From contig NZ_JAMZDZ010000001.1 of the NCBI RefSeq assembly GCF_024172085.1, forward strand, positions 8,370,001 through 8,434,000: a stretch of 64,000 nt of DNA. Direction: 5' to 3'. Under the pieces are notes generated by a model. The model did no database searches and was not told the origin of the DNA. It worked only from the letters and a program-made list of their open reading frames with translations. Of this stretch, positions 1-64,000 are shown piece after piece. Positions within the stretch are counted from its first letter, which is position 1. Each line of letters begins with the position of its first letter. This DNA comes from Hamadaea flava (GTDB lineage: Bacteria; Actinomycetota; Actinomycetes; Mycobacteriales; Micromonosporaceae). A program made the position numbers and the translations under genes.

Positions 1-2
1 AG

Positions 3-293
3 TTCATGTCCTACCTGGCTCAGAAGCAGACCCAGGAGAGCTGGTTCAAGGCGACCAACGATCTGCCCGCCCGGCAGGACGCCCTGCAGGGGCTGGTCGC
101 CGGTGGGGACGCGAACCTGGCCGTCTATTACGAGCAGATGCGCAACGCCAAGATCGTTCCCCAGCTGAAGGCGTGGGGCGCCATCGCGCCGGAGATGGTG
201 CGGGCGCTGCAAAAGGTCTGCGTCAGCGGCGCGAGCGTCGACACGACGGTGCCCGCGTTCGCAGCCAAGGCGCGCGAGCTTTCCGCCAAGTAG
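3..293 (+). CDS. Sugar ABC transporter substrate-binding protein, C-terminal fragment
   Basis: The gene is cut by the left edge; only about 96 C-terminal residues are present, ending at TAG 291-293. The visible part (SYLAQKQTQESWFKATNDLPAR near its start) resembles the C-terminal lobe of family 1 extracellular sugar-binding proteins, which commonly carry a similar sequence about 70-90 residues before the end. The assignment rests mainly on context: it directly precedes two MalF/MalG-type permeases on the same strand. An internal ATG at 6 is not the true start. The role is inferred to be capture of an oligosaccharide outside the membrane for the permeases that follow. Confidence 0.75.
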   Translation, partial: FMSYLAQKQTQESWFKATNDLPARQDALQGLVAGGDANLAVYYEQMRNAKIVPQLKAWGAIAPEMVRALQKVCVSGASVDTTVPAFAAKARELSAK

Positions 294-300
294 TGGCCGT

Positions 301-331
301 CGCCCCGCCGGCCCTCGTGGAGGGCGGGGCG
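301..331 (+). promoter_or_regulatory. Intercistronic hairpin between binding protein and permease genes
   Basis: CGCCCCGCC at 301-309 pairs perfectly with GGCGGGGCG at 323-331. An alternative inner pairing, GCCCT with AGGGC, is also possible. It lies 8 bases after the binding-protein stop and 21 bases before the permease start. No U-tract follows, so partial attenuation or 3'-end protection of the upstream message is likelier than full termination. Such hairpins commonly make binding protein more abundant than permease. Confidence 0.55.
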
Positions 332-352
332 TGGCCGTTCTCAGGGAGAACC

Positions 353-1240
353 ATGCGCAAGCTGTCCCGGCACCGCGGTGCCCTCATCTTCGTCGGCCCG
401 TCCGTGCTCCTGCTGTTGGTGTTCATGGTCGTGCCGATCCTGGTCGCGGCCGGCGCCAGCCTCACCGACCTGGATCTGCGCGGGCTGGCCGATCCGTCGT
501 CCGTCGAGTTCATCGGGCTGGAGAACTACCGCAGGTTGCTCTCGGACGAGCTGTTCGGCAAGGCCGCAGTGAACACGCTGTTGTATGTGGTGATCGGCGT
601 ACCGCTGATCGTGGTGTGCTCGCTCGCGGTCGCGCTGCTGCTCAACATGGGCAGCAGCCGGTTGTTCCGGGGGCTGCGGGCGTTCTACTTCCTGCCCGCG
701 ATCACCAACATCGTCGCGGTCGCGGTCATCTGGGGCTACCTCTACAACACCGACAGCGGGCTGCTCAACTACCTGCTCTCGCTCGGCGGCGTGGAGCCGG
801 TGCCGTGGCTGGACCAGCCGTTCGTCGCCAAGCTCAGCCTGATCCTGGTCGGGGTCTGGAAAGGCGCCGGCTTCAACATGATCATCTTCTTGGCGGCGCT
901 CCAGGGCATTCCCCGCGAGTACTACGAAGCGGCCGCCATCGACGGCGTCACGCCCTGGCAACGGCTGACCCGCATCACGATCCCGTTGCTGCGGTACGCC
1001 ACCTTCTTCGTCACCGTGACCACCACGATCGCGTGGATCCAGTTCTTCGAGGAGCCCTTCGTCATGACCGACGGCGGCCCGCTGGACGGCACCATGTCGG
1101 TGGCGCTGTTCATCTACCAGAACGGCTTCAACCTGTCCGACTTCGGGTACGCCTCGGCCGCGTCGGTGCTGCTGTTCCTGGCCATCATGATCGTCACGGC
1201 GGTCCAGTTCCGGCTGCGGAGAAGCGATGTCGAGTACTAG
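353..1240 (+). CDS. Sugar ABC transporter permease (MalF/UgpA type)
   Basis: This 295-residue integral membrane permease of the binding-protein-dependent family translocates a sugar across the membrane. It has a hydrophobic first segment at about residues 10-32 and further membrane spans. The EAA loop, which contacts the ATPase, is visible as EYYEAAAIDGVTPWQRL near residues 187-203. The ATG at 353 was chosen over an upstream in-frame start because AGGGAGA lies just before it and the protein then begins with the usual short cytoplasmic tail. The next permease overlaps it by 14 bases. No ATPase gene is in this operon, so a shared MsiK-type ATPase encoded elsewhere is probable, as is common in actinobacteria. 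Confidence 0.93.
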   Translation: MRKLSRHRGALIFVGPSVLLLLVFMVVPILVAAGASLTDLDLRGLADPSSVEFIGLENYRRLLSDELFGKAAVNTLLYVVIGVPLIVVCSLAVALLLNMGSSRLFRGLRAFYFLPAITNIVAVAVIWGYLYNTDSGLLNYLLSLGGVEPVPWLDQPFVAKLSLILVGVWKGAGFNMIIFLAALQGIPREYYEAAAIDGVTPWQRLTRITIPLLRYATFFVTVTTTIAWIQFFEEPFVMTDGGPLDGTMSVALFIYQNGFNLSDFGYASAASVLLFLAIMIVTAVQFRLRRSDVEY

Positions 1241-2051
1241 ATCCCGCTGGCTGCGCGCCGCGGTCGCGGCGCTGCTCATGGTCGGCGCGGTGGTCGTGTC
1301 GATTCCGTTCCTGTGGATGCTGTCCGGCTCGGTGAAGCCGGAGAGCGAGGTGCTCGACATCCCGCCGACGCTGTGGCCGCAGGAGTTCACCTGGTCGAAC
1401 TACACGGAGCTGTTCACCAGCCTCGACTTCGGCGTCTACCTGAAGAACACCCTCATCGTGGTGGTGTTGTCGTTCATCGGGCTGTTGCTGCGCGCCATGG
1501 CCGGCTACGGCTTCGCGAAGTTCGACTTCCCGGGCAAGAACGCAGTCTACGTCATCGTGCTGGCCACCATGATGATCCCGGACCAGGTCACCATGATCCC
1601 CACCTACCTGATCCTCAACGCCATGGGCCTGACCAACACCCTCACCGGCGTGGTGCTGCCGGGACTCGTCTCGGCCTTCAACATCTTCCTGTTCCGCCAG
1701 TTCTTCACCACCATCCCCAACGAGCTGCTGGAGGCCGCACGGCTGGACGGCGCCGGCGAGATCCGCACGTTCGTGCGGGTCGTGCTGCCGGTGTCCGGGC
1801 CGATCCTGGCCATCCAGGCGATCCTGACCTTCATCGCCTCCTGGAACAGCTTCCTCTGGCCGCTGATCGTCGCCACCGATCAGGAGAAGTACACCCTGTC
1901 GGTCGGCCTCGCCCTCCTGGAAGGCCAGTACTCCAGCAACTACGGGGTGCTGATGGCCGGCGCGGCCGTGATGGTGCTCCCAGTGCTGGTGGTCTTCGTC
2001 TTCTGCCAGCGGTACATCGTCCGCGGCTTCATGATGTCCGGGCTCAAATGA
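1227..2051 (+). CDS. Sugar ABC transporter permease (MalG/UgpE type)
   Basis: This 274-residue partner permease is the second half of the membrane channel. It has six predicted spans starting at about residues 12-32. The EAA motif is visible as ELLEAARLDGAGEIRTF near residues 165-181. The ATG at 1227 overlaps the end of the preceding permease gene, indicating translational coupling. The next gene, a GH5 enzyme, starts 32 bases after the stop, so import and hydrolysis are probably expressed together. Confidence 0.93.
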   Translation: MSSTRSRWLRAAVAALLMVGAVVVSIPFLWMLSGSVKPESEVLDIPPTLWPQEFTWSNYTELFTSLDFGVYLKNTLIVVVLSFIGLLLRAMAGYGFAKFDFPGKNAVYVIVLATMMIPDQVTMIPTYLILNAMGLTNTLTGVVLPGLVSAFNIFLFRQFFTTIPNELLEAARLDGAGEIRTFVRVVLPVSGPILAIQAILTFIASWNSFLWPLIVATDQEKYTLSVGLALLEGQYSSNYGVLMAGAAVMVLPVLVVFVFCQRYIVRGFMMSGLK

Positions 2052-2083
2052 CCGGCCCTCGATTGCTGAAGGAGCAAGACACG

Positions 2084-3628
2084 ATGAGCGGCTTCCTGCG
2101 CCGTCACCACCGGCAAGTCCTCGACCCGGCGGGCGAACCGATCCTGCTGCGCGGGGTGGGACTGGGCAACTGGTGGCTGCCCGAGGGCTACATGTGGCGC
2201 TTCGGCGACGCCGCGGCCAGTCCGCGGGCCATCGAGAAGGTGATCGCCGATCTCATCGGCGAGCCGGACGCGCAAATCTTCTGGCGCCGATACCGCGACG
2301 AGTACATCGGCGAGGCTGATGTCGCCCGGATGGCCGAGGAGGGCTGGAACTCCGTTCGGCTGCCGCTCAACGCGCGGTACCTCATGGACGACGACGGCGT
2401 CTTCGACGAGGACGCGTTCCAGCTGATCGATCGGTTCCTCGACTGGTGCCGTCGCTACGGCGTCTACGTCGTCATCGACCTGCACGGCGCCCCAGGCGGG
2501 CAGACCGGCACCAACATCGACGACTCCCCGAACAACTACCCGGAGCTGTTCACGACGCCGCGCTACCAGGACGACACGGTCCGGCTGTGGCGGGAGATCG
2601 CCCGCCGGTACCGCCACGACCCCATCGTCGCCGGCTACGACCTGCTCAACGAGCCGTTGCCGCGCGAGTTCCAGTACAAGTACCCCCAGGAACTGATCGC
2701 CCTCTACAAGCGGCTGATCGCCGAGATCCGCGAGGTCGACCCGGATCACATGATGATCCTCGAAGGCAGCAACTGGGCACGGAACTGGAGCATCTTCGAC
2801 GAGCTGTGGGACGACAACACGCTGCTCCAATTCCACAAGTACTGGAACTCGCCCGACCGCGATCAGATCACCGAGTACCTCGACAAACGCGAGGAACTCG
2901 ACGTGCCGATCTACATGGGTGAGGGCGGCGAGAACAACAACGGCTGGTACCAGGCGTCGTTCCAGCTCTACGAGGACTACGACATCGGCTGGAACTTCTG
3001 GACCTGGAAGAAGATCTCCAAACTGAACTCGCCGGCCACCATCCGGCAGCCCGACGGCTGGCAGGCCATCGTGGACTACGTCTACGGCGGCGCCAAGCCG
3101 GACGCCGAGTCGGCCCGGCGTACGCTGTTCGAGCTGCTCGACAACCTTGCGCTGGAACGATGCGACTACCGCTACGACGTCGTCGACGCAGTCATGCGCC
3201 GTGCGCCGCTGCGCTTGCAGGCGGAGTACTTCGGCCATCTCGGCGAGGGCGTCTCCTACCACTCGAACGGGCCGAAGACGCCGCTGCCCGGGTTCCGCCA
3301 GTCGGACAACGTCACCGTCGCGTACCGGGCGTCGCCGGACGGCGCGCAGCCGCCCGCCGAACCCAACTTCCGGCATAACCTCGGCGTCGAACGCGCCGAC
3401 GACGAGGTCATGGTCGTCCACCTCGACGCGGGGGAGTGGCTGGCGTACGAGGTCAACACGGTGCGCGAGGGCGTGCTGACCGTGACACCCAGTGTCACCG
3501 GCGAGCTGGAGTTCACCGTCGACGGCCTGCCCATCGGCACCCGGATTCCGGTCGGCAAGCACGTGCTGACGGTGCGGGCGCTCGGCCCGGCCGTCCTGGA
3601 CCACCTCGACGTGACGGTGGCCTCGTGA
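2084..3628 (+). CDS. GH5-family glycoside hydrolase with C-terminal beta domain
   Basis: This 514-residue retaining glycosidase has a (beta/alpha)8 catalytic domain at about residues 1-370. GH5 landmarks are NSVRLPLN, VVIDLHGAPGG, the acid/base Glu190 in LLNEPLP and the likely nucleophile Glu280 in MGEGGENN. Residues from about 395 to the end form a beta-rich module that resembles a carbohydrate-binding domain. No signal peptide is seen, so it probably acts in the cytoplasm on oligosaccharides brought in by the adjacent importer. The ATG at 2084 has GAAGGAG upstream. The DUF2264 gene overlaps its stop codon. Exact substrate is not decidable; exo-beta-glucosidase or beta-mannanase-like activities are typical of the family. 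Confidence 0.88.
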   Translation: MSGFLRRHHRQVLDPAGEPILLRGVGLGNWWLPEGYMWRFGDAAASPRAIEKVIADLIGEPDAQIFWRRYRDEYIGEADVARMAEEGWNSVRLPLNARYLMDDDGVFDEDAFQLIDRFLDWCRRYGVYVVIDLHGAPGGQTGTNIDDSPNNYPELFTTPRYQDDTVRLWREIARRYRHDPIVAGYDLLNEPLPREFQYKYPQELIALYKRLIAEIREVDPDHMMILEGSNWARNWSIFDELWDDNTLLQFHKYWNSPDRDQITEYLDKREELDVPIYMGEGGENNNGWYQASFQLYEDYDIGWNFWTWKKISKLNSPATIRQPDGWQAIVDYVYGGAKPDAESARRTLFELLDNLALERCDYRYDVVDAVMRRAPLRLQAEYFGHLGEGVSYHSNGPKTPLPGFRQSDNVTVAYRASPDGAQPPAEPNFRHNLGVERADDEVMVVHLDAGEWLAYEVNTVREGVLTVTPSVTGELEFTVDGLPIGTRIPVGKHVLTVRALGPAVLDHLDVTVAS

Positions 3629-5589
3629 GCGCGCTGCCTGATGCCGACCGTCGGCTCTCCCCGCACACCGGCTACACCCGAGCGCATTGGGAGGCCGTCG
3701 CCGACCGCATGCTGCTGGCGGTACGCGACCACGCCGCGCCCGGGCACAGCCTGATCGATCTGCCCGGACCGGCCTCGAACTCGGGCCGCTGGAGCGACGG
3801 ACTGGAGGGGTTCGCCCGCACCTTCCTGCTGGCCGCGATGCGTGTACGCGGTGCGGACGGGCAGGATCCGCACGGCCTGCTCGACTGGTACGCGTCCGGA
3901 GTGGCCGCCGGATCGGATCCCCGTGGCCGCCATCGGTGGCCGACCCTCGGCGAGCGGCGGCAGGCCCGGGTGGAGGCGGCGTCGCTGGCGATCGCGTTGC
4001 ACGAGACCCGGCCGTGGCTGTGGGACCGGCTCGGCGACGACGTGAAGGCCAACGTCGTCGACTGGTTCACCCCGATCGTGGGCACGAGCGATTACGACAA
4101 CAACTGGATCTGGTTCCAGAACATCGTCGAGGCGTTCCTGCGCAGTGTGGACGGACCGTGGTCGAAGGAGGACCTCGAGCGGAACCTCGCGACCCACGAG
4201 AGCTGGTACGTCGGCGGCGGCTGGTACTCCGACGGCGGTTCGGGCGACGACCGCCGCCAGAACTTCGACTACTACAGCGGCTGGGCGATGCACTTCTACC
4301 CGCTGTGGTTCAGCCGGATCACCGGTGAGGAACCGAGCCCGCAGTACCGGTCCCGTCTCTCGGAGTTCTTGGCCGACGTGCAGTACCTCGTGAGCCCGGA
4401 CGGTCGGCCTCTGTTCCAGGGGCGGTCGCTGACCTATCGGTTCGCGATGCTGGCCCCATTCTGGATGGGCGCCCTGTTCGACGCCACTCCGCTGGAACCC
4501 GGCGTCACGCGGGGACTGGCCTCCTCCGTTCTCCAGCATTTCCTGGAAGCGGGTTCGGTGGACGCCGACGGGCTGCTGCCGATCGGCTGGCACGGGCCGT
4601 TCCCCCGGATCCGCCAGCAGTACACGGGACCGGGTTCGCCCTACTGGGCGAGCAAGGGGTTCGCCGGGCTGCTGTTGCCCCCGGACCATCCGGTGTGGAC
4701 CGCGCCGGAGGTGGAGACACCGGTCGCCGCCGCGGACAAGGTCTTCGTGATACCTCAGGCCGGCTGGGTGGTCTCGGCGACCGCGGCCGACGGTGTGGTC
4801 CGGGTGGCCAACCACGGCAGCGATCATCTCGCCGATCGGCGCGCGGCCCTCGACGACCCGTTCTACCTCCGCCACGCGTACGCCACGCACGCCGCCCCGG
4901 ATCTCAGTGCCGAAGCGATCCGTGGCCCGCTCGACTCCCACGTCGCTCTGCTGGACGATGCCGGGGAACCGTCGCATCGCGGCCGCATCGAACGCATCGG
5001 CCAGGGAGATCGATGGGCGGCGTCACACAGCCGGGCCATGTGGCTCGATCTGAGTCCCGCCGGCGGTCTCGCGGCCGGCTGGCATGCCGTCCGCACCGGA
5101 CCGTGGCTGGCCACCGCGTCCGTGCTCCACGGCCCCACCGAAGTCCGGCTGGTACGCGTCGGCGACGGCACCGTCCAGCTGGCCGCCGGCGGGGAGGATC
5201 CCGAGGCGTACTGGCCGGTCGATCCCGGTCCGTGGCGGTTGCACCTGGGCGGCTGGGCGCTGGCCGGGGACTCGCTGGAGCATCGCCACGACGGCGGACA
5301 AGCCACGGTGACCAGGCCGGACGGATTCGTCAGCGAGGTTCGGGCCCTGCACGGATTCGACGAGGCCGGAATCACGTGCCGGCACGACGCCAACCCCTTC
5401 GGACCAGAGTCGGCGGTGCCCTGGCTACGTACGACCATCCCGGCGGAACCCGGCGCCCTGTACGCCGCGGCGGTGATCCTGCGTGGGCCGGGCACCACCC
5501 CGGCGCTGCCCACGATCGTGGCGACGCCGACCACCGCGGTCGAGGTCCGGTGGCCGGACGGCTCCGTCGACCTGGTGGAACTGACCTGA
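3625..5589 (+). CDS. DUF2264 family protein
   Basis: This is a 654-residue protein. Its N-terminal half shows the DUF2264 pattern: SNSGRWSDGLEGFARTFLL near residue 52, NNWIWFQNIVEAF near 156 and NFDYYSGWAMHFYPLW near 213. This suggests an alpha/alpha barrel followed by a C-terminal beta-sandwich, as in heparinase-like lyases. DUF2264 proteins recur in polysaccharide-utilisation clusters, but I know of no firmly established activity. The GTG at 3625 overlaps the GH5 stop (GTGA), so the two are coupled. There is no signal peptide, so a cytoplasmic role on the imported glycan is inferred. Confidence 0.85.
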   Translation: MSALPDADRRLSPHTGYTRAHWEAVADRMLLAVRDHAAPGHSLIDLPGPASNSGRWSDGLEGFARTFLLAAMRVRGADGQDPHGLLDWYASGVAAGSDPRGRHRWPTLGERRQARVEAASLAIALHETRPWLWDRLGDDVKANVVDWFTPIVGTSDYDNNWIWFQNIVEAFLRSVDGPWSKEDLERNLATHESWYVGGGWYSDGGSGDDRRQNFDYYSGWAMHFYPLWFSRITGEEPSPQYRSRLSEFLADVQYLVSPDGRPLFQGRSLTYRFAMLAPFWMGALFDATPLEPGVTRGLASSVLQHFLEAGSVDADGLLPIGWHGPFPRIRQQYTGPGSPYWASKGFAGLLLPPDHPVWTAPEVETPVAAADKVFVIPQAGWVVSATAADGVVRVANHGSDHLADRRAALDDPFYLRHAYATHAAPDLSAEAIRGPLDSHVALLDDAGEPSHRGRIERIGQGDRWAASHSRAMWLDLSPAGGLAAGWHAVRTGPWLATASVLHGPTEVRLVRVGDGTVQLAAGGEDPEAYWPVDPGPWRLHLGGWALAGDSLEHRHDGGQATVTRPDGFVSEVRALHGFDEAGITCRHDANPFGPESAVPWLRTTIPAEPGALYAAAVILRGPGTTPALPTIVATPTTAVEVRWPDGSVDLVELT

Positions 5590-5641
5590 GTGTGCCGAAA
5601 GGAAAGCAATCCGCATCGCCTGACCGTCCGGGAGGACCGAC

Positions 5642-8626
5642 GTGACGTCCCAGCGCAGAAGAATCCTGGCAAGTCTGACGGCGATGGTGTGTGTGGCCGC
5701 CTGGCAGCTCGTGCTGCCGTCCCCGGCGGCCGCGGACACCGTCACCGTCTCGGTGAACGGCTCCACCCTCGGGCGTACCTTCGAAGGAGTCGGAGCCGTG
5801 TTCAGCAACGGCATGACCCGGCTTCTGCAGGACTATCCCGCAGCCCAGCGTGACGACATCCTCGACTACCTGTTCAAGCCGGGCTTCGGCGCGGCACTGC
5901 AACACGTCAAGATCGAGATCGGTTCCGACGTCAACAGCTCGGCCGGAACCGAGCCCAGCCACACCCGGTCGTCGACCGACCTCGACGTCACCCGCGGCGC
6001 GGGACTCTGGCTCGCCCAGCAGGCCAAGCTGCGTAATCCCGCGATCACCCTCGACGCGCTGCGCTGGGGGACCCCGGCGTACGTCGACACCGACGCCGAG
6101 CGGTACCAGTACTACAAGTCCTTCCTCGACGGCGCGCAGAGCCAGTACGGCCTGACGTTCGACTACCTCGGGCCCGAGCGCAACGAGAACACCGTGACGG
6201 CCGACTGGGCGAGCACTGGCGCGGCCCGCAACTTCGTGGTCAACACGCTCCGACCCGGGCTGAACGCCGACGGCTACTCGAACGTCAAACTGACCGCCGC
6301 CGACAGCAACGTGAGCTGGTTCATCGCCGATCGAGTGGCTGCCGACCCGAGCCTGAAGGCGGCGTTGTACTCCCTCAACGCGCATTACAAACAGGACAGC
6401 ACGACCACCGCGACCGGGCTCGGCATGCCGCTGTGGGACGGCGAGGATCTCGCCCCGTTCCGCGGCGACTGGGTGACCGGGCCGTTGGACACCGCGCAGC
6501 GCATCATCAAGTCGTACGCGGTGGGCCGGATGACCAAGTATGAGATGCACCCGGCCGTCGAGGCCGGCTATCCGAACACTCCGTTCAACTTCAAGAGCAT
6601 CCTGGTCGCGCAGCATCCCTGGACCGGCCACTACGACGTGACGAGCGGGCTATGGGCGACCGCGCACTTCACCCAGTTCGCCAAGCCCGGCTGGCGCTAC
6701 GTCGACAGCGCGACGACCTCCGACGACCGCGGCGGAGTCATGACGGTCAAGGACCCCGGCAGCAGCGACTGGAGCATCGTCCTGCTCAACACCAGCGCGG
6801 TCGCGCGTACCTACCAGGTGGCGCTCAGCGGCGGCATCACCGCGAGCACGCTGCACCATTGGCGCAGCACGGAGACCGCCAGCTTCGTGCAGCAGAGCAA
6901 CGTGACGGTGTCTAGCGGCAGCTTCACCGTCACCGTTCCGCCGCACGCGATCTCGTCGTTGACGACCACGACGGGACAGCAGAAGGGCGTAGCCGCCGCG
7001 AGCAACCCGGTCGCCACGGACATGACGCTGCCGTACACCGATGACTTCGCGGCGTACAGCACCGGCAAGACGCCGAAGTACACGTCCGACCAGGGCGGCG
7101 CCTTCGAGATCGCGTCCGACGGCACCAACAAGGTGCTGAAGCAGGTCATCACGACGGCGACCAAACCGGTGGACTGGAAGTACCGCGCGACTCCGGAGCC
7201 GTTCACCCTGCTGGGCAGCCTCGACCTGCGCAACTACGAGGTCGAGGTCGACGGCAAACTCACCGGGACCAGCGGATACCTCCTCCTCGGCGGCCGGGTC
7301 AACCACACCGCCAAGAGCGCCGAACCGGCCGACGGCTACGACCTCAAGGTCAACGCCGACGGCAGCTGGGCGTTGCGCGTCGGCAGCGTCGGCAACACCA
7401 TCACCAGCGGCACGATCGCCGGGTTCACCCCGACCGCCTGGCACACCCTGAAGCTTCGCTTCAACGGCACCAACATCAAGGCGTACGCGGACGGGGTGCT
7501 GCTGGCCGACGTCACCCACACCTCCTTCGCCAGCGGCCAGGTCGAACTGGGCAGCGGCTACCACGAGGCGATGTTCGACAACCTGGCGATCCGGTCCATC
7601 AGCGGGTCGCCGACGTCGGTCACCCGGTATTCGGACAACGACGCCCGCCTGCGCTACACCGGCACGTGGCTGGACGAGGACGGCAACTACGACACGTTCG
7701 AGCGCAGCACGACGGCGTCCCGGCATACCGACGACGAACTCACCTTCTCCTTCAACGGATCGACCGCCTCCTTGATCGGCACCCGGGACGCCGACGGCGG
7801 CCAGGCGGACGTCTACGTCGACGGCGTCCTGTCAGGAACCTTCGACACCTACGCCGCCACGCGGCAATACCGGCGGGCGATCTATCAGATCCCGGCCCTC
7901 ACTGCCGGAGATCACACCGTCCGGCTCGTGGTGAAGGGAACGAAGCAGGCCGCGTCGATCGACACCCTGGTACGCGTGGACGCCGTCGAGACGACCGGTG
8001 GAACCGGCCTGAAGACGCCGACCGGGACGGCTCCAACCCGAACCGTCGTCCACGACACCTTCGACGCGTACCCGGACGGGACGGTGGGCCAGGGATTCCG
8101 GGTGCCGCCCGACATCCAGAAGCTGGACTGGGCGGAGGGATCACCATGCTCGGTGACGCCGACGCCGTCGGCCACGGACAAGAGCTTCACGTGCGTCGAC
8201 ACCAGCACGACCACGTCCGTCGAGACCTCGCGTGACCTGCCGCGTACCGCGTCGGGCACGGTGACGCTCAACTTCCGGTTCCAGCAGAACAACGCGGGAT
8301 CGTGGACGCGCATGTTCGTGGGCTCCGGTGCGGACGACGCCATCGAGCTGTACGAAACCGGTGGTACGCAAGGGCTGGCCTTCCTGGACAGCGCCGGCGT
8401 CTACCACTCGCTCGGAGTGATCGCCGCGAACACGTGGTACGACGTCAAACTCGTGGTCGACGTGACGGCGAAGACGTTCGACGCGTACCTGAACAGCGCG
8501 CTGGTGCTCGACAACGCGGGGTACACCGACCCCGCGGTGGCGGACCTGTCGGTCGTCCGGTTCCGGACGGGCGCCTCCACCACGACGACGCTGGACCTCG
8601 ACTACCTCAGCGCCGAGATCGGCTGA
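5642..8626 (+). CDS. Secreted GH59 galactocerebrosidase-like glycosidase, multidomain
   Basis: This is a 994-residue exported enzyme. The signal peptide has an RRR n-region and cleavage is likely after SPAAA, near residue 32. The GH59 catalytic region (about 40-450) carries TFEGVGAVFSNG, YLFKPGFGAALQHVKIEIG, the putative acid/base Glu179 in LGPERNE and the putative nucleophile Glu268 in LWDGEDL, matching the galactosylceramidase pattern. A lectin-like beta domain (about 465-655) follows, then a second carbohydrate-binding-like domain (about 665-785) and a C-terminal jelly-roll-like domain (about 805-990). The GTG at 5642 follows GGGAGGA. It is last in the operon and probably releases beta-galactosyl-containing fragments outside the cell for the importer. 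Confidence 0.87.
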   Translation: MTSQRRRILASLTAMVCVAAWQLVLPSPAAADTVTVSVNGSTLGRTFEGVGAVFSNGMTRLLQDYPAAQRDDILDYLFKPGFGAALQHVKIEIGSDVNSSAGTEPSHTRSSTDLDVTRGAGLWLAQQAKLRNPAITLDALRWGTPAYVDTDAERYQYYKSFLDGAQSQYGLTFDYLGPERNENTVTADWASTGAARNFVVNTLRPGLNADGYSNVKLTAADSNVSWFIADRVAADPSLKAALYSLNAHYKQDSTTTATGLGMPLWDGEDLAPFRGDWVTGPLDTAQRIIKSYAVGRMTKYEMHPAVEAGYPNTPFNFKSILVAQHPWTGHYDVTSGLWATAHFTQFAKPGWRYVDSATTSDDRGGVMTVKDPGSSDWSIVLLNTSAVARTYQVALSGGITASTLHHWRSTETASFVQQSNVTVSSGSFTVTVPPHAISSLTTTTGQQKGVAAASNPVATDMTLPYTDDFAAYSTGKTPKYTSDQGGAFEIASDGTNKVLKQVITTATKPVDWKYRATPEPFTLLGSLDLRNYEVEVDGKLTGTSGYLLLGGRVNHTAKSAEPADGYDLKVNADGSWALRVGSVGNTITSGTIAGFTPTAWHTLKLRFNGTNIKAYADGVLLADVTHTSFASGQVELGSGYHEAMFDNLAIRSISGSPTSVTRYSDNDARLRYTGTWLDEDGNYDTFERSTTASRHTDDELTFSFNGSTASLIGTRDADGGQADVYVDGVLSGTFDTYAATRQYRRAIYQIPALTAGDHTVRLVVKGTKQAASIDTLVRVDAVETTGGTGLKTPTGTAPTRTVVHDTFDAYPDGTVGQGFRVPPDIQKLDWAEGSPCSVTPTPSATDKSFTCVDTSTTTSVETSRDLPRTASGTVTLNFRFQQNNAGSWTRMFVGSGADDAIELYETGGTQGLAFLDSAGVYHSLGVIAANTWYDVKLVVDVTAKTFDAYLNSALVLDNAGYTDPAVADLSVVRFRTGASTTTTLDLDYLSAEIG

Positions 8627-8640
8627 GCTCTGTGCCGAAA

Positions 8641-8675
8641 CGCTGGGTCAGGTTTCTCCCTAACCTGACCCAGCG
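8641..8675. terminator. Strong bidirectional hairpin terminator
   Basis: Perfect 14-bp arms, CGCTGGGTCAGGTT (8641-8654) and its complement (8662-8675), enclose a 7-base loop. It sits 14 bases after the GH59 stop and 18 bases before the end of the convergent phosphotransferase gene, so it can stop transcription from both sides. Confidence 0.9.
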
Positions 8676-8693
8676 TCCAGGCCGACGGGTGGC

Positions 8694-9575
8694 TCAGCCT
8701 TCGGCGATGATCTCGGCGATGGCACGCTGACCCAGCGACGACATCGTCGGGTTGGACTCGCGGTAGTAGGCGACGCCGCCGACCCATGTCATCGCCCAGC
8801 CACGAGCCCGCGCCCAGGCGGCGTCGTCCAGGCCGGCCGCGTCCCGGAACCGTCGTCGTGAACGGGTGGGCAGACTGTTCCAGGCGACCGTGAGGTCATA
8901 GCTCGGGTCGCCGGCACCAGCGGCGCCGAAGTCGATCACGGCGGCGAGCCGCCCGTCGCGGATCAGCAGGTTGCCCGGCAGCAGATCGCTGTGCGCCCAA
9001 ACCGGATCGCCCTGCCAGGCGGGCACGGCCAGCGCCTCGTCCCAGATCCGCAGAACTGCCGTCGCGTCGACCAGGCCGTCGGACTTGCCCGCCCATTCGC
9101 GTACGTAGTCGTCGCGGTCGGCCAGCGGACCGGTGCGGTAGCCACCCCGTGCTCCGGTGGGGTCGACCCCGCGCAGGGTGACCACGAAGGCCGCCAGGTC
9201 CTCGGCGAGCGCGTCTCCGTCGGCGTCGTCGACGCTCGGGTGATCACCGTCGACGTACCGGTAGACGGCCCACTGGTACGGATACCCGTCGTCGGGTTGT
9301 CCCAGCGCCAACTGCTCCGGTACGCGTACCGGCAGGTGTTGTGCCAGACGAGGCAGCCAGTCGCGCTCGAAGTACAGCTGCTCGATCGCGTTGTCCCGGC
9401 GTGGCAGCCGGACGAGCAGGTCGTCGCCGAGCCGGAAGAGCTGGTTCATCGTGCCGCTCAGCCCGATCCGGGTCACCGGCAGCTCGGCCCATTGCGGCAG
9501 TTGCGCCGTCAGCAGGCTGCGTACCAGTGCGGCATCGGCGAGGAACTCGTCGTCGTGCAGTCGTAACGAGGTCAT
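8694..9575 (-). CDS. Aminoglycoside phosphotransferase (APH) family protein
   Basis: This 293-residue protein has a kinase-like fold. Residues 40-65 carry a glycine-containing nucleotide loop (LSGTMNQLFRLGDDLLVRLP). The catalytic loop is HSDLLPGNLL near residue 196 and the metal-binding segment is VIDFGAAGAGDPSYDL near 214. The family transfers phosphate from ATP to small-molecule hydroxyls: aminoglycosides, macrolides, homoserine, choline and others. The substrate cannot be told from sequence, and a resistance role is not shown. It is a single gene, convergent with the GH59 gene and 70 bases downstream of the response-regulator gene on the same strand. Confidence 0.88.
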   Translation of the reverse strand: MTSLRLHDDEFLADAALVRSLLTAQLPQWAELPVTRIGLSGTMNQLFRLGDDLLVRLPRRDNAIEQLYFERDWLPRLAQHLPVRVPEQLALGQPDDGYPYQWAVYRYVDGDHPSVDDADGDALAEDLAAFVVTLRGVDPTGARGGYRTGPLADRDDYVREWAGKSDGLVDATAVLRIWDEALAVPAWQGDPVWAHSDLLPGNLLIRDGRLAAVIDFGAAGAGDPSYDLTVAWNSLPTRSRRRFRDAAGLDDAAWARARGWAMTWVGGVAYYRESNPTMSSLGQRAIAEIIAEG

Positions 9576-9645
9576 CCCTCGGCCTTCCCCTTGTTCTGCT
9601 GCGGTGGTGTGTCACCGCCGTCGCGGTGGAGCCTACCGTCCATGA

Positions 9646-10281
9646 TCACCGGCGGATGATGCCCTGGTCGGCGGCGGTCGCGACGGCCGCCGTACGCGAG
9701 TCGACGCCGAGCTTGGCGTACACACGGGCGAGATGGGATTTGACCGTGCCCTCGGTGAGGTGCAGCCGCCCGGCGATGGCCTGATTGGACAGACCGTCCG
9801 CGACGAGGGTGAGGACTTCGATCTCGCGCCGGGTCAGTGCCATGGCGGGGGAGCGCAGTCGGTGCAGCAGCCGATCGGCCACCGCCGGGGCCAACGTCGT
9901 ACGCCCGGCCGCCGCGGTGCGGACAGCGGCGGCGAGGTCTTCGGGCGCGGCGTCCTTGAGCAGGTAGCCGCTCGCGCCCGCTTCGATCGCGGGTAGCGTG
10001 TCTGCGTCGGTGTCGTATGTGGTGACGATGACGACGCGAGGCCCGCCGGGTTGGGCGGTGATGGCGGCGGTCGCCTCCGCGCCGGTCATGCCCCGGCCGA
10101 ACTGGAGGTCCATCAGGACCACGTCGACATCGCCTTCGCTGGCGCGGGCGACGGCGGCTTCCGCGGTCGCGGCCTCGGCCACGATCACCAGGTCCGGTTC
10201 GGTTTCCAGGACGGCGCGCAGGCCCGCCCGGACGACCGGATGATCGTCGGCCAGCAGCAGCCGGATGCTCTGGCCGGTCAC
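9646..10281 (-). CDS. NarL/FixJ-type response regulator
   Basis: This 211-residue regulator has an N-terminal receiver with acidic pocket ADDHP (residues 11-15) and phosphoacceptor Asp58 in VVLMDLQ. Its C-terminal LuxR-type helix-turn-helix spans about residues 148-205 (LTRREIEVLTLVADGLSNQ). Its ATG overlaps the stop of the upstream kinase gene (ATGA), so the pair is coupled. The likely target is the divergent ABC exporter whose promoter region lies just beyond the kinase gene. Confidence 0.95.
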   Translation of the reverse strand: MTGQSIRLLLADDHPVVRAGLRAVLETEPDLVIVAEAATAEAAVARASEGDVDVVLMDLQFGRGMTGAEATAAITAQPGGPRVVIVTTYDTDADTLPAIEAGASGYLLKDAAPEDLAAAVRTAAAGRTTLAPAVADRLLHRLRSPAMALTRREIEVLTLVADGLSNQAIAGRLHLTEGTVKSHLARVYAKLGVDSRTAAVATAADQGIIRR

Positions 10282-11477
10282 GGCCGCTCACCGGGTCGCT
10301 GGGAGTCGGCCGGAGCGAGCGGCAGGTCGACGGCCAAGGCGGTGCCGCGTCCCGGCGTGGAGGTGATGGTGAACGTGCCGCCGAGGGCGTCGACCCGGGA
10401 GCGCATCGAGGTCAGCCCGAATCCGCCGGTGACCAGGCTGGGATCGAAGCCACGGCCGTTGTCGGTGATGTTCAGGGCGACATGGTGGCCGTCCTGGCGC
10501 AGGGCGACGTCGACGGCCGTGGCGTCGGCGTGCCGGACGGTGTTGGCCACCGCGGACTGCGCGATCCGCAGCAGGGCGACCTCATGGGCGGTCGGCAGCG
10601 CCACCGGAGCACCATCGAGGTGGAATCGGGCGGTGATCTTGTGCTGGCTGCCGGCCGTGGCACACAGTCGTTCCAGCGCAGCGGCGAGGGTCGCGTCGTC
10701 CAACGCGGGTGGGGCCAGCGCACGGACGAATCGGCGAGCCTCGCCGACGTTGTCGGCGGCGGCCTGGCGGGCCTGACCCAGATAGCGGGCCGCGTTGTCG
10801 GGCGCGTCGGGCAACGCCCGTTCGGCGGCGCGCAGCAGCAACTGGATGCTCGACAACCCTTGGGCCAGGGTGTCGTGGATCTCCCGGGCGAGCCGCTCGC
10901 GTTCGGCCAGCACTCCCGCGGTGTGCTCGGCGGCGGCCAGGTCGGCGCGGGTGGCCGTCAGCTCCTCGATCAGGCGGCGGCGCTGTTCGCTCTCGCGGTA
11001 GAGGGCTTGGTAGCCCCAGGCCACCGCGACCGCCACGGCCGCCCCGAGCACCGGCCCGATCACCATCGCCACGCTGAAGGAGCCCTGGTGGACGGCGTAC
11101 CCGGTGACGGCCACGGCGGCGGTGACGGCGACGGCGATCAGACCAGCCCGACGGGGCAGCAGATGCAGTTGGAGGAAGTACAGCGGGAACGCCAGCCACA
11201 CCGCGTCTTCGGTCAACACCAGCAGCAGCAGGCACAGGACGCCGAACCCGGCGAGCCAGCCGACGGCGGCCCGCCGCGATCGGCGAGTTCGCAGCAACAA
11301 GGGGCCGGCGGCGTACCCGGCGGCACAGGCGACGGCGACCGCGACGGTGGCTGCGGCGTGCGTACCGTCGGCGACAGCCCGGCCGGCCGCCACCACGAGC
11401 AGGCCGAAGACCAGCAGGTGCAGGCACCACGCCAAGATCCCCTTGGTGGGCGTCAGCGGGCGGGTTTCGGCGTTCAT
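10278..11477 (-). CDS. Sensor histidine kinase (HisKA_3 type)
   Basis: This 399-residue membrane kinase has about six membrane segments in residues 15-155 and no sizeable extracytoplasmic domain. A short linker follows, then the dimerisation/phosphoacceptor helix with His200 in LAREIHDTLAQG and a C-terminal ATPase domain (ITDNGRGFDP, then GGFGLTSMRSRV). The membrane-embedded input domain with few exposed residues resembles intramembrane-sensing kinases that work with ABC exporters, which fits the divergent permease/ATPase pair. It probably phosphorylates Asp58 of the adjacent regulator. Confidence 0.93.
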   Translation of the reverse strand: MNAETRPLTPTKGILAWCLHLLVFGLLVVAAGRAVADGTHAAATVAVAVACAAGYAAGPLLLRTRRSRRAAVGWLAGFGVLCLLLLVLTEDAVWLAFPLYFLQLHLLPRRAGLIAVAVTAAVAVTGYAVHQGSFSVAMVIGPVLGAAVAVAVAWGYQALYRESEQRRRLIEELTATRADLAAAEHTAGVLAERERLAREIHDTLAQGLSSIQLLLRAAERALPDAPDNAARYLGQARQAAADNVGEARRFVRALAPPALDDATLAAALERLCATAGSQHKITARFHLDGAPVALPTAHEVALLRIAQSAVANTVRHADATAVDVALRQDGHHVALNITDNGRGFDPSLVTGGFGLTSMRSRVDALGGTFTITSTPGRGTALAVDLPLAPADSQRPGERP

Positions 11478-11565
11478 GGTGCTACCAGCGTAGACAGCGC
11501 AGCGGAGGGGCGGCTGTATCGAAAGTTAGAACCGGCCTGCCGTCTTTCGGCTCGCCGATTGCGGT

Positions 11566-11584
11566 CCTCCGCCAGACGCGGAGG
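11566..11584. promoter_or_regulatory. Inverted repeat in the kinase/ABC intergenic region
   Basis: CCTCCGC (11566-11572) and GCGGAGG (11578-11584) are perfect 7-bp arms 5 bases apart, in the 169-bp region between the divergent kinase and ABC permease genes. It is a candidate binding site for the LuxR-type regulator, 63 bases before the permease start. A second pair, CGAAAG and CTTTCG, lies nearby at about 11520-11549. Confidence 0.4.
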
Positions 11585-11646
11585 CGTACGCCCGAAGAGC
11601 ACCGTGGAGATCGATCGCATCGGCAGACGGAGAGGGCGGTTACCAC

Positions 11647-12735
11647 GTGTTTGTGGCCTGGAGAGACCTGAGGTTCGCCAAGGGGCGTTTCGTCCTGATC
11701 GGCCTGGTCATCGTGTTGATCACCCTGTTGGTGGAGCTGCTGTCCGGGCTGACCGCCGGGCTGGGCCGGCAGAACGTCTCCGCGATCACCGGACTGCCTG
11801 CCGACAAGATCGTCTTCAATGCTCCGGCAGCCGGTCAGAGCGTGTCTTACACCGATTCCACCGTCACCGAGTCCCAGTGGCAGAAGTGGGCCGACGCGCC
11901 GGGCGTACGCAGTGCGCAGCCGCTGGGCATCACGACCACGAAGGCGGAGGCGGGTGACCACAGCGTGGGAGTGTCGGTGTTCGGGGTCGCACCCGGCTCG
12001 TCGCTCGCGCCGGATGGCGACAAGATCAGCGACCGCACGGCGGTGCTGTCGGTCCCGGCTGCCGCCGATCTCGGTGTCGCGGCCGGCGACACGTTCATGC
12101 TCGCCGGGCAGACCGTCACGGTCGCGGCCGTCAGTGGCGACGCCTCGTTCAGCCACACCCCGGTGGTGTGGGTCAGCCTGACCCGGTGGCAGCAGACCGC
12201 GCCGCCGTCCGAATCCCCCGGTACGCCGACTGCGACGGTCATCGCGGTGACCGCCGACGGCGATGCCGACCTCGCGGCGATCGACAAGGCGGCCGGCACC
12301 GCGACCGTTACGAAGGACGACTCGTTGTCCGCCATCGGCTCCTACACCTCCGAGAACGGATCGCTGCAACTCATGCGTGGCTTCCTGTTCGTCATCTCCG
12401 CCCTGGTCATCGGCGCGTTCTTCACCGTGTGGACCATCCAGCGCAGCGGCGACGTCGCGATCCTCAAGGCGTTGGGCGCCCCGACGCGACGACTACTGGG
12501 TGACGCGCTCGGCCAAGCCGTCGTGTTGCTCGGCCTCGGGACGCTGCTCGGCACCGGCCTCGCGGCGGGGTTCGGCGCGCTGATCGCCGGGACGGCGATT
12601 CCCTTCCAGCTCAGCGCCGGGACGGTCCTGTTCCCAGCCGCCGTCATGATCGCGCTCGGCGCGGTCGGCGCGGCGCTGCCCCTGCGCCGCATCGCCACCG
12701 TCGACCCACTGATCGCCCTGGGGAGTGCCCGATGA
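11647..12735 (+). CDS. ABC transporter permease (MacB/FtsX family)
   Basis: This 362-residue permease has one membrane span near the N-terminus (about 14-36) and a large extracytoplasmic domain (about 40-240). Three C-terminal spans (about 250-345) are arranged as in FtsX/MacB permeases. The GTG at 11647 gives a short positive-inside start (VFVAWRDLRFAKGRF). The ATPase gene overlaps its stop. Together they resemble exporters or mechanotransmission complexes controlled by two-component systems. Substrate is unknown; a peptide or lipid-linked compound is likely for the family. Confidence 0.9.
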   Translation: MFVAWRDLRFAKGRFVLIGLVIVLITLLVELLSGLTAGLGRQNVSAITGLPADKIVFNAPAAGQSVSYTDSTVTESQWQKWADAPGVRSAQPLGITTTKAEAGDHSVGVSVFGVAPGSSLAPDGDKISDRTAVLSVPAAADLGVAAGDTFMLAGQTVTVAAVSGDASFSHTPVVWVSLTRWQQTAPPSESPGTPTATVIAVTADGDADLAAIDKAAGTATVTKDDSLSAIGSYTSENGSLQLMRGFLFVISALVIGAFFTVWTIQRSGDVAILKALGAPTRRLLGDALGQAVVLLGLGTLLGTGLAAGFGALIAGTAIPFQLSAGTVLFPAAVMIALGAVGAALPLRRIATVDPLIALGSAR

Positions 12736-13415
12736 GCCTGAGCCTGACCGACATCACACTGACCTACCCGGACGGCGACGGCCGGTTGACCGCGCTCGAC
12801 ACGGTGAGCCTCCACGTGCCCAAGGGCACGCTCACCGCCGTCGTCGGCCCCTCCGGCTCCGGCAAGTCCAGCCTGCTCGCGGTGGCCGCCACCCTGATCA
12901 CCCCGGACGCGGGCACGGTCGTCATCGACGGCGCCACCACAACCGGGCTGTCCCGGGTTCAGCTGACCGACCTGCGCCGCCGTCAGATCGGCATCGTGTT
13001 CCAGCAGCCCAATCTGCTGCCGTCGCTGACCGCCGCCGAGCAGCTGCAGGTGATGGCGACGATCGACGGCCGGTCGCCGGGTTCGGCCCGTCGCCGGGCG
13101 GCCGAACTGCTGGACGCGGTCGGCCTGACCGCCGAAGCCGGGCGGCGTCCGCATCAGCTGTCCGGCGGGCAACGTCAGCGGGTCAACATCGCCCGGGCGC
13201 TCATGAACGACCCGACGGTGCTGCTGGTCGACGAGCCCACCAGCGCCTTGGATCACGATCGGGGCGCGGCCGTCATCGACCTGATCGTCCGCTTGACCCG
13301 GCAACGGGCCACCGCGACGGTCCTGGTGACGCACGACGCCGCGCATCTGTCCACTGCCGACCAGGTGGCCGAGGTACGCGACGGGCGGCTCACCCTTCCC
13401 TCGATCGCGAGATAG
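12732..13415 (+). CDS. ABC transporter ATP-binding protein (LolD/MacB type)
   Basis: This 227-residue ATPase shows Walker A GPSGSGKS at 39-46, signature LSGGQRQR at 143-150, Walker B VLLVDEP at 163-169 and a late His in VTHDAAH. It drives the FtsX-type permease encoded just upstream, with which it overlaps by 4 bases (ATGA). Regulation is probably by the divergent two-component pair. A hairpin terminator begins 5 bases after the stop. Confidence 0.95.
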   Translation: MSLSLTDITLTYPDGDGRLTALDTVSLHVPKGTLTAVVGPSGSGKSSLLAVAATLITPDAGTVVIDGATTTGLSRVQLTDLRRRQIGIVFQQPNLLPSLTAAEQLQVMATIDGRSPGSARRRAAELLDAVGLTAEAGRRPHQLSGGQRQRVNIARALMNDPTVLLVDEPTSALDHDRGAAVIDLIVRLTRQRATATVLVTHDAAHLSTADQVAEVRDGRLTLPSIAR

Positions 13416-13420
13416 CAGAA

Positions 13421-13475
13421 CGGCGGCCAGCCCATGGGGTCCCGACGCCGTGGCGACACCATGGGCTAGCCGCCG
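13421..13475. terminator. Bidirectional terminator hairpin
   Basis: A 17-bp arm at 13421-13437 (CGGCGGCCAGCCCATGG) pairs with 13459-13475 with one mismatch and a 21-base loop. It lies between the convergent ATPase gene (ending 13415) and the binding-protein gene (ending 13481). Confidence 0.8.
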
Positions 13476-13480
13476 GCCGG

Positions 13481-14995
13481 TCAGCCGATGGACACCGTCG
13501 AGAAGTCCGGCCGGCCGTTGACGGGCATCTCGAAGCCCTTCACGGCGGAGCGGACCACGTAGTTGTTCTTCAGGTCGACCGGGAAGATCCCGACCGCGTC
13601 GTCCCACAGGATCTTGTCGGCCTGTGCGTACAGGGTCTTGCGTTCGTTCTGGTCCAACGACGCCCGCGCCTGGGCCAGGATCGCGTCCAGATCCTTGTTG
13701 CAGTAACCCATCCGCTTGGCGGTGCAGGTGTACAGCCGGTTGAGGGTGAAGTCGGCGTCACCCGTGCCGGTCGTGTTGGTCTGCAGGTTCAGGTCCCACT
13801 TCAGCGCGCCGAAGTCCTTGAGCCAGGTGGCGCGCTCCTTCTCCAGCGGCTCCACCTTGATCCCGGCCTTGGCCCACTGGGAGATGAACGCCTGGGCCAT
13901 CGCCCGGATGTTGGGCCCGCCTTCGAGCGGCCACTGCATCGACACGCTGATGCCGCCGGGGTAGCCGGCCTCGGCGAGCAGTTGCTTGGCCTTGTCCGGG
14001 TCGTACGCGTACGGGGTGAGCTGGGTCGAGCCGAACACAGATTGGGTCACCGGCGACTGCGCCACCGTGCCGAGGTCTCCGAACAGGCCCGCGACGACGC
14101 TCTTGATGTCGAGAGAGTGGAGCAGCGCCTGGCGTACCTTCAGGTTGTCGAAGGGCTTGTTGTTCTGGTTGAACCAGATGAAGTAGTAGTTGAAGCTGGG
14201 ACCGGTGCCGTAGCTGGCGCCGTCCGTGCCCTGGACCTCCGAGACCTGGTCCGGCGGGATGGCCGTGAGGACGTCGACCTCGTTGTTGTCGAGCGCGGTG
14301 ATGCGCGCGGCGATCTCGGGCATGTCCAAGATCTCCAGCCGGGCGACCTTGGCCTTGTCACCCCAGTAGCCGTCGTTGCGCGACAGGACCACCTTCTCGT
14401 CGGGGTTGAACGAGTCGACCTTGAACGGCCCGGTGCCGACCGGCTTCTGCCAGTACGCGTCCGTGCCGACCTTGTCCCCCTGGCCGATGAAGACCAGTGA
14501 CAGGGTGCTGGGCAGGGTGCCCAGCGGGGCCGAGGTGTGGAAGGTGACGGTGTGGTCGTCCGTCGCGTCGACGGCGGTGATGGACGCGAGCAGCGGGTTG
14601 AGCGAGCCTTTGAGACCGATGAGGCGTTGGACGGACAGCTTGACGTCCTTGGCGGTGAACGGCGTGCCGTCGCTGAACGTGACCCCTTCGCGCAGGTGGA
14701 AGACCCACGTGCCGGTGTCCGGCGTCTCCCACTTGGTGGCCAGCTTGGGCGCGGGCTGGCCGTCCTTCATCACGGTGAGGGTCTCCAGCGCCTGCTGGAC
14801 GGTGGTCTGCACGGCCTCCTCGGCCGGGTACTGCTGGACGTCCAGCGACACCGGGAACAGCTGCGGGGCGAATCGCAGCACCTGGTTGTCGCCGCCGGTG
14901 TCGTCGGCGGAGCTGCAGGCCGCGAGGGCTACCACGAGCGCGGCGGCGGCGAGGCAGCTGACGGCTCTGGCCCGGGCTTTGGCTCTGGCGAGCAT
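13481..14995 (-). CDS. Dpp/Opp-type ABC transporter substrate-binding lipoprotein (SBP_bac_5)
   Basis: This 504-residue lipoprotein has a basic n-region, a hydrophobic core and lipobox LAAC with the lipidated Cys at residue 27. The family pattern TWVFHLREGVTFSDGTPFTA is at about residues 95-115. The SBP_bac_5 family binds peptides, but many actinobacterial members bind oligosaccharides, opines or other small solutes. It is the last gene of a leftward operon with permeases, two ATPases, a phosphatase and an EEP hydrolase. The operon's LacI-type control makes a sugar-related or phosphorylated ligand plausible. An AGAGAGGA-like ribosome site precedes the ATG. Confidence 0.92.
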   Translation of the reverse strand: MLARAKARARAVSCLAAAALVVALAACSSADDTGGDNQVLRFAPQLFPVSLDVQQYPAEEAVQTTVQQALETLTVMKDGQPAPKLATKWETPDTGTWVFHLREGVTFSDGTPFTAKDVKLSVQRLIGLKGSLNPLLASITAVDATDDHTVTFHTSAPLGTLPSTLSLVFIGQGDKVGTDAYWQKPVGTGPFKVDSFNPDEKVVLSRNDGYWGDKAKVARLEILDMPEIAARITALDNNEVDVLTAIPPDQVSEVQGTDGASYGTGPSFNYYFIWFNQNNKPFDNLKVRQALLHSLDIKSVVAGLFGDLGTVAQSPVTQSVFGSTQLTPYAYDPDKAKQLLAEAGYPGGISVSMQWPLEGGPNIRAMAQAFISQWAKAGIKVEPLEKERATWLKDFGALKWDLNLQTNTTGTGDADFTLNRLYTCTAKRMGYCNKDLDAILAQARASLDQNERKTLYAQADKILWDDAVGIFPVDLKNNYVVRSAVKGFEMPVNGRPDFSTVSIG

Positions 14996-15054
14996 GGGCG
15001 TGTCCTCTCTAGGGGTGGGTCACGAGAAGCTCTTGGGGTGGGTCGCGGGACGGT

Positions 15055-15849
15055 CTAGGGCTGGGTCGCGGGGAGGGTGAAGGTCGCGACGACGGGCTTG
15101 TGGTCCGACGGGGCGTTGCCGCCGGAGAAGAACTCGACGACTTCGCTCGTACGCGTGGCGAGCGGTCCCCGCGCGAAGATCCAGTCGATCGCCTTGGCCG
15201 GCGACCCGAGCGGCGACAGCCGGGTGCCTCTGGTCGTCGTGAAAGGCATGGGCTCGACGGGATGGGTGACGGGGGAGGTGCGGCCGAGGGCGGTGAACGA
15301 GTCGAGGAAACCCGCGTTGCCCAGCGCCCACAGCGGTGCGCCGATGTCGTTGATGTCGACGGTGAACAGGCAGGGACCGTCCCCGGCCAGTTCGCCGAGG
15401 GCGTCGGCGACCCGCTCGGCCTGCGGGGCGCGCCGGTTGACGCCGTCAGCTTGTTCGTCCGCGTGCCCTGGCCAGGTCAGGTGCGCGGTGGAGAAGAGGA
15501 GCGGTGGCGCGCCGTCGGCCGCGGGCTGGAGGCGTACCCAGAACAGGCGGGCGTCGGGGGACAGGATGCCCACGTCCTGGGTGCCGTGATCGAGCAGGCT
15601 GAACAGGTCGCGGCGCCACCAGAGGTTGCTCTGCGTCCCCCAGCCGGGGAAGTCGTCGTGCACTCGGTCGTGGCCGGGCATCGCCGCGTCGAGCAGGTCC
15701 CGCGACCGGGGCTGCAACTCCTGGGTGGCGAGCAGATCCGGTGGGCGGGTGGTGAACAGGTCGGTCAGGGCCGGTTCCCGTTCGGTGAGGTGATGGGCGC
15801 CCCACAGGTTGTAGGTCATGGTCACGAAGGTGAAGGACCCGGTGAGCAT
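15055..15849 (-). CDS. Endonuclease/exonuclease/phosphatase (EEP) family protein
   Basis: This is a 264-residue protein. EEP landmarks are an N-terminal metal site region (TYNLWG, residues 12-17), the metal-ligand Glu in LLATQELQ near 44, DINDIG near 167 and the C-terminal SDHKPVVATF near 247-256. The family includes nucleases, sphingomyelinases, inositol-polyphosphate phosphatases and other phosphodiesterases. No signal peptide is seen, so it acts inside the cell, probably on what the operon imports. An in-frame ATG ten codons downstream is an alternative start. It sits 38 bases after the histidine phosphatase gene, which suggests sequential cleavage of a phosphoester. Confidence 0.83.
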   Translation of the reverse strand: MLTGSFTFVTMTYNLWGAHHLTEREPALTDLFTTRPPDLLATQELQPRSRDLLDAAMPGHDRVHDDFPGWGTQSNLWWRRDLFSLLDHGTQDVGILSPDARLFWVRLQPAADGAPPLLFSTAHLTWPGHADEQADGVNRRAPQAERVADALGELAGDGPCLFTVDINDIGAPLWALGNAGFLDSFTALGRTSPVTHPVEPMPFTTTRGTRLSPLGSPAKAIDWIFARGPLATRTSEVVEFFSGGNAPSDHKPVVATFTLPATQP

Positions 15850-15887
15850 GCTCGTCCTCTCTGCGTTGGGTCTGGTGCCGTGCTGCT

Positions 15888-16513
15888 TCAGTCGGCCCGG
15901 GTGCTGCGGGCCTCACGGGCGGTCGGCGAGTTGTACTCGGCCAACCGGCTCCGCCCGGCGGCGTAAGCGATCACCGTCAGCGAGGTGTTCACCGGCGGCG
16001 CCAGGTCGTGGTGGCCGGGAACGGGCAGGCTCAGGGCCGCCGCGGCGGCGACCCGGATCGCACCGCCGTGGGTGAACAGGACGACCGTCGCGCCGTCGCC
16101 CGCGCGGTCCGCGGCCTCGGTCAGCGCCGCCCACACCCGCTCGCGTACCTCGGCGAACGTCTCGCCGCCGCCACGGCGTACGTCGACGCCTTCGGCGGCC
16201 GTCGCGACATCCGCCGGATGGTCGGCTGCGACGTCGGTGAAGGTCCGGCCGGTCCAGCTGCCGACGTCCACCTCGCGCAGCCGGGGGTCCACGAGCACAT
16301 TCCGCGTGTACGCGTACGCGGTGTCCCGGGCTCGGGGCAGGTCGCTGGTGACCACCAGGTCGGCCTCGCCGAACCGGCGGCGCAGCTCGATCGCGGCGAC
16401 CGCGGCCTGCTCGATCCCGGCCGGGGTGAGGCCGGAGTCGGCCTGGCCCTGATAACGCTCCTCGACGTTCCAGTGCGACTCGCCGTGCCGGACGAGGACG
16501 AGGCGTACGCCGC

Positions 16514-16517
<4 letters not shown>
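15888..16517 (-). CDS. Histidine phosphatase family protein (phosphoglycerate mutase-like)
   Basis: This 209-residue enzyme has the RHGE motif at residues 10-13, whose His11 would carry the phosphate. A second catalytic His is in LFTHGGAIR near residue 150. It is probably a phosphomonoesterase on a small molecule. The ATG at 16517 overlaps the stop of the DppF-like gene (ATGA), which fixes the start and shows operon membership. With the EEP protein next to it, a phosphodiester-then-phosphomonoester degradation route is a reasonable inference. Confidence 0.9.
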
Positions 16518-17524
<1,007 letters not shown>

Positions 17525-18505
17525 CGATCACCTCCTTCGCGTGGTGGCAGGCGGACAGATGGGTGTCTTCGGGTGTGGTGGCGGTGGCCAGCTCGGGCCG
17601 GTCGGTGCTGCAGACGTCGGTCGCGTACGCACACCGCGGGTGGAAGGCGCAGCCGGTAGGCAGCCGGGTCAGATCCGGTGGGGCGCCGGGGATGGGCACC
17701 AGCCGTTGCCGGGGGCCGTCGAGTTCGGGGATCGACGCCATCAGACCCCGGGTGTAGGGGTGCGCCACGGTTTCGTAGACCTGGCGCAGCTTCCCGGTCT
17801 CCACGACCCGGCCGGCGTACATCAGCATGACCCGGTCGGCGACCCCGGCGACGACGCCGAGATCGTGGCTGATGAGGATCATCGCCATCCGCTGCTCGGC
17901 CTTCAGCTCGGCCAGCAACGCCATGATCTGCGCCTGCACGGTGACGTCCAGGGCGGTGGTGGGCTCGTCGGCGATGAGGATGCGGGGCCGCAACGCCAGC
18001 GCCATGGCGATCATGACTCGTTGACGCATGCCACCGGAGAACTGATGCGGGTAGTCGTCGACCCGCCCGGCCGCGCCCGGGATGCCGACGCGGTCCATCA
18101 GCTCGATGGCCTTGCGCCGGGCGTCGGCCCGCGACGCGCCCTCGCGGCGGCGGAACAGCTCACCGATCTGGGCGCCGACGCGGAACACCGGGTTCAGCGA
18201 GCTGAGCGGGTCTTGGAAGACCATCGCCAGCTCGGTCCCGTTGAGCCGGCGGTTCTCCTTCGGCGTACGCGTCAGCAGATCGGCGCCGTCGTAGCGGATG
18301 CTGCCGCCGGTGATCCGGCCGGCGGGGCGGGGCACGAGCCCCATCAGCGCCTGCGCGGTGACGCTCTTGCCGCTGCCGGTCTCGCCGAGCACGGCCAGCG
18401 TCTCGCCCTCGGCGAGGTCGAAGCCGACGCTGTCCACGGCGGTGATGACACCGGCGCGCGTACGGAATTGGACGGTCAGGTCCCGCACCTGTAGCAGCGA
18501 CTCCA

Positions 18506-19429
18506 TCACAGGCTCCTCAGGCGGGGGTCGAAGCGGTCGCGCAGCGCGTCGCCGAGGACGCCGAAGCTGATGACGAGCAGGGCCAGGCCGATGCCCGGGA
18601 TGGTGGAGATCCACCAGGCGTTGGACAGGTAGTCGCGGCCGTGCGCGATGGTCACGCCCCAGCTCGGGGTGCTGGCCGGGCTGCCGAGCCCGAGGAACGA
18701 CAGCGACGCCTCGGCGAGGATGACGTGTCCCAGTTCGACGGTGGCGACGACGAGGATGGGCGCCGCCGCCGACGGCAGGATGCTGCGGGTGATCAGATGC
18801 CAGGTACGCGCGCCCAGCGTCCGGGTGGCGTCGACGAAGTCGCGGCGCTGGATGGCCAGCACCTGGCTCCGGGTGACCCGGGCGAAGGTGACCCAGTTGG
18901 AGATCGCCAGCACGATGACGACGTTGACCACGCTCGGGCCGAGTATCGCCGCGATGAACACCGCGAGCAGCAGGGACGGGAAGGTGAGCTGCACGTCGGC
19001 CAGTCGCATCAGGACGGCGTCGAGCCAGCCGCCGAAGTATCCGGCCACGACCCCGGCGGCGATGCCGATGAGTCCGGCCAGTACCAGCGTCGCCAGGCCG
19101 ACCGTGATGGACACCCGGGCGCCCTGGAGCATCTGGGCGAAGATGTCCTGGCCGACCTGATCGGTGCCGAAGATCGCCACGCTGCCATCGGGCAGCCGGG
19201 TGCCGGGCGGCTTCAGGCGTACGCCGAGGTCGGTGGCGACCGGGTCGTAGTGCAGCAGGATCGGGCCGACGACGGCGGCGATCACGTAGAGGGCGATGAC
19301 GGTCAGGGCGCCGATGATGCGGGGCCGGCCGAGTTTCGTCCGGGCCTTGGGCGCTGCGGCCGGCTCCGGGGGCTTGGATCCCGGCTGCCGCGGCAGCGAG
19401 GCGCGGTCCGTGGTGGTTTCCATGGTCAC
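18506..19429 (-). CDS. Dpp/Opp-type ABC transporter permease (DppC)
   Basis: This 307-residue membrane permease has a Pro/Arg-rich cytoplasmic N-terminus of about 35 residues, then spans starting at about 38-58. The extracytoplasmic loop FGTDQVGQDIFAQMLQGARVS is diagnostic of DppC-type proteins, as is the EAA-like region VDATRTLGARTWHLI. The start overlaps the stop of the DppB gene by 4 bases. A second ATG two codons in (MET after MT) is possible. Confidence 0.95.
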   Translation of the reverse strand: MTMETTTDRASLPRQPGSKPPEPAAAPKARTKLGRPRIIGALTVIALYVIAAVVGPILLHYDPVATDLGVRLKPPGTRLPDGSVAIFGTDQVGQDIFAQMLQGARVSITVGLATLVLAGLIGIAAGVVAGYFGGWLDAVLMRLADVQLTFPSLLLAVFIAAILGPSVVNVVIVLAISNWVTFARVTRSQVLAIQRRDFVDATRTLGARTWHLITRSILPSAAAPILVVATVELGHVILAEASLSFLGLGSPASTPSWGVTIAHGRDYLSNAWWISTIPGIGLALLVISFGVLGDALRDRFDPRLRSL

Positions 19430-20349
19430 CGTCCCAGTCGGATGCGCGGGTCGAGGTAGCCGTACAGCACGTCGACGATCAGGTTGATGAGGACGAAGCC
19501 GCCGGCGATCAGCAGGATCGCGGCCTGCACGACGTTGTAGTCACGGGCGGAGATCGAGTCGATCAGCAGCCGTCCCACGCCGGGCCACGCGAAGACGGTC
19601 TCGACGATCACCGCGCCGCCCAGCAGCTTGCCGAACTCCAGACCGGCGACGGTCACGATGGGGATCAGCGCGTTGCGGATGGCGTGCGGGAAGATGACGA
19701 CCCGTTCGGACAGGCCCTTGGCCCGTGCGGTCTGGATGTAGTTCTCGTGGACCACGTCGAGCAGGCCGCTGCGAGTCAGCCGGATGAGGATCGCCACGAA
19801 CGGCAGGGCGAGCGTGATGCCGGGCAGGATCATCCGGTCGAGCCCGCCCTGGCCGCCGCTGGCCAGCCAGTGCAGCTGCCGGGCGAAGACGAGGATGAAC
19901 ACGATGCCGATCCAGAACGACGGCATCGACTGCGATAGCAGCGCGAACACCGACACCACCCGGTCGGCGAACCGGTTGACCCGCAGGGCGGCCACCACGC
20001 CGAGGGAGATGCCGAGCACCAGCCCGATGACCATCGCGACGGCGGCCAGCTGCAGGGTGGCCGGGAACCGGTCCAGCACCAGGCCCATCGCGTCGCGGTG
20101 ATAGCGGTAGGAGTCGCCGAAGTCCAAGGTGGCCACGTCGGCGAGGTACTTGCCGTACTGCACGACGAGCGGGCGGTCGAGGCCCATCTGCTCGCGGAGC
20201 TGCGCCAGTTCGTCCTGGGTGGCGTCGGAGCCCAGGATCAGCTGGGCCGGATCGCCGGGGACCAGGCGCAGCACCAGGAAGACGACGGTGACCGCGCCCC
20301 AGAGGACGAAGACGGCGAACAGCAGGCGGCGCACCAGGTACGCCGTCAT
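19426..20349 (-). CDS. Dpp/Opp-type ABC transporter permease (DppB)
   Basis: This 307-residue permease is the first gene of the leftward operon. It begins MTAYLVRRLLFAVFVLWGAV, the standard DppB start with span 1 at about 8-28, and contains RLVPGDPAQLILG and the loop sequence QTARAKGLSERVV. The frame stays open a further 56 codons upstream to 20517, but those residues look like untranslated leader, so the ATG at 20349 is preferred. It has no clear Shine-Dalgarno sequence. The operator and promoter at 20532-20591 imply an untranslated leader of about 200 bases. Confidence 0.92.
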   Translation of the reverse strand: MTAYLVRRLLFAVFVLWGAVTVVFLVLRLVPGDPAQLILGSDATQDELAQLREQMGLDRPLVVQYGKYLADVATLDFGDSYRYHRDAMGLVLDRFPATLQLAAVAMVIGLVLGISLGVVAALRVNRFADRVVSVFALLSQSMPSFWIGIVFILVFARQLHWLASGGQGGLDRMILPGITLALPFVAILIRLTRSGLLDVVHENYIQTARAKGLSERVVIFPHAIRNALIPIVTVAGLEFGKLLGGAVIVETVFAWPGVGRLLIDSISARDYNVVQAAILLIAGGFVLINLIVDVLYGYLDPRIRLGR

Positions 20350-20531
20350 GAGGGGACCGATCGGGATCGGCCGGGGGGTGTCGACATCGCAGGCACTCCA
20401 GCTGGGGCCACGCCGGGGGTGCGTGGCATCGAGGGATTCCGGGAGTCGGGAGGGGAGCGGGGGCTCCAGGCAGTGGTACGCCGGCCGTCGGGCCGACCGA
20501 ATCCGCGGCACGCGCACGGCGTCTCAGTGGC

Positions 20532-20553
20532 GTTACATTAACGTTAATGTGAC
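20532..20553. promoter_or_regulatory. LacI-type operator, site 1 (leftward operon)
   Basis: A perfect 16-bp palindrome ACATTAACGTTAATGT occupies 20535-20550, extending to 22 bp with one mismatched pair. It lies directly downstream of the predicted leftward -10 box, about +3 to +24, where a bound LacI-family repressor would block transcription. The AT-rich core with a central CG step is typical of LacI-family operators. The LacI gene lies 1.5 kb to the right. Confidence 0.85.
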
Positions 20554-20562
20554 TGCCGCCCG

Positions 20563-20591
20563 ATGCTAGGCGGCGCAACATCAGTCGTCAA
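20563..20591 (-). promoter_or_regulatory. Promoter of the leftward importer operon
   Basis: On the minus strand TTGACG (20591-20586) and TAGCAT (20568-20563) are separated by 17 bases, a good sigma-70-class match. Predicted start of transcription is near 20556, immediately before operator site 1. Confidence 0.7.
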
Positions 20592-20608
20592 GAGCATGTT
20601 TCGGTGCC

Positions 20609-20640
20609 TTGACACTCGGCGAACATTAACGTTAACGTTC
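20609..20640 (+). promoter_or_regulatory. Rightward promoter overlapped by LacI-type operator, site 2
   Basis: TTGACA (20609-20614) is followed after 18 bases by TAACGT (20633-20638). The near-palindrome 20621-20640 (core TTAACGTTAA, one mismatched pair) covers the spacer and -10, so repressor binding would occlude RNA polymerase. It shares the CATTAACGTTAA half with site 1. The two centres are about 88 bp apart, which could allow looping. Confidence 0.75.
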
Positions 20641-20679
20641 CGGCCACGACGCCGCCCAACCCCTTTTCAGGAGCGTGGC

Positions 20680-21642
20680 ATGACCACATCGGAGCGGCCG
20701 GACACGGCCGCCGCCCTTCGCGACGCGATCGTCTCGGCCGACCCCCGGCTGTCGAAGTTCTCCCCACTTCGCCGGATCCTCGTCCACGACGACTTCAACA
20801 CCGGTACGCACGGCTGGACCGAGCTGATCGGCAACTACAACGGAGTCGGTGACCTGTCCACAGTCGACGACCACATGCGAGACTTCCGTCCGCCGCAGCT
20901 GTCGAACTGCACGTTCTTCGACACCGGCACACACGGCGCCATGAGCGGTTCGTACGCGCTCAAGCTGGCGACCCGCCCGTACACCGGGCACACCGCGACC
21001 GCCATCCGGCGGCTGACCATGAGCGGCCGTGGCCTGCTGCAGATCGAGGCGTACCTGACGTTCAAGTCGGAGGCGACCCTCGGCGGCGAGGGCCAGGACC
21101 AGTTCGGCGACGTGACCTGGGACGGCAACCTGCATCCGTCGGAGGCCCAGTTCGGCTGCTTCACCGTGGCGACCGACCTCTGTGGCGACGGCGGCCTGCG
21201 CTACCACACCGTGGCCCGCTACCTGAACACCACATTGGACAACAACCTCGCCCGGCAATGGGTGTACCCGACCGTTCCCGAGCCCACCCCGCGCGAACAT
21301 CTCGAAGGCAAGATCAAACTCGCGTACGCCGCGGACTTCACCGCACCGAACCCGGAGGACTGGAAGCCGTTCGGCGAGCCGCAGGAGCTCTGCTACAACG
21401 AGGTGCCGACCAAGGTCAACTGGCACTACCTGCGCTGGGTGATCGACACCTCCGCGCGGCGCAACGTCGAACTGCAGTTCAACGACCGGATCTACGACAT
21501 GTCCGCGCTGCCGGTTCCGCCCTACGAGGAGCGCTACGACTCCTTGGAGAACCTGCTGAACTTCTACTTCTCGGTGCGGACCCACTCCGGCGTCCGCAAC
21601 TTCCTCTTCCTGGATTCCGTACTCATCTCCACGGAGTGGTGA
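20680..21642 (+). CDS. Uncharacterised beta-rich protein, possibly DUF6772 family
   Basis: This 320-residue protein has no signal peptide. The sequence is rich in Asp, Gly and aromatic residues (LVHDDFNTGTHGWTELIGNY near residue 31; HYLRWVIDTSARRNVELQFN near 248), the look of a jelly-roll or concanavalin-like fold. I think it belongs to the DUF6772 family, but I cannot confirm that here and no function is known to me. The ATG at 20680 has AGGAG upstream. It is first in a rightward LacI-controlled unit with a small protein and the LacI gene. A ligand-binding or enzyme role on the substrate imported by the divergent operon is inferred from that arrangement. Confidence 0.85.
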   Translation: MTTSERPDTAAALRDAIVSADPRLSKFSPLRRILVHDDFNTGTHGWTELIGNYNGVGDLSTVDDHMRDFRPPQLSNCTFFDTGTHGAMSGSYALKLATRPYTGHTATAIRRLTMSGRGLLQIEAYLTFKSEATLGGEGQDQFGDVTWDGNLHPSEAQFGCFTVATDLCGDGGLRYHTVARYLNTTLDNNLARQWVYPTVPEPTPREHLEGKIKLAYAADFTAPNPEDWKPFGEPQELCYNEVPTKVNWHYLRWVIDTSARRNVELQFNDRIYDMSALPVPPYEERYDSLENLLNFYFSVRTHSGVRNFLFLDSVLISTEW

Positions 21643-21646
21643 CGCC

Positions 21647-21979
21647 ATGCGGCAGGCATTGACAGCGGTCCTGGAACGGGACACCACGTTCACCGGCGAC
21701 TTCGCCACCGAGCCCTACGAGGCCGCCTGGGCGGGTGAGGCGCGCTGGTTCGTCAACGCGCTCGGCGTGTCGTCGGGCGCCGTCGTCCGGATGGTCACCC
21801 AGATCTCACCCGACGGTCTGACCTGGTGTGACCTGGACGGAGCGGAGCACGAGATCGCCGGTCCCGGTCTGGTAGCCTGGCCGGTCAGCCATTTCGGTCA
21901 ATGGCTGCGGATGCGGGGGACCGTGACGGGCGACGATCCGTCCGCGACCTTGCGCATCTATCTCACGGCGAAGAGCTGA
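21647..21979 (+). CDS. Small uncharacterised protein
   Basis: This 110-residue protein begins 4 bases after the previous stop. It shows alternating hydrophobic strands (RWFVNALGVSSGAVVRMVTQ; WLRMRGTVTGDDPSATLRIY) suggesting a small beta-sandwich. It has no signal peptide, membrane span or recognisable motif. The tight spacing suggests it acts with the preceding 320-residue protein. Confidence 0.75.
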   Translation: MRQALTAVLERDTTFTGDFATEPYEAAWAGEARWFVNALGVSSGAVVRMVTQISPDGLTWCDLDGAEHEIAGPGLVAWPVSHFGQWLRMRGTVTGDDPSATLRIYLTAKS

Positions 21980-22019
21980 GCGACCGGCACCGGCGTACGA
22001 GCAAGAGAAAGGCACGCGG

Positions 22020-23093
22020 ATGGCAGAGCCCCGCCGGCACACGCTGCGGGACATCGCCGCGACGTTGAACCTCTCGGTCAACACCGTCTCGCGCGCCCTT
22101 TCCGGCAAGGACGGCATCAGCGACAGCACCAGGGCGTTGGTCCAGGCCGAGGCCGAACGGGTCGGCTACGTCCCCAACGCCCTGGCGCGGTCCCTCGTCC
22201 TGGGCTCGGCCACCACCATCGGGCTGGTCATCACCAACCCGTCCAACCCGTTCTACGCCCAGCTGATCTCCACTGTCGAGGTACGCGCCCGCCGGCACGA
22301 CTATTCGCTGCTGCTCGTCGTGACCGACGAGTCGGCCGACAACGAGATGCGGGCCGCCGAGTCGCTGCTGCGGTCCTCGGTCAGCGGCGCGATCGTCGTC
22401 CCGGTCCAGGTCAGCGCCGATCCCTGGCGACGGCTCGGCGCGGCGGGCGTACCCACCGTCCTGCTCAACCGGGATCTGCCGGAACTCGGCTTCCGCTTCG
22501 TCGGGACCGACAACGAGCTGGGCGGCTATCGGGCCACCGCGCACGCGGTCCTGCGTGGTGCGCGGTCGATCGTCGTGCTCGAGGAAGACCTGCCGATCAC
22601 GACGATCGCGCACCGCATCGCCGGGTTCCGCCGGGCGATGACCGAAGCCGGACTGCCGATGCCGCGCGGCAGCGTCATCTCCGTCCCCACCCCCCGCTAC
22701 GACCAGGCCGCTCTGCCGTGGCAGGCCGAACAGGCGTACCAGGTGGCTCGCAAGCTGCTGCGGCGCGCCAAACTGCCGGACGCCGTCATCGTCGGCAACG
22801 ACTACTTCGCGCTCGGCCTCTACCGCGCGCTCGAGGAGCACGGGCTCACCGTCCCGGACGACATGATGGTGATCGGCTTCGGCGACTACCCGTTCGCCGG
22901 GTTCCTGTCACCCGCGCTGACCACCGTCCGGCTGCCCGCCGAGCAGGTCGGCACCATCGCCGTCGACCTGCTCGTCGAGGAGATCACCGGCGCGCACAGC
23001 GGACGCCCGCTCAAGCAGCTCATCGCGCCGGAGCTGGTCGAGCGGGCGTCCACCGCCCGTGCGGTCCGCGGCCTCGCGGCACTCAGCAGATGA
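22020..23093 (+). CDS. LacI-family transcriptional regulator
   Basis: This 357-residue repressor has an N-terminal helix-turn-helix with hinge (TLRDIAATLNLSVNTVSRAL near residues 8-27, then YVPNALARSL). A periplasmic-binding-protein-like effector domain follows (TIGLVITNPSNPFYAQLI; IVGNDYFALGLYRAL; DDMMVIGFGDYPFAGF). Start has AGAAAGG upstream. It probably binds the two palindromes at 20532-20553 and 20621-20640, and thereby controls the divergent importer operon and its own unit. Its last codons (LSR, stop) are reproduced in the tandem repeat that follows. Confidence 0.95.
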   Translation: MAEPRRHTLRDIAATLNLSVNTVSRALSGKDGISDSTRALVQAEAERVGYVPNALARSLVLGSATTIGLVITNPSNPFYAQLISTVEVRARRHDYSLLLVVTDESADNEMRAAESLLRSSVSGAIVVPVQVSADPWRRLGAAGVPTVLLNRDLPELGFRFVGTDNELGGYRATAHAVLRGARSIVVLEEDLPITTIAHRIAGFRRAMTEAGLPMPRGSVISVPTPRYDQAALPWQAEQAYQVARKLLRRAKLPDAVIVGNDYFALGLYRALEEHGLTVPDDMMVIGFGDYPFAGFLSPALTTVRLPAEQVGTIAVDLLVEEITGAHSGRPLKQLIAPELVERASTARAVRGLAALSR

Positions 23094-23160
23094 AGGCGCT
23101 CAGCAGATGAAGGCGCTCAGCAGATGAAGGCGCTCAGCAGGTGAAGGCGCTCAGTAGGTG
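23082..23160. repeat. 17-bp tandem repeat between convergent genes
   Basis: Unit ATGAAGGCGCTCAGCAG starts at 23090 and occurs three times exactly, then a fourth time with two substitutions, with a partial copy at each edge. It begins inside the last codons of the LacI gene and ends over the stop of the convergent EEP gene. Each unit reads ATG AAG GCG CTC AGC AGA TGA into the next unit, a chain of overlapping hexapeptide reading frames (MKALSR). Confidence 0.95.
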
Positions 23161-24143
23161 ATGAAGCCGTAGAGCGCCTTGTGGTTGGACTTGGTCGAGG
23201 TCACGGTGTGCCCGACCGGCGACGACTGCACCGTACCCCGGACGAACAGGTAGTCGATCTTGCTCGATCCGTTGGTCGCGCCGGTGCCGTACCCGGTCAT
23301 CCCGTAGCCGCTCATGGTGCTCGCCGGAATCCCGGTGCGGTTCGCGTCGATGCCGACGATCCGGATCGTCGAGGCGTGCAGCAGCGTGATCGCGTCCGCC
23401 CCGAGGTGAATGCCCGTGCCGCCGAGGCCCGTGTCGCCGTCGCCCGCGCAGGCGTTCTGCCGGTTCTCCTGCGGCAGGTGCATCGTGGCCACGAAAACGC
23501 TGGTTCCCGTGTCCTTCAGGGTGAATCGCGCGGCGATCGCACTCGTGCGCTTCCACTTGTACGCGTAGGTGCTGCCGTCGTCGGCGTTCGGCGGCTTGTA
23601 GAGCGTGCACCCGGCCCCACCGGCGTACGCCGTGCCGGGCTTCAGCCAGCCGGCGCTCCAGTACTTGGACACATCCGTCAGCGTGAGCCGCGCCGAGTTG
23701 TAGACGATGGCGTTGGTCTGCTTCTTCTTCAGATCGCCCAGCGACTGGTCGCTGCAGTTGTGCGTGGAACCCCACGGCTCCGGGTCGTCCCAGACCACGA
23801 TCGCCTTGAACGTGCCCGCCGCGAGCCCGAACTTGGCCGACAGCTGATCGGCGTACGCGCTGGCCTGGCCGGTGCCGCGCACCTGCTGAACGATCAGGAC
23901 GTCGGGAGCCTTCACCCCGCTGGTGCCGGTCTGCCCGGCGTCGTCGACGAGCATCGAGGTGAGCTGGTCGGGGCCGGAGATCCGGGTGCACGACCCGTCC
24001 GCGTTGTTGACCACCAGGTTCTCGATGTTGTTGTTGTAGACCCGTAGGACGCGGTCGGCCGCGTGCGCCGGGACCGGGTACGCGAACGTGACGGCCAGCG
24101 CGGCGGCCGCGACCGCGAGCCGGACCGGAGCAGAAGCGGACAT
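23151..24143 (-). CDS. Secreted EEP-superfamily protein (nuclease/phosphodiesterase-like)
   Basis: This is a 330-residue exported protein. The signal peptide spans residues 1-29 (LAVAAAALAVTFAYPVPAHAA, likely cut after AHA). EEP-like features include VYNNNIENL (metal-site Asn/Glu, about 35-43), VATMHLPQENR near 211, IVGIDANRTG near 263 and the terminal KSNHKALYGF. Canonical SDHxP is replaced by SNHKA, so catalysis may be altered. Eight or so Cys could form disulfides. It is a single gene that converges on the LacI gene through the tandem repeat. A nuclease or lipid phosphodiesterase role is possible. Confidence 0.82.
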   Translation of the reverse strand: MSASAPVRLAVAAAALAVTFAYPVPAHAADRVLRVYNNNIENLVVNNADGSCTRISGPDQLTSMLVDDAGQTGTSGVKAPDVLIVQQVRGTGQASAYADQLSAKFGLAAGTFKAIVVWDDPEPWGSTHNCSDQSLGDLKKKQTNAIVYNSARLTLTDVSKYWSAGWLKPGTAYAGGAGCTLYKPPNADDGSTYAYKWKRTSAIAARFTLKDTGTSVFVATMHLPQENRQNACAGDGDTGLGGTGIHLGADAITLLHASTIRIVGIDANRTGIPASTMSGYGMTGYGTGATNGSSKIDYLFVRGTVQSSPVGHTVTSTKSNHKALYGFITY

Positions 24144-24209
24144 GCGGCCATCGTGCTCCCAGTGTCTACAACGGAGCTACAGCCCGGCCACACTCCGGCA
24201 CGCACACCA

Positions 24210-24824
24210 TCACTGCGTCAGCGGCAGTTCCGCGGCCTGGACCAATGCGGACACCGGCGGCAGCAGCTGTCGGGTGGCGTCGGACAGCTGATCCACCATC
24301 AGCGAAAGGCCGACGAGGTTCGCGCCCAGCGCTCGGGCGAGGTCACGCACCGCGAGGGCCTGGCTGCCGGTTTCGGCCCAGTCGTCGACGAGGACAGCGA
24401 TGTCGTCCGGGCCGAGGCTGTCGCGCCGCAGAAGCAGCTCGTGACGATTGCCGCGGTAGTCAGGCCCGGTGGCGGCGGTCAGCTTCGGACCGGGGAACAA
24501 CGCCCCGGGCTTGCGTACGGCGACAAACCCGGCGCCCAACTCGACGGCGACGGCCGCTCCCAGAAGGAAGCCGCGCGACTCGACCCCGAGCACCGCGGTC
24601 ACACCGCGGTCGCGGAAGGGCGCCGCCAGTCCGCCTACCACGGCTGCCAGAGCTGCCGGGTCGCGAAACACCCGCCACATGTCGGCGTGCCCGTCCTGCC
24701 ATCGGAAGTGCTCCAGCAACGCTCGGCGCGCCGCCGCCACCGCAGACCCGTCCACGACCAGATCATGACTGCCTGCCGGAGACTTCGTCCACCGGATTCT
24801 GAGCCCATGTGTCCAGCGCTCCAT
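24210..24824 (-). CDS. Phosphoribosyltransferase (adenine phosphoribosyltransferase-like)
   Basis: This 204-residue type I phosphoribosyltransferase has PRPP-binding loop IAVLVDDWAETGSQA near residues 148-162, plus the Apt-like GVTAVLGVESRGFLLGAAVA near 73-92 and FVAVRKPGALFP. It would convert a purine base and PRPP to a nucleotide, but the acidic DDW variant differs from canonical Apt (VDDVLATG), so substrate preference is open. The ATG at 24824 was selected because the longer upstream frame is low-complexity shadow of the divergent gene. Confidence 0.85.
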   Translation of the reverse strand: MERWTHGLRIRWTKSPAGSHDLVVDGSAVAAARRALLEHFRWQDGHADMWRVFRDPAALAAVVGGLAAPFRDRGVTAVLGVESRGFLLGAAVAVELGAGFVAVRKPGALFPGPKLTAATGPDYRGNRHELLLRRDSLGPDDIAVLVDDWAETGSQALAVRDLARALGANLVGLSLMVDQLSDATRQLLPPVSALVQAAELPLTQ

Positions 24825-24896
24825 GGGGTGTAGAGGGGGCCGGGCGGGGTAGTTTTGGCTGGTCGGACACGTCACACCGGTTCGGAGGTGGGTTCG

Positions 24897-25406
24897 ATGC
24901 AAAGCCGCGCCAAGATCATGGGACACGCGGTTCATCCGCTTCTCATCGTGTTCCCGCTCGGACTGCTGAGCACGGCTGTCATTTTCGACATCATCTATCT
25001 GTTCAGTGATCGACCCAGCTTCGCGCTCGCCGCGGCGTACGCGATGGCCGGAGGCATCGTCGGCGGACTGATCGCGGCGGTGTTCGGGCTGATCGACTGG
25101 ACCGGCATCGAGTCCGGCACCCGGGCGAAGCGGATCGGGGCGGTCCACGGGCTCGGCAACGTTCTGGTGGTCGCCTTGTTCGCGGTGAGCTGGCTGCTGC
25201 GTACCGGTGGCGACCAGTGGCAGCCGGGTGTATTGGCAATGGTGTTCAGCTTCGCCGGACTCGCCTTGGCCGGATTCACCGGCTGGCTCGGCGGGGAGCT
25301 GGTCGAGCGGCTCGGCGTCGGGGTCGACGAGGGCGCGAACGCCGACTCGCCGAGCTCCCTCTCACACATGCCGGCTGGGCACACGCCCGCCCACGTACGC
25401 CACTGA
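24897..25406 (+). CDS. DUF2231 membrane protein
   Basis: This 169-residue inner-membrane protein has four hydrophobic segments (about 12-34, 43-65, 80-98 and 110-130) and the DUF2231 opening KIMGHAVHPLLIVFPLGLL, with conserved His near the membrane face. The family is common in actinobacteria and of unknown function; some members neighbour cytochromes or redox proteins. GGAGGTGGG precedes the ATG at 24897. The C-terminal tail is acidic and then His-rich (HMPAGHTPAHVRH). Confidence 0.88.
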   Translation: MQSRAKIMGHAVHPLLIVFPLGLLSTAVIFDIIYLFSDRPSFALAAAYAMAGGIVGGLIAAVFGLIDWTGIESGTRAKRIGAVHGLGNVLVVALFAVSWLLRTGGDQWQPGVLAMVFSFAGLALAGFTGWLGGELVERLGVGVDEGANADSPSSLSHMPAGHTPAHVRH

Positions 25407-25436
25407 TCTGTCGGTGGCCGCTGCGATGATGGGCTC

Positions 25437-25775
25437 ATGGCGTACGACAAGGATCTGGCCGAACGCGTCCGCGAATTCGCGCAGAGTGAGCCGGGCTGGT
25501 CGGAGAAACGGATGTTCGGCGGCCTGGCCACGCTCGTGGACGGCAAGCTGGCGCTGGCCGTGAGTACGCACGGCGGCCTGCTCGTCAACGTGGCCGGTGA
25601 CCAGGCCGAGGCGGCGCTCGCCGAGCCCGGGACTGAGGTCGCCGTGATGGGCGGGCGGGAGATGCGCGGCTGGGTTCGGGTGGACTCCTCAGTCTGCGCG
25701 GACGACGCCGCCCTCGAACGATGGGTGCGTCGCGGACTCGTCGCCGCGCGCGCCCGGAAGGCGTCGCGGCGATAG
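25437..25775 (+). CDS. TfoX N-terminal domain family protein
   Basis: This 112-residue protein matches the TfoX/Sxy N-terminal domain pattern: AERVREFAQSEPGWSEKRMFGGLATLV near residues 8-34 and RGWVRVDSSVCADDAALERWV near 77-97. In gamma-proteobacteria TfoX controls competence; stand-alone actinobacterial versions are uncharacterised. It ends with a basic tail. It follows the DUF2231 gene after 30 bases, so the two may be co-transcribed. Confidence 0.87.
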   Translation: MAYDKDLAERVREFAQSEPGWSEKRMFGGLATLVDGKLALAVSTHGGLLVNVAGDQAEAALAEPGTEVAVMGGREMRGWVRVDSSVCADDAALERWVRRGLVAARARKASRR

Positions 25776-25861
25776 GGCGCCGGACACAGTCGCTTGGCGG
25801 TGGGACGGCCGGATCTGGTAGCGTGCACCAGGCCGTGAGTCAACTAAGGAGGTGAGCCCCC

Positions 25862-25915
25862 ATGAACACTGCATCCATGCGGGTGCTCCCCCAACCGTCA
25901 CGGTCGGGCGACTGA
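25862..25915 (+). CDS. 17-residue leader peptide upstream of GNAT/IF-1 genes
   Basis: The reading frame encodes MNTASMRVLPQPSRSGD. An exceptionally strong ribosome site AAGGAGGTGA (25846-25855) lies six bases before its ATG, far better than the site of the following gene. The stop is 53 bases before the GNAT start. GGCGAC at its end can pair with GTCGCC at about 25923-25928. A TAGCGT -10-like element (25819-25824) lies upstream with a poor, widely spaced TTGGCG. These features suggest translation-dependent control of the downstream genes. Confidence 0.65.
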   Translation: MNTASMRVLPQPSRSGD

Positions 25916-25968
25916 CATAGGTGTCGCCGGGAGCGCTTGCGATCAGGCGTCTCCGAAAGGACGAACCT

Positions 25969-26751
25969 ATGTACCCAACGCATTTCGCCCGCAATGCCGG
26001 CGAACCCACAGCGCAGATCATGCGGATCTCCGACCGGCACTGGCATGCCTTGGCGGACGACGAGGTCGTGGGCCGGGGCGAAGCCTCGCCGAGACCCGAC
26101 GGGCGGCTCTTCCTCAGCATCGACGCGTGGCACGACGCGGTCTTCGATCAGCTCGCCCAGGCGATGCTCGCCGGCCTGCCGAAGCCGCTCTTCACGATCG
26201 TCGACGAGACCGACCACGCTCTGAGAGCCCAGTGGGACCGGGCCGGCTTTTCGACCGGCCGTCGCGAATGGGAACTTCTGCTGCCCAGTGGGCCGCATCA
26301 CGCCACGCCGCCGCCGGAGGTGAAGATCATCGGCGTCGGGCGGGCGGAGCGGGACCCGCTGCGCGAGCTGGACCGGGCGATCCGAGCCGAGGTGGAAGCG
26401 AGTGCCGGCTGGCACACGATGCCGGCCGAGGTCCTGGTCCGGCTGGACGATGCGACGGTCGTGGACCCGGCGAAGTACGCGGTGGCCGCGCAGGCCGATC
26501 GGTACGTCGGACTGATCCGACTGGCGCAGATTCCCCGGCAGCCGCGGATCGGCCTGATCGCCGTACGCGCCGACCAGCAACGGCGGGGCATCGCCCGGGC
26601 GCTGCTGGCCCACGTGCTGGATTCGCTGCACCGCGTCGGCATCCATTCCGCAAGTGCCGAGGTCGATGACCGCAATCTCGCCGCGATGACGTTGTTCGAG
26701 AGCCTCGGGGCCACTCGGGTCGGCCGCAACCTCGAGCTGGTGTGCCGCTGA
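25969..26751 (+). CDS. GNAT-family N-acetyltransferase
   Basis: This 260-residue protein has a C-terminal GNAT domain (about 115-258). The acetyl-CoA loop region is IAVRADQQRRGIARALL near residues 196-212, followed by SAEVDDRNLAAMTLFESLGA near 227-246. The N-terminal 110 residues form a separate domain of unknown type. The ATG at 25969 follows GAAAGG; an upstream in-frame start at 25921 would run into the leader hairpin and is less likely. Position between a leader peptide and an IF-1 gene suggests the acetyl acceptor may be connected with translation or an antibiotic, an inference only. Confidence 0.85.
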   Translation: MYPTHFARNAGEPTAQIMRISDRHWHALADDEVVGRGEASPRPDGRLFLSIDAWHDAVFDQLAQAMLAGLPKPLFTIVDETDHALRAQWDRAGFSTGRREWELLLPSGPHHATPPPEVKIIGVGRAERDPLRELDRAIRAEVEASAGWHTMPAEVLVRLDDATVVDPAKYAVAAQADRYVGLIRLAQIPRQPRIGLIAVRADQQRRGIARALLAHVLDSLHRVGIHSASAEVDDRNLAAMTLFESLGATRVGRNLELVCR

Positions 26752-26811
26752 CGACGACAGCTCCACCGCCCTGCACATGCCCCTGCACCACTACCGACAG
26801 GAGAGTCGATC

Positions 26812-27036
26812 ATGCCTAGAGTAGCCAAAGGCATCGAAATGGAAGGCGTAGTCCTCGAGTGTCTGCGCAACGCGAACTTCACCGTGGAACTGAGCAACGG
26901 GCACAAGGTCCTGGCGCACATCAGCGGGAAGATCCGCAAGAACTACATCAAGATCCTGCCGTTCGACCGGGTGCTCGTCGAGCTGAGCCCGTATGACCTC
27001 AGCCGAGGCCGGATCCTGTTCCGCTACCGCAACTAG
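26812..27036 (+). CDS. infA: Translation initiation factor IF-1 (stand-alone copy)
   Basis: This 74-residue S1/OB-fold protein is nearly canonical ([35 protein letters not shown]). IF-1 binds the ribosomal A site of the 30S subunit during initiation. The usual actinobacterial infA lies in the rpmJ-rpsM-rpsK-rpoA cluster. This copy does not, and differs at the start ([11 protein letters not shown]), so it is probably an accessory paralogue. AGGAGAG precedes the ATG. It is 60 bases after the GNAT gene and its stop overlaps that of the convergent surface-protein gene. Confidence 0.93.
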
Positions 27037-27830
27037 TAGCGGGCCCGATAACGGTCGTACTCGTCGTCGTCCTCCTCGTCTTCGTCGTCGTTGCGACGGC
27101 GAAGAACCAGCCAGAGGAGTAGACCACCGACGACGACCAACGCCCCGGCGCCGCCGAAGATGAGGACGGGCAGCGAGTCCGAGTCCTCGTTTTCGGCGAC
27201 CGCCGCCGCGTCGACGGTGGTCGTGGTCTGGCCATCGGCCACCGCCCCGACCGCCTCCGTCGGCAGCACGCCGTCTTCCGTAGGAGCCGCGCTCGGCGTA
27301 CCGCTGCGCTTCGAGGACTTCGGCGTGGCCTTTGCCGAAGCCGTCGCCGACCGTGCCGCCGACGGCGAGCTCGATCCGGACGCTGTCACTCTCAGCGTTA
27401 TGGGGGCGGTGTTGTTGTTGTGGTTCGGCTCCGTGTAACCGGCCGCCATGATCGTCAGCTTGCTGCTGCCGGTCGAGGTCGGGGTGGCCAGCATGACGAC
27501 CTGGAACGTCAGTTCGTGGCGGCCCTGCGTCACGGAGTCCAGTTGGCAGCGCGCTTTGAACGTGCCCCAGTATTTGCACGGTGACGGGTAGACCTTGATC
27601 GGCACGCCCGCCGGGAACGCGACATCCAGTTGCACCACCGGCGGCGTTCCCGAGATGGGTGCGGACGCCTCGAAGGCGATGGTCACCGTGACATCCCCGC
27701 CGGACTTTCCGGAGGCGGTCGCCGGGATCGCCTTCAGATCGACGTCATCGGCGTACGCCGGCGCGGCACCGATTCCGGCACCGAGCAGGGCACCTGCTGC
27801 CACCACCGTGATGGCCTGGCGAACATTCAT
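27033..27830 (-). CDS. Membrane-anchored surface protein with Ser/Thr/Ala-rich stalk
   Basis: This is a 265-residue protein. Signal peptide 1-27 ends AYA. An extracellular beta-sandwich-like domain (about 30-155) has two Cys ([13 protein letters not shown]). A low-complexity Ser/Thr/Ala/Pro stalk spans about 155-215, a single transmembrane helix ([20 protein letters not shown]) about 222-243, and a short tail goes from RRR to a [12 protein letters not shown] acidic run. Topology is type I with a cytoplasmic acidic tail. There is no LPXTG motif. Function unknown; adhesion or cell-wall association is plausible. Confidence 0.82.
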
Positions 27831-27919
27831 CTGCGCCTCTCCGCTCCAGCGACGACGGAGGCTAGCACGTTCGCGACTCGGCCATAGGGGTCCGGTTGAG
27901 GGCGGAGCGTTTGCTCAGC

Positions 27920-28288
27920 TCAGGCGGCGAGCGCGTACGCCGTGCGGCAGGTGGGTCCGGCGGGAAGGCTGCTCCGCAGGTTCTCCGCGATGGCGGACGC
28001 CACGTCCACGAGGGTCGAGTCCAGTGCTCCGGCGACGGCGGCGATCATCTCGCTGGACGGTTCCTTGATGCCACGTTCCATCTCGGAGAGGTACTGGGGC
28101 GACACCCCCGCCCGTCCGGCTGTCTCGGCCAGAGTCTCCCCACGTTCTTGCCGAAGAGAACGGAGATGGTCGCCGAGTACGTGGCGCCACAAGGGCTCGC
28201 GGTCACGCCGTCCGGCCTGGCGCGGTCGAGTAGACGGCTCCCGCGCACCGTCGGGGGAGGGGTCGTACGTCAGGGATGTCTGAGCCAC
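27920..28288 (-). CDS. popR: PopR/ClgR-family XRE regulator with ssrA-like C-terminus
   Basis: This 122-residue XRE-type DNA-binding protein has its helix-turn-helix at about 42-95 (LRSLRQERGETLAETAGRAG, then VSPQYLSEMERGIKEPSSE), very like ClgR and PopR, activators of clp genes in actinobacteria. It is divergent from a clpP pair, the arrangement of popR in Streptomyces. The protein ends TAYALAA, whose last five residues equal the end of the ssrA degradation tag. ClgR and PopR are known to be turned over by ClpP through C-terminal alanines. Start is GTG at 28288. PopR is favoured over ClgR because of the operator at 28386 and the atypical ClpP pair. Confidence 0.83.
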   Translation of the reverse strand: MAQTSLTYDPSPDGAREPSTRPRQAGRRDREPLWRHVLGDHLRSLRQERGETLAETAGRAGVSPQYLSEMERGIKEPSSEMIAAVAGALDSTLVDVASAIAENLRSSLPAGPTCRTAYALAA

Positions 28289-28332
28289 GTCTCATGGTAA
28301 GGCGACCAGGCCGCCGACAACGGGCTTCTCCG

Positions 28333-28381
28333 CTCACAGCAGACAGCCGCCGTGCCGGGTCGCCGTTTTCGCTGCTGTGAG
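28333..28381. promoter_or_regulatory. Inverted CTCACAGCAG repeats in popR-clpP intergenic region
   Basis: CTCACAGCAG (28333-28342) and its exact complement CTGCTGTGAG (28372-28381) face each other across 29 bases between the divergent regulator and clpP genes. They could be a second regulator site or define a DNA loop. They overlap the probable promoter region of both genes. Confidence 0.5.
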
Positions 28382-28385
28382 TGGA

Positions 28386-28400
28386 TCTGCCGACGGCAGA
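28386..28400. promoter_or_regulatory. PopR-type operator TCTGCC-N3-GGCAGA
   Basis: A perfect palindrome, TCTGCCGACGGCAGA, lies 41 bases before the first clpP start. It equals the TCTGCC-3N-GGCAGA element that I recall for PopR upstream of clpP3-clpP4 in Streptomyces. GATAGT (28399-28404), a -10-like sequence, abuts it, which fits an activator bound next to RNA polymerase. Confidence 0.75.
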
Positions 28401-28441
28401 TAGTGCGGTACGCGGCCGCCGCCCGCAGGCAGGGTGGGTGC

Positions 28442-29074
28442 ATGAGCGATGAACAGAAGCCTCCGCAGATGACCGAACGCGTGCGGCGTGAACTCTACGA
28501 ACACCGCGTCCTCGTGCTCGACGGATCACTGGACGACGACAATGGCACGTTGCTGACGACGCAGTTGATCACCTTGGCGATGGCGGATCCGACCACCGAC
28601 ATCGCGCTGTGGATCCACTCGCCCGGCGGATCGGTGCCGTCGATGCTCGCGATCCGGGACGTCATGCGGCTCGTTCCGTGCGACGTGTCCACGCTGGCGC
28701 TGGGCATCGCCTACAGCGCCGGCCAATTCCTGCTCTCGGCCGGGACTCGCGGCAAGCGGCGGGCGATGCCGCACGCCCGGGTGCTCATGCATCAGGGCTC
28801 GGCGGGCATCGCAGGGTCGGCGGTCGACGTCGAGTTGCAGGCCAACGATCTCCGGCATACGCGCGACACCGTGCTCGGGTTGATCTCCGAAGACACCGGC
28901 CAACCCGTCGAGCGGGTTTTCGAAGACTCGCTGCACGATCGCTGGTACACCGCCCAGGAGGCGTTGGAGTACGGATTCATCGACGCGATCGTGGAGACGT
29001 TCGACCAGGTCGCACCGCAGGGGCGCCGCCGCTACGTGGGCCTGGGCGCGTTCGAGGAAGGTGCCTCCCGATGA
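28442..29074 (+). CDS. ClpP-family protease subunit, catalytically intact
   Basis: This is a 210-residue ClpP. Triad residues are Ser92 (GIAYSAGQFLL), His117 (ARVLMHQ) and Asp166 (SLHDRWY). The glycine-rich loop is HSPGGSV. The serine context YSAG differs from the usual ASMG. ClpP rings degrade proteins delivered by ClpX or ClpC. Together with the next gene it forms an operon downstream of a PopR-like activator, so it probably corresponds to the accessory ClpP3/ClpP4 pair rather than the housekeeping ClpP1/ClpP2. The ATG at 28442 has only a weak AGGGTGGG site; the longer upstream frame would include the operator. Confidence 0.92.
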   Translation: MSDEQKPPQMTERVRRELYEHRVLVLDGSLDDDNGTLLTTQLITLAMADPTTDIALWIHSPGGSVPSMLAIRDVMRLVPCDVSTLALGIAYSAGQFLLSAGTRGKRRAMPHARVLMHQGSAGIAGSAVDVELQANDLRHTRDTVLGLISEDTGQPVERVFEDSLHDRWYTAQEALEYGFIDAIVETFDQVAPQGRRRYVGLGAFEEGASR

Positions 29075-29676
29075 GCAGCTACATGATCCCCAACGTCATC
29101 GCCCAGCACCCGCGGGGCGAACGCATCATGGACGTCTACTCGCATCTGCTGACCGAGCGAATCGTCTATCTCGGCACGGCGATCGACGCGGGCGTCGCGA
29201 ACGCCCTGGTGGCACAACTGCTGCACCTGGAGGCGGACAATCCTGAGCGCGAGATCCAGCTCTACATCAACTGCGAGGGCGGCGACCCCAGCGCGATGCT
29301 CGCCGTGTACGACACGATCCGCTACATCCGACCTCGGGTAGCGACGATCTGTATCGGGCAGGCCATCGCCGTCGGGGCGGTGCTGCTCGCGGCCGGCGCG
29401 CCGGGCAAACGCGCCGCGCTGCCGCATGCCCGCATCGTGCTTCACCAACCCGCGGCGCAGGGGCGTGGCGCCATCCCGGACCTGATCCTGCAGGCGGACG
29501 AAGTGGTCCGCGTCCGGGCCGACATCGAGGATATCCTCTCCCGGCACACCGGGCAGAGCCCCGCGACGCTGCGCGCCGACACCGACCACGACCGCGTGTT
29601 CACGGCCGCCGGTGCACAGCAGTACGGTCTCATCGACGTGGTGATCGAGGAACGGCAACTGGCCGTAGCCGCCTGA
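29071..29676 (+). CDS. ClpP-like subunit lacking the catalytic serine
   Basis: This 201-residue ClpP homologue aligns throughout (YLGTAIDAGVANALVAQLL; LYINCEGGDPSAML; TGQSPATL). At the catalytic position GQAASMG is replaced by GQAIAVG, so residue 100 is Ala, codon GCC at 29368-29370. His125 (ARIVLHQP) and Asp174 (DTDHDRV) remain. The oxyanion-loop SPGG is also changed to CEGG. It is therefore probably a structural or regulatory ring subunit, comparable in principle to ClpR proteins of cyanobacteria and plastids. It overlaps the preceding clpP by ATGA, implying matched synthesis. Confidence 0.92.
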   Translation: MSSYMIPNVIAQHPRGERIMDVYSHLLTERIVYLGTAIDAGVANALVAQLLHLEADNPEREIQLYINCEGGDPSAMLAVYDTIRYIRPRVATICIGQAIAVGAVLLAAGAPGKRAALPHARIVLHQPAAQGRGAIPDLILQADEVVRVRADIEDILSRHTGQSPATLRADTDHDRVFTAAGAQQYGLIDVVIEERQLAVAA

Positions 29677-29679
29677 GGC

Positions 29680-29715
29680 GGGGCGGCCGGGAGGTGCGAT
29701 CCTCCCGGCCGCCCC
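29680..29715. terminator. Strong terminator hairpin after clpP pair
   Basis: Perfect 15-bp arms (29680-29694 and 29701-29715, GGGGCGGCCGGGAGG and complement) enclose a 6-base loop. It is between the convergent clpP and membrane-protein genes and can serve both. Confidence 0.92.
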
Positions 29716-29726
29716 GACCGCGTGGT

Positions 29727-30269
29727 TCAGCGCGTGCCACCCCAGGTGGAGGTGTTGCCCGCGCCGGAGGACACGAGGTCGGCGAACGTGCCGGTGCTGC
29801 TGGTGCTCGACGTCCAGTCGCTGGACGACGACGCTGTCTCGTCCGGGTCCTGCTTGCCCCGCCAGCGCGAACCGCTGAACACGGCCATCAGCAGGACGCC
29901 GCCGAGCACCGCGATGACGCCCGAGGTCAAGGGGCCCAGCAGGGACACGTCGTAGCCGAACAAGCCGTTGCGGACGCGGTCGAACGCGTCGAGGCCAGTC
30001 TTCGGGGCGAACACCAGCAACGCGGTGCTGCCCAGGTAGAACAGCGCGACGACGAGCGGCCCCACCGGCGAGATCCGCAGGCAGGCGATCAGGCCGACGA
30101 CGACCCCGACGCCCACGAACGCGGTGCCGGCAAGCGCCAGCGTGCTCGTGTGACCCGCCAGCGAGCCGCCGGCGGTTAGGTCTTTCATGACTGCCTGGCC
30201 GTACGCCACGGCCGCCCAGCCGAGCGGGGCGATCACCACCCCGGCGAGCAGACTCCACAGATGGCGCAT
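29727..30269 (-). CDS. Four-span membrane protein of unknown function
   Basis: This is a 180-residue protein with hydrophobic segments at about 5-26, 42-62, 68-88 and 108-130. A hydrophilic Ser/Thr-rich C-terminal tail (SSSSDWTSSTSSTGTF) lies on one side of the membrane. No recognised motif. The ATG at 30269 is preferred to an upstream start because GGAGGT lies 12 bases before it. The 149 bases upstream contain a TGTCACG/CGTGACA dyad (30362-30377) that may be its control site. Confidence 0.75.
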   Translation of the reverse strand: MRHLWSLLAGVVIAPLGWAAVAYGQAVMKDLTAGGSLAGHTSTLALAGTAFVGVGVVVGLIACLRISPVGPLVVALFYLGSTALLVFAPKTGLDAFDRVRNGLFGYDVSLLGPLTSGVIAVLGGVLLMAVFSGSRWRGKQDPDETASSSSDWTSSTSSTGTFADLVSSGAGNTSTWGGTR

Positions 30270-30361
30270 GCGAGATACCTCCAACGCAGCCGTGTGATCT
30301 TCCGGCGTCATCCTGCCGGAGGCCGCAATTCGCGTCAACACGACAATTGCCGACGTTTACG

Positions 30362-30377
30362 TGTCACGCCCGTGACA
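30362..30377. promoter_or_regulatory. TGTCACG dyad upstream of membrane-protein gene
   Basis: TGTCACG CC CGTGACA is a perfect 7-bp inverted repeat with a 2-base centre, in the gap between the M19-like gene end and the membrane-protein start. It is more like an operator than a terminator because of its short centre. Confidence 0.35.
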
Positions 30378-30418
30378 TCCAGCGGCTGACGGGCCCGGTC
30401 GGGTGACGCTTTCGTGGC

Positions 30419-31483
30419 TCAAGCGGTCCAGACGCGGTCGGCGTACGCGAGGAAGTTGCGACCCATGATCTTGTCGATCCGTTCGTCGGAGAAACCGCGC
30501 TGGGCCAGCAGTTCGATGAGCCGGCGGAACTGGCCGACGCCGCGCAGGTCGACGACGAACGGGTAGGTGTCGGCCCGTTCCCCGGCCGCGCCGACCCCGG
30601 CCGCTTTCCGTTGCGCGACATGCTCGGCCAGCCGCGACTGGTACGCGTCGAGGTCGTCGATCGACGTGACGGAGCCGTCGGTGCCGATGCCGACGTGCTC
30701 TTCTCCGCACACGTTCACGGCGTGCACGATGTGCTCGACGACGTCCGCGGCGCGGGCATGGCCGGTCGGGTGGACGAACGGCATGAAGTAGATCCCGACG
30801 AACCCGCCGGACTCGGCGACCAGCCGCAGTTCCTCGTCCGTCTTGTTGCGGGGCAGGTCGACCAGCGCCCGGCAGCCGGTGTGGTTGATCGACACCGGCA
30901 GCTTCGCGAGCCGGATCGCGTCCAGGCAGGTGTTCTCGCCGCTGTGCGACAGGTCGACCATGATGCGGCTGTCGCACAGGGCTTCGACGGCTTCCCGCCC
31001 GAACGGGGTGAGCCCGCGGTTGTCCGGGGCCATCGCACCGTCGCCGAGTTCGTTGGCCTGGTTGTAGGTCAGCTGGATGACGCGTACGCCGAGATCGCGG
31101 AACTGGTGGACGCGGCTGAGGTCGTAGTCGAGGGCGACCGCGTTCTGGAAGCCGTAGACGACGCCGATCCGTCCGTCTCGGTGGGCCGCGCGGATGTCGT
31201 CCGGGGTCAGCACCTTGACGAGGTCGTCCGAGTGCTCGGCGATGATCCGGTCCCAGACCTCGATCTCGCGCAGCGTGTGCGCGTACGGCTCGGCGTCGCC
31301 GATCGTGTAGCCGAGTGTGATGGTGACGGCGGTCAGGCCGGAGTCGTGCGCGTCGGCGATCGTCCGCTCGTCGACCGTCAGGTCTTCGCTGTCCTGCACC
31401 AGCTTGTGCGCGGCGGCCAGCGAATGCGGCGCGTTCGGGTTGTCGAGGATGCCGAGCGCGTTGATGATCATGCCCGTGGTCAT
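30419..31483 (-). CDS. Membrane dipeptidase (M19) family protein, atypical metal site
   Basis: This is a 354-residue TIM-barrel protein. M19 features include VDLSHSG near residue 178, INHTGCRALVDLPRNKTDEEL near 202-222 and IGTDGS near 260, giving the two His and the Asp of the active site. The usual first motif DGHxD is replaced by NALGILD near residue 8 and the bridging Glu motif by YGFQN near 112, so a two-zinc centre looks incomplete. Family members hydrolyse dipeptides, including those with D-residues. It overlaps the amidohydrolase gene by ATGA, so they are co-expressed under IclR-type control. Confidence 0.85.
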   Translation of the reverse strand: MTTGMIINALGILDNPNAPHSLAAAHKLVQDSEDLTVDERTIADAHDSGLTAVTITLGYTIGDAEPYAHTLREIEVWDRIIAEHSDDLVKVLTPDDIRAAHRDGRIGVVYGFQNAVALDYDLSRVHQFRDLGVRVIQLTYNQANELGDGAMAPDNRGLTPFGREAVEALCDSRIMVDLSHSGENTCLDAIRLAKLPVSINHTGCRALVDLPRNKTDEELRLVAESGGFVGIYFMPFVHPTGHARAADVVEHIVHAVNVCGEEHVGIGTDGSVTSIDDLDAYQSRLAEHVAQRKAAGVGAAGERADTYPFVVDLRGVGQFRRLIELLAQRGFSDERIDKIMGRNFLAYADRVWTA

Positions 31484-32778
31484 GCGGGAGCCCCCTCGTA
31501 CTCGGCGCGGTCGAAGCGGCGGCCCCGCTTGACCGTGCAGACGACGCGACCGAGGTTGTCGATGTCGGCGATCGGGTCGGCGGCGAGGACGACGAAGTCG
31601 GCGAGCTTGCCCGCCTCGACGGTGCCCATGACGTCGGCCGCGCCGAGGCTCGCCGCGCCGATCGCGGTGGCGCTGCGGATCACGTCGGCCGCCGGGATCC
31701 CGCACCGCTTCACCAGGTACGCCAATTCGCTGTGCAGGGCCGGAAGGGGCTGCGACGGTTCGGTCTCGTAGTCCGTTCCGGTGCTGATCGGCACCCCGGC
31801 CCGGAAGGCGTCGCCGGTCAGCTTGGCGGACAGCCGGTCGTTGGCCAGCGCCCGCTCCTTGCCTTCGGTGTCCTCGGCCTGATCGGCCAGCCACAGCCAC
31901 ATCCCGGCGGTCGCGTCGAGGATCGTGCCGTGTTCGCGCATCGTCGCGTACAGGGCGTCGAGGCGCGGGTCGCCGTCGCGGGCCAGCCGGTCGAGGTCGA
32001 GCACCGGCTTGGTCTTGTAGGACGACAGCGGCTCGTCGGCGGTCTGCTGCGCCAGCAGCGTCACATGGGAGACGGCGTCGACGCCGGCCGCCACGACCTC
32101 GGCCGGGCTCGCCGGGAAGACCGCGGCGTGTGCCCACACCATGATCCCCTGGCGGCGCGCCTCGGCGACGATGGCCGCCACGGTGTGACCCGGCAGGTCC
32201 GCGTACACCTTGATGGCGGTGGCGTGCGTGCCGCGCGCCATCGCGACGGCGAGCGGGAGGTCGGTGCTTTCGTCGATCGCCTGCATCCACGGGACTTGGC
32301 CGGGGGTCTCGCCCTGGGAGACCTGCCAGGTCCGCGGGTCGTCGAAGAAGCCGGGACCGGCCATGAGCGCCGCGTAGTGGATGTCCGGCCCGGCGATCTC
32401 GCCGACGCGGGTCGCGCGGGCCAAGTCGCCGACCTGGCGCAGGTCGTCGGCCATGTCCCGGATCGCGGTGATGCCGCTGTAGAGCTGGCGGCGCAGGGCC
32501 GCCTCGGCGACCGGCCGGTTGGGCGGGGTCGCGAGGTGCTGATGCGAGTCGATGAGGCCGGGCACCACGAACCGGCCCGCCAGGTCGACGACCTGCGCGC
32601 CCTCCGGCGTCTCGACCTGCTCGTCCGGGCCGACCCGCGTGATCGTCTCGCCGTCGACGACCACGGTGGTACGCGGGCGCGGCGCGTTCTCGGTGCCGTC
32701 GATCAGAGTGGCGCCGCGATAGACGGTCACCGAACCGGTGGCCGGTGGGGCGTACGGGGTCGGCGCTGGCTCGTCCAT
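31480..32778 (-). CDS. Amidohydrolase-superfamily protein (imidazolonepropionase-like)
   Basis: This 432-residue metal hydrolase has HxH in LIDSHQHLA near residue 78, the probable carboxylated Lys in AIKVYAD near 185, His in VWAHAAV and SHVTL, and Asp in STGTDYE near 337. The fold is complete, ending DFVVLAADPIADI and a basic tail. The enzyme would cleave a cyclic or linear amide. The ATG at 32778 has AAGGAG upstream; in-frame ATGs further out would overlap the operator. It is first in the operon with the M19-like gene, divergent from IclR. Confidence 0.9.
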   Translation of the reverse strand: MDEPAPTPYAPPATGSVTVYRGATLIDGTENAPRPRTTVVVDGETITRVGPDEQVETPEGAQVVDLAGRFVVPGLIDSHQHLATPPNRPVAEAALRRQLYSGITAIRDMADDLRQVGDLARATRVGEIAGPDIHYAALMAGPGFFDDPRTWQVSQGETPGQVPWMQAIDESTDLPLAVAMARGTHATAIKVYADLPGHTVAAIVAEARRQGIMVWAHAAVFPASPAEVVAAGVDAVSHVTLLAQQTADEPLSSYKTKPVLDLDRLARDGDPRLDALYATMREHGTILDATAGMWLWLADQAEDTEGKERALANDRLSAKLTGDAFRAGVPISTGTDYETEPSQPLPALHSELAYLVKRCGIPAADVIRSATAIGAASLGAADVMGTVEAGKLADFVVLAADPIADIDNLGRVVCTVKRGRRFDRAEYEGAPA

Positions 32779-32803
32779 CGACTGACTCCTTGATGCGGCA
32801 GCC

Positions 32804-32824
32804 ATGTTACAACAGACGTAACAT
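32804..32824. promoter_or_regulatory. Operator between amidohydrolase and IclR genes
   Basis: ATGTTAC (32804-32810) and GTAACAT (32818-32824) form a perfect inverted repeat with a 7-base spacer, between the divergent starts at 32778 and 32873. This is the expected position for IclR binding. A related GTTTAACGCAAC sequence follows at about 32832. Confidence 0.72.
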
Positions 32825-32872
32825 GTGTATCGTTTAACGCAACATCGTGCACTGTACCGCAGGAGGCCGCCC

Positions 32873-33616
32873 GTGCCGAGATCCGCCAGCTCCGCGGTCG
32901 ACAAGGCGCTGGACCTCGTCGAGGCGGTCGCGCGCGCCGACCGGCCGCAACGGCTGGCCGACCTGGCCCAGGCCGCCGGACTGCATCGAGCGACCGCCTA
33001 TCGCGTCCTGCTCGACCTGGTCCGCCGGGGCTGGGTCATGCGCGTCGGCGAGCACTACCTGCCCGGTCCGTCCGCGATCGGCCTGTCCGCTGCCGCGGCC
33101 GATCACTCGCTGACCGCCTTGTGCCGGCCCGTCCTGGCCGACCTCGCGACGCGTACCGAGATGATGGTCAACCTGCAAGTCCTGGCGGCCGACCGATCCC
33201 GGGTGATCGACGTCGTGCGGCCCACCCGGCTCGACATGATCAGCGACCTGCTCGGCGAGCACCTGCCGGTGCACCGGTTCGCCGGCCCGCTCGCCCTCGT
33301 CGCCGCGCTCGACGGCCCGGCCCGCGATCCATACCTGGCCGTCGCCCAGGAACAAGGCCATGACCGGGCCGACTTGATCGCCGACCTGGAGCGCGTACGC
33401 GCCGACGGGTTCGCCGTGGAACGCGGGCGCAACGACAAGCTGATCGCGTCGATCAGCCGAGCCGTCGTCGCCGCCAACGGGCGGCCCCTCTGCGCGGTGA
33501 CCGTCGTCGGCCCGGACGCCGAATTCACCCCGTCCCGGCTGCGGCAGCTGCGGCTGGACCTCACTGCGGCGACCGCCCGGGTCTCCGAGGTCTTCGGAGA
33601 GGTGGCGGACCGATGA
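32873..33616 (+). CDS. IclR-family transcriptional regulator
   Basis: This 247-residue regulator has an N-terminal winged helix (AVDKALDLVEAVARADRPQRL, then AGLHRATAYRVLLDLVRRGWV) and a C-terminal GAF-like effector domain (about 80-245). The GTG at 32873 with AGGAGG seven bases upstream is preferred to an earlier ATG lying in the operator. It is overlapped by the ornithine-cyclodeaminase-like gene. It probably controls the divergent hydrolase operon and its own transcript through the palindrome at 32804-32824. Confidence 0.93.
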   Translation: MPRSASSAVDKALDLVEAVARADRPQRLADLAQAAGLHRATAYRVLLDLVRRGWVMRVGEHYLPGPSAIGLSAAAADHSLTALCRPVLADLATRTEMMVNLQVLAADRSRVIDVVRPTRLDMISDLLGEHLPVHRFAGPLALVAALDGPARDPYLAVAQEQGHDRADLIADLERVRADGFAVERGRNDKLIASISRAVVAANGRPLCAVTVVGPDAEFTPSRLRQLRLDLTAATARVSEVFGEVADR

Positions 33617-34515
33617 GCGACCTGGTGGTCCTCGACAAGGCGCAGACCCGAGCCGCGCTCGACCTGCCCCGGGTGCTCGACGCCGTCGCCGTCGCGCTGA
33701 TCGCCCTCAGTCGCGGCGGCGTGTCCGCCCCTCCTCGGATCGCCGCCCTGGCCCCGGCCGGCCTGCTCGGCGCGATGCCCGCGTACGTGCCCGGACTCGG
33801 GCTCGCCGCCAAACTCGTCTCGGTCTTCGGCGACCCCGAGCACCCCGGCCGCAGCCGGCATCTGGGTCTCGTGGCGCTGTTCGACGAGCACGACGGACAG
33901 CCGCTGGCGGTGCTCGACGCCGAACCCTTGACCGCCGTACGCACGGCCGCGTCGGCGACGCTCAGCCTGCGCGTACGCGCCCGCCCGCCGGGTCGCATAG
34001 CGATCGTCGGCACCGGCGTACAGGCGAGCGCTCAGCTCGCCATGCTGGCCGCCGTCGAACCACACATCCCGGTCGTCGTGGCCGGACGCGACGCCGCTCG
34101 CGCCCGCGACCTGGCCCACCGGCACCCCGATGCCACGGCGGCATCCATCGAGGACGCCGTACGCACCGCCGACGCCGTGTTCTGCTGCACCGGCGCCCGG
34201 GAACCCGTACTGCGCCGGTCGTGGCTGGCGCCGGGCGCCCATGTCAGCTCGGTGGGCGGCTCCCACGGGCACGAGTTGGACGCCGACACCGTCCGCGACG
34301 GCCGGCTGTACGCCGAATGGGCGGGTGCCGCCACCTCGGCCCCGCCCGCCGGCGCGTACGAGCTGCAGGGCGTAGACCCGGATCGGGTGGTCCTGCTCGG
34401 CTCCGTGCTCGCCGGTGATCACCCGCCGGTCGACGACGAACTCACGGTGTTCAAGTCGACCGGGCACGGAGCGCTCGACGTGGCCGCCGCCGTCGTCGCG
34501 TACGCGGGTGGCTGA
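33613..34515 (+). CDS. Ornithine cyclodeaminase/mu-crystallin family protein
   Basis: This 300-residue NAD(P)-binding protein has Rossmann motif IVGTGVQASAQ near residue 132, preceded by DAEPLTAVRTAASATLS near 102-118, both hallmarks of the family. Members are ornithine or lysine cyclodeaminases, ketimine reductases or alanine dehydrogenases. Start overlaps the IclR stop (ATGA). Its link with an amidohydrolase and an M19-like gene suggests catabolism of an amino-acid derivative released from an amide or dipeptide. Confidence 0.9.
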   Translation: MSDLVVLDKAQTRAALDLPRVLDAVAVALIALSRGGVSAPPRIAALAPAGLLGAMPAYVPGLGLAAKLVSVFGDPEHPGRSRHLGLVALFDEHDGQPLAVLDAEPLTAVRTAASATLSLRVRARPPGRIAIVGTGVQASAQLAMLAAVEPHIPVVVAGRDAARARDLAHRHPDATAASIEDAVRTADAVFCCTGAREPVLRRSWLAPGAHVSSVGGSHGHELDADTVRDGRLYAEWAGAATSAPPAGAYELQGVDPDRVVLLGSVLAGDHPPVDDELTVFKSTGHGALDVAAAVVAYAGG

Positions 34516-34540
34516 CGGCCTCACCATCCAGGGTGGCCGC

Positions 34541-34996
34541 TCACATCGCCAGGCCGGACTCGTGCCGGCTGCCGGACTTCGCCACCTCTTCCATCGACGG
34601 GATCACGCCGAGCTGCGTCAGCGCGCCCAGCAGGTCGTAGTTGACCCACTCCTCGACGATCCGGTCGCCTTCCCACTTGTCCATGATCAGACCGGTCATC
34701 ACGTAGCTCTTGCCGGTCGGCGGGATGCCCCGGAACTCGTTGCGGGCGGTGCCGCCGCACGTCCAGCGGGCGCAGGTCAGGTCGCCGTCCATCAGCACTT
34801 CCTGGACGTCCATGTGCAGATCCGGCTGTGCCGTGCGCAACTCGGCGACCTGTTGCTTCATGCCGGCGATGCCGTCGATCGGGAAGCTCGGGTCGTGGAA
34901 CGAACAGTTGCTCGTGTACACGTCGTCGCAGATCTCCAGGTTGCCCTTGTTCCAGAGTTCGTCGGTCAGGTTCCGGACGATGTCCTTGTGATCCAT
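34541..34996 (-). CDS. SnoaL-like ester cyclase family protein
   Basis: This 151-residue protein has the alpha+beta barrel pattern of SnoaL/ketosteroid-isomerase-like proteins: DELWNKGNLEICDDVYTSNC near residue 12-31, then CARWTCGGTARNEFRGIPPTGK near 76-97 and DRIVEEWVNYDLLGALTQLG near 112-131. Catalytic role unknown. The ATG at 34996 follows a GAGGGGG sequence. A DosR-like box (35078-35091) lies about 82 bases upstream, so it may belong to the same stress regulon as genes further right. Confidence 0.87.
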   Translation of the reverse strand: MDHKDIVRNLTDELWNKGNLEICDDVYTSNCSFHDPSFPIDGIAGMKQQVAELRTAQPDLHMDVQEVLMDGDLTCARWTCGGTARNEFRGIPPTGKSYVMTGLIMDKWEGDRIVEEWVNYDLLGALTQLGVIPSMEEVAKSGSRHESGLAM

Positions 34997-35077
34997 CGCG
35001 TGCCCCCTCACGCTCTGCCGGCGTCCGCGTTGAGGACGCCATACCTCCAGCTCAGCCCGGTTGCGGCGGCCCGTCAA

Positions 35078-35091
35078 GGGACCTTTGGCAG
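35078..35091 (+). promoter_or_regulatory. DosR-like box (outlier)
   Basis: GGGACCTTTGGCAG lies upstream of the SnoaL-like gene. It is close to the window's consensus GGGACYTTNGGYCC, and to the element GGGACCTTCGGCCC at 53226. A wider inverted repeat, CAAGG(G)ACC and GGTCCTTG, also surrounds it. Confidence 0.5.
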
Positions 35092-35156
35092 GTCCTTGAG
35101 CCGGCCCGGGACGGCGCCCGCCGGCAACCGGGATGACCGGCGCGGCGGGGCGCAAA

Positions 35157-35627
35157 TCAGAACGGGTTGCTGCACACCTTCCAGGTGCCCGCTTCCTTGG
35201 CCATCACGATCACGGTCTGCCGGGTGCCGCCGCCCGCCTCGGTCAGGGTCGCGGTCACGGTCCCCGTGGACACGCCGTTGACCGTGCTCACGGAAACGCC
35301 GGTGATCTTGTGATCCTTGGTCCGCCCGCGTTGTTCCACGCCCGCGGTGAACTGGCTCTGGGTGGCCGTCGCCTGCATGTCCTCGCAGAACATGGCGTAC
35401 GCCCCGGCGTCGTCGCCGTCTTCCACCTCGTCGAGGAACGCGACGGCGGCGTCCCGGGCGGGGGCGAGGGCGTCCTTGACCGTGTCGAACAGCTTGTAGC
35501 CGCCGAAGGCGAGACCGCCGCAGCAGAGCGCCAGGACCAGGCCGACGCCGATCAAGACGCGCGGCAGGGTGAAGAGGCCCTTCTTAGCCGGTGGCGGAGG
35601 GGTGTAGGGCGCCTGCGGAATCGTCAT
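35157..35627 (-). CDS. Membrane-anchored protein with extracytoplasmic SnoaL/DUF4878-like domain
   Basis: This is a 156-residue protein. A Pro-rich cytoplasmic start (APYTPPPPAKKG) precedes one membrane helix at about 20-45 (PRVLIGVGLVLALCCGGLAF). An outer domain of about 105 residues follows, with AYAMFCEDMQATATQSQFTAG near 77-97 and a C-terminal AGTWKVCSNPF, where two Cys may pair. The layout resembles lumazine-binding or DUF4878-type domains. Function unknown. The ATG at 35627 has no evident ribosome site, so it may be leaderless. Confidence 0.75.
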   Translation of the reverse strand: MTIPQAPYTPPPPAKKGLFTLPRVLIGVGLVLALCCGGLAFGGYKLFDTVKDALAPARDAAVAFLDEVEDGDDAGAYAMFCEDMQATATQSQFTAGVEQRGRTKDHKITGVSVSTVNGVSTGTVTATLTEAGGGTRQTVIVMAKEAGTWKVCSNPF

Positions 35628-35954
35628 GATCACACCATAGGAGGCGCGAGCCACCCGTCCTGGGCTACCCGGGACGGGAACAGTCTACTGTGGATGTTAG
35701 AGGGGTCACCGTGCTCCCGGCCACATCGCGCAGGTGATCAAGGCTGTCTGGATTACGAGGTGTCGGCCCGGCTGTCCACCGGATTACTGCCCACTTGAGG
35801 ACATCTGGGGCCGTTCAGAGGTTCACGGGGTGCCTGCCCGTTTTGGGGCCGACTGCCATGCCGTTCCATCGATACCGAACTCGGACTGCGCCACAGTGAC
35901 CCGCGCCATTACTGGTCGGTAGCAACCGCCGGGAGGGCTTCCTACGGTGGGTGC
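35628..35954. other. Intergenic region, 327 bp
   Basis: A hairpin at 35654-35678 has 11-bp arms with one mismatch (CCCGTCCTGGG and CCCGGGACGGG) around CTA, between two divergent genes. It therefore cannot be the terminator of either and may be a relic or a regulatory site. Otherwise I see no gene and no riboswitch I can name in the remaining 275 bases, although the length suggests a structured or regulated leader for the secreted protein to the right. Confidence 0.5.
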
Positions 35955-36716
35955 ATGCGCTACGACAACGACGTCAACGCCAAGCGCCGCGCGATTCGTG
36001 GCCAGGTAGTCAACTTCGTCCGTGCCCACCTCCTCACCCCGCGTCGCGCCGCGACGTACGGCCTGGTCGCGGCCGTCGGGACCGGCGCTCTCCTCCTTGC
36101 CGCGGGCCACGACAACGGCGCCGCCGCCACCCCGACCGGCGCCGCAGCGGCCGCGGTCACCCAGGCTTTGACCCACCGGACCGACAACCTCACCGCCGAC
36201 CGTGCCGCAGCGGCGTCCACCACGACGGCGAAGTCCGCCAAGGCGAAGACCGAAGCCATCCTCAACACCGAACCGGTCGCCGGCCTGGACAAGACCCAGA
36301 TGAAGAACGCCGCCCTGATCGTCAAGGCGGGCCAGGACCTCGGCATCTCCGAGCGGGGTCAGATCGTGGCGGTCTCCACCGCGATGCAGGAGTCCAACTT
36401 GTACAACCGGGCCAGCTACGTCGTGCCCGAGTCCCTCAAGTACACCCACCAGGGCACCGGCTCCGACTACGATTCGGTCGGCCTGTTCCAGCAGCGCTAC
36501 ACGACCGGCTGGGGCACCGTGAAGTCCATCATGAACCCGTCGGAGTCGGCCAAGAGTTTCTATCGGGCCCTCCAGCACGTCGACGGCTGGCAGCAGATGC
36601 CGATCACCGTCGCCGCCCAGACCGTGCAGGGCTCCGCGTTCCCCGACGCCTACGCCAAGCACCAGGGCAACGCCACCGCAGTGGTCAAGACTGTGAACGC
36701 GACCGCCAAGCACTGA
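35955..36716 (+). CDS. Secreted protein with lysozyme-like/M23-associated domain
   Basis: This is a 253-residue protein with a basic N-terminus, one membrane or signal helix at about 33-53 and an Ala/Thr-rich linker. A C-terminal domain (about 108-250) contains AIVKAGQDLG-like and VAVSTAMQESNLYN at about 140, SVGLFQQR near 177 and VDGWQQMPITVAAQTVQGS near 213. The AMQES...GLFQQR arrangement, with a Glu before Ser, is like goose-type or transglycosylase-like folds often fused to M23 peptidases in Micromonosporaceae. Cell-wall remodelling is inferred; activity is not certain. Confidence 0.78.
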   Translation: MRYDNDVNAKRRAIRGQVVNFVRAHLLTPRRAATYGLVAAVGTGALLLAAGHDNGAAATPTGAAAAAVTQALTHRTDNLTADRAAAASTTTAKSAKAKTEAILNTEPVAGLDKTQMKNAALIVKAGQDLGISERGQIVAVSTAMQESNLYNRASYVVPESLKYTHQGTGSDYDSVGLFQQRYTTGWGTVKSIMNPSESAKSFYRALQHVDGWQQMPITVAAQTVQGSAFPDAYAKHQGNATAVVKTVNATAKH

Positions 36717-36733
36717 CCCACCCCGCGAATCGC

Positions 36734-36763
36734 CGAGGGCCGCACCGACCGGTGCGGCCCTCG
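36734..36763. terminator. Terminator hairpin
   Basis: CGAGGGCCGCACC (36734-36746) pairs perfectly with 36751-36763 around a 4-base loop, and CGAAT/ATTCG extend it after a small bulge. It lies between convergent genes. Confidence 0.9.
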
Positions 36764-36798
36764 ATTCGTGGGCCGGCCGGGCCGACCTCGGGGGCCTT

Positions 36799-37548
36799 CT
36801 AGACCTCGCGCCGGTCACCCAGCAGGACCGCGCCGCCCAACGCCGCCGCTGTGAGCACCACCGTAATCACCAGGCCGGGCAGGAAGTCGGTCGCGGGCCG
36901 CCCGGCGGTCAGGTCCGCCAACGCGGTCAGCAGGCCGGTCGGCAGCCACCGGCTGATTCCGGCCAGACCGCCGGCGACGCCGGTGAGCAACAACAGCACC
37001 AGCGCCACCCCGGCCGTGGGGAGGACTCCGCGGACGAGCGCGGCGACGAGCGCCACCAGTGCCACCGCGAAAGCCAGGAAGACCGAGCCGTACGCGACTC
37101 CGATGAGCATCGATCCGGCCGGCGGGGCGCCGATCAGGACCGCCGTCTCGTACCAGGCGCAGGCCGTCCCGAGGGCGAACCCGCCGACGGCGGCCGCCGC
37201 GTTCACCGCGTACGCCGTGAGCACGACCGGCCGCACGCTCGTCAAGCGCGTCCGCAGGAAGACCGACATCTCGCGGCGGGCGTCGAACGCCAGCGCGGAG
37301 GCCGCCACCATGGTGACGACGAGCAGGCCGATCTGCGACGCGTTGCCGACGAACTGGGCGATGCCGTCGGCCGGAGTCGGCTCGGGGAAGGTGACCTGGA
37401 CGCCTTCGGTGCCGACCGCCCGCAGGATCTCGCCGACGTATCGGGCGGTCAGCGGACCGGTCAAGCCGAAGAACGCGTACACCGCGAGAATCGTGAGCAG
37501 ACGCCGAGTCCGCGCCAGCCGTAGCCACTCCAACCGCCACAAGGTCAC
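36799..37548 (-). CDS. ABC-2 type transporter permease
   Basis: This 249-residue membrane protein has six hydrophobic segments. The first follows the cytoplasmic start VTLWRLEWLRLARTRRLLTI, and an extracytoplasmic loop (about 45-75) precedes the second. The GTG at 37548 overlaps the ATPase stop (GTGA), so the pair is coupled. It is an exporter of unknown substrate. The three-gene unit (PLDc_N protein, ATPase, permease) is preceded by a DosR-like box at 38765. Confidence 0.88.
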   Translation of the reverse strand: MTLWRLEWLRLARTRRLLTILAVYAFFGLTGPLTARYVGEILRAVGTEGVQVTFPEPTPADGIAQFVGNASQIGLLVVTMVAASALAFDARREMSVFLRTRLTSVRPVVLTAYAVNAAAAVGGFALGTACAWYETAVLIGAPPAGSMLIGVAYGSVFLAFAVALVALVAALVRGVLPTAGVALVLLLLTGVAGGLAGISRWLPTGLLTALADLTAGRPATDFLPGLVITVVLTAAALGGAVLLGDRREV

Positions 37549-38435
37549 GACATCAACTCCAGGAACACGTCTTCCAGATCGGCTTCGCGGGGTCCGAGGC
37601 TGATCACTTGAGCTCCGGCGGCGGCGAGCACTCCGGCCAGGTGGGTCTCGGCGTCCGTCACGGTGCGTACGCCGACGAGCAGGCCACCGGCCTCCGGACG
37701 GACGTCTGTCACCCAGGGCTGGTCGCGTAGCCGTGCCTCGACCTCCGGCACGCCGCCGCGCAGCCGGACGCGGTACGCCGGAGTGGCCCGGCCGACGAGC
37801 AGATCTTCGACGGTGCCCTGGAATAGCAGACGCCCCTCGCGCATGATCCCGATGCGATCGCAGACCTCCTGGACGTCGGCCAGGATGTGGCTGGAGAACA
37901 CGACGGTCGCCCGGCCGCGCAGCCGGGCGATCAGGTCGAGCACCTCGCGCCGTCCGATCGGATCGAGCGCCGAAGCCGGTTCGTCGAGCAGCAACAGTTC
38001 GGGGTCGCCGACGACGGTGGCCGCGAAGCCCAGCCGTTGCAGCATCCCCCGGGAGTAACCGCCGACCCGGCGATCGGCGGCGTCGGCGAGGCCGCTGTCG
38101 GCCAGGACGGCGTCGGCGCGTTCGGCGGTGACCGGCCGGCCATCGGGCCCGGCGGCCAGATGCGCGGCGAGCAGGACCACTTCGCGACCGGTCAGCCATG
38201 GGTCGAACTGCGGAGTGTCGGGCAGCATGGCGACCCGGCTGCGGGCGGCGGACACGCCGATCTCGCCGCTGGTCGGCCGGCGCAGACCGGCCAAGATGCC
38301 CAGGAGCGTCGTCTTGCCCGCGCCGTTCGGGCCGACGAGCCCGTACACCGATCCGGCCGGCACGCTCAGGTCGACCCCGTCCAGCGCGGCATGCGTACCG
38401 TAGCGCTTGGTCAGGCCCGCGGTGTGGACGATCAT
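37545..38435 (-). CDS. ABC transporter ATPase (ABC-2 exporter, CcmA/DrrA type)
   Basis: This 296-residue ATPase has Walker A GPNGAGKT near residues 35-42, signature YSRGMLQRLG near 126, Walker B LLLLDEPASALDP near 145 and the switch His in VFSSHIL near 180. The C-terminal 75 residues are the extension usual in DrrA-like drug or lipid exporters. The start overlaps the stop of the upstream small membrane protein by ATGA. Confidence 0.94.
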   Translation of the reverse strand: MIVHTAGLTKRYGTHAALDGVDLSVPAGSVYGLVGPNGAGKTTLLGILAGLRRPTSGEIGVSAARSRVAMLPDTPQFDPWLTGREVVLLAAHLAAGPDGRPVTAERADAVLADSGLADAADRRVGGYSRGMLQRLGFAATVVGDPELLLLDEPASALDPIGRREVLDLIARLRGRATVVFSSHILADVQEVCDRIGIMREGRLLFQGTVEDLLVGRATPAYRVRLRGGVPEVEARLRDQPWVTDVRPEAGGLLVGVRTVTDAETHLAGVLAAAGAQVISLGPREADLEDVFLELMS

Positions 38436-38641
38436 CGCGGGTTCCGGCCGACGAGCAGGTAGACGATGCCGCCCACGGGGATCGAGATCACGCAGATGAC
38501 AGCCCAGGCCCATTTGGGCAGGTAACGCACGTCTGTCCGGGACAAGTCGTACAGGCAGTAAGCCACGAACGCCAGGCCGAGCAGGATCAGCGGGGCGAGG
38601 GCGGCGACGGGAAAGCCGCTGTCGGCGGTCGGCAGGCTCAT
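38432..38641 (-). CDS. Small two-span membrane protein (PLDc_N-like)
   Basis: This 69-residue protein has two hydrophobic helices (about 9-30 and 43-62) with YDLSRTDVRYLPKWAWAVICV between them and a terminal GRNPR, matching the phospholipase-D-nuclease N-terminal (PLDc_N) domain. That domain often precedes ABC-2 exporters. The ATG at 38641 is my choice; other in-frame starts lie up to 18 codons upstream and none has a strong ribosome site. Confidence 0.8.
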   Translation of the reverse strand: MSLPTADSGFPVAALAPLILLGLAFVAYCLYDLSRTDVRYLPKWAWAVICVISIPVGGIVYLLVGRNPR

Positions 38642-38764
38642 GGCTGCCATCATCGCGCCACTTGCGGGAGATCCTTCCTCCGGCCCGCCCGCCACGCCCA
38701 GGTGTTCCCCGCGGCCCGAGCTGGCCGGCTCTCCTGTTCGGGCCGGTCATGGCGGGGAGGATCA

Positions 38765-38778
38765 GGTCGAAAGTCCCG
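38765..38778 (-). promoter_or_regulatory. DosR-like box between ABC exporter and cupin genes
   Basis: On the minus strand it reads GGGACTTTCGACCT. It sits in the 274-bp gap between divergent units (starts 38641 and 38916) and could serve either. The similar cupin at 49 kb also has a box, which supports cupin control. Confidence 0.6.
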
Positions 38779-38915
38779 TCCGGATAGGCCGAAACACCGT
38801 CCGTGCGGGGCGGTCGGCGGCGCATCCTGATCGTAGGCATCGGTCACGAAAGCGGAGCAAAGCCGCACCGTCGGAGGTGACGGGACGGGCCGTGACATTC
38901 GGAGGGAGGGTCGCG

Positions 38916-39389
38916 ATGACGATCATGTCGCCTGCAGCGCCGATGGAAAGCCTCGTCGGGTTGCGTCCGGAACAGATCGACGCGCAGCCGTGGCGGCCGG
39001 TGGCCGGCTGCGGCGGAGTGCGCGTGAAGGAACTCGGCCGCCACGGCGACCTGGTCTACGAACTCCTCCGGTACGACGACGGCGCGATGACGCCAGGCGA
39101 CCCGCACCTCGCCGCCGACCAGCACATCTGGGTGCTGGCGGGGGAGGCCGAGGTCGCCGGGCACAGCCTGCCGTCGGGTTCGTACGCGTACGTGCCCGCA
39201 GGCGCACCGCACCCGATCCGTGCGGTCGCGGGGACGGGGTGCGTGCTGCAGCAGACTCACGTGCCAGTCGCGTCGCGGGTAGCGGAGGAGCCGGTCATCC
39301 ATCCCGGGCGGCTGAGCGAATCGACCATTCAGCAGTACGCCCAGCAGGTCGCGGCCATGGTGCACGCGGTCGACCGACGTCACCGGTAG
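38916..39389 (+). CDS. Cupin-domain protein
   Basis: This 157-residue single-domain cupin has cupin motif 1 around PHLAADQHIWVLAGEAEV and motif 2 around YAYVPAGAPHPIRA. It shares PWxPVAGCxGVxxKEL and QHIWVLxGEA with the cupin at 49020-49418, so the two are paralogues. Metal-binding His are present in DQHIW and APHP. Enzymatic role unknown. GGAGGGAGGG precedes the ATG at 38916. A DosR-like box lies 138 bases upstream of the start. Confidence 0.87.
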   Translation: MTIMSPAAPMESLVGLRPEQIDAQPWRPVAGCGGVRVKELGRHGDLVYELLRYDDGAMTPGDPHLAADQHIWVLAGEAEVAGHSLPSGSYAYVPAGAPHPIRAVAGTGCVLQQTHVPVASRVAEEPVIHPGRLSESTIQQYAQQVAAMVHAVDRRHR

Positions 39390-39456
39390 GACGGCCGGTC
39401 TGCGACGGCTACCTACCCCGGCAGATCCGACCCACGGAGCCGCCGGGGTAAATGCA

Positions 39457-40110
39457 TCAGGTCGCAGGGCGGATCACGCCTCGCTCGTACGCGTATACCA
39501 CCGCGTGGACGCGGTCCCGCAGCTCCAGTTTGGACAGTATGCGGCTGACGTGCGTCTTGACGGTCCCCTCGGTGAGGAAGAGCGCCGCGGCGATCTCGAG
39601 GTTGGACATGCCCTTGGCGACCAGGCCCAGCACCTCGCGCTCCCGTTCGGTGAGACGGCCCAGATCGGCCGGGGGCGGTGGTTCGTCGCCGACCCCGACG
39701 TAGCGCTCCAGCAGCCGGCGGGTGGCCGACGGAGCGACAACCGCCTCGCCGCGGGCGACGACGCGGACGGCGGACAGGAGGTCGTCGGCGAGGGTGTCCT
39801 TGAGGAGGAATGCGCTCGCCCCGGCCCGCAGCGCGGCGTACACGTATTCATCGAGGTCGAACGTCGTGAGGACCAGGACGTGGATGTGCGGGACCTGCGC
39901 CCGCAATTGGCGGGTCGCGGCCACGCCATCCATGTCCGGCATGCGTACGTCCATGAGGACCACGTCCGGGTTCAGGTGCAGGGCCAGGTCGACGGCCTCG
40001 CCGCCGTCGCCCGCCTCACCGACGACCGACATGTCGCCGGCGTTCTCCAGGATCATCTTCAGCCCGGTACGCACGAGCGCCTGGTCGTCCGCGATCAGGA
40101 CCCGGATCAT
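39457..40110 (-). CDS. NarL/LuxR-type response regulator
   Basis: This 217-residue regulator has an acidic pocket DD at residues 8-9, phosphoacceptor Asp54 (VVLMDVRMPDMDG) and a LuxR helix-turn-helix near 153-210 (LTEREREVLGLVAKGMSNLE). The ATG at 40110 is two bases after the kinase stop, so it is in an operon with the kinase. The target is not adjacent; the divergent aminopeptidase-like gene at 41531 is the nearest candidate. Confidence 0.95.
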   Translation of the reverse strand: MIRVLIADDQALVRTGLKMILENAGDMSVVGEAGDGGEAVDLALHLNPDVVLMDVRMPDMDGVAATRQLRAQVPHIHVLVLTTFDLDEYVYAALRAGASAFLLKDTLADDLLSAVRVVARGEAVVAPSATRRLLERYVGVGDEPPPPADLGRLTEREREVLGLVAKGMSNLEIAAALFLTEGTVKTHVSRILSKLELRDRVHAVVYAYERGVIRPAT

Positions 40111-40112
40111 CG

Positions 40113-41390
40113 TCACTCTCCCCGCGCCGTGCGCTGCCGTGGCAGCCATGCCGTGACCCGGAAACCGGTCTCGGCGTGGCCTGCCGTGAAACGGCCGCCG
40201 AGCAATTCGGCGCGTTCGCGCATGCCCCGCAGGCCCGCGCCGCCGGTTATCAGCTTGCTCGACGAGCCGTCGTCGGCGCAGACGACCGTCACGCCGGTGG
40301 GTTGATAGATCACCTCGACGCGGGCGGTGGCGCCTTGGCCGGCGTGCTTGACCGTGTTGGTCAGAGCTTCCTGCACGATGCGGTAGACAGCCAGGCCCAC
40401 GGCCGCCGGCACGGCGCCGCGCTCACCGCTTTCCGAGAAGTCCACCGCCACACCCGCCGCGCCGAGTTGGGCCACCAGCTTCGGCAGCGCCGCCAGGCCC
40501 GGTGCCGGGTGCCAGCCGGAGTCCGGGCTGACCGCCCCGAGGACCCTGCGCATGTCGGCCAGCGACTCCCGGCCGGTCTCCACGATTGCCGCCAGCGCCG
40601 CCCGGGTGTCCCCCGGTCGATGGTCCAGCGCCGCCACGCCGCCTTGGGCCTGAACCACCATCACCGACAATCCGTGCGCCACCACGTCGTGCAGCTCACG
40701 GCTGATGCGGTCCCGTTCCGCCGCGACCGCTAGCGCGGCCTGCTGGTGCTGCGATCGCTCGAGGTCGTCGGCCCTTGCGCGCAAGGCTTCCAGGTACGCG
40801 CGGCGGTTGCGTGAAGCCGCTCCGGTGGCCCAGGCGGCCAGGAGCAGCGACCCCAGCAGCGACAAGAGGCCGGCCTGATCCATCATGAAGATCTTGGGGG
40901 TGATGACGAGGACGGGCTTGTCCGGCTGCGGTTCCTTGATGGAGGTGTAGGTGACTTCGGACGCCCGGGCGTTCTTAGCGTCCTGTTCCACGCTGAACTT
41001 CCACAGCATGAAGGTGCCGACTGCCACCAGGGCCACGATGCCCAGGGCGGCGAGCGAAAGTCCTCGGGGCCGTAGATCGGCGACCGTGTAAAGCACTGCC
41101 GCCGCGGTCAGGTCTACCACCATGATCGGTGCCCCGAGCAGGAGGTGCACGACGGCAGTCGCGATGCTGAGGCAGAGCATCGACAGTGGGGCGATACGCC
41201 GTAACGCGAGGGCGACAGCGGCGGCCAGGGTCGCCAGCCACCAGATCCACAGTGGCTGGTTCCATTTCTCATTCGTCAGGCCGTTGAGCATTCCCAAGGG
41301 GGAGTTCACCACCGTGGAGACGGCGAGGAGGATCACGGCAAGTCCTACATCCGTCCACACCCGACGATGCTCCGATGTGTTCATGGTCAT
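40113..41390 (-). CDS. Sensor histidine kinase (HisKA_3 type) with extracytoplasmic loop
   Basis: This 425-residue kinase has about five N-terminal spans and an exposed loop at about 132-168 (EQDAKNARASEVTYTSIKEP) before the last span, which may be the sensing element. Phosphoacceptor His234 is in ISRELHDVVAHGLSVM. The ATPase domain has its N box in IVQEALTNTVKHAG, but the G1 box reads DDGSSSK instead of DNGxG, a departure worth noting. The start could be 41390 or two codons later. Confidence 0.92.
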   Translation of the reverse strand: MTMNTSEHRRVWTDVGLAVILLAVSTVVNSPLGMLNGLTNEKWNQPLWIWWLATLAAAVALALRRIAPLSMLCLSIATAVVHLLLGAPIMVVDLTAAAVLYTVADLRPRGLSLAALGIVALVAVGTFMLWKFSVEQDAKNARASEVTYTSIKEPQPDKPVLVITPKIFMMDQAGLLSLLGSLLLAAWATGAASRNRRAYLEALRARADDLERSQHQQAALAVAAERDRISRELHDVVAHGLSVMVVQAQGGVAALDHRPGDTRAALAAIVETGRESLADMRRVLGAVSPDSGWHPAPGLAALPKLVAQLGAAGVAVDFSESGERGAVPAAVGLAVYRIVQEALTNTVKHAGQGATARVEVIYQPTGVTVVCADDGSSSKLITGGAGLRGMRERAELLGGRFTAGHAETGFRVTAWLPRQRTARGE

Positions 41391-41530
41391 CGCAGCATAC
41401 GTCGGCAATGCCTCATCTGAATCTGTCGCAGGATGGATGTATGCCACGGTCCGCGTACATCCATCGGCGGAGGGAGTGGACGACGGCGGAGCGATGCGAG
41501 TTGATGCGAGCGTGGCCGAGGCTGATGTCT

Positions 41531-43084
41531 ATGAATCTCACACGAACCTTGGCCCTGGCGGGCCTCGCGAGCCTGGCGGGCGCGATCGTGGTGGCCGCAC
41601 CGGCGGCCGCGGAGCCCCCGGCCATCGTCTGGGCCGCCTGTCCGGATGCGGTGACGAACACGGACCGCGTGCCGCCGGAAGACGTCGACCAGTACCGCGC
41701 GCTCGTGTCCACGCTTCAGTGCGGCACCCTGCGAGTGCCGTTGGACTACCGCCGCCCGAACGGAAGATCGATCACGATCGGCTTCACCCGGCTGCCCGCC
41801 GCCGATCACGCGCACCGGCAGGGCGCGCTCGCGGTCAACCCGGGCGGACCGGGTGGCTCCGGCTACCTCATGCCGCTCGAGCTGGCCATGTCTCCGACGA
41901 CCGCAGGTCTGCACGACACCTACGACATGATCGGCCTGGATCCGCGCGGCGTCGGCTACAGCACCCGCGCGACCTGTGAGGAGCCCCAGAGCCTGGCCGC
42001 GGCGAACAGGCCGGACGCGCCGACCCGCGACGAGGCGCTGGAGATGTACAACGCCATGGTGGCCGGGAACCGGGAGTGCCTTGCCCATCAGGGCGAGTTC
42101 CTCCGCCAGGTCACCACCGAGAACATCTCCCGCGATCTCGACGCAGTACGCGCGGGCCTGGGCGAGCGACGGATCAGCTTCCTCGGCGTCTCGTGGGGAA
42201 CGTGGTTCGGAGCCGTCTATCGAAGCTTGTTCCCGGCCCGTGTCGATCGTATGTGGATCGACAGCACCGCACCGCCCCGGTTCTACGGCGACCAGTTCAT
42301 CACCGCCCGGTCAACCGCGACCGAAGCCGGCGCCGATCGCATGACCGCCTGGCTCGCCGAGCACGATGACGTCTACCGTTTCGGCACCACAGCGGCTGCC
42401 GTCAAGGCGGCGTTACTCGCCCTCGAACAGTCGCTGACCGACCACCCCCGCGTCTTCACCGACCTGCCGAAGCCGGTGGACGCCATGGTGGTCGCGCTGT
42501 CCACCGCGCAGCCGTCGCCGGTGTGGCCGCTGGCCGCCCTGGTCATGACCGAGCTACGGGACTCCCACGACGGTACGCCGGCACCGCTGCACGTGAAGGC
42601 GGTCCTCGGCGGCGATGACCGCGGTGACGACACGCCGCCACCGGCCGACGCGCCGCAGGACTTCAACGACGTGATGAACCACGCCGCGATCTGCAACGAG
42701 GACTTCGGCCGGCGCGACTTCGACACGGCGTGGGACACGTACCAGCAGCTCCGTGAACTCCCGCTGACCGGAATGCTGGCTCGCTTCGGAGCCGACTGCG
42801 CCGGCTGGGACCCCGTACGACCGGTGAACCTCCGGTACAGCCCCGGCTCCCTGGTCCTGTCCGGTCACCGCGACGAGTCCGTGTCGGTCTACCCCTGGAC
42901 GATCGAGATGCAGCACGCCATCGGCGGCACCGTCCTCACCGTCAACGACGACGTACACGGGTCGGTGCCCCGGACGCAGGACTGTTCCAACCTGCTCGTG
43001 GGGTACTTCCGCACCGGAGTCCTCTCCGCGCGGCACTGCGAGGGGGAGGGGGAGAACCCCGACCCCTCGGAGGTCAGGGACTGA
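41531..43084 (+). CDS. Secreted alpha/beta hydrolase (tripeptidyl aminopeptidase-like, S33)
   Basis: This 517-residue exported peptidase has a signal peptide ending APAAA near residue 27. An oxyanion region is NPGGPGGSG near 106. Nucleophile Ser221 is in GVSWGTW, acidic Asp448 in SGHRDESV and His476 in DDVHGSV. The TAP-like C-terminal domain is recognisable. It would release tripeptides or single residues outside the cell. Start is ATG at 41531 (alternative 41525), with a weak CGAGG. Its 3' end is overlapped by the convergent MFS reading frame. Confidence 0.9.
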   Translation: MNLTRTLALAGLASLAGAIVVAAPAAAEPPAIVWAACPDAVTNTDRVPPEDVDQYRALVSTLQCGTLRVPLDYRRPNGRSITIGFTRLPAADHAHRQGALAVNPGGPGGSGYLMPLELAMSPTTAGLHDTYDMIGLDPRGVGYSTRATCEEPQSLAAANRPDAPTRDEALEMYNAMVAGNRECLAHQGEFLRQVTTENISRDLDAVRAGLGERRISFLGVSWGTWFGAVYRSLFPARVDRMWIDSTAPPRFYGDQFITARSTATEAGADRMTAWLAEHDDVYRFGTTAAAVKAALLALEQSLTDHPRVFTDLPKPVDAMVVALSTAQPSPVWPLAALVMTELRDSHDGTPAPLHVKAVLGGDDRGDDTPPPADAPQDFNDVMNHAAICNEDFGRRDFDTAWDTYQQLRELPLTGMLARFGADCAGWDPVRPVNLRYSPGSLVLSGHRDESVSVYPWTIEMQHAIGGTVLTVNDDVHGSVPRTQDCSNLLVGYFRTGVLSARHCEGEGENPDPSEVRD

Positions 43085-44388
43085 GTCGTTCCCCCGGGAT
43101 CGCCCCGTCCTCGACGGACGGGGCGATCGCGTCGGTGGGTTTCGTACATGCGGGTGGCGACGACGATCCCGGACGCCGCAGTGATCACAGCGACGACCCA
43201 GATCGCGGGTCGCAGGCCGAACATATCGGCGGTGATGCCGGCGACGAGCGCCCCGACTGCGTAGCCGAGATCGCGCCACAGTCGGTACACGCCGACGGCG
43301 CGGGCGCGCCAGGCAGGTCGCGCGACGTCGCCGATGACGGCGAGCAGCGTCGGATAGACCAGTGCCGTGCCTGCGCCCATGAGGACGGCGGCGATCGCCC
43401 ACATGCTGAAGGTGTCCGCTGCGGCGACCAGTCCGATGCCGACGGACTGCAGCAGCATCCCGGCGGTGATGAGCCACTTGCGGCCCCAGTGGTCGGACAG
43501 CCACCCGGTGACTGTCTGGCCGACGCCCCAGACGGCGGGGTAGAGGGCGACGAGTACGCCGATGTGCGGGATGTCCAAGCCGCTGGTGGCGAACAGGAGG
43601 GGATACAGGCCCCAGGCGAGCCCGTCGTTGAGGTTGTTCACCAGCCCCGCCTGGCTCGCAGCGGACAGGGCCTTCTCCCGGATCGAGGTGTGGAGGAAGA
43701 TCTGCCGCCCGCTGATCGGTTCGCCGCGGTCGTCACGGGTAGGCGCACCGACGGCGCTCTCGAGGTCGGCGTGGTGGCGGGTCTCCCGCACGAGCGTGGC
43801 GGACAGGCCGAGGCCGACGGCGGCGAAGGCCAGGCCGAGCCAGAACGGTGCCGGGCGCAGCCCGTGCTCGGCGGCCAGCCATCCGGTGACCAGCGCGGTC
43901 GTGGCGAGCGCGCCGTATCCGGCCGCCTCGTTGAGCCCCATCGCCAGCCCTCGGCGCTGCGGGCCGACCAGGTCGATCTTCATGACGACAGTGGTCGACC
44001 AGGTCAGTCCCTGGTTCACGCCGAGCAGGACGTTGGCGGCCACCACCCAGCCCCAGGCGGGCGCCCACATGAGCAGCAGGGGAATGGGCAATCCGATGAG
44101 CCAGCCCGCGATCAGGACGGGTTTGCGCCCGTAGCGGTCGGACAGATTTCCGGCAACGAGGTTCGCGAGTGCCTTCGTGATGCCGAACGCGCCGATGAAC
44201 GTCAGCGAGGCGGTGAACGCGCCGACGGCGAACACCTGGTCGGCGAGCAGCGGCAGGACGGTGCGTTCCTGCCCGATCATGCCGCCGACGGCCGCGTTGA
44301 CGGCGACCAGGACGGCGAACTGGGCGAGGTTCTCCCGAAGGCCGAGCCGAACGGCGGCCGGTCGGCGGGCTTCCGTGGCGACGGTCAT
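42889..44388 (-). CDS. MFS transporter, C-terminus overlapping the convergent gene
   Basis: This 499-residue frame encodes twelve-span major-facilitator features: NLVAGNLSDRYGRKPVLIAG near residue 77-96 and GWLSDHWGRKWLITAG near 300. The recognisable transporter ends at about residue 425. The last 65-70 residues (Arg/Pro/Ser-rich) are read through a terminator hairpin and antisense to the hydrolase gene for 196 bases. It follows the TauE gene after 48 bases and has AAGGA before its ATG, so it belongs to the cst-like operon. Substrate unknown; a sulfur oxyanion or efflux role is conceivable. Confidence 0.85.
   Translation of the reverse strand: MTVATEARRPAAVRLGLRENLAQFAVLVAVNAAVGGMIGQERTVLPLLADQVFAVGAFTASLTFIGAFGITKALANLVAGNLSDRYGRKPVLIAGWLIGLPIPLLLMWAPAWGWVVAANVLLGVNQGLTWSTTVVMKIDLVGPQRRGLAMGLNEAAGYGALATTALVTGWLAAEHGLRPAPFWLGLAFAAVGLGLSATLVRETRHHADLESAVGAPTRDDRGEPISGRQIFLHTSIREKALSAASQAGLVNNLNDGLAWGLYPLLFATSGLDIPHIGVLVALYPAVWGVGQTVTGWLSDHWGRKWLITAGMLLQSVGIGLVAAADTFSMWAIAAVLMGAGTALVYPTLLAVIGDVARPAWRARAVGVYRLWRDLGYAVGALVAGITADMFGLRPAIWVVAVITAASGIVVATRMYETHRRDRPVRRGRGDPGGTTQSLTSEGSGFSPSPSQCRAERTPVRKYPTSRLEQSCVRGTDPCTSSLTVRTVPPMACCISIVQG
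43098..43128. terminator. Terminator hairpin inside MFS reading frame
   Basis: GATCGCCCCGTCC (43098-43110) pairs perfectly with 43116-43128 around TCGAC. It is 13 bases after the hydrolase stop, the normal terminator position for that gene, but lies inside the open frame of the MFS gene on the other strand. Confidence 0.88.
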
Positions 44389-44436
44389 GCGTATTCCTTC
44401 AAACGGGGCGTCCGTTTCGCGACGAGTTCGGCGGCG

Positions 44437-45312
44437 TCAGCGCGGACGGGGCGTGCTGGCGCGGCAGATACGCACGTGTCGAGCCGCGGCGACGGCGAGC
44501 GCGGCGCAACCGGCGACGAGGGCGATCCGGCCGCCGGAGGTGCCGGCCAACGCATGGCGCGCTGCGGCCGGGGCCTGCGCCAGCAGAACCGTTCCGGCCA
44601 TGGCGACGAGGAACCAGCCGAAGCTGGTACGCAGCAGCTGGGCGGGAATGTGAGCGGACAGCCGGGCGCCGGCCAGGCTGCCGACGATGGCCAGGGCCGT
44701 GACGGCGAGCGTGATGGGCCAGTCGATGACGGCGTGCTCTAGATGCCCGGCCAGGCCGGCGGCGGCCTGGAGGGTGATGACCAGCAACGACGTGCCCACG
44801 GCGGACGCCATGGGCAGTCCCGCCAGCAGGACCAGGACGGGGACGATGACGAAGCCGCCGCCGGCCCCGACGAGGCCGGTGACGAGCGCGACGGTGACGC
44901 CCAGCCCGATCAGGATCGGCAGCCGCCCCGCATGTGGCGCGGGACGGACCGGCCGCCGGCAGGAGCGGATCATGACTGTCGCGGCGGCCGCCATGAGCAG
45001 GCCGAATCCCACCAGCAGCACGGTTGCCGGAAGGTGCGCGGCCAGCCGGCCGCCGGCGTACGCCCCGGCCAGTCCGGCGACGCCGAAGACCAGCCCGACG
45101 CGCCATTTCACCCGGCCGGCGCGGGCGTGCGGAATGAGCGCGACCGCGCTGGTGACCGCCACGACGAACAACGACGCCGGGATGGCCGCCTCGGGTGCCT
45201 GGCCGGCGAGGTAGATCAGCACGGGCACGGTGAGGATGGACCCGCCGCCGCCGAGCAGGCCGAGCAGCAGCCCGATCCCGACGGCGGCGGCGAGCGTGAC
45301 GGCCAAGGTCAC
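44437..45312 (-). CDS. tauE: TauE/SafE-family sulfite exporter-like permease
   Basis: This 291-residue membrane protein has two repeated halves, each with a glycine-rich loop (GLLGGGGSILTVPVLI near residue 18; GLVGAGGGFVIVPVLV near 144), typical of TauE/SafE/DUF81. It probably exports sulfite or another sulfur oxyanion made by the persulfide enzymes of the same operon. The GTG at 45312 overlaps the rhodanese stop (GTGA). Confidence 0.92.
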   Translation of the reverse strand: MTLAVTLAAAVGIGLLLGLLGGGGSILTVPVLIYLAGQAPEAAIPASLFVVAVTSAVALIPHARAGRVKWRVGLVFGVAGLAGAYAGGRLAAHLPATVLLVGFGLLMAAAATVMIRSCRRPVRPAPHAGRLPILIGLGVTVALVTGLVGAGGGFVIVPVLVLLAGLPMASAVGTSLLVITLQAAAGLAGHLEHAVIDWPITLAVTALAIVGSLAGARLSAHIPAQLLRTSFGWFLVAMAGTVLLAQAPAAARHALAGTSGGRIALVAGCAALAVAAARHVRICRASTPRPR

Positions 45313-45896
45313 GGTGTGGCCCCGGTACGCAGCTGAGCGACCACGCTGTCGAGGTTGCAGGACGCCCCGCGGTTGTAGGGCAGCTTGGCCAGCAGCATGC
45401 CCATGGCGCAGGTGTTGGTGAGCGCTGCGATCGCCAACCCGGCGCCGATCGCGGCCGCCGCGTACTGCAGGCCGGGAATGACCAGCCCGCCGAGGACGAA
45501 CAGGACGACCAGGCTGCCCGCGACCAGGCGGACCTGACGTTCGATGTCCCAGCGGGCGCGTCCGGCCTTGATCGGGGCGGCCTGCTGCTGCCAGGCGAGG
45601 ATGCCGCCGTCGAGCACATGCACGTTGGCCAGGCCGGTGGCGGCCAGCTGCCGCTCGGCCTGGGCGGCGCGCTGGCCGGAGCGGCAGACGAGCACGACGT
45701 CCTGATCGAGGTGCCCGGCGATCTCACCGGTGTGCTCCTGCAGCAGATGCAGCGGAACGTTGTAGGAGCCGGGAATGTGCGCGGTCTCGAACTCGGCCGG
45801 CGTACGCACGTCGATGACACGTGGTGCGTCGGGCTCGGAAAGCCAGCTCCGCAAGGTCGTGGCGTCGAGGCGAGGCGGTCGGGTCTGTGCGGTCAT
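45309..45896 (-). CDS. Rhodanese with C-terminal DUF2892 membrane domain
   Basis: This is a 195-residue protein. The rhodanese domain (about 1-105) has active Cys in VLVCRSGQRAAQAE near residue 71. A DUF2892-type domain follows, with two membrane helices (about 120-145) and WDIERQVRLVAGSLV before them. It would carry persulfide sulfur at the inner face of the membrane. In Staphylococcus cst operons a rhodanese fusion (CstA) occupies a similar place. It lies 52 bases after the MBL gene. Confidence 0.92.
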   Translation of the reverse strand: MTAQTRPPRLDATTLRSWLSEPDAPRVIDVRTPAEFETAHIPGSYNVPLHLLQEHTGEIAGHLDQDVVLVCRSGQRAAQAERQLAATGLANVHVLDGGILAWQQQAAPIKAGRARWDIERQVRLVAGSLVVLFVLGGLVIPGLQYAAAAIGAGLAIAALTNTCAMGMLLAKLPYNRGASCNLDSVVAQLRTGATP

Positions 45897-45948
45897 GGGG
45901 TGATGTGCTGCTTTCTCTCGTGGTTTCGGTGGGGCGCAGGTGGTGTCG

Positions 45949-47295
45949 CTAGTGGACGGTGTCGGGCCCGGCGTTGGCGAAGTCGTCGTCGATGTGCACG
46001 ACCTGGCGGCCGGCCGCGGCTAGCAACGAGGCCGCGATGGACGCGCGATAGCCGGCGGCGCAGTGAACCCACACCTCGCCGTCCGGGACCTCCGCGAGAC
46101 GGCTGGGCAGCTCGTGCAGGGGGATGTGCGTCGCGTCCGGAAGGTGCGCCGACTTCCACTCGAGTGACCGCCGCACGTCGAGCACTACGACTGGCCGGTG
46201 GTGGTGTACCTGCCGCAGCTCGGCGAACGTGGCGCGAGGGTGGCTCGCCAGGGGCTGCTCGCCGGCCCAGTCGGCCGGGCTGCCGGTGGCCTGGGCCGCG
46301 GGCCGGTCGATGCCGATCCGGACTAGTTCTCGTTGCGCCTGCGCCACCTGCTCGGGCGTCTCGCCGAGCAGGGTTACCGGTGTGCCCCATGGGATGAGCC
46401 AGCCCAGGTAGGTGGCGAAGCTGCCGTCGAGGCCGAAGTTGAGCGTGCCGGCGACGTGCCCGGCGGCGAACGCGACCCGGTTGCGCAGGTCCACGACCCA
46501 CTCGCCGTCGGCGATGCGTCGCCGGAGCTGCGTGGCGTCGGCCTCCTCGGGTTCCGAAAGATCCGGCGCGGCCGGACCTTCGCTGTTGGCGGTGGCCATG
46601 TGGGCGTAGTACGCGGGCCAGGCGTCCAGCCCGGCCAGGATGTCGTCGACGAACTCCTGCTCGGCTTGGATCAGCGCCGGGTTGGTCGCCTTCTCGGTGG
46701 CCAGCGTGGCTGCGGTCGCGCCGGACTGGGTGGCCGAGCAGAAGCTGCCGAACCCGTGCGTCGGGTAGACCCCGGCGGTCTCGGGAAGGTCGTCGGCCAG
46801 GCGGTGAGCCGACGCGTACTGAAGGCGTACCAGCTCGTGGGTGTGATCCGGGCCGAGCAGGTCGGGCCGGCCCACGGACCCGTAGAGCAGCGAGCCTCCG
46901 GTGAAGACGGCGATCTCGCGGTCATCGGCGGACAAGGCGTAGGACAGGTGCGTGAAGGTGTGACCGGGCGTCGCCAGGACGGTGACCCGCATGCGGTCGC
47001 CGATGGCGATCACGTCGCCGTCCGACACCGGCACCCGCGCGAAGGTCACCAGGTCGGCGGCGTTGACGTGGTACGCCGCGCCGGTCGCCTCGGCGAGGGC
47101 GAACCCGCCGGTGATGTAGTCGTTGTGGAGGTGGGTCTCGAAGACGTGGGTGATCCGCACGCCCGCGTCCGCGGCGAGGGCGAGCACGCGGTCGATGTCG
47201 CGCTGCGGGTCGACGACGAAGGCTTCCTGCCCGTCATGGACGAGGTAGCTGCGGTCGCCCAAGGTCGGGGTGTCGATCGGGACGATGTGCACCAC
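45949..47295 (-). CDS. MBL-fold persulfide dioxygenase-rhodanese fusion (CstB-like)
   Basis: This is a 448-residue protein. The N-terminal metallo-beta-lactamase domain (about 1-235) has THLHNDYITGG near residue 54, ATPGHTFTHLSY near 110 and TGGSLLYG near 132. Two rhodanese-like domains follow: the first (VVDLRNRVAFAAGHVAGTLNFG) lacks a catalytic Cys, the second has it in WVHCAAGYRAS near residue 411. The whole matches CstB-type enzymes that oxidise persulfide to thiosulfate or sulfite. GTG at 47295 with GAAAGGA upstream is preferred to a long in-frame extension that crosses the operators. Confidence 0.9.
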   Translation of the reverse strand: MVHIVPIDTPTLGDRSYLVHDGQEAFVVDPQRDIDRVLALAADAGVRITHVFETHLHNDYITGGFALAEATGAAYHVNAADLVTFARVPVSDGDVIAIGDRMRVTVLATPGHTFTHLSYALSADDREIAVFTGGSLLYGSVGRPDLLGPDHTHELVRLQYASAHRLADDLPETAGVYPTHGFGSFCSATQSGATAATLATEKATNPALIQAEQEFVDDILAGLDAWPAYYAHMATANSEGPAAPDLSEPEEADATQLRRRIADGEWVVDLRNRVAFAAGHVAGTLNFGLDGSFATYLGWLIPWGTPVTLLGETPEQVAQAQRELVRIGIDRPAAQATGSPADWAGEQPLASHPRATFAELRQVHHHRPVVVLDVRRSLEWKSAHLPDATHIPLHELPSRLAEVPDGEVWVHCAAGYRASIAASLLAAAGRQVVHIDDDFANAGPDTVH

Positions 47296-47332
47296 GGTGT
47301 TCCTTTCAAACGCGCCAGACGGCCGGCCCATT

Positions 47333-47382
47333 GATACCCTAGGGGGTATCTCGACCTTATGTTTCAATACCCTGGGGGGTAT
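47333..47382. promoter_or_regulatory. Two CsoR/CstR-type operators
   Basis: GATACCCTAGGGGGTATC (47333-47350) and ATACCCTGGGGGGTAT (47367-47382) have the ATACCC-central-GGGTAT form bound by CsoR-family repressors. Their centres are 33 bases apart, three turns of DNA, so tetramers would lie on one face. They lie 38 and more bases upstream of the MBL gene start, at its probable promoter. Confidence 0.9.
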
Positions 47383-47478
47383 GGAATGCAGCCACCATAG
47401 CCGCTCGGACCTGGGCGTCGTCAAGGCGTACGCGCTCCGGCACGCCGTCGGATGGGTCACACGGCCCAGCGGGAATCG

Positions 47479-47494
47479 ATACCCCCGGGCGTAT
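47479..47494. promoter_or_regulatory. Third CsoR/CstR-type operator (autoregulatory)
   Basis: ATACCCCCGGGCGTAT is a near-palindrome of the same family as the two sites upstream of the MBL gene. It lies 37 bases before the regulator's own start, implying negative autoregulation. Confidence 0.78.
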
Positions 47495-47530
47495 GTTGCA
47501 CTGGGCGTTCGTGACCGGAAGGAGTCCGCC

Positions 47531-47800
47531 ATGCAGATCGAAGCCGACGCCGTCGGCGACGTCGTACGCCGCCTGCGCCGTGCCGAGGGTCAGATTCGCG
47601 GCGTGATCGCGATGCTCGAGGACGGCCGCGACTGCGCCGACGTCGTGACCCAGCTCGCTGCGGTCTCCCGGGCGCTCGACCGGGCCGGATTCAAGATCGT
47701 CGCCAGCGGGCTGCAGCAGTGCATGGAGGCCAAGAACTCGGGCGAGGACCAGACGGTCAACCTGGAGCGGATGGAGAAGCTGTTCCTGTCGCTGGCCTAG
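47531..47800 (+). CDS. cstR: CsoR-family repressor, CstR-like (persulfide sensor)
   Basis: This 89-residue all-helical DUF156 repressor has Cys35 (GRDCADVV) and Cys64 (LQQCMEA). In copper-sensing CsoR the ligands are Cys36, His61 and Cys65 (M. tuberculosis numbering). Here the register is one lower and the His position is Gly60, so copper sensing is unlikely and two-Cys persulfide sensing as in CstR is favoured. The flanking operon (MBL-rhodanese, rhodanese, TauE) supports this. GAAGGAG precedes the ATG. Confidence 0.88.
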   Translation: MQIEADAVGDVVRRLRRAEGQIRGVIAMLEDGRDCADVVTQLAAVSRALDRAGFKIVASGLQQCMEAKNSGEDQTVNLERMEKLFLSLA

Positions 47801-47803
47801 CGG

Positions 47804-48910
47804 TCAGTCGCCGACGGGTGGGGTCAGGCGTACGCCCAGCCCCGGCACGGTGTGCAGGTAGGGGAGGGCTGATCCCTCATCGCCCAGTTTCTCGCGCAAC
47901 GAGCGGATGCCGTCGTCCACGACTCCGCTGGCGGCGTCGTCCGGCAACCGCCAGACGTCGGTCAGCAGCTGCCGCTTGGTGACGATCTGACCGGCCCGGC
48001 GCATGAGGTAGTCCAGCAGCTCGAACTCATGCGAACTCAATTGGATCGCCCGGCTGTCCAGCGACACCAGCCGGGTGGCCGGATCGAGGACCATGTCTCC
48101 GACGGCGACCGCGTGGCCGGACGGCCGGCTCGGCGCCGACGGCTGCCCTTCGAGGCGTGACTTGGCCGATGCGGTGTCATGGATGCGGACCGTCGCCCAG
48201 ACGACCTTGCCGTCGTCGACCTTCCTGACTCCCCAGGCGGTGGCGTACGCGTCGACGCGCTGCAGCCCGCTCGTGCTGTCCTGCCAGTCGCCCCACGGCG
48301 AGGCTGGTACGCGCAACGACGGCAGGTGCTCGCTGTGGTCGTGGACGCGAATCCGAAGCAGCTCTCGTTGCAGCGAGACGGTCAGCTCGGCGACGCCGCC
48401 GCCGTGGCGTATCGCATTGTCCACCAGTTCGGAGGCGATGAGGCGGGCTGCGCCCTGCAACCACGGCACACCCCAGTCGAGACAGGCGGCGCCGGCTTGA
48501 TTCCGGGCGTAGGCGACCGACTGCGGCTGCGATTCCAGGGTCAGGTGCAGCCATCGGCGGGGAACGAGGTGGACCGCCAGGAATCGGGCAGCCTCGACGG
48601 TGGGGAAGACGGCAAGGTGCCGGCCCATGATCGTGGCCTTCAGCTCCTCGGCGATCTGCGCCCGCAGGACGAACGCGAGCGCGATGCCCTGATTGGCCGC
48701 GCGGCGCTGCTCGGTGGCCAGCGCAGTGGCGAGCACCCCGCCGTCCGACGTCACATCGACCAAGTCGACCACAATGGCCGCAGGGTCGTCTGCGAGGCAC
48801 TTTCGGATGATCCGCCGGAGGTCGACATGCCCGGTGTCCGTGAAGTCGCCGGTCAACTTCGCGAGCCATACTCCGTCGAGCCAATCGTGCTCGACCAATG
48901 ATGTGAGCAC
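47804..48910 (-). CDS. STAS - HATPase - winged-helix fusion regulator
   Basis: This 368-residue protein has three domains. Residues 1-115 resemble a STAS-type domain (AIVVDLVDVTSDGGVLATAL). Residues 125-245 form an RsbW-like ATPase/anti-sigma domain with N box IASELVDNAIRHGGG at 158-172. Residues 265-366 are an OmpR-type winged helix (LSSHEFELLDYLMRRAGQIV, then TKRQLLTDVW and TVPGLGVRL). There is no receiver domain. GTG at 48910 is the probable start. The combination suggests that a partner-switching module directly controls DNA binding. Its targets are unknown. Confidence 0.78.
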   Translation of the reverse strand: MLTSLVEHDWLDGVWLAKLTGDFTDTGHVDLRRIIRKCLADDPAAIVVDLVDVTSDGGVLATALATEQRRAANQGIALAFVLRAQIAEELKATIMGRHLAVFPTVEAARFLAVHLVPRRWLHLTLESQPQSVAYARNQAGAACLDWGVPWLQGAARLIASELVDNAIRHGGGVAELTVSLQRELLRIRVHDHSEHLPSLRVPASPWGDWQDSTSGLQRVDAYATAWGVRKVDDGKVVWATVRIHDTASAKSRLEGQPSAPSRPSGHAVAVGDMVLDPATRLVSLDSRAIQLSSHEFELLDYLMRRAGQIVTKRQLLTDVWRLPDDAASGVVDDGIRSLREKLGDEGSALPYLHTVPGLGVRLTPPVGD

Positions 48911-49019
48911 GATTCGTACAGTACGCCGCAGGCCCCGACCTGGTCGAGTGCCGAGCGGGATTCGCAACGCACGGCGAGCACGGCATTCGGCGTGATCACT
49001 GGAAAGCGTGGAACGTGTG

Positions 49020-49418
49020 CTATTGCTGGCAGCTCGTCGAAACGATTTCGGTGAGCGAGTCCGCCGGAAGCGGGATCTGCGACTGCAAGAGCACGCATCC
49101 CCATGATCCGATCGCATGGATGGGGTGAGCGGTACCCGGGGGCACGACGGTGTATCCGCCGACGGACAGCCGGTGCAAACCGATGGAGGCCTCACCCTCC
49201 AGCACCCAGATGTGCTGCTCGATCCGCTGATGCGGGCGGCCGGGCGTACTCGCCCCGGGTTCGATGCGCAGGAGCACGTCAGCCAGCTCCCCGCGCCGCG
49301 ACAGCTCCTTGATGAAAACGCCCGGGCATCCGGCGACGGGCATCCAGGGCTGCCTTCTGATCTGTTCCGCGCCCGTCGCGGCCACCCCGTTCGTGTCCGT
49401 CCAGACCGGCACCGTCAT
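49020..49418 (-). CDS. Cupin-domain protein, paralogue of the 38.9-kb cupin
   Basis: This 132-residue cupin has motif 1 in PHQRIEQHIWVLEGEASI and motif 2 in GGYTVVPPGTAHPIHAIG. It aligns with the 38916-39389 protein from PWMPVAGCPGV onward. A GAGGAGG ribosome site precedes the ATG. A strong DosR-like box (49530-49543) lies 112 bases upstream. Function unknown; related small cupins occur among stress genes of actinobacteria. Confidence 0.88.
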   Translation of the reverse strand: MTVPVWTDTNGVAATGAEQIRRQPWMPVAGCPGVFIKELSRRGELADVLLRIEPGASTPGRPHQRIEQHIWVLEGEASIGLHRLSVGGYTVVPPGTAHPIHAIGSWGCVLLQSQIPLPADSLTEIVSTSCQQ

Positions 49419-49529
49419 CGCTGCCTCCTCGGTGTCGTGCGCCGGCCGCGGGCCGGCGACCTAGACCTCACCTGGGAAAGCGTCGTCCGGCACCGCGCGG
49501 CCGGCCAGAGAGGTAGTCCCTGCTCTGGT

Positions 49530-49543
49530 GGGACTTTGGTCCT
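49530..49543 (+). promoter_or_regulatory. DosR-like box upstream of cupin gene
   Basis: GGGACTTTGGTCCT is one base from the best box in the window (59325). It precedes the leftward cupin gene. The remaining part of the 49419-49605 gap shows an AGTCCC half-site at 49515-49520 but no gene. Confidence 0.75.
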
Positions 49544-49605
49544 GCCGGCCCGCCGGGCGCCCAGCTCGGGAGCGATCCCATCGAGCGCGTCGAGCGGTCG
49601 AGCGG

Positions 49606-49902
49606 TCAGAGCCGGTCTAGTCCGCCCGGCAGCCAGAGCAGGTCACGCGCGGCGGCCCGGGCCATCCGCCAGAGGGAGATGTCCTCCCGGGCACCGCGGA
49701 GAGCCAGCAACGACGTCGTCGCCAGCAGCAGGCCGTAGAGGATCTGCGCGAAGCCCAGGAAGACGAGGGCGACGGCGGGCAGATGGTGGCGCAGTTCGCC
49801 GAGGACGGCGGCCGCACCACAGGTCAGGATGCCGGCTACGGTCAGCCGCAGCCCGGCCAGATGCAGTCGGTAGTGTCTGGTGCGTCTCACCTGAGCGACC
49901 AT
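49606..49902 (-). CDS. Small two-span membrane protein
   Basis: This 98-residue protein has a basic start (MVAQVRRTRHYRLH), helices at about 17-37 and 43-65, and a cytoplasmic tail (REDISLWRMARAAARDLL). No motif is recognised. ATG at 49902 is preferred to an upstream TTG. There is no box directly upstream. It ends close to the cupin promoter region. Confidence 0.65.
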   Translation of the reverse strand: MVAQVRRTRHYRLHLAGLRLTVAGILTCGAAAVLGELRHHLPAVALVFLGFAQILYGLLLATTSLLALRGAREDISLWRMARAAARDLLWLPGGLDRL

Positions 49903-49939
49903 GCCGCCACAGTAGGCCAAGGCTCCGACATCCGCGCTG

Positions 49940-50857
49940 TCAGTCCCGATGCCGAAAGCTGGACCTCGGCTGGAGTCCCAGCTCGCTGGTCGCCCCGAGG
50001 TGCTGAAGCTTGTCCGGGTTGACGACGGAGTGGATGGTCTGGATGCGCCCGTCCACGATGCCGACGCCGAGAACGCCGACGATGCGGCCCTCGGCGTCCG
50101 AGGCGACCACCCCGGACTGGCCGTTGACCGTGGTCACCTCGACGCGTACGCCGAGTTGTGCCAGGCGGGGCAGCCAGCGCGCGAGGATCTGGGCGACCTG
50201 ACGCCGGCCGGTGACCGGGCGGCCGAGCGCGGGGACCTTGCCGCCGCCGTCGCCGTGGAACGCCACGTCGTCGGCCAGCAGCCGCTCCAGTTCGGACAGG
50301 TCGCCCCGTTCGGCGGCGGCGAAGAAGCGCCTGGTCAGCTCGTCGCGCTGCTGCGGCGAGGCGTGATAGCGCGGGCGGCGCTGACGCACATGATCGCGGG
50401 CGCGGGCGACGAGATGCCGGGCGGTGTCCACATCGGTGCCGATGATCTCGGCGACCTCGGCGTACGGGTAGTCGAACACCTCCCGGAGCAGGAAGGCCGC
50501 TCGCTGCGCCGGGGTGAGGTTCTCCAGCAGCACCAGGAACGCCAGCGACAGCGAATCCGCCGTCTCGGCCTGCTCCGCCGGAGACGGATCGGTGACCAGC
50601 GGCTCGGGCAGCCACTCGCCGACATAGCGCTCCCGGCGTACGCGGGCCGACCGCAGCTGGTCGATGGCCTGCCGGGTGACCAGCGTCGCCAGGTACGCCC
50701 GGGGTGAGGCGATCGGCTCACCCCGGCGCATCGTCTGGTGCATCCGCAGGAAGGCCTCCTGCACCACGTCCTCGGCGTCGCTGACGCTGCCGAGCATCCG
50801 GTACGCGATCGCGAAGGCTTTCGGTCGCAGCTCGCTGAACAGATCCGTCTCCGGCAC
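49940..50857 (-). CDS. ECF41-family RNA polymerase sigma factor (SigJ-like)
   Basis: This 305-residue sigma factor has region 2 at about 8-75 (AFAIAYRMLGSVSDAEDVVQEAFLR), region 4 at about 105-160 (LTPAQRAAFLLREVFDYPYAEVAEI) and a SnoaL-like C-terminal domain (about 170-300). Diagnostic ECF41 motifs are WLPEPLV in the linker, DGGGKV in the C-terminal domain and NPDKL near the end. In ECF41 proteins the extra domain controls activity in place of an anti-sigma factor. GTG at 50857 lies 5 bases after the reductase stop, so the two are co-transcribed, the usual ECF41 arrangement. Confidence 0.93.
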   Translation of the reverse strand: MPETDLFSELRPKAFAIAYRMLGSVSDAEDVVQEAFLRMHQTMRRGEPIASPRAYLATLVTRQAIDQLRSARVRRERYVGEWLPEPLVTDPSPAEQAETADSLSLAFLVLLENLTPAQRAAFLLREVFDYPYAEVAEIIGTDVDTARHLVARARDHVRQRRPRYHASPQQRDELTRRFFAAAERGDLSELERLLADDVAFHGDGGGKVPALGRPVTGRRQVAQILARWLPRLAQLGVRVEVTTVNGQSGVVASDAEGRIVGVLGVGIVDGRIQTIHSVVNPDKLQHLGATSELGLQPRSSFRHRD

Positions 50858-50862
50858 GGCGG

Positions 50863-51807
50863 TCAGTCCATCCCGTCGCGGAAGCCGGCACGCCAGCTCG
50901 GGAAGCGCAGCGTCCAGCCCAGCTCCCGCTTGGCCTTGTCGCTGGTGACGCCGCGCGCCTGGGTCATCAAGCTCACCACGCCCTTCCCGGCGACGAGGCG
51001 TACGAGCCAGGCCGGCACGCGCCGCGGCGGCGGAGCGCCCAGGATCCGGGCCAGTTCGGGCAGCCAGACGGCGATGGCGGCCGGGTCGTCGTCGGCGACG
51101 TGGTAGACGCCGGTCGTGCCACGTTCGACCGCTGCGACGGTCGCCGACGCTGCGTCGGCGATGTGCACCATCGACCACACTCCGGTGCCGCCGCCGATGA
51201 TCGGGAACTTGCGCTGCCGGATCTGCTCGGTCATGACCGCGTCCGGTGCGGCGCTGAGACTGGTGCCGGGGCCATAGAAGCCACCGTAACGAAGCGCGAT
51301 GCCGTCGGCCCAGCTGATCGAGGTGACCGCCGCCTCCAGATGCCGCAACGCGGCCACCGACGTACGCAGGTCGGCGGGCGGATCCGGTTCGACCTGCTCG
51401 GTCTCGTCGGCGAGCCGCATGCTGGTGCGCTGCATCCACAGCGCGTTGCTCTGCGCCACGATCTTGCGTACGCCGGCCGCGCGAGCTGCTGCCAGCAGGT
51501 GATCGGTGCCCTCCGTGCGCAGCCGGTCGGTCGCGGCCGCCATCTGCTTGGCGTGCCGGAAGTCGAGCGGCCCGCTCAAGGCCGTCAGCTGGTGCACGAC
51601 GACCTCCGGTTCGGCTCGGGCGACCGCTTCCGCCACGGATTCGGGATCGAGCGCGTCGACGACGACCGCTTCGGCCCCCAGCGCCCGCAACGCGGCCAGT
51701 TTGGCCGGCGTACGCGTAGTTCCGACGACCTCGTGGCCGCGCGCGACGAGCTGGCTGACGAGTTGGGTGCCGATCGCGCCGGATGCGCCGGCAAGAAAGA
51801 TCTTCAT
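50863..51807 (-). CDS. NAD(P)-dependent epimerase/dehydratase-like oxidoreductase
   Basis: This 314-residue extended short-chain dehydrogenase has nucleotide-binding motif GASGAIG at residues 7-13 and ALRYGGFYGPG near 171. The classical YxxxK is not obvious, so it may be an atypical or NmrA-like member. It is upstream of, and coupled to, the ECF41 gene. ECF41 operons typically contain an oxidoreductase or carboxymuconolactone decarboxylase that is the sigma factor's target. Confidence 0.87.
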   Translation of the reverse strand: MKIFLAGASGAIGTQLVSQLVARGHEVVGTTRTPAKLAALRALGAEAVVVDALDPESVAEAVARAEPEVVVHQLTALSGPLDFRHAKQMAAATDRLRTEGTDHLLAAARAAGVRKIVAQSNALWMQRTSMRLADETEQVEPDPPADLRTSVAALRHLEAAVTSISWADGIALRYGGFYGPGTSLSAAPDAVMTEQIRQRKFPIIGGGTGVWSMVHIADAASATVAAVERGTTGVYHVADDDPAAIAVWLPELARILGAPPPRRVPAWLVRLVAGKGVVSLMTQARGVTSDKAKRELGWTLRFPSWRAGFRDGMD

Positions 51808-51856
51808 GCACCTAAGACGAGACGGTCCGGCCCGCTATGAACGGCGGTAACCCAGG

Positions 51857-53161
51857 TCACACGGCGGACCTGCCGTGCCGCACCTGATCGGCGTGAATCG
51901 CCAGCTGGTCGGCCTCGCGGCGCATCGCGGCCAGCAGCACCGGCAGATCGGGATGACGGTCGGCATCGGCCTGGACGGCGACGACAAGTCTCCCCGCGTA
52001 CGACACCGCGAGGAAGCCGATGGTCATGTTGCCCACGACGGTCCCGATCGGGACGACCTCGAGAACGGTCGCTTCGAGCAGCCGCACCGGCGACGCCGGA
52101 CCGGTCACGTCGCTCTCCATGAAGTTGATCATTCGCTGGCGGCGACTGAACCAGCGCAGCACGCCCAGTCGGGACAGCCCGATCAGCAGTGCGTTTCCCG
52201 CCGTCGGCGCTTGCCCGCCCTTCGCTTCGGCGGTTTCGCGTGCGATCGCTTCCAGACGCCGGTGCACATCGGCGGTCAACGGCACGCGTATCGCGAGGCC
52301 GCCCGTGCGGTTGCCGCCGTCGGAGGCGCCCGCCTCGCGTACCGACACCGCCACCGTGGCGTGCAACTCGACGCCGTCCGTCGGTTCGGACCGAGATCGC
52401 AGCAGCGCACGGAGCCCGCCGGCCGCCAGCGTCAACACGACGTCGTTCACCTTGGCACCGTGGCGATGCGCGGTTTCCTTGGCCCGATCGAGATCCAGCG
52501 TGACGGCGTCGAGCCGCCGGTGCGCACCGACCGGCCCGTTCAGCGACGTGCGGGGCGCGTTGCGCAGACCGGCCATCTGCCGGAAGGTCGTGGCGCTGGG
52601 CCGCCGCAGCGTACGCAGGCCGGCCAACCGTCGCGCGACGTTGTCGCGAACCAGGTCCACCCACGTGGGCCGAGGCAGCGTACGGCCCGCTGGGACGGCC
52701 GGAGCGTCATCGGCGAGCGCAGCGAACATGCGAATCGTGGTCAGCCCATCGGCCACCACGTGATGCATTGCGAATACCAGGGCGGCGCTTCCGTCGGGCA
52801 GGCCGGTGACGAGCCAGATCCGCCACGGCGGAAGATCGCGGGCGAAGGGCCGGTTGGCCAGGCGTACCGCGAAGTCGGTCAGCCGCACACCGGCGGGCAG
52901 GACGGCCGACCTGACGTGACGACCGACGTCGAACTTCGGCGAGTCGACCCAGATCGGCCGTCCGCCGAGCCATCCCGGCCGGTAGACGACCTGCCGCAGC
53001 CGGGGTGCGCCAGCCACTCGGTCGGCGATGCGCCTGCGCAACATCCCTAGCTCGACCGGACGGTCCAGCAGAGCGAGCGCGCCCACCCGGGCGGGCGACG
53101 ACGGCGACTCGACATACAGGTTGATGAGATCGGTGGGGGTCAGCCGCTCGATCCTCCTCAT
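51857..53161 (-). CDS. Wax ester synthase/diacylglycerol acyltransferase (WS/DGAT)
   Basis: This 434-residue acyltransferase has catalytic HHVVADG at 133-139 and the C-terminal conserved NVPGP-equivalent SDVTGPASPVRL near 342-353. Family enzymes make triacylglycerol or wax ester from acyl-CoA. In M. tuberculosis the DosR-controlled member is Tgs1. The divergent CBS gene and the four DosR-like elements between them (53177-53260) suggest the same control here. ATG at 53161 has GGAGG almost abutting it, so initiation may be leaderless or use a poorly spaced site. Confidence 0.9.
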   Translation of the reverse strand: MRRIERLTPTDLINLYVESPSSPARVGALALLDRPVELGMLRRRIADRVAGAPRLRQVVYRPGWLGGRPIWVDSPKFDVGRHVRSAVLPAGVRLTDFAVRLANRPFARDLPPWRIWLVTGLPDGSAALVFAMHHVVADGLTTIRMFAALADDAPAVPAGRTLPRPTWVDLVRDNVARRLAGLRTLRRPSATTFRQMAGLRNAPRTSLNGPVGAHRRLDAVTLDLDRAKETAHRHGAKVNDVVLTLAAGGLRALLRSRSEPTDGVELHATVAVSVREAGASDGGNRTGGLAIRVPLTADVHRRLEAIARETAEAKGGQAPTAGNALLIGLSRLGVLRWFSRRQRMINFMESDVTGPASPVRLLEATVLEVVPIGTVVGNMTIGFLAVSYAGRLVVAVQADADRHPDLPVLLAAMRREADQLAIHADQVRHGRSAV

Positions 53162-53176
53162 GCCTCCAGCGTTCCC

Positions 53177-53260
53177 GGGACCGTTGGCGTCGCCCAGGGC
53201 CGTTCGCCCTGAGCTGGGCCGCCATGGGACCTTCGGCCCGACGGGCGGGACCGGTGCCTC
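53177..53260. promoter_or_regulatory. Array of four DosR-like elements between DGAT and CBS genes
   Basis: Elements are GGGACCGTTGGCGT (53177-53190), AGGGCCGTTCGCCCT (53196-53210), GGGACCTTCGGCCC (53226-53239) and GGGACCGGTGCCTC (53247-53260). The last is centred about 43 bases before the start predicted from TAGCGT at 53284-53289, the position expected for an activator next to RNA polymerase. Spacing of 21 bases between the last two fits same-face binding. Confidence 0.7.
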
Positions 53261-53283
53261 TGAGCAGCGGCGTGGGGCGCCCC

Positions 53284-53289
53284 TAGCGT
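53284..53289 (+). promoter_or_regulatory. Predicted -10 box for the small ORF/CBS unit
   Basis: TAGCGT matches the TAnnnT pattern. No -35 consensus is present at the right distance; instead a DosR-like element is there, consistent with an activator-dependent promoter. Start of transcription would be near 53296. Confidence 0.5.
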
Positions 53290-53364
53290 CAAAGTGGGGA
53301 GACGGGGCGACAGGAATCCGCCGAGACCCGGCGGCGCCGCGGGCACCCGCGCAAGGAGGTCGAC

Positions 53365-53442
53365 ATGAACTTCCGCATCGTCGGCGGCGAGCTGAGTCCG
53401 GCCGCCCGAGCCGCGTCCCAGGCCGGGGAGGCGACGTCATGA
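53365..53442 (+). CDS. 25-residue small ORF coupled to CBS gene
   Basis: The frame encodes a 25-residue peptide beginning MNFRIVGGELSPAARAAS. AAGGAGGT (53353-53360) lies 4 bases before its ATG and is stronger than the CBS gene's own site. Its TGA overlaps the ATG of the CBS gene (ATGA), so translation is coupled. It may be a true small protein or a leader that sets CBS-protein synthesis. Confidence 0.6.
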   Translation: MNFRIVGGELSPAARAASQAGEATS

Positions 53443-53870
53443 CCCCCACGGCGACGCGGCGTACCCGGCTCACCGACCAGCGGGTCGCCTCGATCATGTC
53501 GCGACCGGCGATCGCCGTCCGCGAGTACGCGACGCTGTCCGACGCGCTGACCGCGTTCGCCGCGTCCGGCCTGCGCCACCTCGTCGTGGTCGACCCGGCC
53601 GGGCACTGCCTGGGGATGCTCAGCGATCGGCTGGTCGCCGGCGCCTGGGCGGCGAACCCGGCGTGTTTCGACGACGTACACGTCACCGCGCTGCTGGAAC
53701 CGGACCAGCCGATGGTCGCGTCGACGGCGACGATCGGGCAGGCCGCGCGGGTGATGCATCGGCTGGGCACGGACGCGGTGGTGCTGGTCGACGCCGTCGC
53801 CGAGCCGGTCGGCGTGCTCACCGCGTCCGACCTGATCGGGCTGCTGGCCAAGCCGTCGCGCGACGGATGA
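53439..53870 (+). CDS. CBS-domain pair protein (Hrp1-like)
   Basis: This 143-residue protein consists of two CBS motifs: first about 14-75 (ASIMSRPAIAVREYATLSDA; LVVVDPAGHCLGMLSDRLV), second about 80-140 (DAVVLVDAVAEPVGVLTASDLIGLL). CBS pairs bind adenosyl ligands or other small molecules. M. tuberculosis Hrp1, a DosR-regulated protein, is of the same size and layout. Regulation is probably through the DosR-like array upstream, with the coupled 25-residue ORF in between. Confidence 0.9.
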   Translation: MTPTATRRTRLTDQRVASIMSRPAIAVREYATLSDALTAFAASGLRHLVVVDPAGHCLGMLSDRLVAGAWAANPACFDDVHVTALLEPDQPMVASTATIGQAARVMHRLGTDAVVLVDAVAEPVGVLTASDLIGLLAKPSRDG

Positions 53871-53933
53871 CGCTCAGGGCCTGAAACAGGCAAGCCCGGA
53901 GGCGACGGAAGTCCGGCCGCAGATCGCGGCAGA

Positions 53934-54524
53934 TTACGGTCTGCGGGACGGGAACAGCAGTTGCACGGCGGCGACGATGGCCGCCCGGCGGTCCGCGAGG
54001 AAGGCGTCGCGGTCCTCGTCGGGGACGGTGACCAGGGCGGGATTGCCCGCCCAGGACATCGCGAGCTGGTTGACGAACATCAGGACGTCCATCGGGTCCC
54101 AGCCGTCGTCGAGCTGACCGGCCTCTTGCGCCTGGCGCAGCTGTTCGACCTTGTGGTGGACCGACTCGCGGAGCGGGTCGTCGGACGTCTGCCCGTCCAG
54201 CGACAGCTCCATCTGGCCCCAGGTCATCAGGCGCCGGCGAGCCGGATGCTGGAGGAAGTAGTCGTGCACCCGCCCGGCGTAGCCCGGAAGGTCGGCGGGG
54301 TCCAGCCGGGTGGCTTCGGCCACCGCTGCCAGTTCCCGGGTCGCGACGAACCGGTAGAGCGCCTCCTTGCTCTGGAAGTACGCGTAGACGCGTTCCTTGC
54401 TCGTCTTGGCCGCCTTGGCGATCCGCTCGACCCGGGCGCCGGCGATGCCGTGCTCGGAGAACTCCGCCGTGGCCGCGGCGACGATGCGGTCGCTCGTCGA
54501 ATCGGTGCTGATCGGGGCCGCCAT
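53934..54524 (-). CDS. TetR-family repressor
   Basis: This 196-residue protein has an N-terminal helix-turn-helix (RIVAAATAEFSEHGIAGARV, then KTSKERVYAYFQSKEALYRF) and a variable ligand-binding C-terminal domain. It is divergent from an aldo/keto reductase gene, with two near-identical palindromes between them. It is expected to repress both until an unknown ligand, probably a reactive carbonyl or reductase substrate, binds. Confidence 0.93.
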   Translation of the reverse strand: MAAPISTDSTSDRIVAAATAEFSEHGIAGARVERIAKAAKTSKERVYAYFQSKEALYRFVATRELAAVAEATRLDPADLPGYAGRVHDYFLQHPARRRLMTWGQMELSLDGQTSDDPLRESVHHKVEQLRQAQEAGQLDDGWDPMDVLMFVNQLAMSWAGNPALVTVPDEDRDAFLADRRAAIVAAVQLLFPSRRP

Positions 54525-54539
54525 GCTCTGAGCGTACTC

Positions 54540-54607
54540 AACCGAACCGTTCGGTTTGGCGGAGTGGGATCCGCGCGGGTACGTTCAAACCGAACCGTTC
54601 GGTTTGA
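54540..54607. promoter_or_regulatory. Two TetR operators
   Basis: ACCGAAC C GTTCGGT occurs at 54541-54555 and again at 54589-54603. The second is extended on both sides to a 23-bp perfect palindrome (54585-54607). Centres are 48 bases apart. They lie between the divergent starts 54524 and 54636, close enough to each to block both promoters. Confidence 0.92.
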
Positions 54608-54635
54608 CTTTGGCTGGGTTTGAGGAGCGACACCC

Positions 54636-55562
54636 ATGAAGAACAGGACATTGGGCCGGGAAGGTCTCATCGTCTCCGAGATCGGCTACGGCGCGATGGG
54701 CACGGCGATCGGCTACGGGCCGTCGGACGACACCGAGTCCATCGCCGCGATCCGCCAGGCTCACGACCTCGGCGTGACGCACTTCGACACGGCCGAGCTG
54801 TACGGCTGGGGAGTCGGGGAGCGGCTGCTCGGCAACGCGCTCGCGCCGATCCGCGACCAGGTGACCATCGCCACCAAATTCGGGTTCACCCCGACACTTG
54901 GCCGCGATTCCCGGCCGGAGCACATCCGCGAGGTCGTCGACAACAGCCTGCGCAACCTCGGCGTCGACACGATCGACCTGCTCTACCAGCACATTCCGGA
55001 CCCGAACGTGCCCATTGAGGACGTCGTCGGCGTCATGCGGGAATACGTCCAGGCCGGCAAGGTGAAGTACCTCGGACTGTCCAATGCCGACGCCGACACG
55101 ATTCGGCGGGCACATGCGGTGCACCCGATCTCGGCGCTGCAGAACGAGTACTCGATCTTCGCCCGCGGGGTCGAATCGCTGCTGCCGGTGCTCGACGAAC
55201 TCGGCATCGGCTTGGTGGCGTACTCGCCGATCGCCCGGGGCTTCCTCAGCGGCGCGGTCCAGCACCGGGACAGCTTGGCCGCCGACGACTGGCGTCAGCG
55301 CGTCGCCTGGTGGAACCCGGAGAACTTCGACGCCAACGTGGCGATCGTCGGCGAGCTGGCCAAGCTCGCCGAGAGCAAGGGCGCGACCGTGGCGCAACTG
55401 GCGCTGGCCTGGGTGCTCGCGCAGCAGACCGACATCGTGCCCATCCCGGGCTCGCGCAGCTCCGCCCGGGTCGCCGAGAACATCGCGGCCGCCGACCTGG
55501 TGCTCACGGCCGAGGACCTCGCCCGCATCGCCGAGATCGCTCCGGACGGCGGCATCGCCTGA
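54636..55562 (+). CDS. Aldo/keto reductase
   Basis: This 308-residue NADPH-dependent (beta/alpha)8 reductase has catalytic Asp and Tyr in FDTAELYGWG near residues 49-58, Lys in IATKFGF near 84 and His in LLYQHIPDP near 117. Cofactor-site residues are in PGSRSSARVAENI near 272. It would reduce aldehydes or ketones. It is probably induced when the adjacent TetR releases its operators. Confidence 0.95.
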   Translation: MKNRTLGREGLIVSEIGYGAMGTAIGYGPSDDTESIAAIRQAHDLGVTHFDTAELYGWGVGERLLGNALAPIRDQVTIATKFGFTPTLGRDSRPEHIREVVDNSLRNLGVDTIDLLYQHIPDPNVPIEDVVGVMREYVQAGKVKYLGLSNADADTIRRAHAVHPISALQNEYSIFARGVESLLPVLDELGIGLVAYSPIARGFLSGAVQHRDSLAADDWRQRVAWWNPENFDANVAIVGELAKLAESKGATVAQLALAWVLAQQTDIVPIPGSRSSARVAENIAAADLVLTAEDLARIAEIAPDGGIA

Positions 55563-55593
55563 AGAGCGGCTTGACGGGCTGGACAGCCGGACG

Positions 55594-55624
55594 GCCCGGC
55601 GACGCGGGGAGCGTCACCGGGCCG
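55594..55624. terminator. Terminator hairpin
   Basis: GGCCCGGCGACGC (55594-55606) pairs with 55612-55624 with one mismatch and a 5-base loop. It lies between the convergent reductase (ending 55562) and membrane-protein (ending 55649) genes. Confidence 0.82.
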
Positions 55625-55648
55625 GACCCGGGGGAGATCACTTCACGA

Positions 55649-56299
55649 TCACTTGGCCGTGGCCTTGGCCTGTTCGGTTTCGACGAGGGCGAAGCCGGTC
55701 GATTTCGGGGTGGTGAAGGCGTGGGCGAGTCCGGCCAGCGCCAGCAGGAGCATCAGGGCGGCGGCGCCGTAGGCGACGAGTGCGGCCTGACCGGCCTTGG
55801 TGCCGAATTCGCTGAAGCCGTAGCTGGTCAGCAGCAGGCCGCGCAGGGTTTCGCCTTTGAAGACGGTCTCCCGTTGAGCGGTGACGTCGGCCAGTTGCTT
55901 GGTCAGGTCGTCGACCTTGGCCTGGTCGACCGGGGTGGCCTTCTGTGCCTCGGTCAGCTGGTTCTTCAGCTGCGTCTGGGGGGTGCCGAGGTCGGCGTAG
56001 GTCTGGCCGCCGGCGATCGACTTCAGGTGCAGTCCGATGAATTCGTTGGCGTAGCACTCGGCTTGCTTGCCGGTGGTCATCGGCTGGCCGGCGTACTCGA
56101 CGAGGCAGGCGGCCTTCTTCTCTTCGTCGGTGAGGGTGTCGGCGGTCTTGAAGGTGATGTGCTGCGCGGCCAGCTGGTCGTGCACGTAGGTGTTGGCGAA
56201 GCTGGCGTTGGCGCCCAGCACGATGCCGGCGACCAGCAGGAGCGCGGCGAGGGCGAGCCCGCCGATGCTGAACAGGAGGTCGAGGGTCCGGCGTTTCAT
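55649..56299 (-). CDS. Two-span membrane protein with extracytoplasmic domain
   Basis: This is a 216-residue protein with membrane helices at about 9-31 and 172-194. Between them lies an outer domain with two Cys (KKAACLVEYAG; QAECYANEF) and a predicted coiled coil at about 108-145 (QLKNQLTEAQKATPVDQAKV). The cytoplasmic tail is short. I do not recognise a family with known function. AAGGAG precedes the ATG. Two DosR-like elements lie 99-134 bases upstream. Confidence 0.8.
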   Translation of the reverse strand: MKRRTLDLLFSIGGLALAALLLVAGIVLGANASFANTYVHDQLAAQHITFKTADTLTDEEKKAACLVEYAGQPMTTGKQAECYANEFIGLHLKSIAGGQTYADLGTPQTQLKNQLTEAQKATPVDQAKVDDLTKQLADVTAQRETVFKGETLRGLLLTSYGFSEFGTKAGQAALVAYGAAALMLLLALAGLAHAFTTPKSTGFALVETEQAKATAK

Positions 56300-56397
56300 G
56301 GTGTGCTCCTTCAGGAGGGGGTGAGAAACACTTCGTTGCCCTCAGAGCATCGGTTCTGGACGGTCGTGGCAGCAGAGACACAGTTCCCGGATCGGGT

Positions 56398-56433
56398 GGG
56401 ACCAAAGACTCCGATCGGAGGGACTGTCAGCCC
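56398..56433. promoter_or_regulatory. Two DosR-like elements upstream of the membrane-protein gene
   Basis: GGGACCAAAGACTC (56398-56411; 12 of 14 to GGGACCAAAGTCCC) and GGGACTGTCAGCCC (56420-56433) are 22 bases apart, two helical turns. They probably act on the leftward gene starting at 56299. Confidence 0.6.
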
Positions 56434-56457
56434 GGCGTCTGGTGTGGATAAGACAAG

Positions 56458-56489
56458 GGCGGTGCGGACCGTCGAAGGTCCACACCGCC
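56458..56489. promoter_or_regulatory. 13-bp inverted repeat between divergent genes
   Basis: GGCGGTGCGGACC (56458-56470) and GGTCCACACCGCC (56477-56489) are complementary in 12 of 13 positions around GTCGAA. The position between two divergent starts (56299 and 56671) excludes an ordinary terminator. It contains inward-facing GGACC/GGTCC steps like the DosR-like boxes. Confidence 0.55.
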
Positions 56490-56605
56490 GTGTCCGGCCC
56501 ACCGGCTCGCCCGCGTTCCCAAGTGGACGTCCGCTCAGGCCCTCCTCGCGGGCTGGCAAGGCGCCGGGCCGCTCCAGCTCAGCTCACCGGTCCCGGTCAC
56601 AGACA

Positions 56606-56619
56606 GAGGACAAAGTCCC
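56606..56619 (-). promoter_or_regulatory. DosR-like box upstream of Acg-like gene
   Basis: On the minus strand it reads GGGACTTTGTCCTC. It lies 51 bases before the GTG of the nitroreductase-like gene, a position compatible with activation of a leaderless or short-leader transcript. Confidence 0.65.
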
Positions 56620-56670
56620 GACCGGCTGCGCCACAAGGCCCTACGCCACATCGTCGATGCGGCGCACCGT

Positions 56671-57534
56671 GTGCCGATGAGACACGCCATCCTCGCCGAG
56701 TGCCTCGAGGCCGCGATCGCCGCGCCGTCCATTCACAACACTCAGCCGTGGCGGTTCCTGCCGCGCGAGCATTGCGTCGACGTGTACGCCGACCGCAGCC
56801 GGCGGCCGGCGGCGAGCGACCCGAACGGGCGCGAGCTGGCCATCTCGGTCGGTGCGGCGGTGCTGAATCTGCGGGTCGCGCTGCTGGCCCGCGGATACCG
56901 GCCGTCGTACGCGCTGCTGCCGGAGCGGTCGCAGGCGGATCTGCTGGCCCGGGTCACCTTCGGCGGGCGCGTTCAGCCGACCTATCGCGCGCGCCGGTTG
57001 GCCGGTGCGATTCCCCGCCGACGGTCCAACCGCGGCCCGTTCCGTTCGGCCGAGCTGCCGGAGCCGGTGCTGACGGAACTGGTCCAGGCCGCTGCCGCCG
57101 AGGGGGCGTACCTGATGATCGCCGACCCGCCGTTGCGGGATGCGGTCCTCGGCGTGGTACGCCGGGCGGAGACCTCGCTCCGGGCCGATCCCGCGTACTC
57201 CGCCGACTTCGCCTGGCCCGGGGTGGTCGAGGACGATCCGACGCTCGCGATCCTCTACGGTTCCGGCGACTCCCGGTACGCCTGGCTGCGGGCCGGGCAG
57301 GCGCTGGAACGCGTCCTGCTGACGGCCACGGCCAACGGCGTGCAGAGCACCCTGATGACGCGGCCCCTGGCGTACGCCGACCTGCGGGCACTGTTCGACG
57401 ACAGCGGGCTGGGCCGACGAGCTCAGGCGATCATCCGGCTCGGCTACGGCGACGAGCCGCCAGCGTCGCCTCGGCGGGCGCTGGCCGACGTCATCATGGC
57501 GGTCCCGGATGAACCGGTCGGTACTGCAGACTGA
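56671..57534 (+). CDS. Acg-family nitroreductase-like protein
   Basis: This 287-residue protein matches the Acg (Rv2032) family: APSIHNTQPWRF near residue 18, DPNGRELAISVGAAVLNLRV near 50-69, RRRSNRGPF near 116 and RAGQALERVLLTATANGVQS near 210-229. Acg proteins have a nitroreductase fold whose lid covers the flavin site; they are thought to sequester FMN or act in stress rather than reduce nitro compounds. Acg is DosR-regulated in M. tuberculosis. Start is GTG at 56671 or ATG at 56677; no ribosome site is obvious. Confidence 0.88.
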   Translation: MPMRHAILAECLEAAIAAPSIHNTQPWRFLPREHCVDVYADRSRRPAASDPNGRELAISVGAAVLNLRVALLARGYRPSYALLPERSQADLLARVTFGGRVQPTYRARRLAGAIPRRRSNRGPFRSAELPEPVLTELVQAAAAEGAYLMIADPPLRDAVLGVVRRAETSLRADPAYSADFAWPGVVEDDPTLAILYGSGDSRYAWLRAGQALERVLLTATANGVQSTLMTRPLAYADLRALFDDSGLGRRAQAIIRLGYGDEPPASPRRALADVIMAVPDEPVGTAD

Positions 57535-57548
57535 TCACCGCCGTCCCG

Positions 57549-59222
57549 TCAGGCCAGCGGTACCGACCAGACCACGCGAGTGCCCTCGTCCGGTGGCGAG
57601 GTCAGGTCCAGGTCGCCGCCGTGCTGCCGGGCGCGTTCGCGGGCGTTGGCCAGCCCGCTGGACTCCTTGGCGCCGCCCCGGCCGTTGTCGTAGACGGTGA
57701 CCGTCAGCCGTCCCGATTGCACCGCGACAGCCATCTCCAGCTCAGTCGCCTGCGCATGGCGTATCACATTGGACAGGGCCTCGTTGACCACGGCCAGGAT
57801 GTCGCCGTGCAGCTCGACCGGCACGGCCGAGTCGACCGGCCCGTCGAGCCGCAGCGCCGGGCGGAACCCGAGCCCGGCGGACGCGCGCTCGGCCAGTCCG
57901 CGGATCTCGGCCCGGAGCGAGGTGGCGGTCGGGGCGCGCAGTTCGAAGATCGCGCCGCGGATGTCGCGGATGGTGGCGTCGAGGTCGTCGACGGACTGGT
58001 GGATGCGATTCGCCACCTCGGGCTTCGTCGCGAGCGCCGCCACGGTCTGCAATTGCAGACCGGTGGCGAACAGCCGCTGGATGACGACGTCGTGCAGGTC
58101 GCGCGCGATGCGCTCGCGGTCGGACAGCAGCAGCAACTGCTCGCGATCGAGGTGCGCCTGGGCGCGGTCGAGGGCGAGCGCGGCCTGGCTGGCGAACAGC
58201 CCCACGAGGCGCAGTTCCTCGGTCTCACGGGGCTCGCCGGCGTAGGCGACGATGAGGGCGCCGCGCGAGTGGCCGAAGGGCGAGATCGACGCGCGTAGCT
58301 CCGGCACGGTGACCGGCCAGGTGGCGGCCTTGCCGACGTGCTCGACCTCCAACTGCTCGCCGCGGGTGATCGCGGCCTCGATCGCCGAGCCCTCCAGCGG
58401 AATCGTCTCGCCGACCAGGCCGTCCAAGGGTTCGATGGAGTCGCAGGCCGCGACGGTCAGGCCGTCGCCGTCGTCGTCGAGCAGGACGACGGTCGTGAAG
58501 ACCGCGTCAGCCGCCTCGCGGGCCTTGCGGACCACGATCGCCAGCGGATCCTGCGCGTCGTGCACGTCGGCGATGGTGGCCGCCACCTCGGCCGTGGCCT
58601 GCAGCCAGCGTTGGCGGCGCCCGGCCAGCGCATAGAGGCGGGCGTTCTCGATCGCGGCCCCGGCGGCGGCCGCGAGCGCGACCATGATCTCCTCGTCGTC
58701 GTCGGAGAACTCGGGCGCACCCTGCTTCTCCGACAGGTAAAGGTTGCCGAAGATGTGATCGCGGACGCGGATGGGCACGCCGAGGAAGCTGTGCATCGGC
58801 GGGTGGCCTGGCGGGAACCCGGCCGACTGCGGATGCCGGGTGATGTCGGGCAGGCGTACCGGGCGCGGGTCGCCGATGAGCAGGCCGAGCACGCCCTTGC
58901 CGGTCGGTGGATTGCCGATGGCCTTGTGGGTCTTCGGGTCCATGCCGTGCGTGATGAACTCGATCAGCTGCCGGTCGCCGCCGATCACGCCGAGCGCGCC
59001 GTACTTCGCGTCCGCGAGGTGACAGGCCGACACGACGATCCGTTCGAGGGTCGCATGCAGATCGAGGTCGGTGCCCATGCCCACGACCGCGTCGAGCAGG
59101 CTGCGCAGCCGCTCACGGCTGTTCATCACGTCGCCCACGCGGTCCAGCAGCTCCTGGAGAAGCTCATCCAGGCGTACGCGCGACAGCGGCGACAGACCGA
59201 GCGAAGTCCACTGCTGTTCCAC
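57549..59222 (-). CDS. DosS/DosT-like double-GAF sensor histidine kinase
   Basis: This 557-residue soluble kinase has GAF-A at about 50-200 and GAF-B at about 215-355. Phosphoacceptor His377 is in RIARDLHDVVIQRLF and the ATPase domain is at about 455-557 (YDNGRGG). GAF-A contains GFPPGHPPMHSFLGVPIRVR; His140 aligns with His149 of M. tuberculosis DosS, the proximal heme ligand. It is therefore probably an O2, CO, NO or redox sensor. GTG at 59222 is the likely start. A perfect DosR-like box lies about 100 bases upstream, suggesting autoregulation. No response-regulator gene adjoins it in the window. Confidence 0.92.
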   Translation of the reverse strand: MEQQWTSLGLSPLSRVRLDELLQELLDRVGDVMNSRERLRSLLDAVVGMGTDLDLHATLERIVVSACHLADAKYGALGVIGGDRQLIEFITHGMDPKTHKAIGNPPTGKGVLGLLIGDPRPVRLPDITRHPQSAGFPPGHPPMHSFLGVPIRVRDHIFGNLYLSEKQGAPEFSDDDEEIMVALAAAAGAAIENARLYALAGRRQRWLQATAEVAATIADVHDAQDPLAIVVRKAREAADAVFTTVVLLDDDGDGLTVAACDSIEPLDGLVGETIPLEGSAIEAAITRGEQLEVEHVGKAATWPVTVPELRASISPFGHSRGALIVAYAGEPRETEELRLVGLFASQAALALDRAQAHLDREQLLLLSDRERIARDLHDVVIQRLFATGLQLQTVAALATKPEVANRIHQSVDDLDATIRDIRGAIFELRAPTATSLRAEIRGLAERASAGLGFRPALRLDGPVDSAVPVELHGDILAVVNEALSNVIRHAQATELEMAVAVQSGRLTVTVYDNGRGGAKESSGLANARERARQHGGDLDLTSPPDEGTRVVWSVPLA

Positions 59223-59324
59223 GAGACAAATGGTACGGCCGGGCGGCGCGGTCGTGGGCGGGCCACCACCCGGGTGACGCACTCGTCACGTCACCCGAGA
59301 TTCCCCGCAACTCCGGCGACCCCC

Positions 59325-59338
59325 GGGACTTTGGTCCC
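59325..59338 (+). promoter_or_regulatory. DosR-like box upstream of the GAF kinase
   Basis: GGGACTTTGGTCCC, the best match in the window, lies in the 355-bp gap between the kinase start (59222) and the small-protein start (59578). I see no gene on either strand in the gap. Confidence 0.8.
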
Positions 59339-59490
59339 CTGATCAGAAACCGGGGCACCCTGCCGCCGACGGCTTCGCCGGGCTGCTGCTCGGCTCAGTC
59401 AGCCGGGCGCTCGTGCATCACGCCCACCACGCGGTCGCCGTGATACACCCGTCCGAAGACTGACCCGCTGGTCGTGAACCACCCGCGACC

Positions 59491-59521
59491 CGGGCTGAAG
59501 TCCCGGCGGGCCTAAAGTCCC
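59491..59521 (-). promoter_or_regulatory. Tandem DosR-like boxes upstream of the P-type ATPase operon
   Basis: On the minus strand these read GGGACTTCAGCCCG (59504-59491) and GGGACTTTAGGCCC (59521-59508). They are 17 bases apart and end 56 bases before the ATG of the small acidic protein. Confidence 0.7.
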
Positions 59522-59577
59522 GGCTCGCGGGACCCGCGGCACTGGGCCGGGCGACGCGCCGGTCGCACGCTGAAGGC

Positions 59578-59802
59578 ATGGCCACGGAAGAAGCCGTCCC
59601 GAAGGAAACCGCCGCGGAGGAAGCCGGCCCGAAGAAGGCCACGCGGGGTCTGCTCCGGAAGTCTCAGGATCACCGCCTGGGGTACCTGCTCGGTGTGGTC
59701 TATCACGACGAAGAGGTCCGCGAGAACTCGCCACCTGACGATCAAACGGTCCGCGACCGCGAAGGCCCGCGGAGCACCCGGCTGGCGGGGCGGGAGGAGT
59801 GA
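59578..59802 (+). CDS. Small charged protein preceding P-type ATPase
   Basis: This 74-residue hydrophilic protein has an N-terminal Glu/Lys/Ala-rich segment (EEAVPKETAAEEAGPKKATRG), then a central LLRKSQDHRLGYLLGVVYHD and a charged tail. No known family. The stop overlaps the GTG of the ATPase gene (GTGA) and DosR-like boxes lie upstream, which argue that it is real and co-expressed. It could be an accessory peptide for the transporter. Confidence 0.65.
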   Translation: MATEEAVPKETAAEEAGPKKATRGLLRKSQDHRLGYLLGVVYHDEEVRENSPPDDQTVRDREGPRSTRLAGREE

Positions 59803-62297
59803 CCGTCACCGCGCCGCAGATCATCGGGCTGACCAGCGCCGAAGCGGCGGCCCGGCGAGACCGCGACGGGCCGAACGAGGTCGCCCGGCCCCGGCCACGC
59901 CACCTGGTCGCCCGGATCCTCGACCAGCTGCGCGATCCGCTCGTGCTGTTGCTGCTGGCTGCGGTGGTCGTCACGATCGCCCTGGGCGACCTGCCCGACA
60001 CCGCGATCATCGCCCTGGTCGTCGTGCTCAACACGACCATCGGCGTGGTCCAGCAGGTCCGCGCGGACCACGCGATCGCGGCCCTGGACACCTTGTCCGC
60101 GCCGACCGCGCGGGTGGTCCGCGACGGTCACGACGTGGTCGTTCCCGCTGCCCAACTCGTACGCGAGGACTGGGTGCGGCTGGAGGCAGGCGATATCGTC
60201 CCGGCGGACCTGGTCGTCGCGTACGCGCATCGCTGCCAAGTCGACGAGGCGGTGCTGACCGGCGAGTCGATGCCGGTCGTCCGGGAGCCCGGCGACGAGC
60301 TGCTGTCCGGCACCGTCCTGGTCACCGGCCGGGCCGAGGGACCGGTACGGCGTACCGGGGCGGACAGTGCGCTGGGCCGGATCGCGTCGCTGGCTCGTGG
60401 GGCCAAGGCGGGCCCGACGCCGTTGCAGCGGCGGCTGGCTGGACTCGGGCGGCTGCTGGGTGCGGCGATCGTGGCGGTGAGCGTGATGGTGGCCGTCCTC
60501 GGTGTGCTCGCCGGCCGGCCCGTCGTCACGATGGCGCTCGTCGCGGTGAGCCTGGTCGTGGCGGCCGTGCCGGAGTCGCTGCCCGCCGTGGTGACCCTCG
60601 CGCTCGCGCTCGGCGCCCGGCGCATCGCCCGGCATCAGGCCATTCCGCGGAATCTGCATGCGGTGGAGACCTTGGGTTCGGTGACCGTGTTGGCCTCCGA
60701 CAAGACCGGCACCGTCACCGAAGGCCGGATGGCGGTCCGGCGGGCCATCGCCGAAGACATCGCGTACGAGGTGCACGGCGCGGGCTATGAGCCGATCGGC
60801 GTGGTGGTGCCCGACCCCGGGCCGCCGCTGCGGGAGCTGGCACGCGCCGGGCTCCTGTGCTCGGATGCGGCACTGCTGCCGCCGGACGACGACCATCCAC
60901 AGTGGTACGCGGTGGGCGATCCGGTGGAGGCGGCGCTCGTCGCGTTCGCGGCCCGCTGTGGTCTGGATCCGCACCAGCAGCGGGCGGCGTACCCACGGGT
61001 GGCGGAGCGCCCGTTCGACCAGGCCGCCCGGCGGATGACGACCGTGCACAAGCGCGGCGACAGTTACTACACCGTCTGCAAGGGCGCGCCGGAGACGGTG
61101 CTGACGGCGCCCGTGGTCACCGGAGACGTCGAGCGTCTCCGGCGGGCCGCCGCCGACTTGGCCGCACAGGGACTGCGGGTGGTCGCCGTCGCGGCCGGGC
61201 AATCCGAGGACCGCATCGACGCTGCCGATCCGCGTGGGCTGTGGCCGCTGGGCGTCATCGGCATCGGCGACCCGTTGCGGGCCGGGGCGAGCCACACCGC
61301 CGGCACGTTCGGCCAAGCCGGCGTACGCATGATGCTGATCACCGGCGATCATCCGAACACCGCCGCCGCCATCGCGCAGCAGCTGGGCCTGTGGCACGAA
61401 GGCGACGGCGTCGGCACCGGCGACCATCCCGAGCAGGCGAACGAGGTGCAGGTCTTCGCGCGTACGCGGCCGGAGCAGAAGATCGACATCATCACCGCGT
61501 TGCAGAGCCACGGCGAGGTCGTCGCGATGACCGGCGACGGGGTGAACGACGCGCCCGCGTTGCGCCGCGCGGACATCGGCGTGGCGATGGGCGGCGGGAC
61601 CGAGGTCGCCCGGCAGGCGGCGGACCTCGTCCTGGTCGACGACAACCTGGACACGGTGACGGCCGCGATCGGCGAGGGCCGGCGCGTGTACGACAACATC
61701 CGCCGGTTCCTGCGCTACGGCCTGGCCGGGGGAGTGGCCGAGCTGCTCGTCATGCTCGCCGGGCCGTTCCTGGGACTGGCCGTGCCGCTGCTGCCCGGCC
61801 AGATCCTGTGGATCAACCTGCTCACCCATGGGCTGCCCGGCGTCGCGCTCGGGGCGGAACCGGCCGAGCCGGACGTGCTGACCCGGCCGCCGCGGCCGCC
61901 GGGCGAGCAGGTTCTCGGTGAGGGCCTGGGCCGGACGATCTTGGCCGTCGGCACGCTCTTGGCGGTCGTGTCGGCCGGGCTCGCGGTGTTCGCCGCCAAC
62001 GCCGGGCTGCCCTGGCAGAGCATGCTGTTCGTGACCCTGGGGCTGGCGCAGCTCGGGGTCGCCCTCGCGGTCCGGGCCCGGCGCGACCGTGCTCACCGGT
62101 GGGCCAACCCGGGGCTGCTGCTGGCCGTCGGGATCTCCGCGCTCGCCCAGATCGGCGGGGTGCTGGCCGAGCCGCTGCGGGTGCTGCTGCGCACGGAACC
62201 GCTCACGGGTACGCAACTGCTGCTGTGCGCGGCCGTGGCAGCGCTGCCAGGGCTGCTGTTGTGGGCGGTGAACCGCCGACGAGGTCGCCGGGCCTGA
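59799..62297 (+). CDS. P-type cation-transporting ATPase (P2, CtpF/PMA1-like)
   Basis: This 832-residue ion pump has TGES in VLTGESMPV near residue 152, the phosphorylated Asp301 in SDKTGTVTEG and GDGVNDAPALRR near 579. Ten membrane helices are likely. The helix-4 motif reads VPESLPAV, like P2-type Ca/Na/K pumps with PEGL. It lacks N-terminal heavy-metal domains. CtpF of M. tuberculosis, in the DosR regulon, is of this class. The GTG at 59799 overlaps the small-protein stop and follows GGAGGA. The second ATPase starts 31 bases after its stop. Confidence 0.93.
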   Translation: MTVTAPQIIGLTSAEAAARRDRDGPNEVARPRPRHLVARILDQLRDPLVLLLLAAVVVTIALGDLPDTAIIALVVVLNTTIGVVQQVRADHAIAALDTLSAPTARVVRDGHDVVVPAAQLVREDWVRLEAGDIVPADLVVAYAHRCQVDEAVLTGESMPVVREPGDELLSGTVLVTGRAEGPVRRTGADSALGRIASLARGAKAGPTPLQRRLAGLGRLLGAAIVAVSVMVAVLGVLAGRPVVTMALVAVSLVVAAVPESLPAVVTLALALGARRIARHQAIPRNLHAVETLGSVTVLASDKTGTVTEGRMAVRRAIAEDIAYEVHGAGYEPIGVVVPDPGPPLRELARAGLLCSDAALLPPDDDHPQWYAVGDPVEAALVAFAARCGLDPHQQRAAYPRVAERPFDQAARRMTTVHKRGDSYYTVCKGAPETVLTAPVVTGDVERLRRAAADLAAQGLRVVAVAAGQSEDRIDAADPRGLWPLGVIGIGDPLRAGASHTAGTFGQAGVRMMLITGDHPNTAAAIAQQLGLWHEGDGVGTGDHPEQANEVQVFARTRPEQKIDIITALQSHGEVVAMTGDGVNDAPALRRADIGVAMGGGTEVARQAADLVLVDDNLDTVTAAIGEGRRVYDNIRRFLRYGLAGGVAELLVMLAGPFLGLAVPLLPGQILWINLLTHGLPGVALGAEPAEPDVLTRPPRPPGEQVLGEGLGRTILAVGTLLAVVSAGLAVFAANAGLPWQSMLFVTLGLAQLGVALAVRARRDRAHRWANPGLLLAVGISALAQIGGVLAEPLRVLLRTEPLTGTQLLLCAAVAALPGLLLWAVNRRRGRRA

Positions 62298-62328
62298 GGG
62301 CGAGCCGGTGACAGCAGGAGGCGATGGC

Positions 62329-64000
62329 GTGATCGCGACCGACTCGGACACGGCTTCGGGTGGGCGACCGCAGCCGTGGTCATTGGACGTTCAGCGTTCG
62401 GCCGCGATGTCGGCTGCGGACGTGCTGAGCGTGCTCGACAGCGGACGGGACGGGATCGGCGACGCCGAAGCCGACCGGCGGCGGGCGATCGTCGGGCCGA
62501 ACGCGGTGCGTACGCACCGGGTGTCGGGCTGGGCCGTGCTGGTCCGGCAACTGCGCTCCGCCCTGCTGGCGCTGCTGCTGGTCGCGGCCACGGTGTCGTT
62601 CCTCGTGGGCCAGCGGACCGACGCCGTGGTGATCGGCGTCATCATGGCGATCAGCGTCGGACTCGGCTTCCTCAACGAGTATCGAGCCGAACGGGCCGGC
62701 GCTGCCTTGCACGATCGCATCCGGCATCGCGCCGTCGTCGTCCGGTCCGGACAGGCGCGGGAGGCCGACGTGACCGAGCTGGTTCCCGGCGACGTCGTAC
62801 GCCTGGAGCTGGGCCAGATCGTCCCCGCCGACCTGCGGCTGCTGGAAACCACCGGCCTCACGTGCGACGAAGCGATGTTGACCGGCGAATCCGTGCCCGT
62901 CCACAAGAGCGCCGACGTCCCGGCGGCCGAGTCCGGGCTCGGCGAACTGTCGTCGTGCGTGCTGATGGGCACTGTCGTGCGGGCCGGGTCGGCGACCGGG
63001 GTCGTGGTGGCGACCGGACCCCGGACCGCGTTCGGGCGGATCGCGGTGGGACTCGGCCGACGGCATCCGCCCACCGAGTTCCAAGTCGGTCTGGCCCGAT
63101 TCTCGACGCTGCTCGCCCGGGTCGCCGCAGTGCTCACGACGATGATCTTCGTCATCAACCTGACGCTCCACCGGCCGATTCTCGACGCGATCTTGTTCAG
63201 CCTCGCCATCGCGGTCGGCATCACGCCGCAGCTGTTGCCGGCGATCGTCACGACCAGCCTGGCGACCGGGACCCGGCGACTGGCCCGGCGGCGGGTGCTG
63301 GTCAAGTGCCTGGTCTGTGTGGAGGACCTCGGCAACATCGAGGTCTTGTTCACCGACAAGACCGGCACATTGACCGCCGGCGCCCTCGCCCTGGAGGAGA
63401 GCCTGGCCGTGGACGGCCGCCCGGCACAGCTGCCGCTGCTGTACGGGCTGCTGGCGAACGAGGCGACGGTGTCGCCGGGTGCGCTGGCCGGGGGTAACGC
63501 GCTCGACCAGGCGCTGTGGCGGTCGCCGGACGCCGCGGCCCAGCCGGTCGCCGACTATCAGCGCTGGGATTCGGTGCCGTTCGATCACGAGCGTCGCCGG
63601 ACCAGCGTCCTCGTGGACGGGCCGGACGGCCGGACGCTCATCGTCAAGGGCGCGCCGGAGGAGATCCTGGCCCGCTGCCAGGGCGAGCTGGACCCGGCCC
63701 GGAAGGTGCTCGATCAGAAGCTGACCGCCGGTGGGCGGGTGATCGCGGTCGCGGCGCGGCCCGCCCCCGGGGCGTCGACGATCGGTCCGGACGACGAGCA
63801 CGACCTCACTCTCGTGGGCGTACTCGTGCTGTCAGACCCGCCCAAATCGGAGGCGGCCGAGGCTCTGGCCCGGCTCGCTCAGCTCGGCGTCGCGGTCAAG
63901 GTCGTCACCGGCGATCATCCGGCCGTCGCCGGCCACGTCTGCCGCCAGGTCGGCCTGCCGGTCGCCGGAGTGGTCGCCGGCAGGCAGCTCGCCGGGATCG
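62329..64000 (+). CDS. P-type ATPase, P3B/MgtA-like (right end cut)
   Basis: About 557 residues are visible before the window ends. TGES is in MLTGESVPVH near residue 184, the helix-4 motif VGITPQLLPAIV near 301 resembles the MgtA motif GLTPEMLPMIV, and the phosphorylated Asp343 is in FTDKTGTLTAG. A Mg2+ uptake role is possible by similarity. GTG at 62329 has GGAGG seven bases upstream; an earlier in-frame GTG at 62308 is an alternative. It is the third gene of the unit with DosR-like boxes. Confidence 0.9.
   Translation, partial: MIATDSDTASGGRPQPWSLDVQRSAAMSAADVLSVLDSGRDGIGDAEADRRRAIVGPNAVRTHRVSGWAVLVRQLRSALLALLLVAATVSFLVGQRTDAVVIGVIMAISVGLGFLNEYRAERAGAALHDRIRHRAVVVRSGQAREADVTELVPGDVVRLELGQIVPADLRLLETTGLTCDEAMLTGESVPVHKSADVPAAESGLGELSSCVLMGTVVRAGSATGVVVATGPRTAFGRIAVGLGRRHPPTEFQVGLARFSTLLARVAAVLTTMIFVINLTLHRPILDAILFSLAIAVGITPQLLPAIVTTSLATGTRRLARRRVLVKCLVCVEDLGNIEVLFTDKTGTLTAGALALEESLAVDGRPAQLPLLYGLLANEATVSPGALAGGNALDQALWRSPDAAAQPVADYQRWDSVPFDHERRRTSVLVDGPDGRTLIVKGAPEEILARCQGELDPARKVLDQKLTAGGRVIAVAARPAPGASTIGPDDEHDLTLVGVLVLSDPPKSEAAEALARLAQLGVAVKVVTGDHPAVAGHVCRQVGLPVAGVVAGRQLAGI

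Follow-up and report, generated by a model that had tools for sequence, protein, structure and literature searches.

A probable DosR/OsdR-type regulon in a Hamadaea species, with a conserved membrane protein among its predicted targets

The genome of a Hamadaea species is a single contig of 8,864,410 bases, and the 64,000-nucleotide stretch analyzed here, designated the window (8370001-8434000), raises the question of whether a group of stress-related genes and the short palindromes near them make up one regulon. Genes for Acg, WS/DGAT, CBS, Usp, and P-type ATPase proteins and for HSP20 are characteristic DosR targets; the first five kinds all lie near such palindromes, or boxes, in this genome, and an HSP20 gene is present in the island of another Hamadaea genome, G003. 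An initial annotation of the window proposed a regulon of DosR type. We find this reading supported by a DosR orthologue, by a kinase with a haem-type GAF domain, and by boxes before the Acg, WS/DGAT, CBS, and P-type ATPase genes. The proposed grouping of the WS/DGAT, CBS, Acg, and P2 ATPase genes agrees with domain searches, and all four lie behind boxes. It is highly probable, judging from sequence comparisons, that the window holds the larger part of a DosR/OsdR-type regulon working by the oxygen-linked mechanism proposed below. The system is of a known kind, with one target family, a 216-residue membrane protein, that appears to be undescribed.

The initial annotation listed 12 related 14-mers as boxes, nearly all in promoter regions. 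All are present, at or one base from the positions given, and all 12 are intergenic according to the codon-position gene caller that set gene boundaries in this analysis. Their approximate consensus, GGGACYTTNGGYCC, does not serve as a box definition: with up to two mismatches it finds 10 matches in the whole window against 8.0 expected, and 25 of 100 shuffles reach 10. Because that consensus performs at chance, sites were scored instead by two half-sites, GGGAC-N4-GTCCC (GGGACNNNNGTCCC), over ten positions, for a maximum of 10/10. Between 49 and 64 kb, four intergenic sites score at least 9/10 (49530, 53226, 59325, and 59508) against 0.05 predicted by the remainder of the genome (Poisson P 3e-7), and there are 11 of at least 8/10 against a prediction of 1.06. 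Bases 1-49000 contain no intergenic site of at least 9/10 (0.12 expected) and one of at least 8/10 (2.5 expected). About nine of the 12 listed boxes stand, mostly in three promoter regions. Sites 35078 and 53177, each 7/10, are at background level, and in the G003 promoter aligned here the latter is not conserved; 59491 (8/10, 17 bp from 59508) falls immediately beyond the G003 alignment and is doubtful. Two sites absent from the original list, 56375 and 59529, score 8/10 and lie 23 and 21 bp from a neighboring box. Table 1 collects the features.

Table 1. Genes and predicted boxes, with positions counted from the first base of the window and box scores out of 10.
Feature	Positions	Strand	Evidence or location
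Box AGGTCGAAAGTCCC (8/10), possible	38764..38777		172 bp before cupin 38943, 130 bp before PLDc_N gene 38432-38641; intergenic, family matrix score 10.8
Cupin (Cupin_7), possible outlying member	38943..39389	+	Pfam
Cupin (Cupin_7), possible member	49020..49418	-	Pfam
Box GGGACTTTGGTCCT (9/10)	49530..49543		119 bp upstream of cupin 49020
ECF sigma factor with SnoaL-like domain	49940..50857	-	Pfam
NAD-dependent epimerase-like protein	50863..51807	-	Pfam; between WS/DGAT and sigma factor
WS/DGAT acyltransferase (Tgs1-like family)	51857..53161	-	Pfam WS_DGAT_cat 9.8e-39
Box GGGACCTTCGGCCC (9/10), primary	53226..53239		72 bp upstream of WS/DGAT
Weaker box GGGACCGGTGCCTC (8/10)	53247..53260		21 bp from 53226
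Universal-stress-protein gene remnant (leader and first codons)	53352..53389	+	92% to usp start in L002 and G003; inside 25-codon ORF 53365-53442
Two-CBS-domain protein (Hrp1-like by domain content)	53439..53870	+	Pfam; orthologues found
Two-TM helical membrane protein, 216 aa	55649..56299	-	Conserved likely target
Weak box GAGACACAGTTCCC (8/10)	56375..56388		23 bp from 56398
Box GGGACCAAAGACTC (8/10)	56398..56411		Upstream of membrane-protein gene
Box GGGACTGTCAGCCC (8/10)	56420..56433		22 bp from 56398
Possible box, shorter spacer (GGAC-AAA-GTCC), 7/10	56606..56619		58 bp before Acg start
Acg-family FMN-binding protein	56671..57534	+	NF047509, 246 bits (cut-off 199)
DosS/DosT-type sensor histidine kinase, GAF-GAF-HisKA_3-HATPase (second GAF inferred)	57549..59222	-	Pfam, GAF comparison
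Box GGGACTTTGGTCCC (10/10), perfect palindrome	59325..59338		110 bp before kinase
Box GGGCCTAAAGTCCC (9/10)	59508..59521		63 bp before 74-aa ORF
Weaker box GGGACCCGCGGCAC (8/10)	59529..59542		21 bp from 59508
74-aa ORF, genus-restricted	59578..59802	+	Overlaps ATPase start
P-type cation ATPase (P2 type by domains)	59799..62297	+	Pfam, NCBIfam

Five predicted boxes, 53226, 53247, 56398, 56420, and 59508, have support both from their scores and from alignments to other Hamadaea. A G003 promoter that precedes a run of genes aligns at 74% with the 105 bp from 53226; in it the primary box reads GGGACCTTAGGCCC and 53247 is kept at the same distance. At 56398, GGACCAAAGAC is identical in three Hamadaea, and both 56398 and 56420 are retained, whole or in part, in G003 and in G002. 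Site 59508 is kept in G003 with one change and 59529 as GGGACCGGCGGCAC, while the surroundings of 59325 align with G003, where the box is weaker. The block ACAAAGTCC at 56606 is identical in three Hamadaea species despite its score of 7/10. The boxes tend to stand in tandem, as 53226/53247 (21 bp), 56375/56398/56420 (23 and 22 bp), and 59508/59529 (21 bp). The same arrangement is found in relatives: around strong sites in loci of related kinases, weaker sites peak 22-23 bp away (72 against about 5 expected), and in dosR and membrane-protein loci they peak 21-24 bp away (16 against 2.2).

Among relatives, 80 kinase loci contain 185 intergenic sites of exactly 9/10 (92 per 100 kb) and 80 genic ones (6.2 per 100 kb), against 13 intergenic and 101 genic for the reversed control, counts that are not independent because the loci are mostly from Micromonospora. 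A matrix was built from sites preselected at 9/10 in these same loci, which makes matrix-based counts there partly circular; the conclusions drawn here come from the half-site score and its reversed controls, not from the matrix. A rule of one GGGAC half and one GGGCC half per box was considered and rejected. Hybrids of this kind account for 143 of the 212 intergenic sites found in kinase loci, and the excess probably reflects shared ancestry, because the 31 sites in 29 dosR loci (AA 5, AC 10, CC 6, other kinds 10) are near independence.

Across the genome, the motif is enriched in promoters in two places only. A bulk sample of 80 stretches of 20 kb, taken outside the islands on a 110-kb grid (1.6 Mb, 18% of the genome; the grid stretch overlapping the window was left out and the next one shifted by 4 kb), contains 7 sites of at least 9/10 in 230,893 intergenic positions and 66 in 1,368,067 genic positions, with no promoter preference. 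The islands, at 8.42-8.44 and 7.78 Mb, were sampled as the 49-64 kb part of the window plus two 20-kb stretches, L002 (7.77-7.79 Mb) and L005 (8.434-8.454 Mb), and contain 9 such sites in 8,708 intergenic positions and 1 in 46,253 genic positions. The initial annotation had named a motif as frequent inside genes as in promoters, genome-wide, as evidence against its reading; this is what the bulk genome shows (3.0 intergenic against 4.8 genic per 100 kb), and the reverse of what the islands show (103 against 2.2). The absence of promoter preference in the bulk sample rules out a genome-wide regulon, and with the motif promoter-enriched only in the islands, the regulon is island-bound. In the close relative G003, the corresponding genes are found within about 55 kb of a single contig. 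Sites of at least 9/10 in intergenic and in genic positions number 6 and 1 in G003 (57 kb), 9 and 2 in G001, 6 and 0 in G020, and 6 and 4 in G034.

Several observations do not fit a simple regulon. Besides the bulk-genome result, a whole-genome scan for GGGACYWWNGGYCC with at most one mismatch gives 63 matches, against 157 for the pattern read backwards; eleven outlying places among the 63 (6 intergenic, 5 genic) were inspected, and none was accepted as a member. Kinase genes of relatives have a box of their own in only 7 of 90 cases, two clusters resembling universal stress proteins in their first residues have none, the Hamadaea kinase and regulator genes are separated by 8 kb, and the dosR neighborhood of G019 (20 kb) has no intergenic and one genic site of at least 9/10.

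A search for a DevR/DosR orthologue, suggested in the initial annotation, found one 3.5 kb past the end of the window, at 8437538-8438176. This 212-residue NarL-type regulator has DevR as its best PDB match (3c3w, 242 bits, E 3e-71), followed by VraR at 164 bits. Asp54 and the recognition helix LAEKTVKNYVS are identical between the regulator and DevR. Among the 97 proteins more than 70% identical to the regulator, Asp54, K179, K182, and N183 are invariant in all 97; the last three presumably contact DNA. The box GGGACTAAAGTCCC at 8437487, 50 bp before dosR, is a perfect DevR core. On one side dosR neighbors a nitroreductase, a double universal stress protein, and a cNMP-binding protein, and on the other an ATP-grasp/CoA-ligase protein with a GNAT domain, behind a further box at 8440911. 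A dosR copy (at least 215 bits, the next level being at most 171) occurs in 46 of 61 genomes, and in 31 of 37 within the family.

The DosS-like kinase noted near boxes in the initial annotation has, by sequence, a GAF domain of the DosS/DosT haem type in addition to its 10/10 box. The kinase gene lies 8 kb from the regulator gene, although the two are adjacent in some relatives (L009, L091). The GAF domain matches DosT at 3.9e-52 and DosS at 3.3e-48. A kinase of Hamadaea sp. Bin2.24 shares 92% identity with the kinase of the window and one of Hamadaea tsunoensis 70%, which places the organism in Hamadaea or very close to it. In the kinase cluster, 84 of 90 relatives are long enough to align, and all 84 keep the residues at the places of DosS His149, Tyr171, and the phospho-His. 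In DosS, His149 is the haem ligand and Tyr171 serves in ligand discrimination (PMC4082495). At the place of DosS Glu87, 82 of the 84 have Gly and the other two are gapped. The kinase is therefore predicted to form a stable oxygen complex, as that Gly goes with one in DosT.

The 53226 promoter shows what may change in such a set of genes. In G003 the aligned promoter stands before a run encoding a pyridine-nucleotide oxidoreductase-like flavoprotein, dsrC, dsrE, usp, and CBS, with a pyruvate-formate-lyase-like gene on its other side; in the window the WS/DGAT gene takes that side, and the genes between promoter and CBS are missing except for the first usp codons. We infer that the promoter stayed while the genes behind it changed. 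From its spacing, the sigma factor gene at 49940-50857 may be transcribed jointly with WS/DGAT.

The new members proposed in the initial annotation fared unevenly. The two cupins, 52% identical, are paralogues with boxes (49530, 9/10, and 38764, 8/10) and possible members; the three other Hamadaea genomes gave no good cupin match, only a weak one (29%, two stops) in G002, and no promoter orthologous to that with 49530 was found. The 74-residue protein, whose ORF follows a conserved box pair, occurs in 2 of 61 genomes, this one and G003 (57% over part, with a stop), so that the 60 other genomes yield one weak relative. Membership of an ABC-2 exporter is unsupported, site 38764 alone lying nearby, before an adjoining small PLDc_N gene.

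Boxes in relatives point to a shared set of targets. We compared 38 protein clusters of at least four genes for upstream boxes, with identities taken from single members and the partly circular matrix used for detection. Boxes stand upstream of 80 of 99 NarL-type regulators (a cluster made up of dosR and a small number of genes related to the other regulator in the window), of 51 of 63 and 45 of 73 Acg-like nitroreductases in two clusters, of phosphoketolase (48 of 55), of a P-type ATPase with a hemerythrin domain (15 of 41), of a DoxX-like protein (8 of 11), and of the window ATPase's family (4 of 7). Three further clusters, the kinase cluster included, are boxed, and 28 of the 38 have no box; two clusters with universal-stress-protein-like first residues have a box in 0 of 49 and 0 of 48 cases. 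Within the genus, both phosphoketolase genes in islands are boxed, against none of three outside (one cut by a contig end).

The strongest support for a new member concerns the protein that the initial annotation called a coiled-coil membrane protein (55649-56299). It is hydrophobic at both ends, belongs to no family in Pfam or NCBIfam, and has no PDB match by sequence. In a first set of 17 loci, which includes this genome's two copies and in which L047 repeats L124, 16 have a box of at least 8/10 within 260 bp; L123 has none at that distance but two stronger ones about 0.4-0.5 kb upstream. When the search was widened to the order, 53 of 298 genomes gave matches, and 30 of these loci were examined, 27 of them from genomes outside the first set and 16 from one genus. 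By the strict pattern, 27 of the 30 carry an 8/10 box whose center lies 65-130 bp upstream of the start; two control patterns place one there in 2 and 0 of 30 loci. A 9/10 box lies at that distance in 14, with 0 in the controls. A relaxed pattern at 8/10 does not discriminate (30 of 30 against 26 of 30 for its control). The gene and its promoter occur again at 7.783 Mb with one difference in 959 bp (55591-56549), so the second copy is recent. Judged by these promoters, the membrane protein is very likely a member of the regulon.

An AlphaFold model from five sequences (pLDDT 85.7, pTM 0.67) has helices at 3-46 and 126-196. No function could be assigned by fold, as no PDB fold was found at E of at most 0.001 (best 0.08, TM 0.24). 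Of 14 aligned members, 9 have both of two loop cysteines and 5 lack both. We give about even odds to the proposal that this protein acts as a core effector, so far undescribed, in the DosR response of actinobacteria, present in several families of the order, in which the loop Cys pair suggests an outward-facing disulfide and a redox or envelope role at low oxygen.

Close parallels exist in two known systems. With DevR/DosR-DosS/DosT of Mycobacterium tuberculosis, Hamadaea shares the orthologous regulator and its recognition helix, the haem GAF kinase, GGGAC-N4-GTCCC boxes, predicted ones in Hamadaea, in neighboring strong and weak pairs, and Acg-type, WS/DGAT, CBS, and P-type ATPase genes as predicted targets. 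Unlike M. tuberculosis, it has one kinase seen near the regulator, DosT-like by its Gly at the DosS Glu87 place, and its predicted targets include phosphoketolase, a lyase-like glycyl-radical enzyme, and the 216-residue membrane protein. In M. tuberculosis, DevR occupies a strong site and the weak one beside it cooperatively, and the proximal site overlaps the -35 element (PMC3029386, PMC5360333). There tgs1 and Rv3131 are divergent around a box pair (PMC3029386), and the Hamadaea WS/DGAT and usp/CBS promoter likewise diverges around one.

With OsdR/OsdK of Streptomyces coelicolor, Hamadaea shares the type of site. In PMC5069765, the core GGGACCTTCGGCCC, the box at 53226, is among the predicted OsdR sites before SCO0167, SCO0216, and SCO5979, and the SCO5978/SCO5979 fragment is bound by OsdR in vitro; there too, the core regulon sits around the regulator gene, as in Hamadaea. 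The consensus published for S. coelicolor is AGGGCCGATCGGCCCT, unlike that used here, and osdR and osdK form one operon, whereas the Hamadaea genes lie apart. The word phosphoketolase is absent from the text of PMC5069765. Among the matches listed from titles and abstracts of the open-licence literature, none describes a DosR-type regulon in Micromonosporaceae.

The mechanism we propose would begin when oxygen falls, or when NO or CO binds the haem, and the kinase phosphorylates DosR at Asp54. Phosphorylated DosR would bind a primary box and help a second dimer onto the weaker neighboring box, and would so switch on the WS/DGAT, CBS, Acg, membrane-protein, kinase, ATPase, and dosR genes.

In favor of a reading in which the boxes serve another NarL-type regulator, proteins of this type commonly recognize similar inverted repeats. 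One such candidate is the regulator at 39457-40116, which lies inside the window with its own kinase (40113-41336), belongs to the same superfamily, and is 46% identical to the DosR orthologue. We hold this reading very improbable: the orthologue matches the DevR recognition helix at every residue and has, beside the island, a perfect box before its own gene, whereas kinase 40113-41336 has no GAF domain by Pfam and 38764 is the only site near its regulator. That the boxes are chance palindromes of G+C-rich DNA could be argued from the chance-level performance of GGGACYTTNGGYCC in the window and the background frequency of the half-site motif in the rest of the genome. Such an origin deserves almost no credence and is already refuted for the main sites by the excess of intergenic 9/10 sites between 49 and 64 kb, by their retention in relatives, and by the recurrence of these sites upstream of the same genes in other genera; it may hold for 35078, 53177, and 59491.

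More weight, though still little, goes to the view that the set is a decaying remnant in which boxes survive, many targets are lost, and the regulon does little. The usp remnant behind the 53226 promoter, the missing flavoprotein, dsrC, dsrE, and usp of the G003 operon, a second stretch (59358-59450) that matches part of a usp gene at 82% identity, and the absence of phosphoketolase from the island all speak for it. We consider it unlikely, since both the 53226 and 53247 boxes stay while their flanks diverge, the regulator and kinase keep their key residues, and the membrane-protein gene was copied with its promoter to the second island so recently.

A DosR/OsdR-type regulon in Hamadaea would mean that a dormancy switch linked to oxygen, known best from a pathogen, extends to a soil actinomycete family in which it is open to safe study. 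The comparison points to widely shared targets, among which the membrane protein is a concrete candidate for a role in the regulon, and a promoter that was probably kept while the genes behind it changed would show how such a regulon alters its content.

The two islands with predicted DosR boxes have in common a 959-bp duplicated segment, differing at one position between its copies, that holds the two-TM membrane-protein gene together with its promoter. In the second island, a predicted box, GGGCCGAAGGTCCC, lies upstream of an Rv2632c-like gene (PF08962), which adjoins a gene whose product matches the hydrogenase-maturation-protease family.

Locations of the features described
Sequence	Position	Feature
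Window	44437-47800	possible sulfur or persulfide-stress cluster
Window	49940-53161	WS/DGAT to sigma factor
Window	53352-53389	usp-matching fragment
Window	59358-59450	usp-matching fragment
Window	55591-56549	duplicated segment
G000 (same genome; in L002)	7782831-7783789	duplicated segment
L002 (second island)	8589-9093	box, Rv2632c-like gene
L185 (G003)	525-5140	divergent locus

Two fragments matching universal-stress-protein (usp) genes of relatives are located between boxes and present-day genes. Adjoining genes for a rhodanese, a YgaP-like protein, a TauE exporter, an MBL-fold/rhodanese protein and a metal-sensitive repressor of the CsoR type possibly constitute a sulfur or persulfide-stress cluster. 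In G003, a close Hamadaea relative, three box-like sites are flanked by a pyruvate-formate-lyase-like glycyl-radical gene and a divergent flavoprotein-dsrC-dsrE-usp-CBS run; these genes are possible fermentative and sulfur-relay targets.

Because the WS/DGAT gene, an epimerase-like gene and the gene for an ECF sigma factor with a SnoaL domain are co-directional behind the 53226 promoter (predicted box pair 53226/53247), this sigma factor could fall under DosR control.
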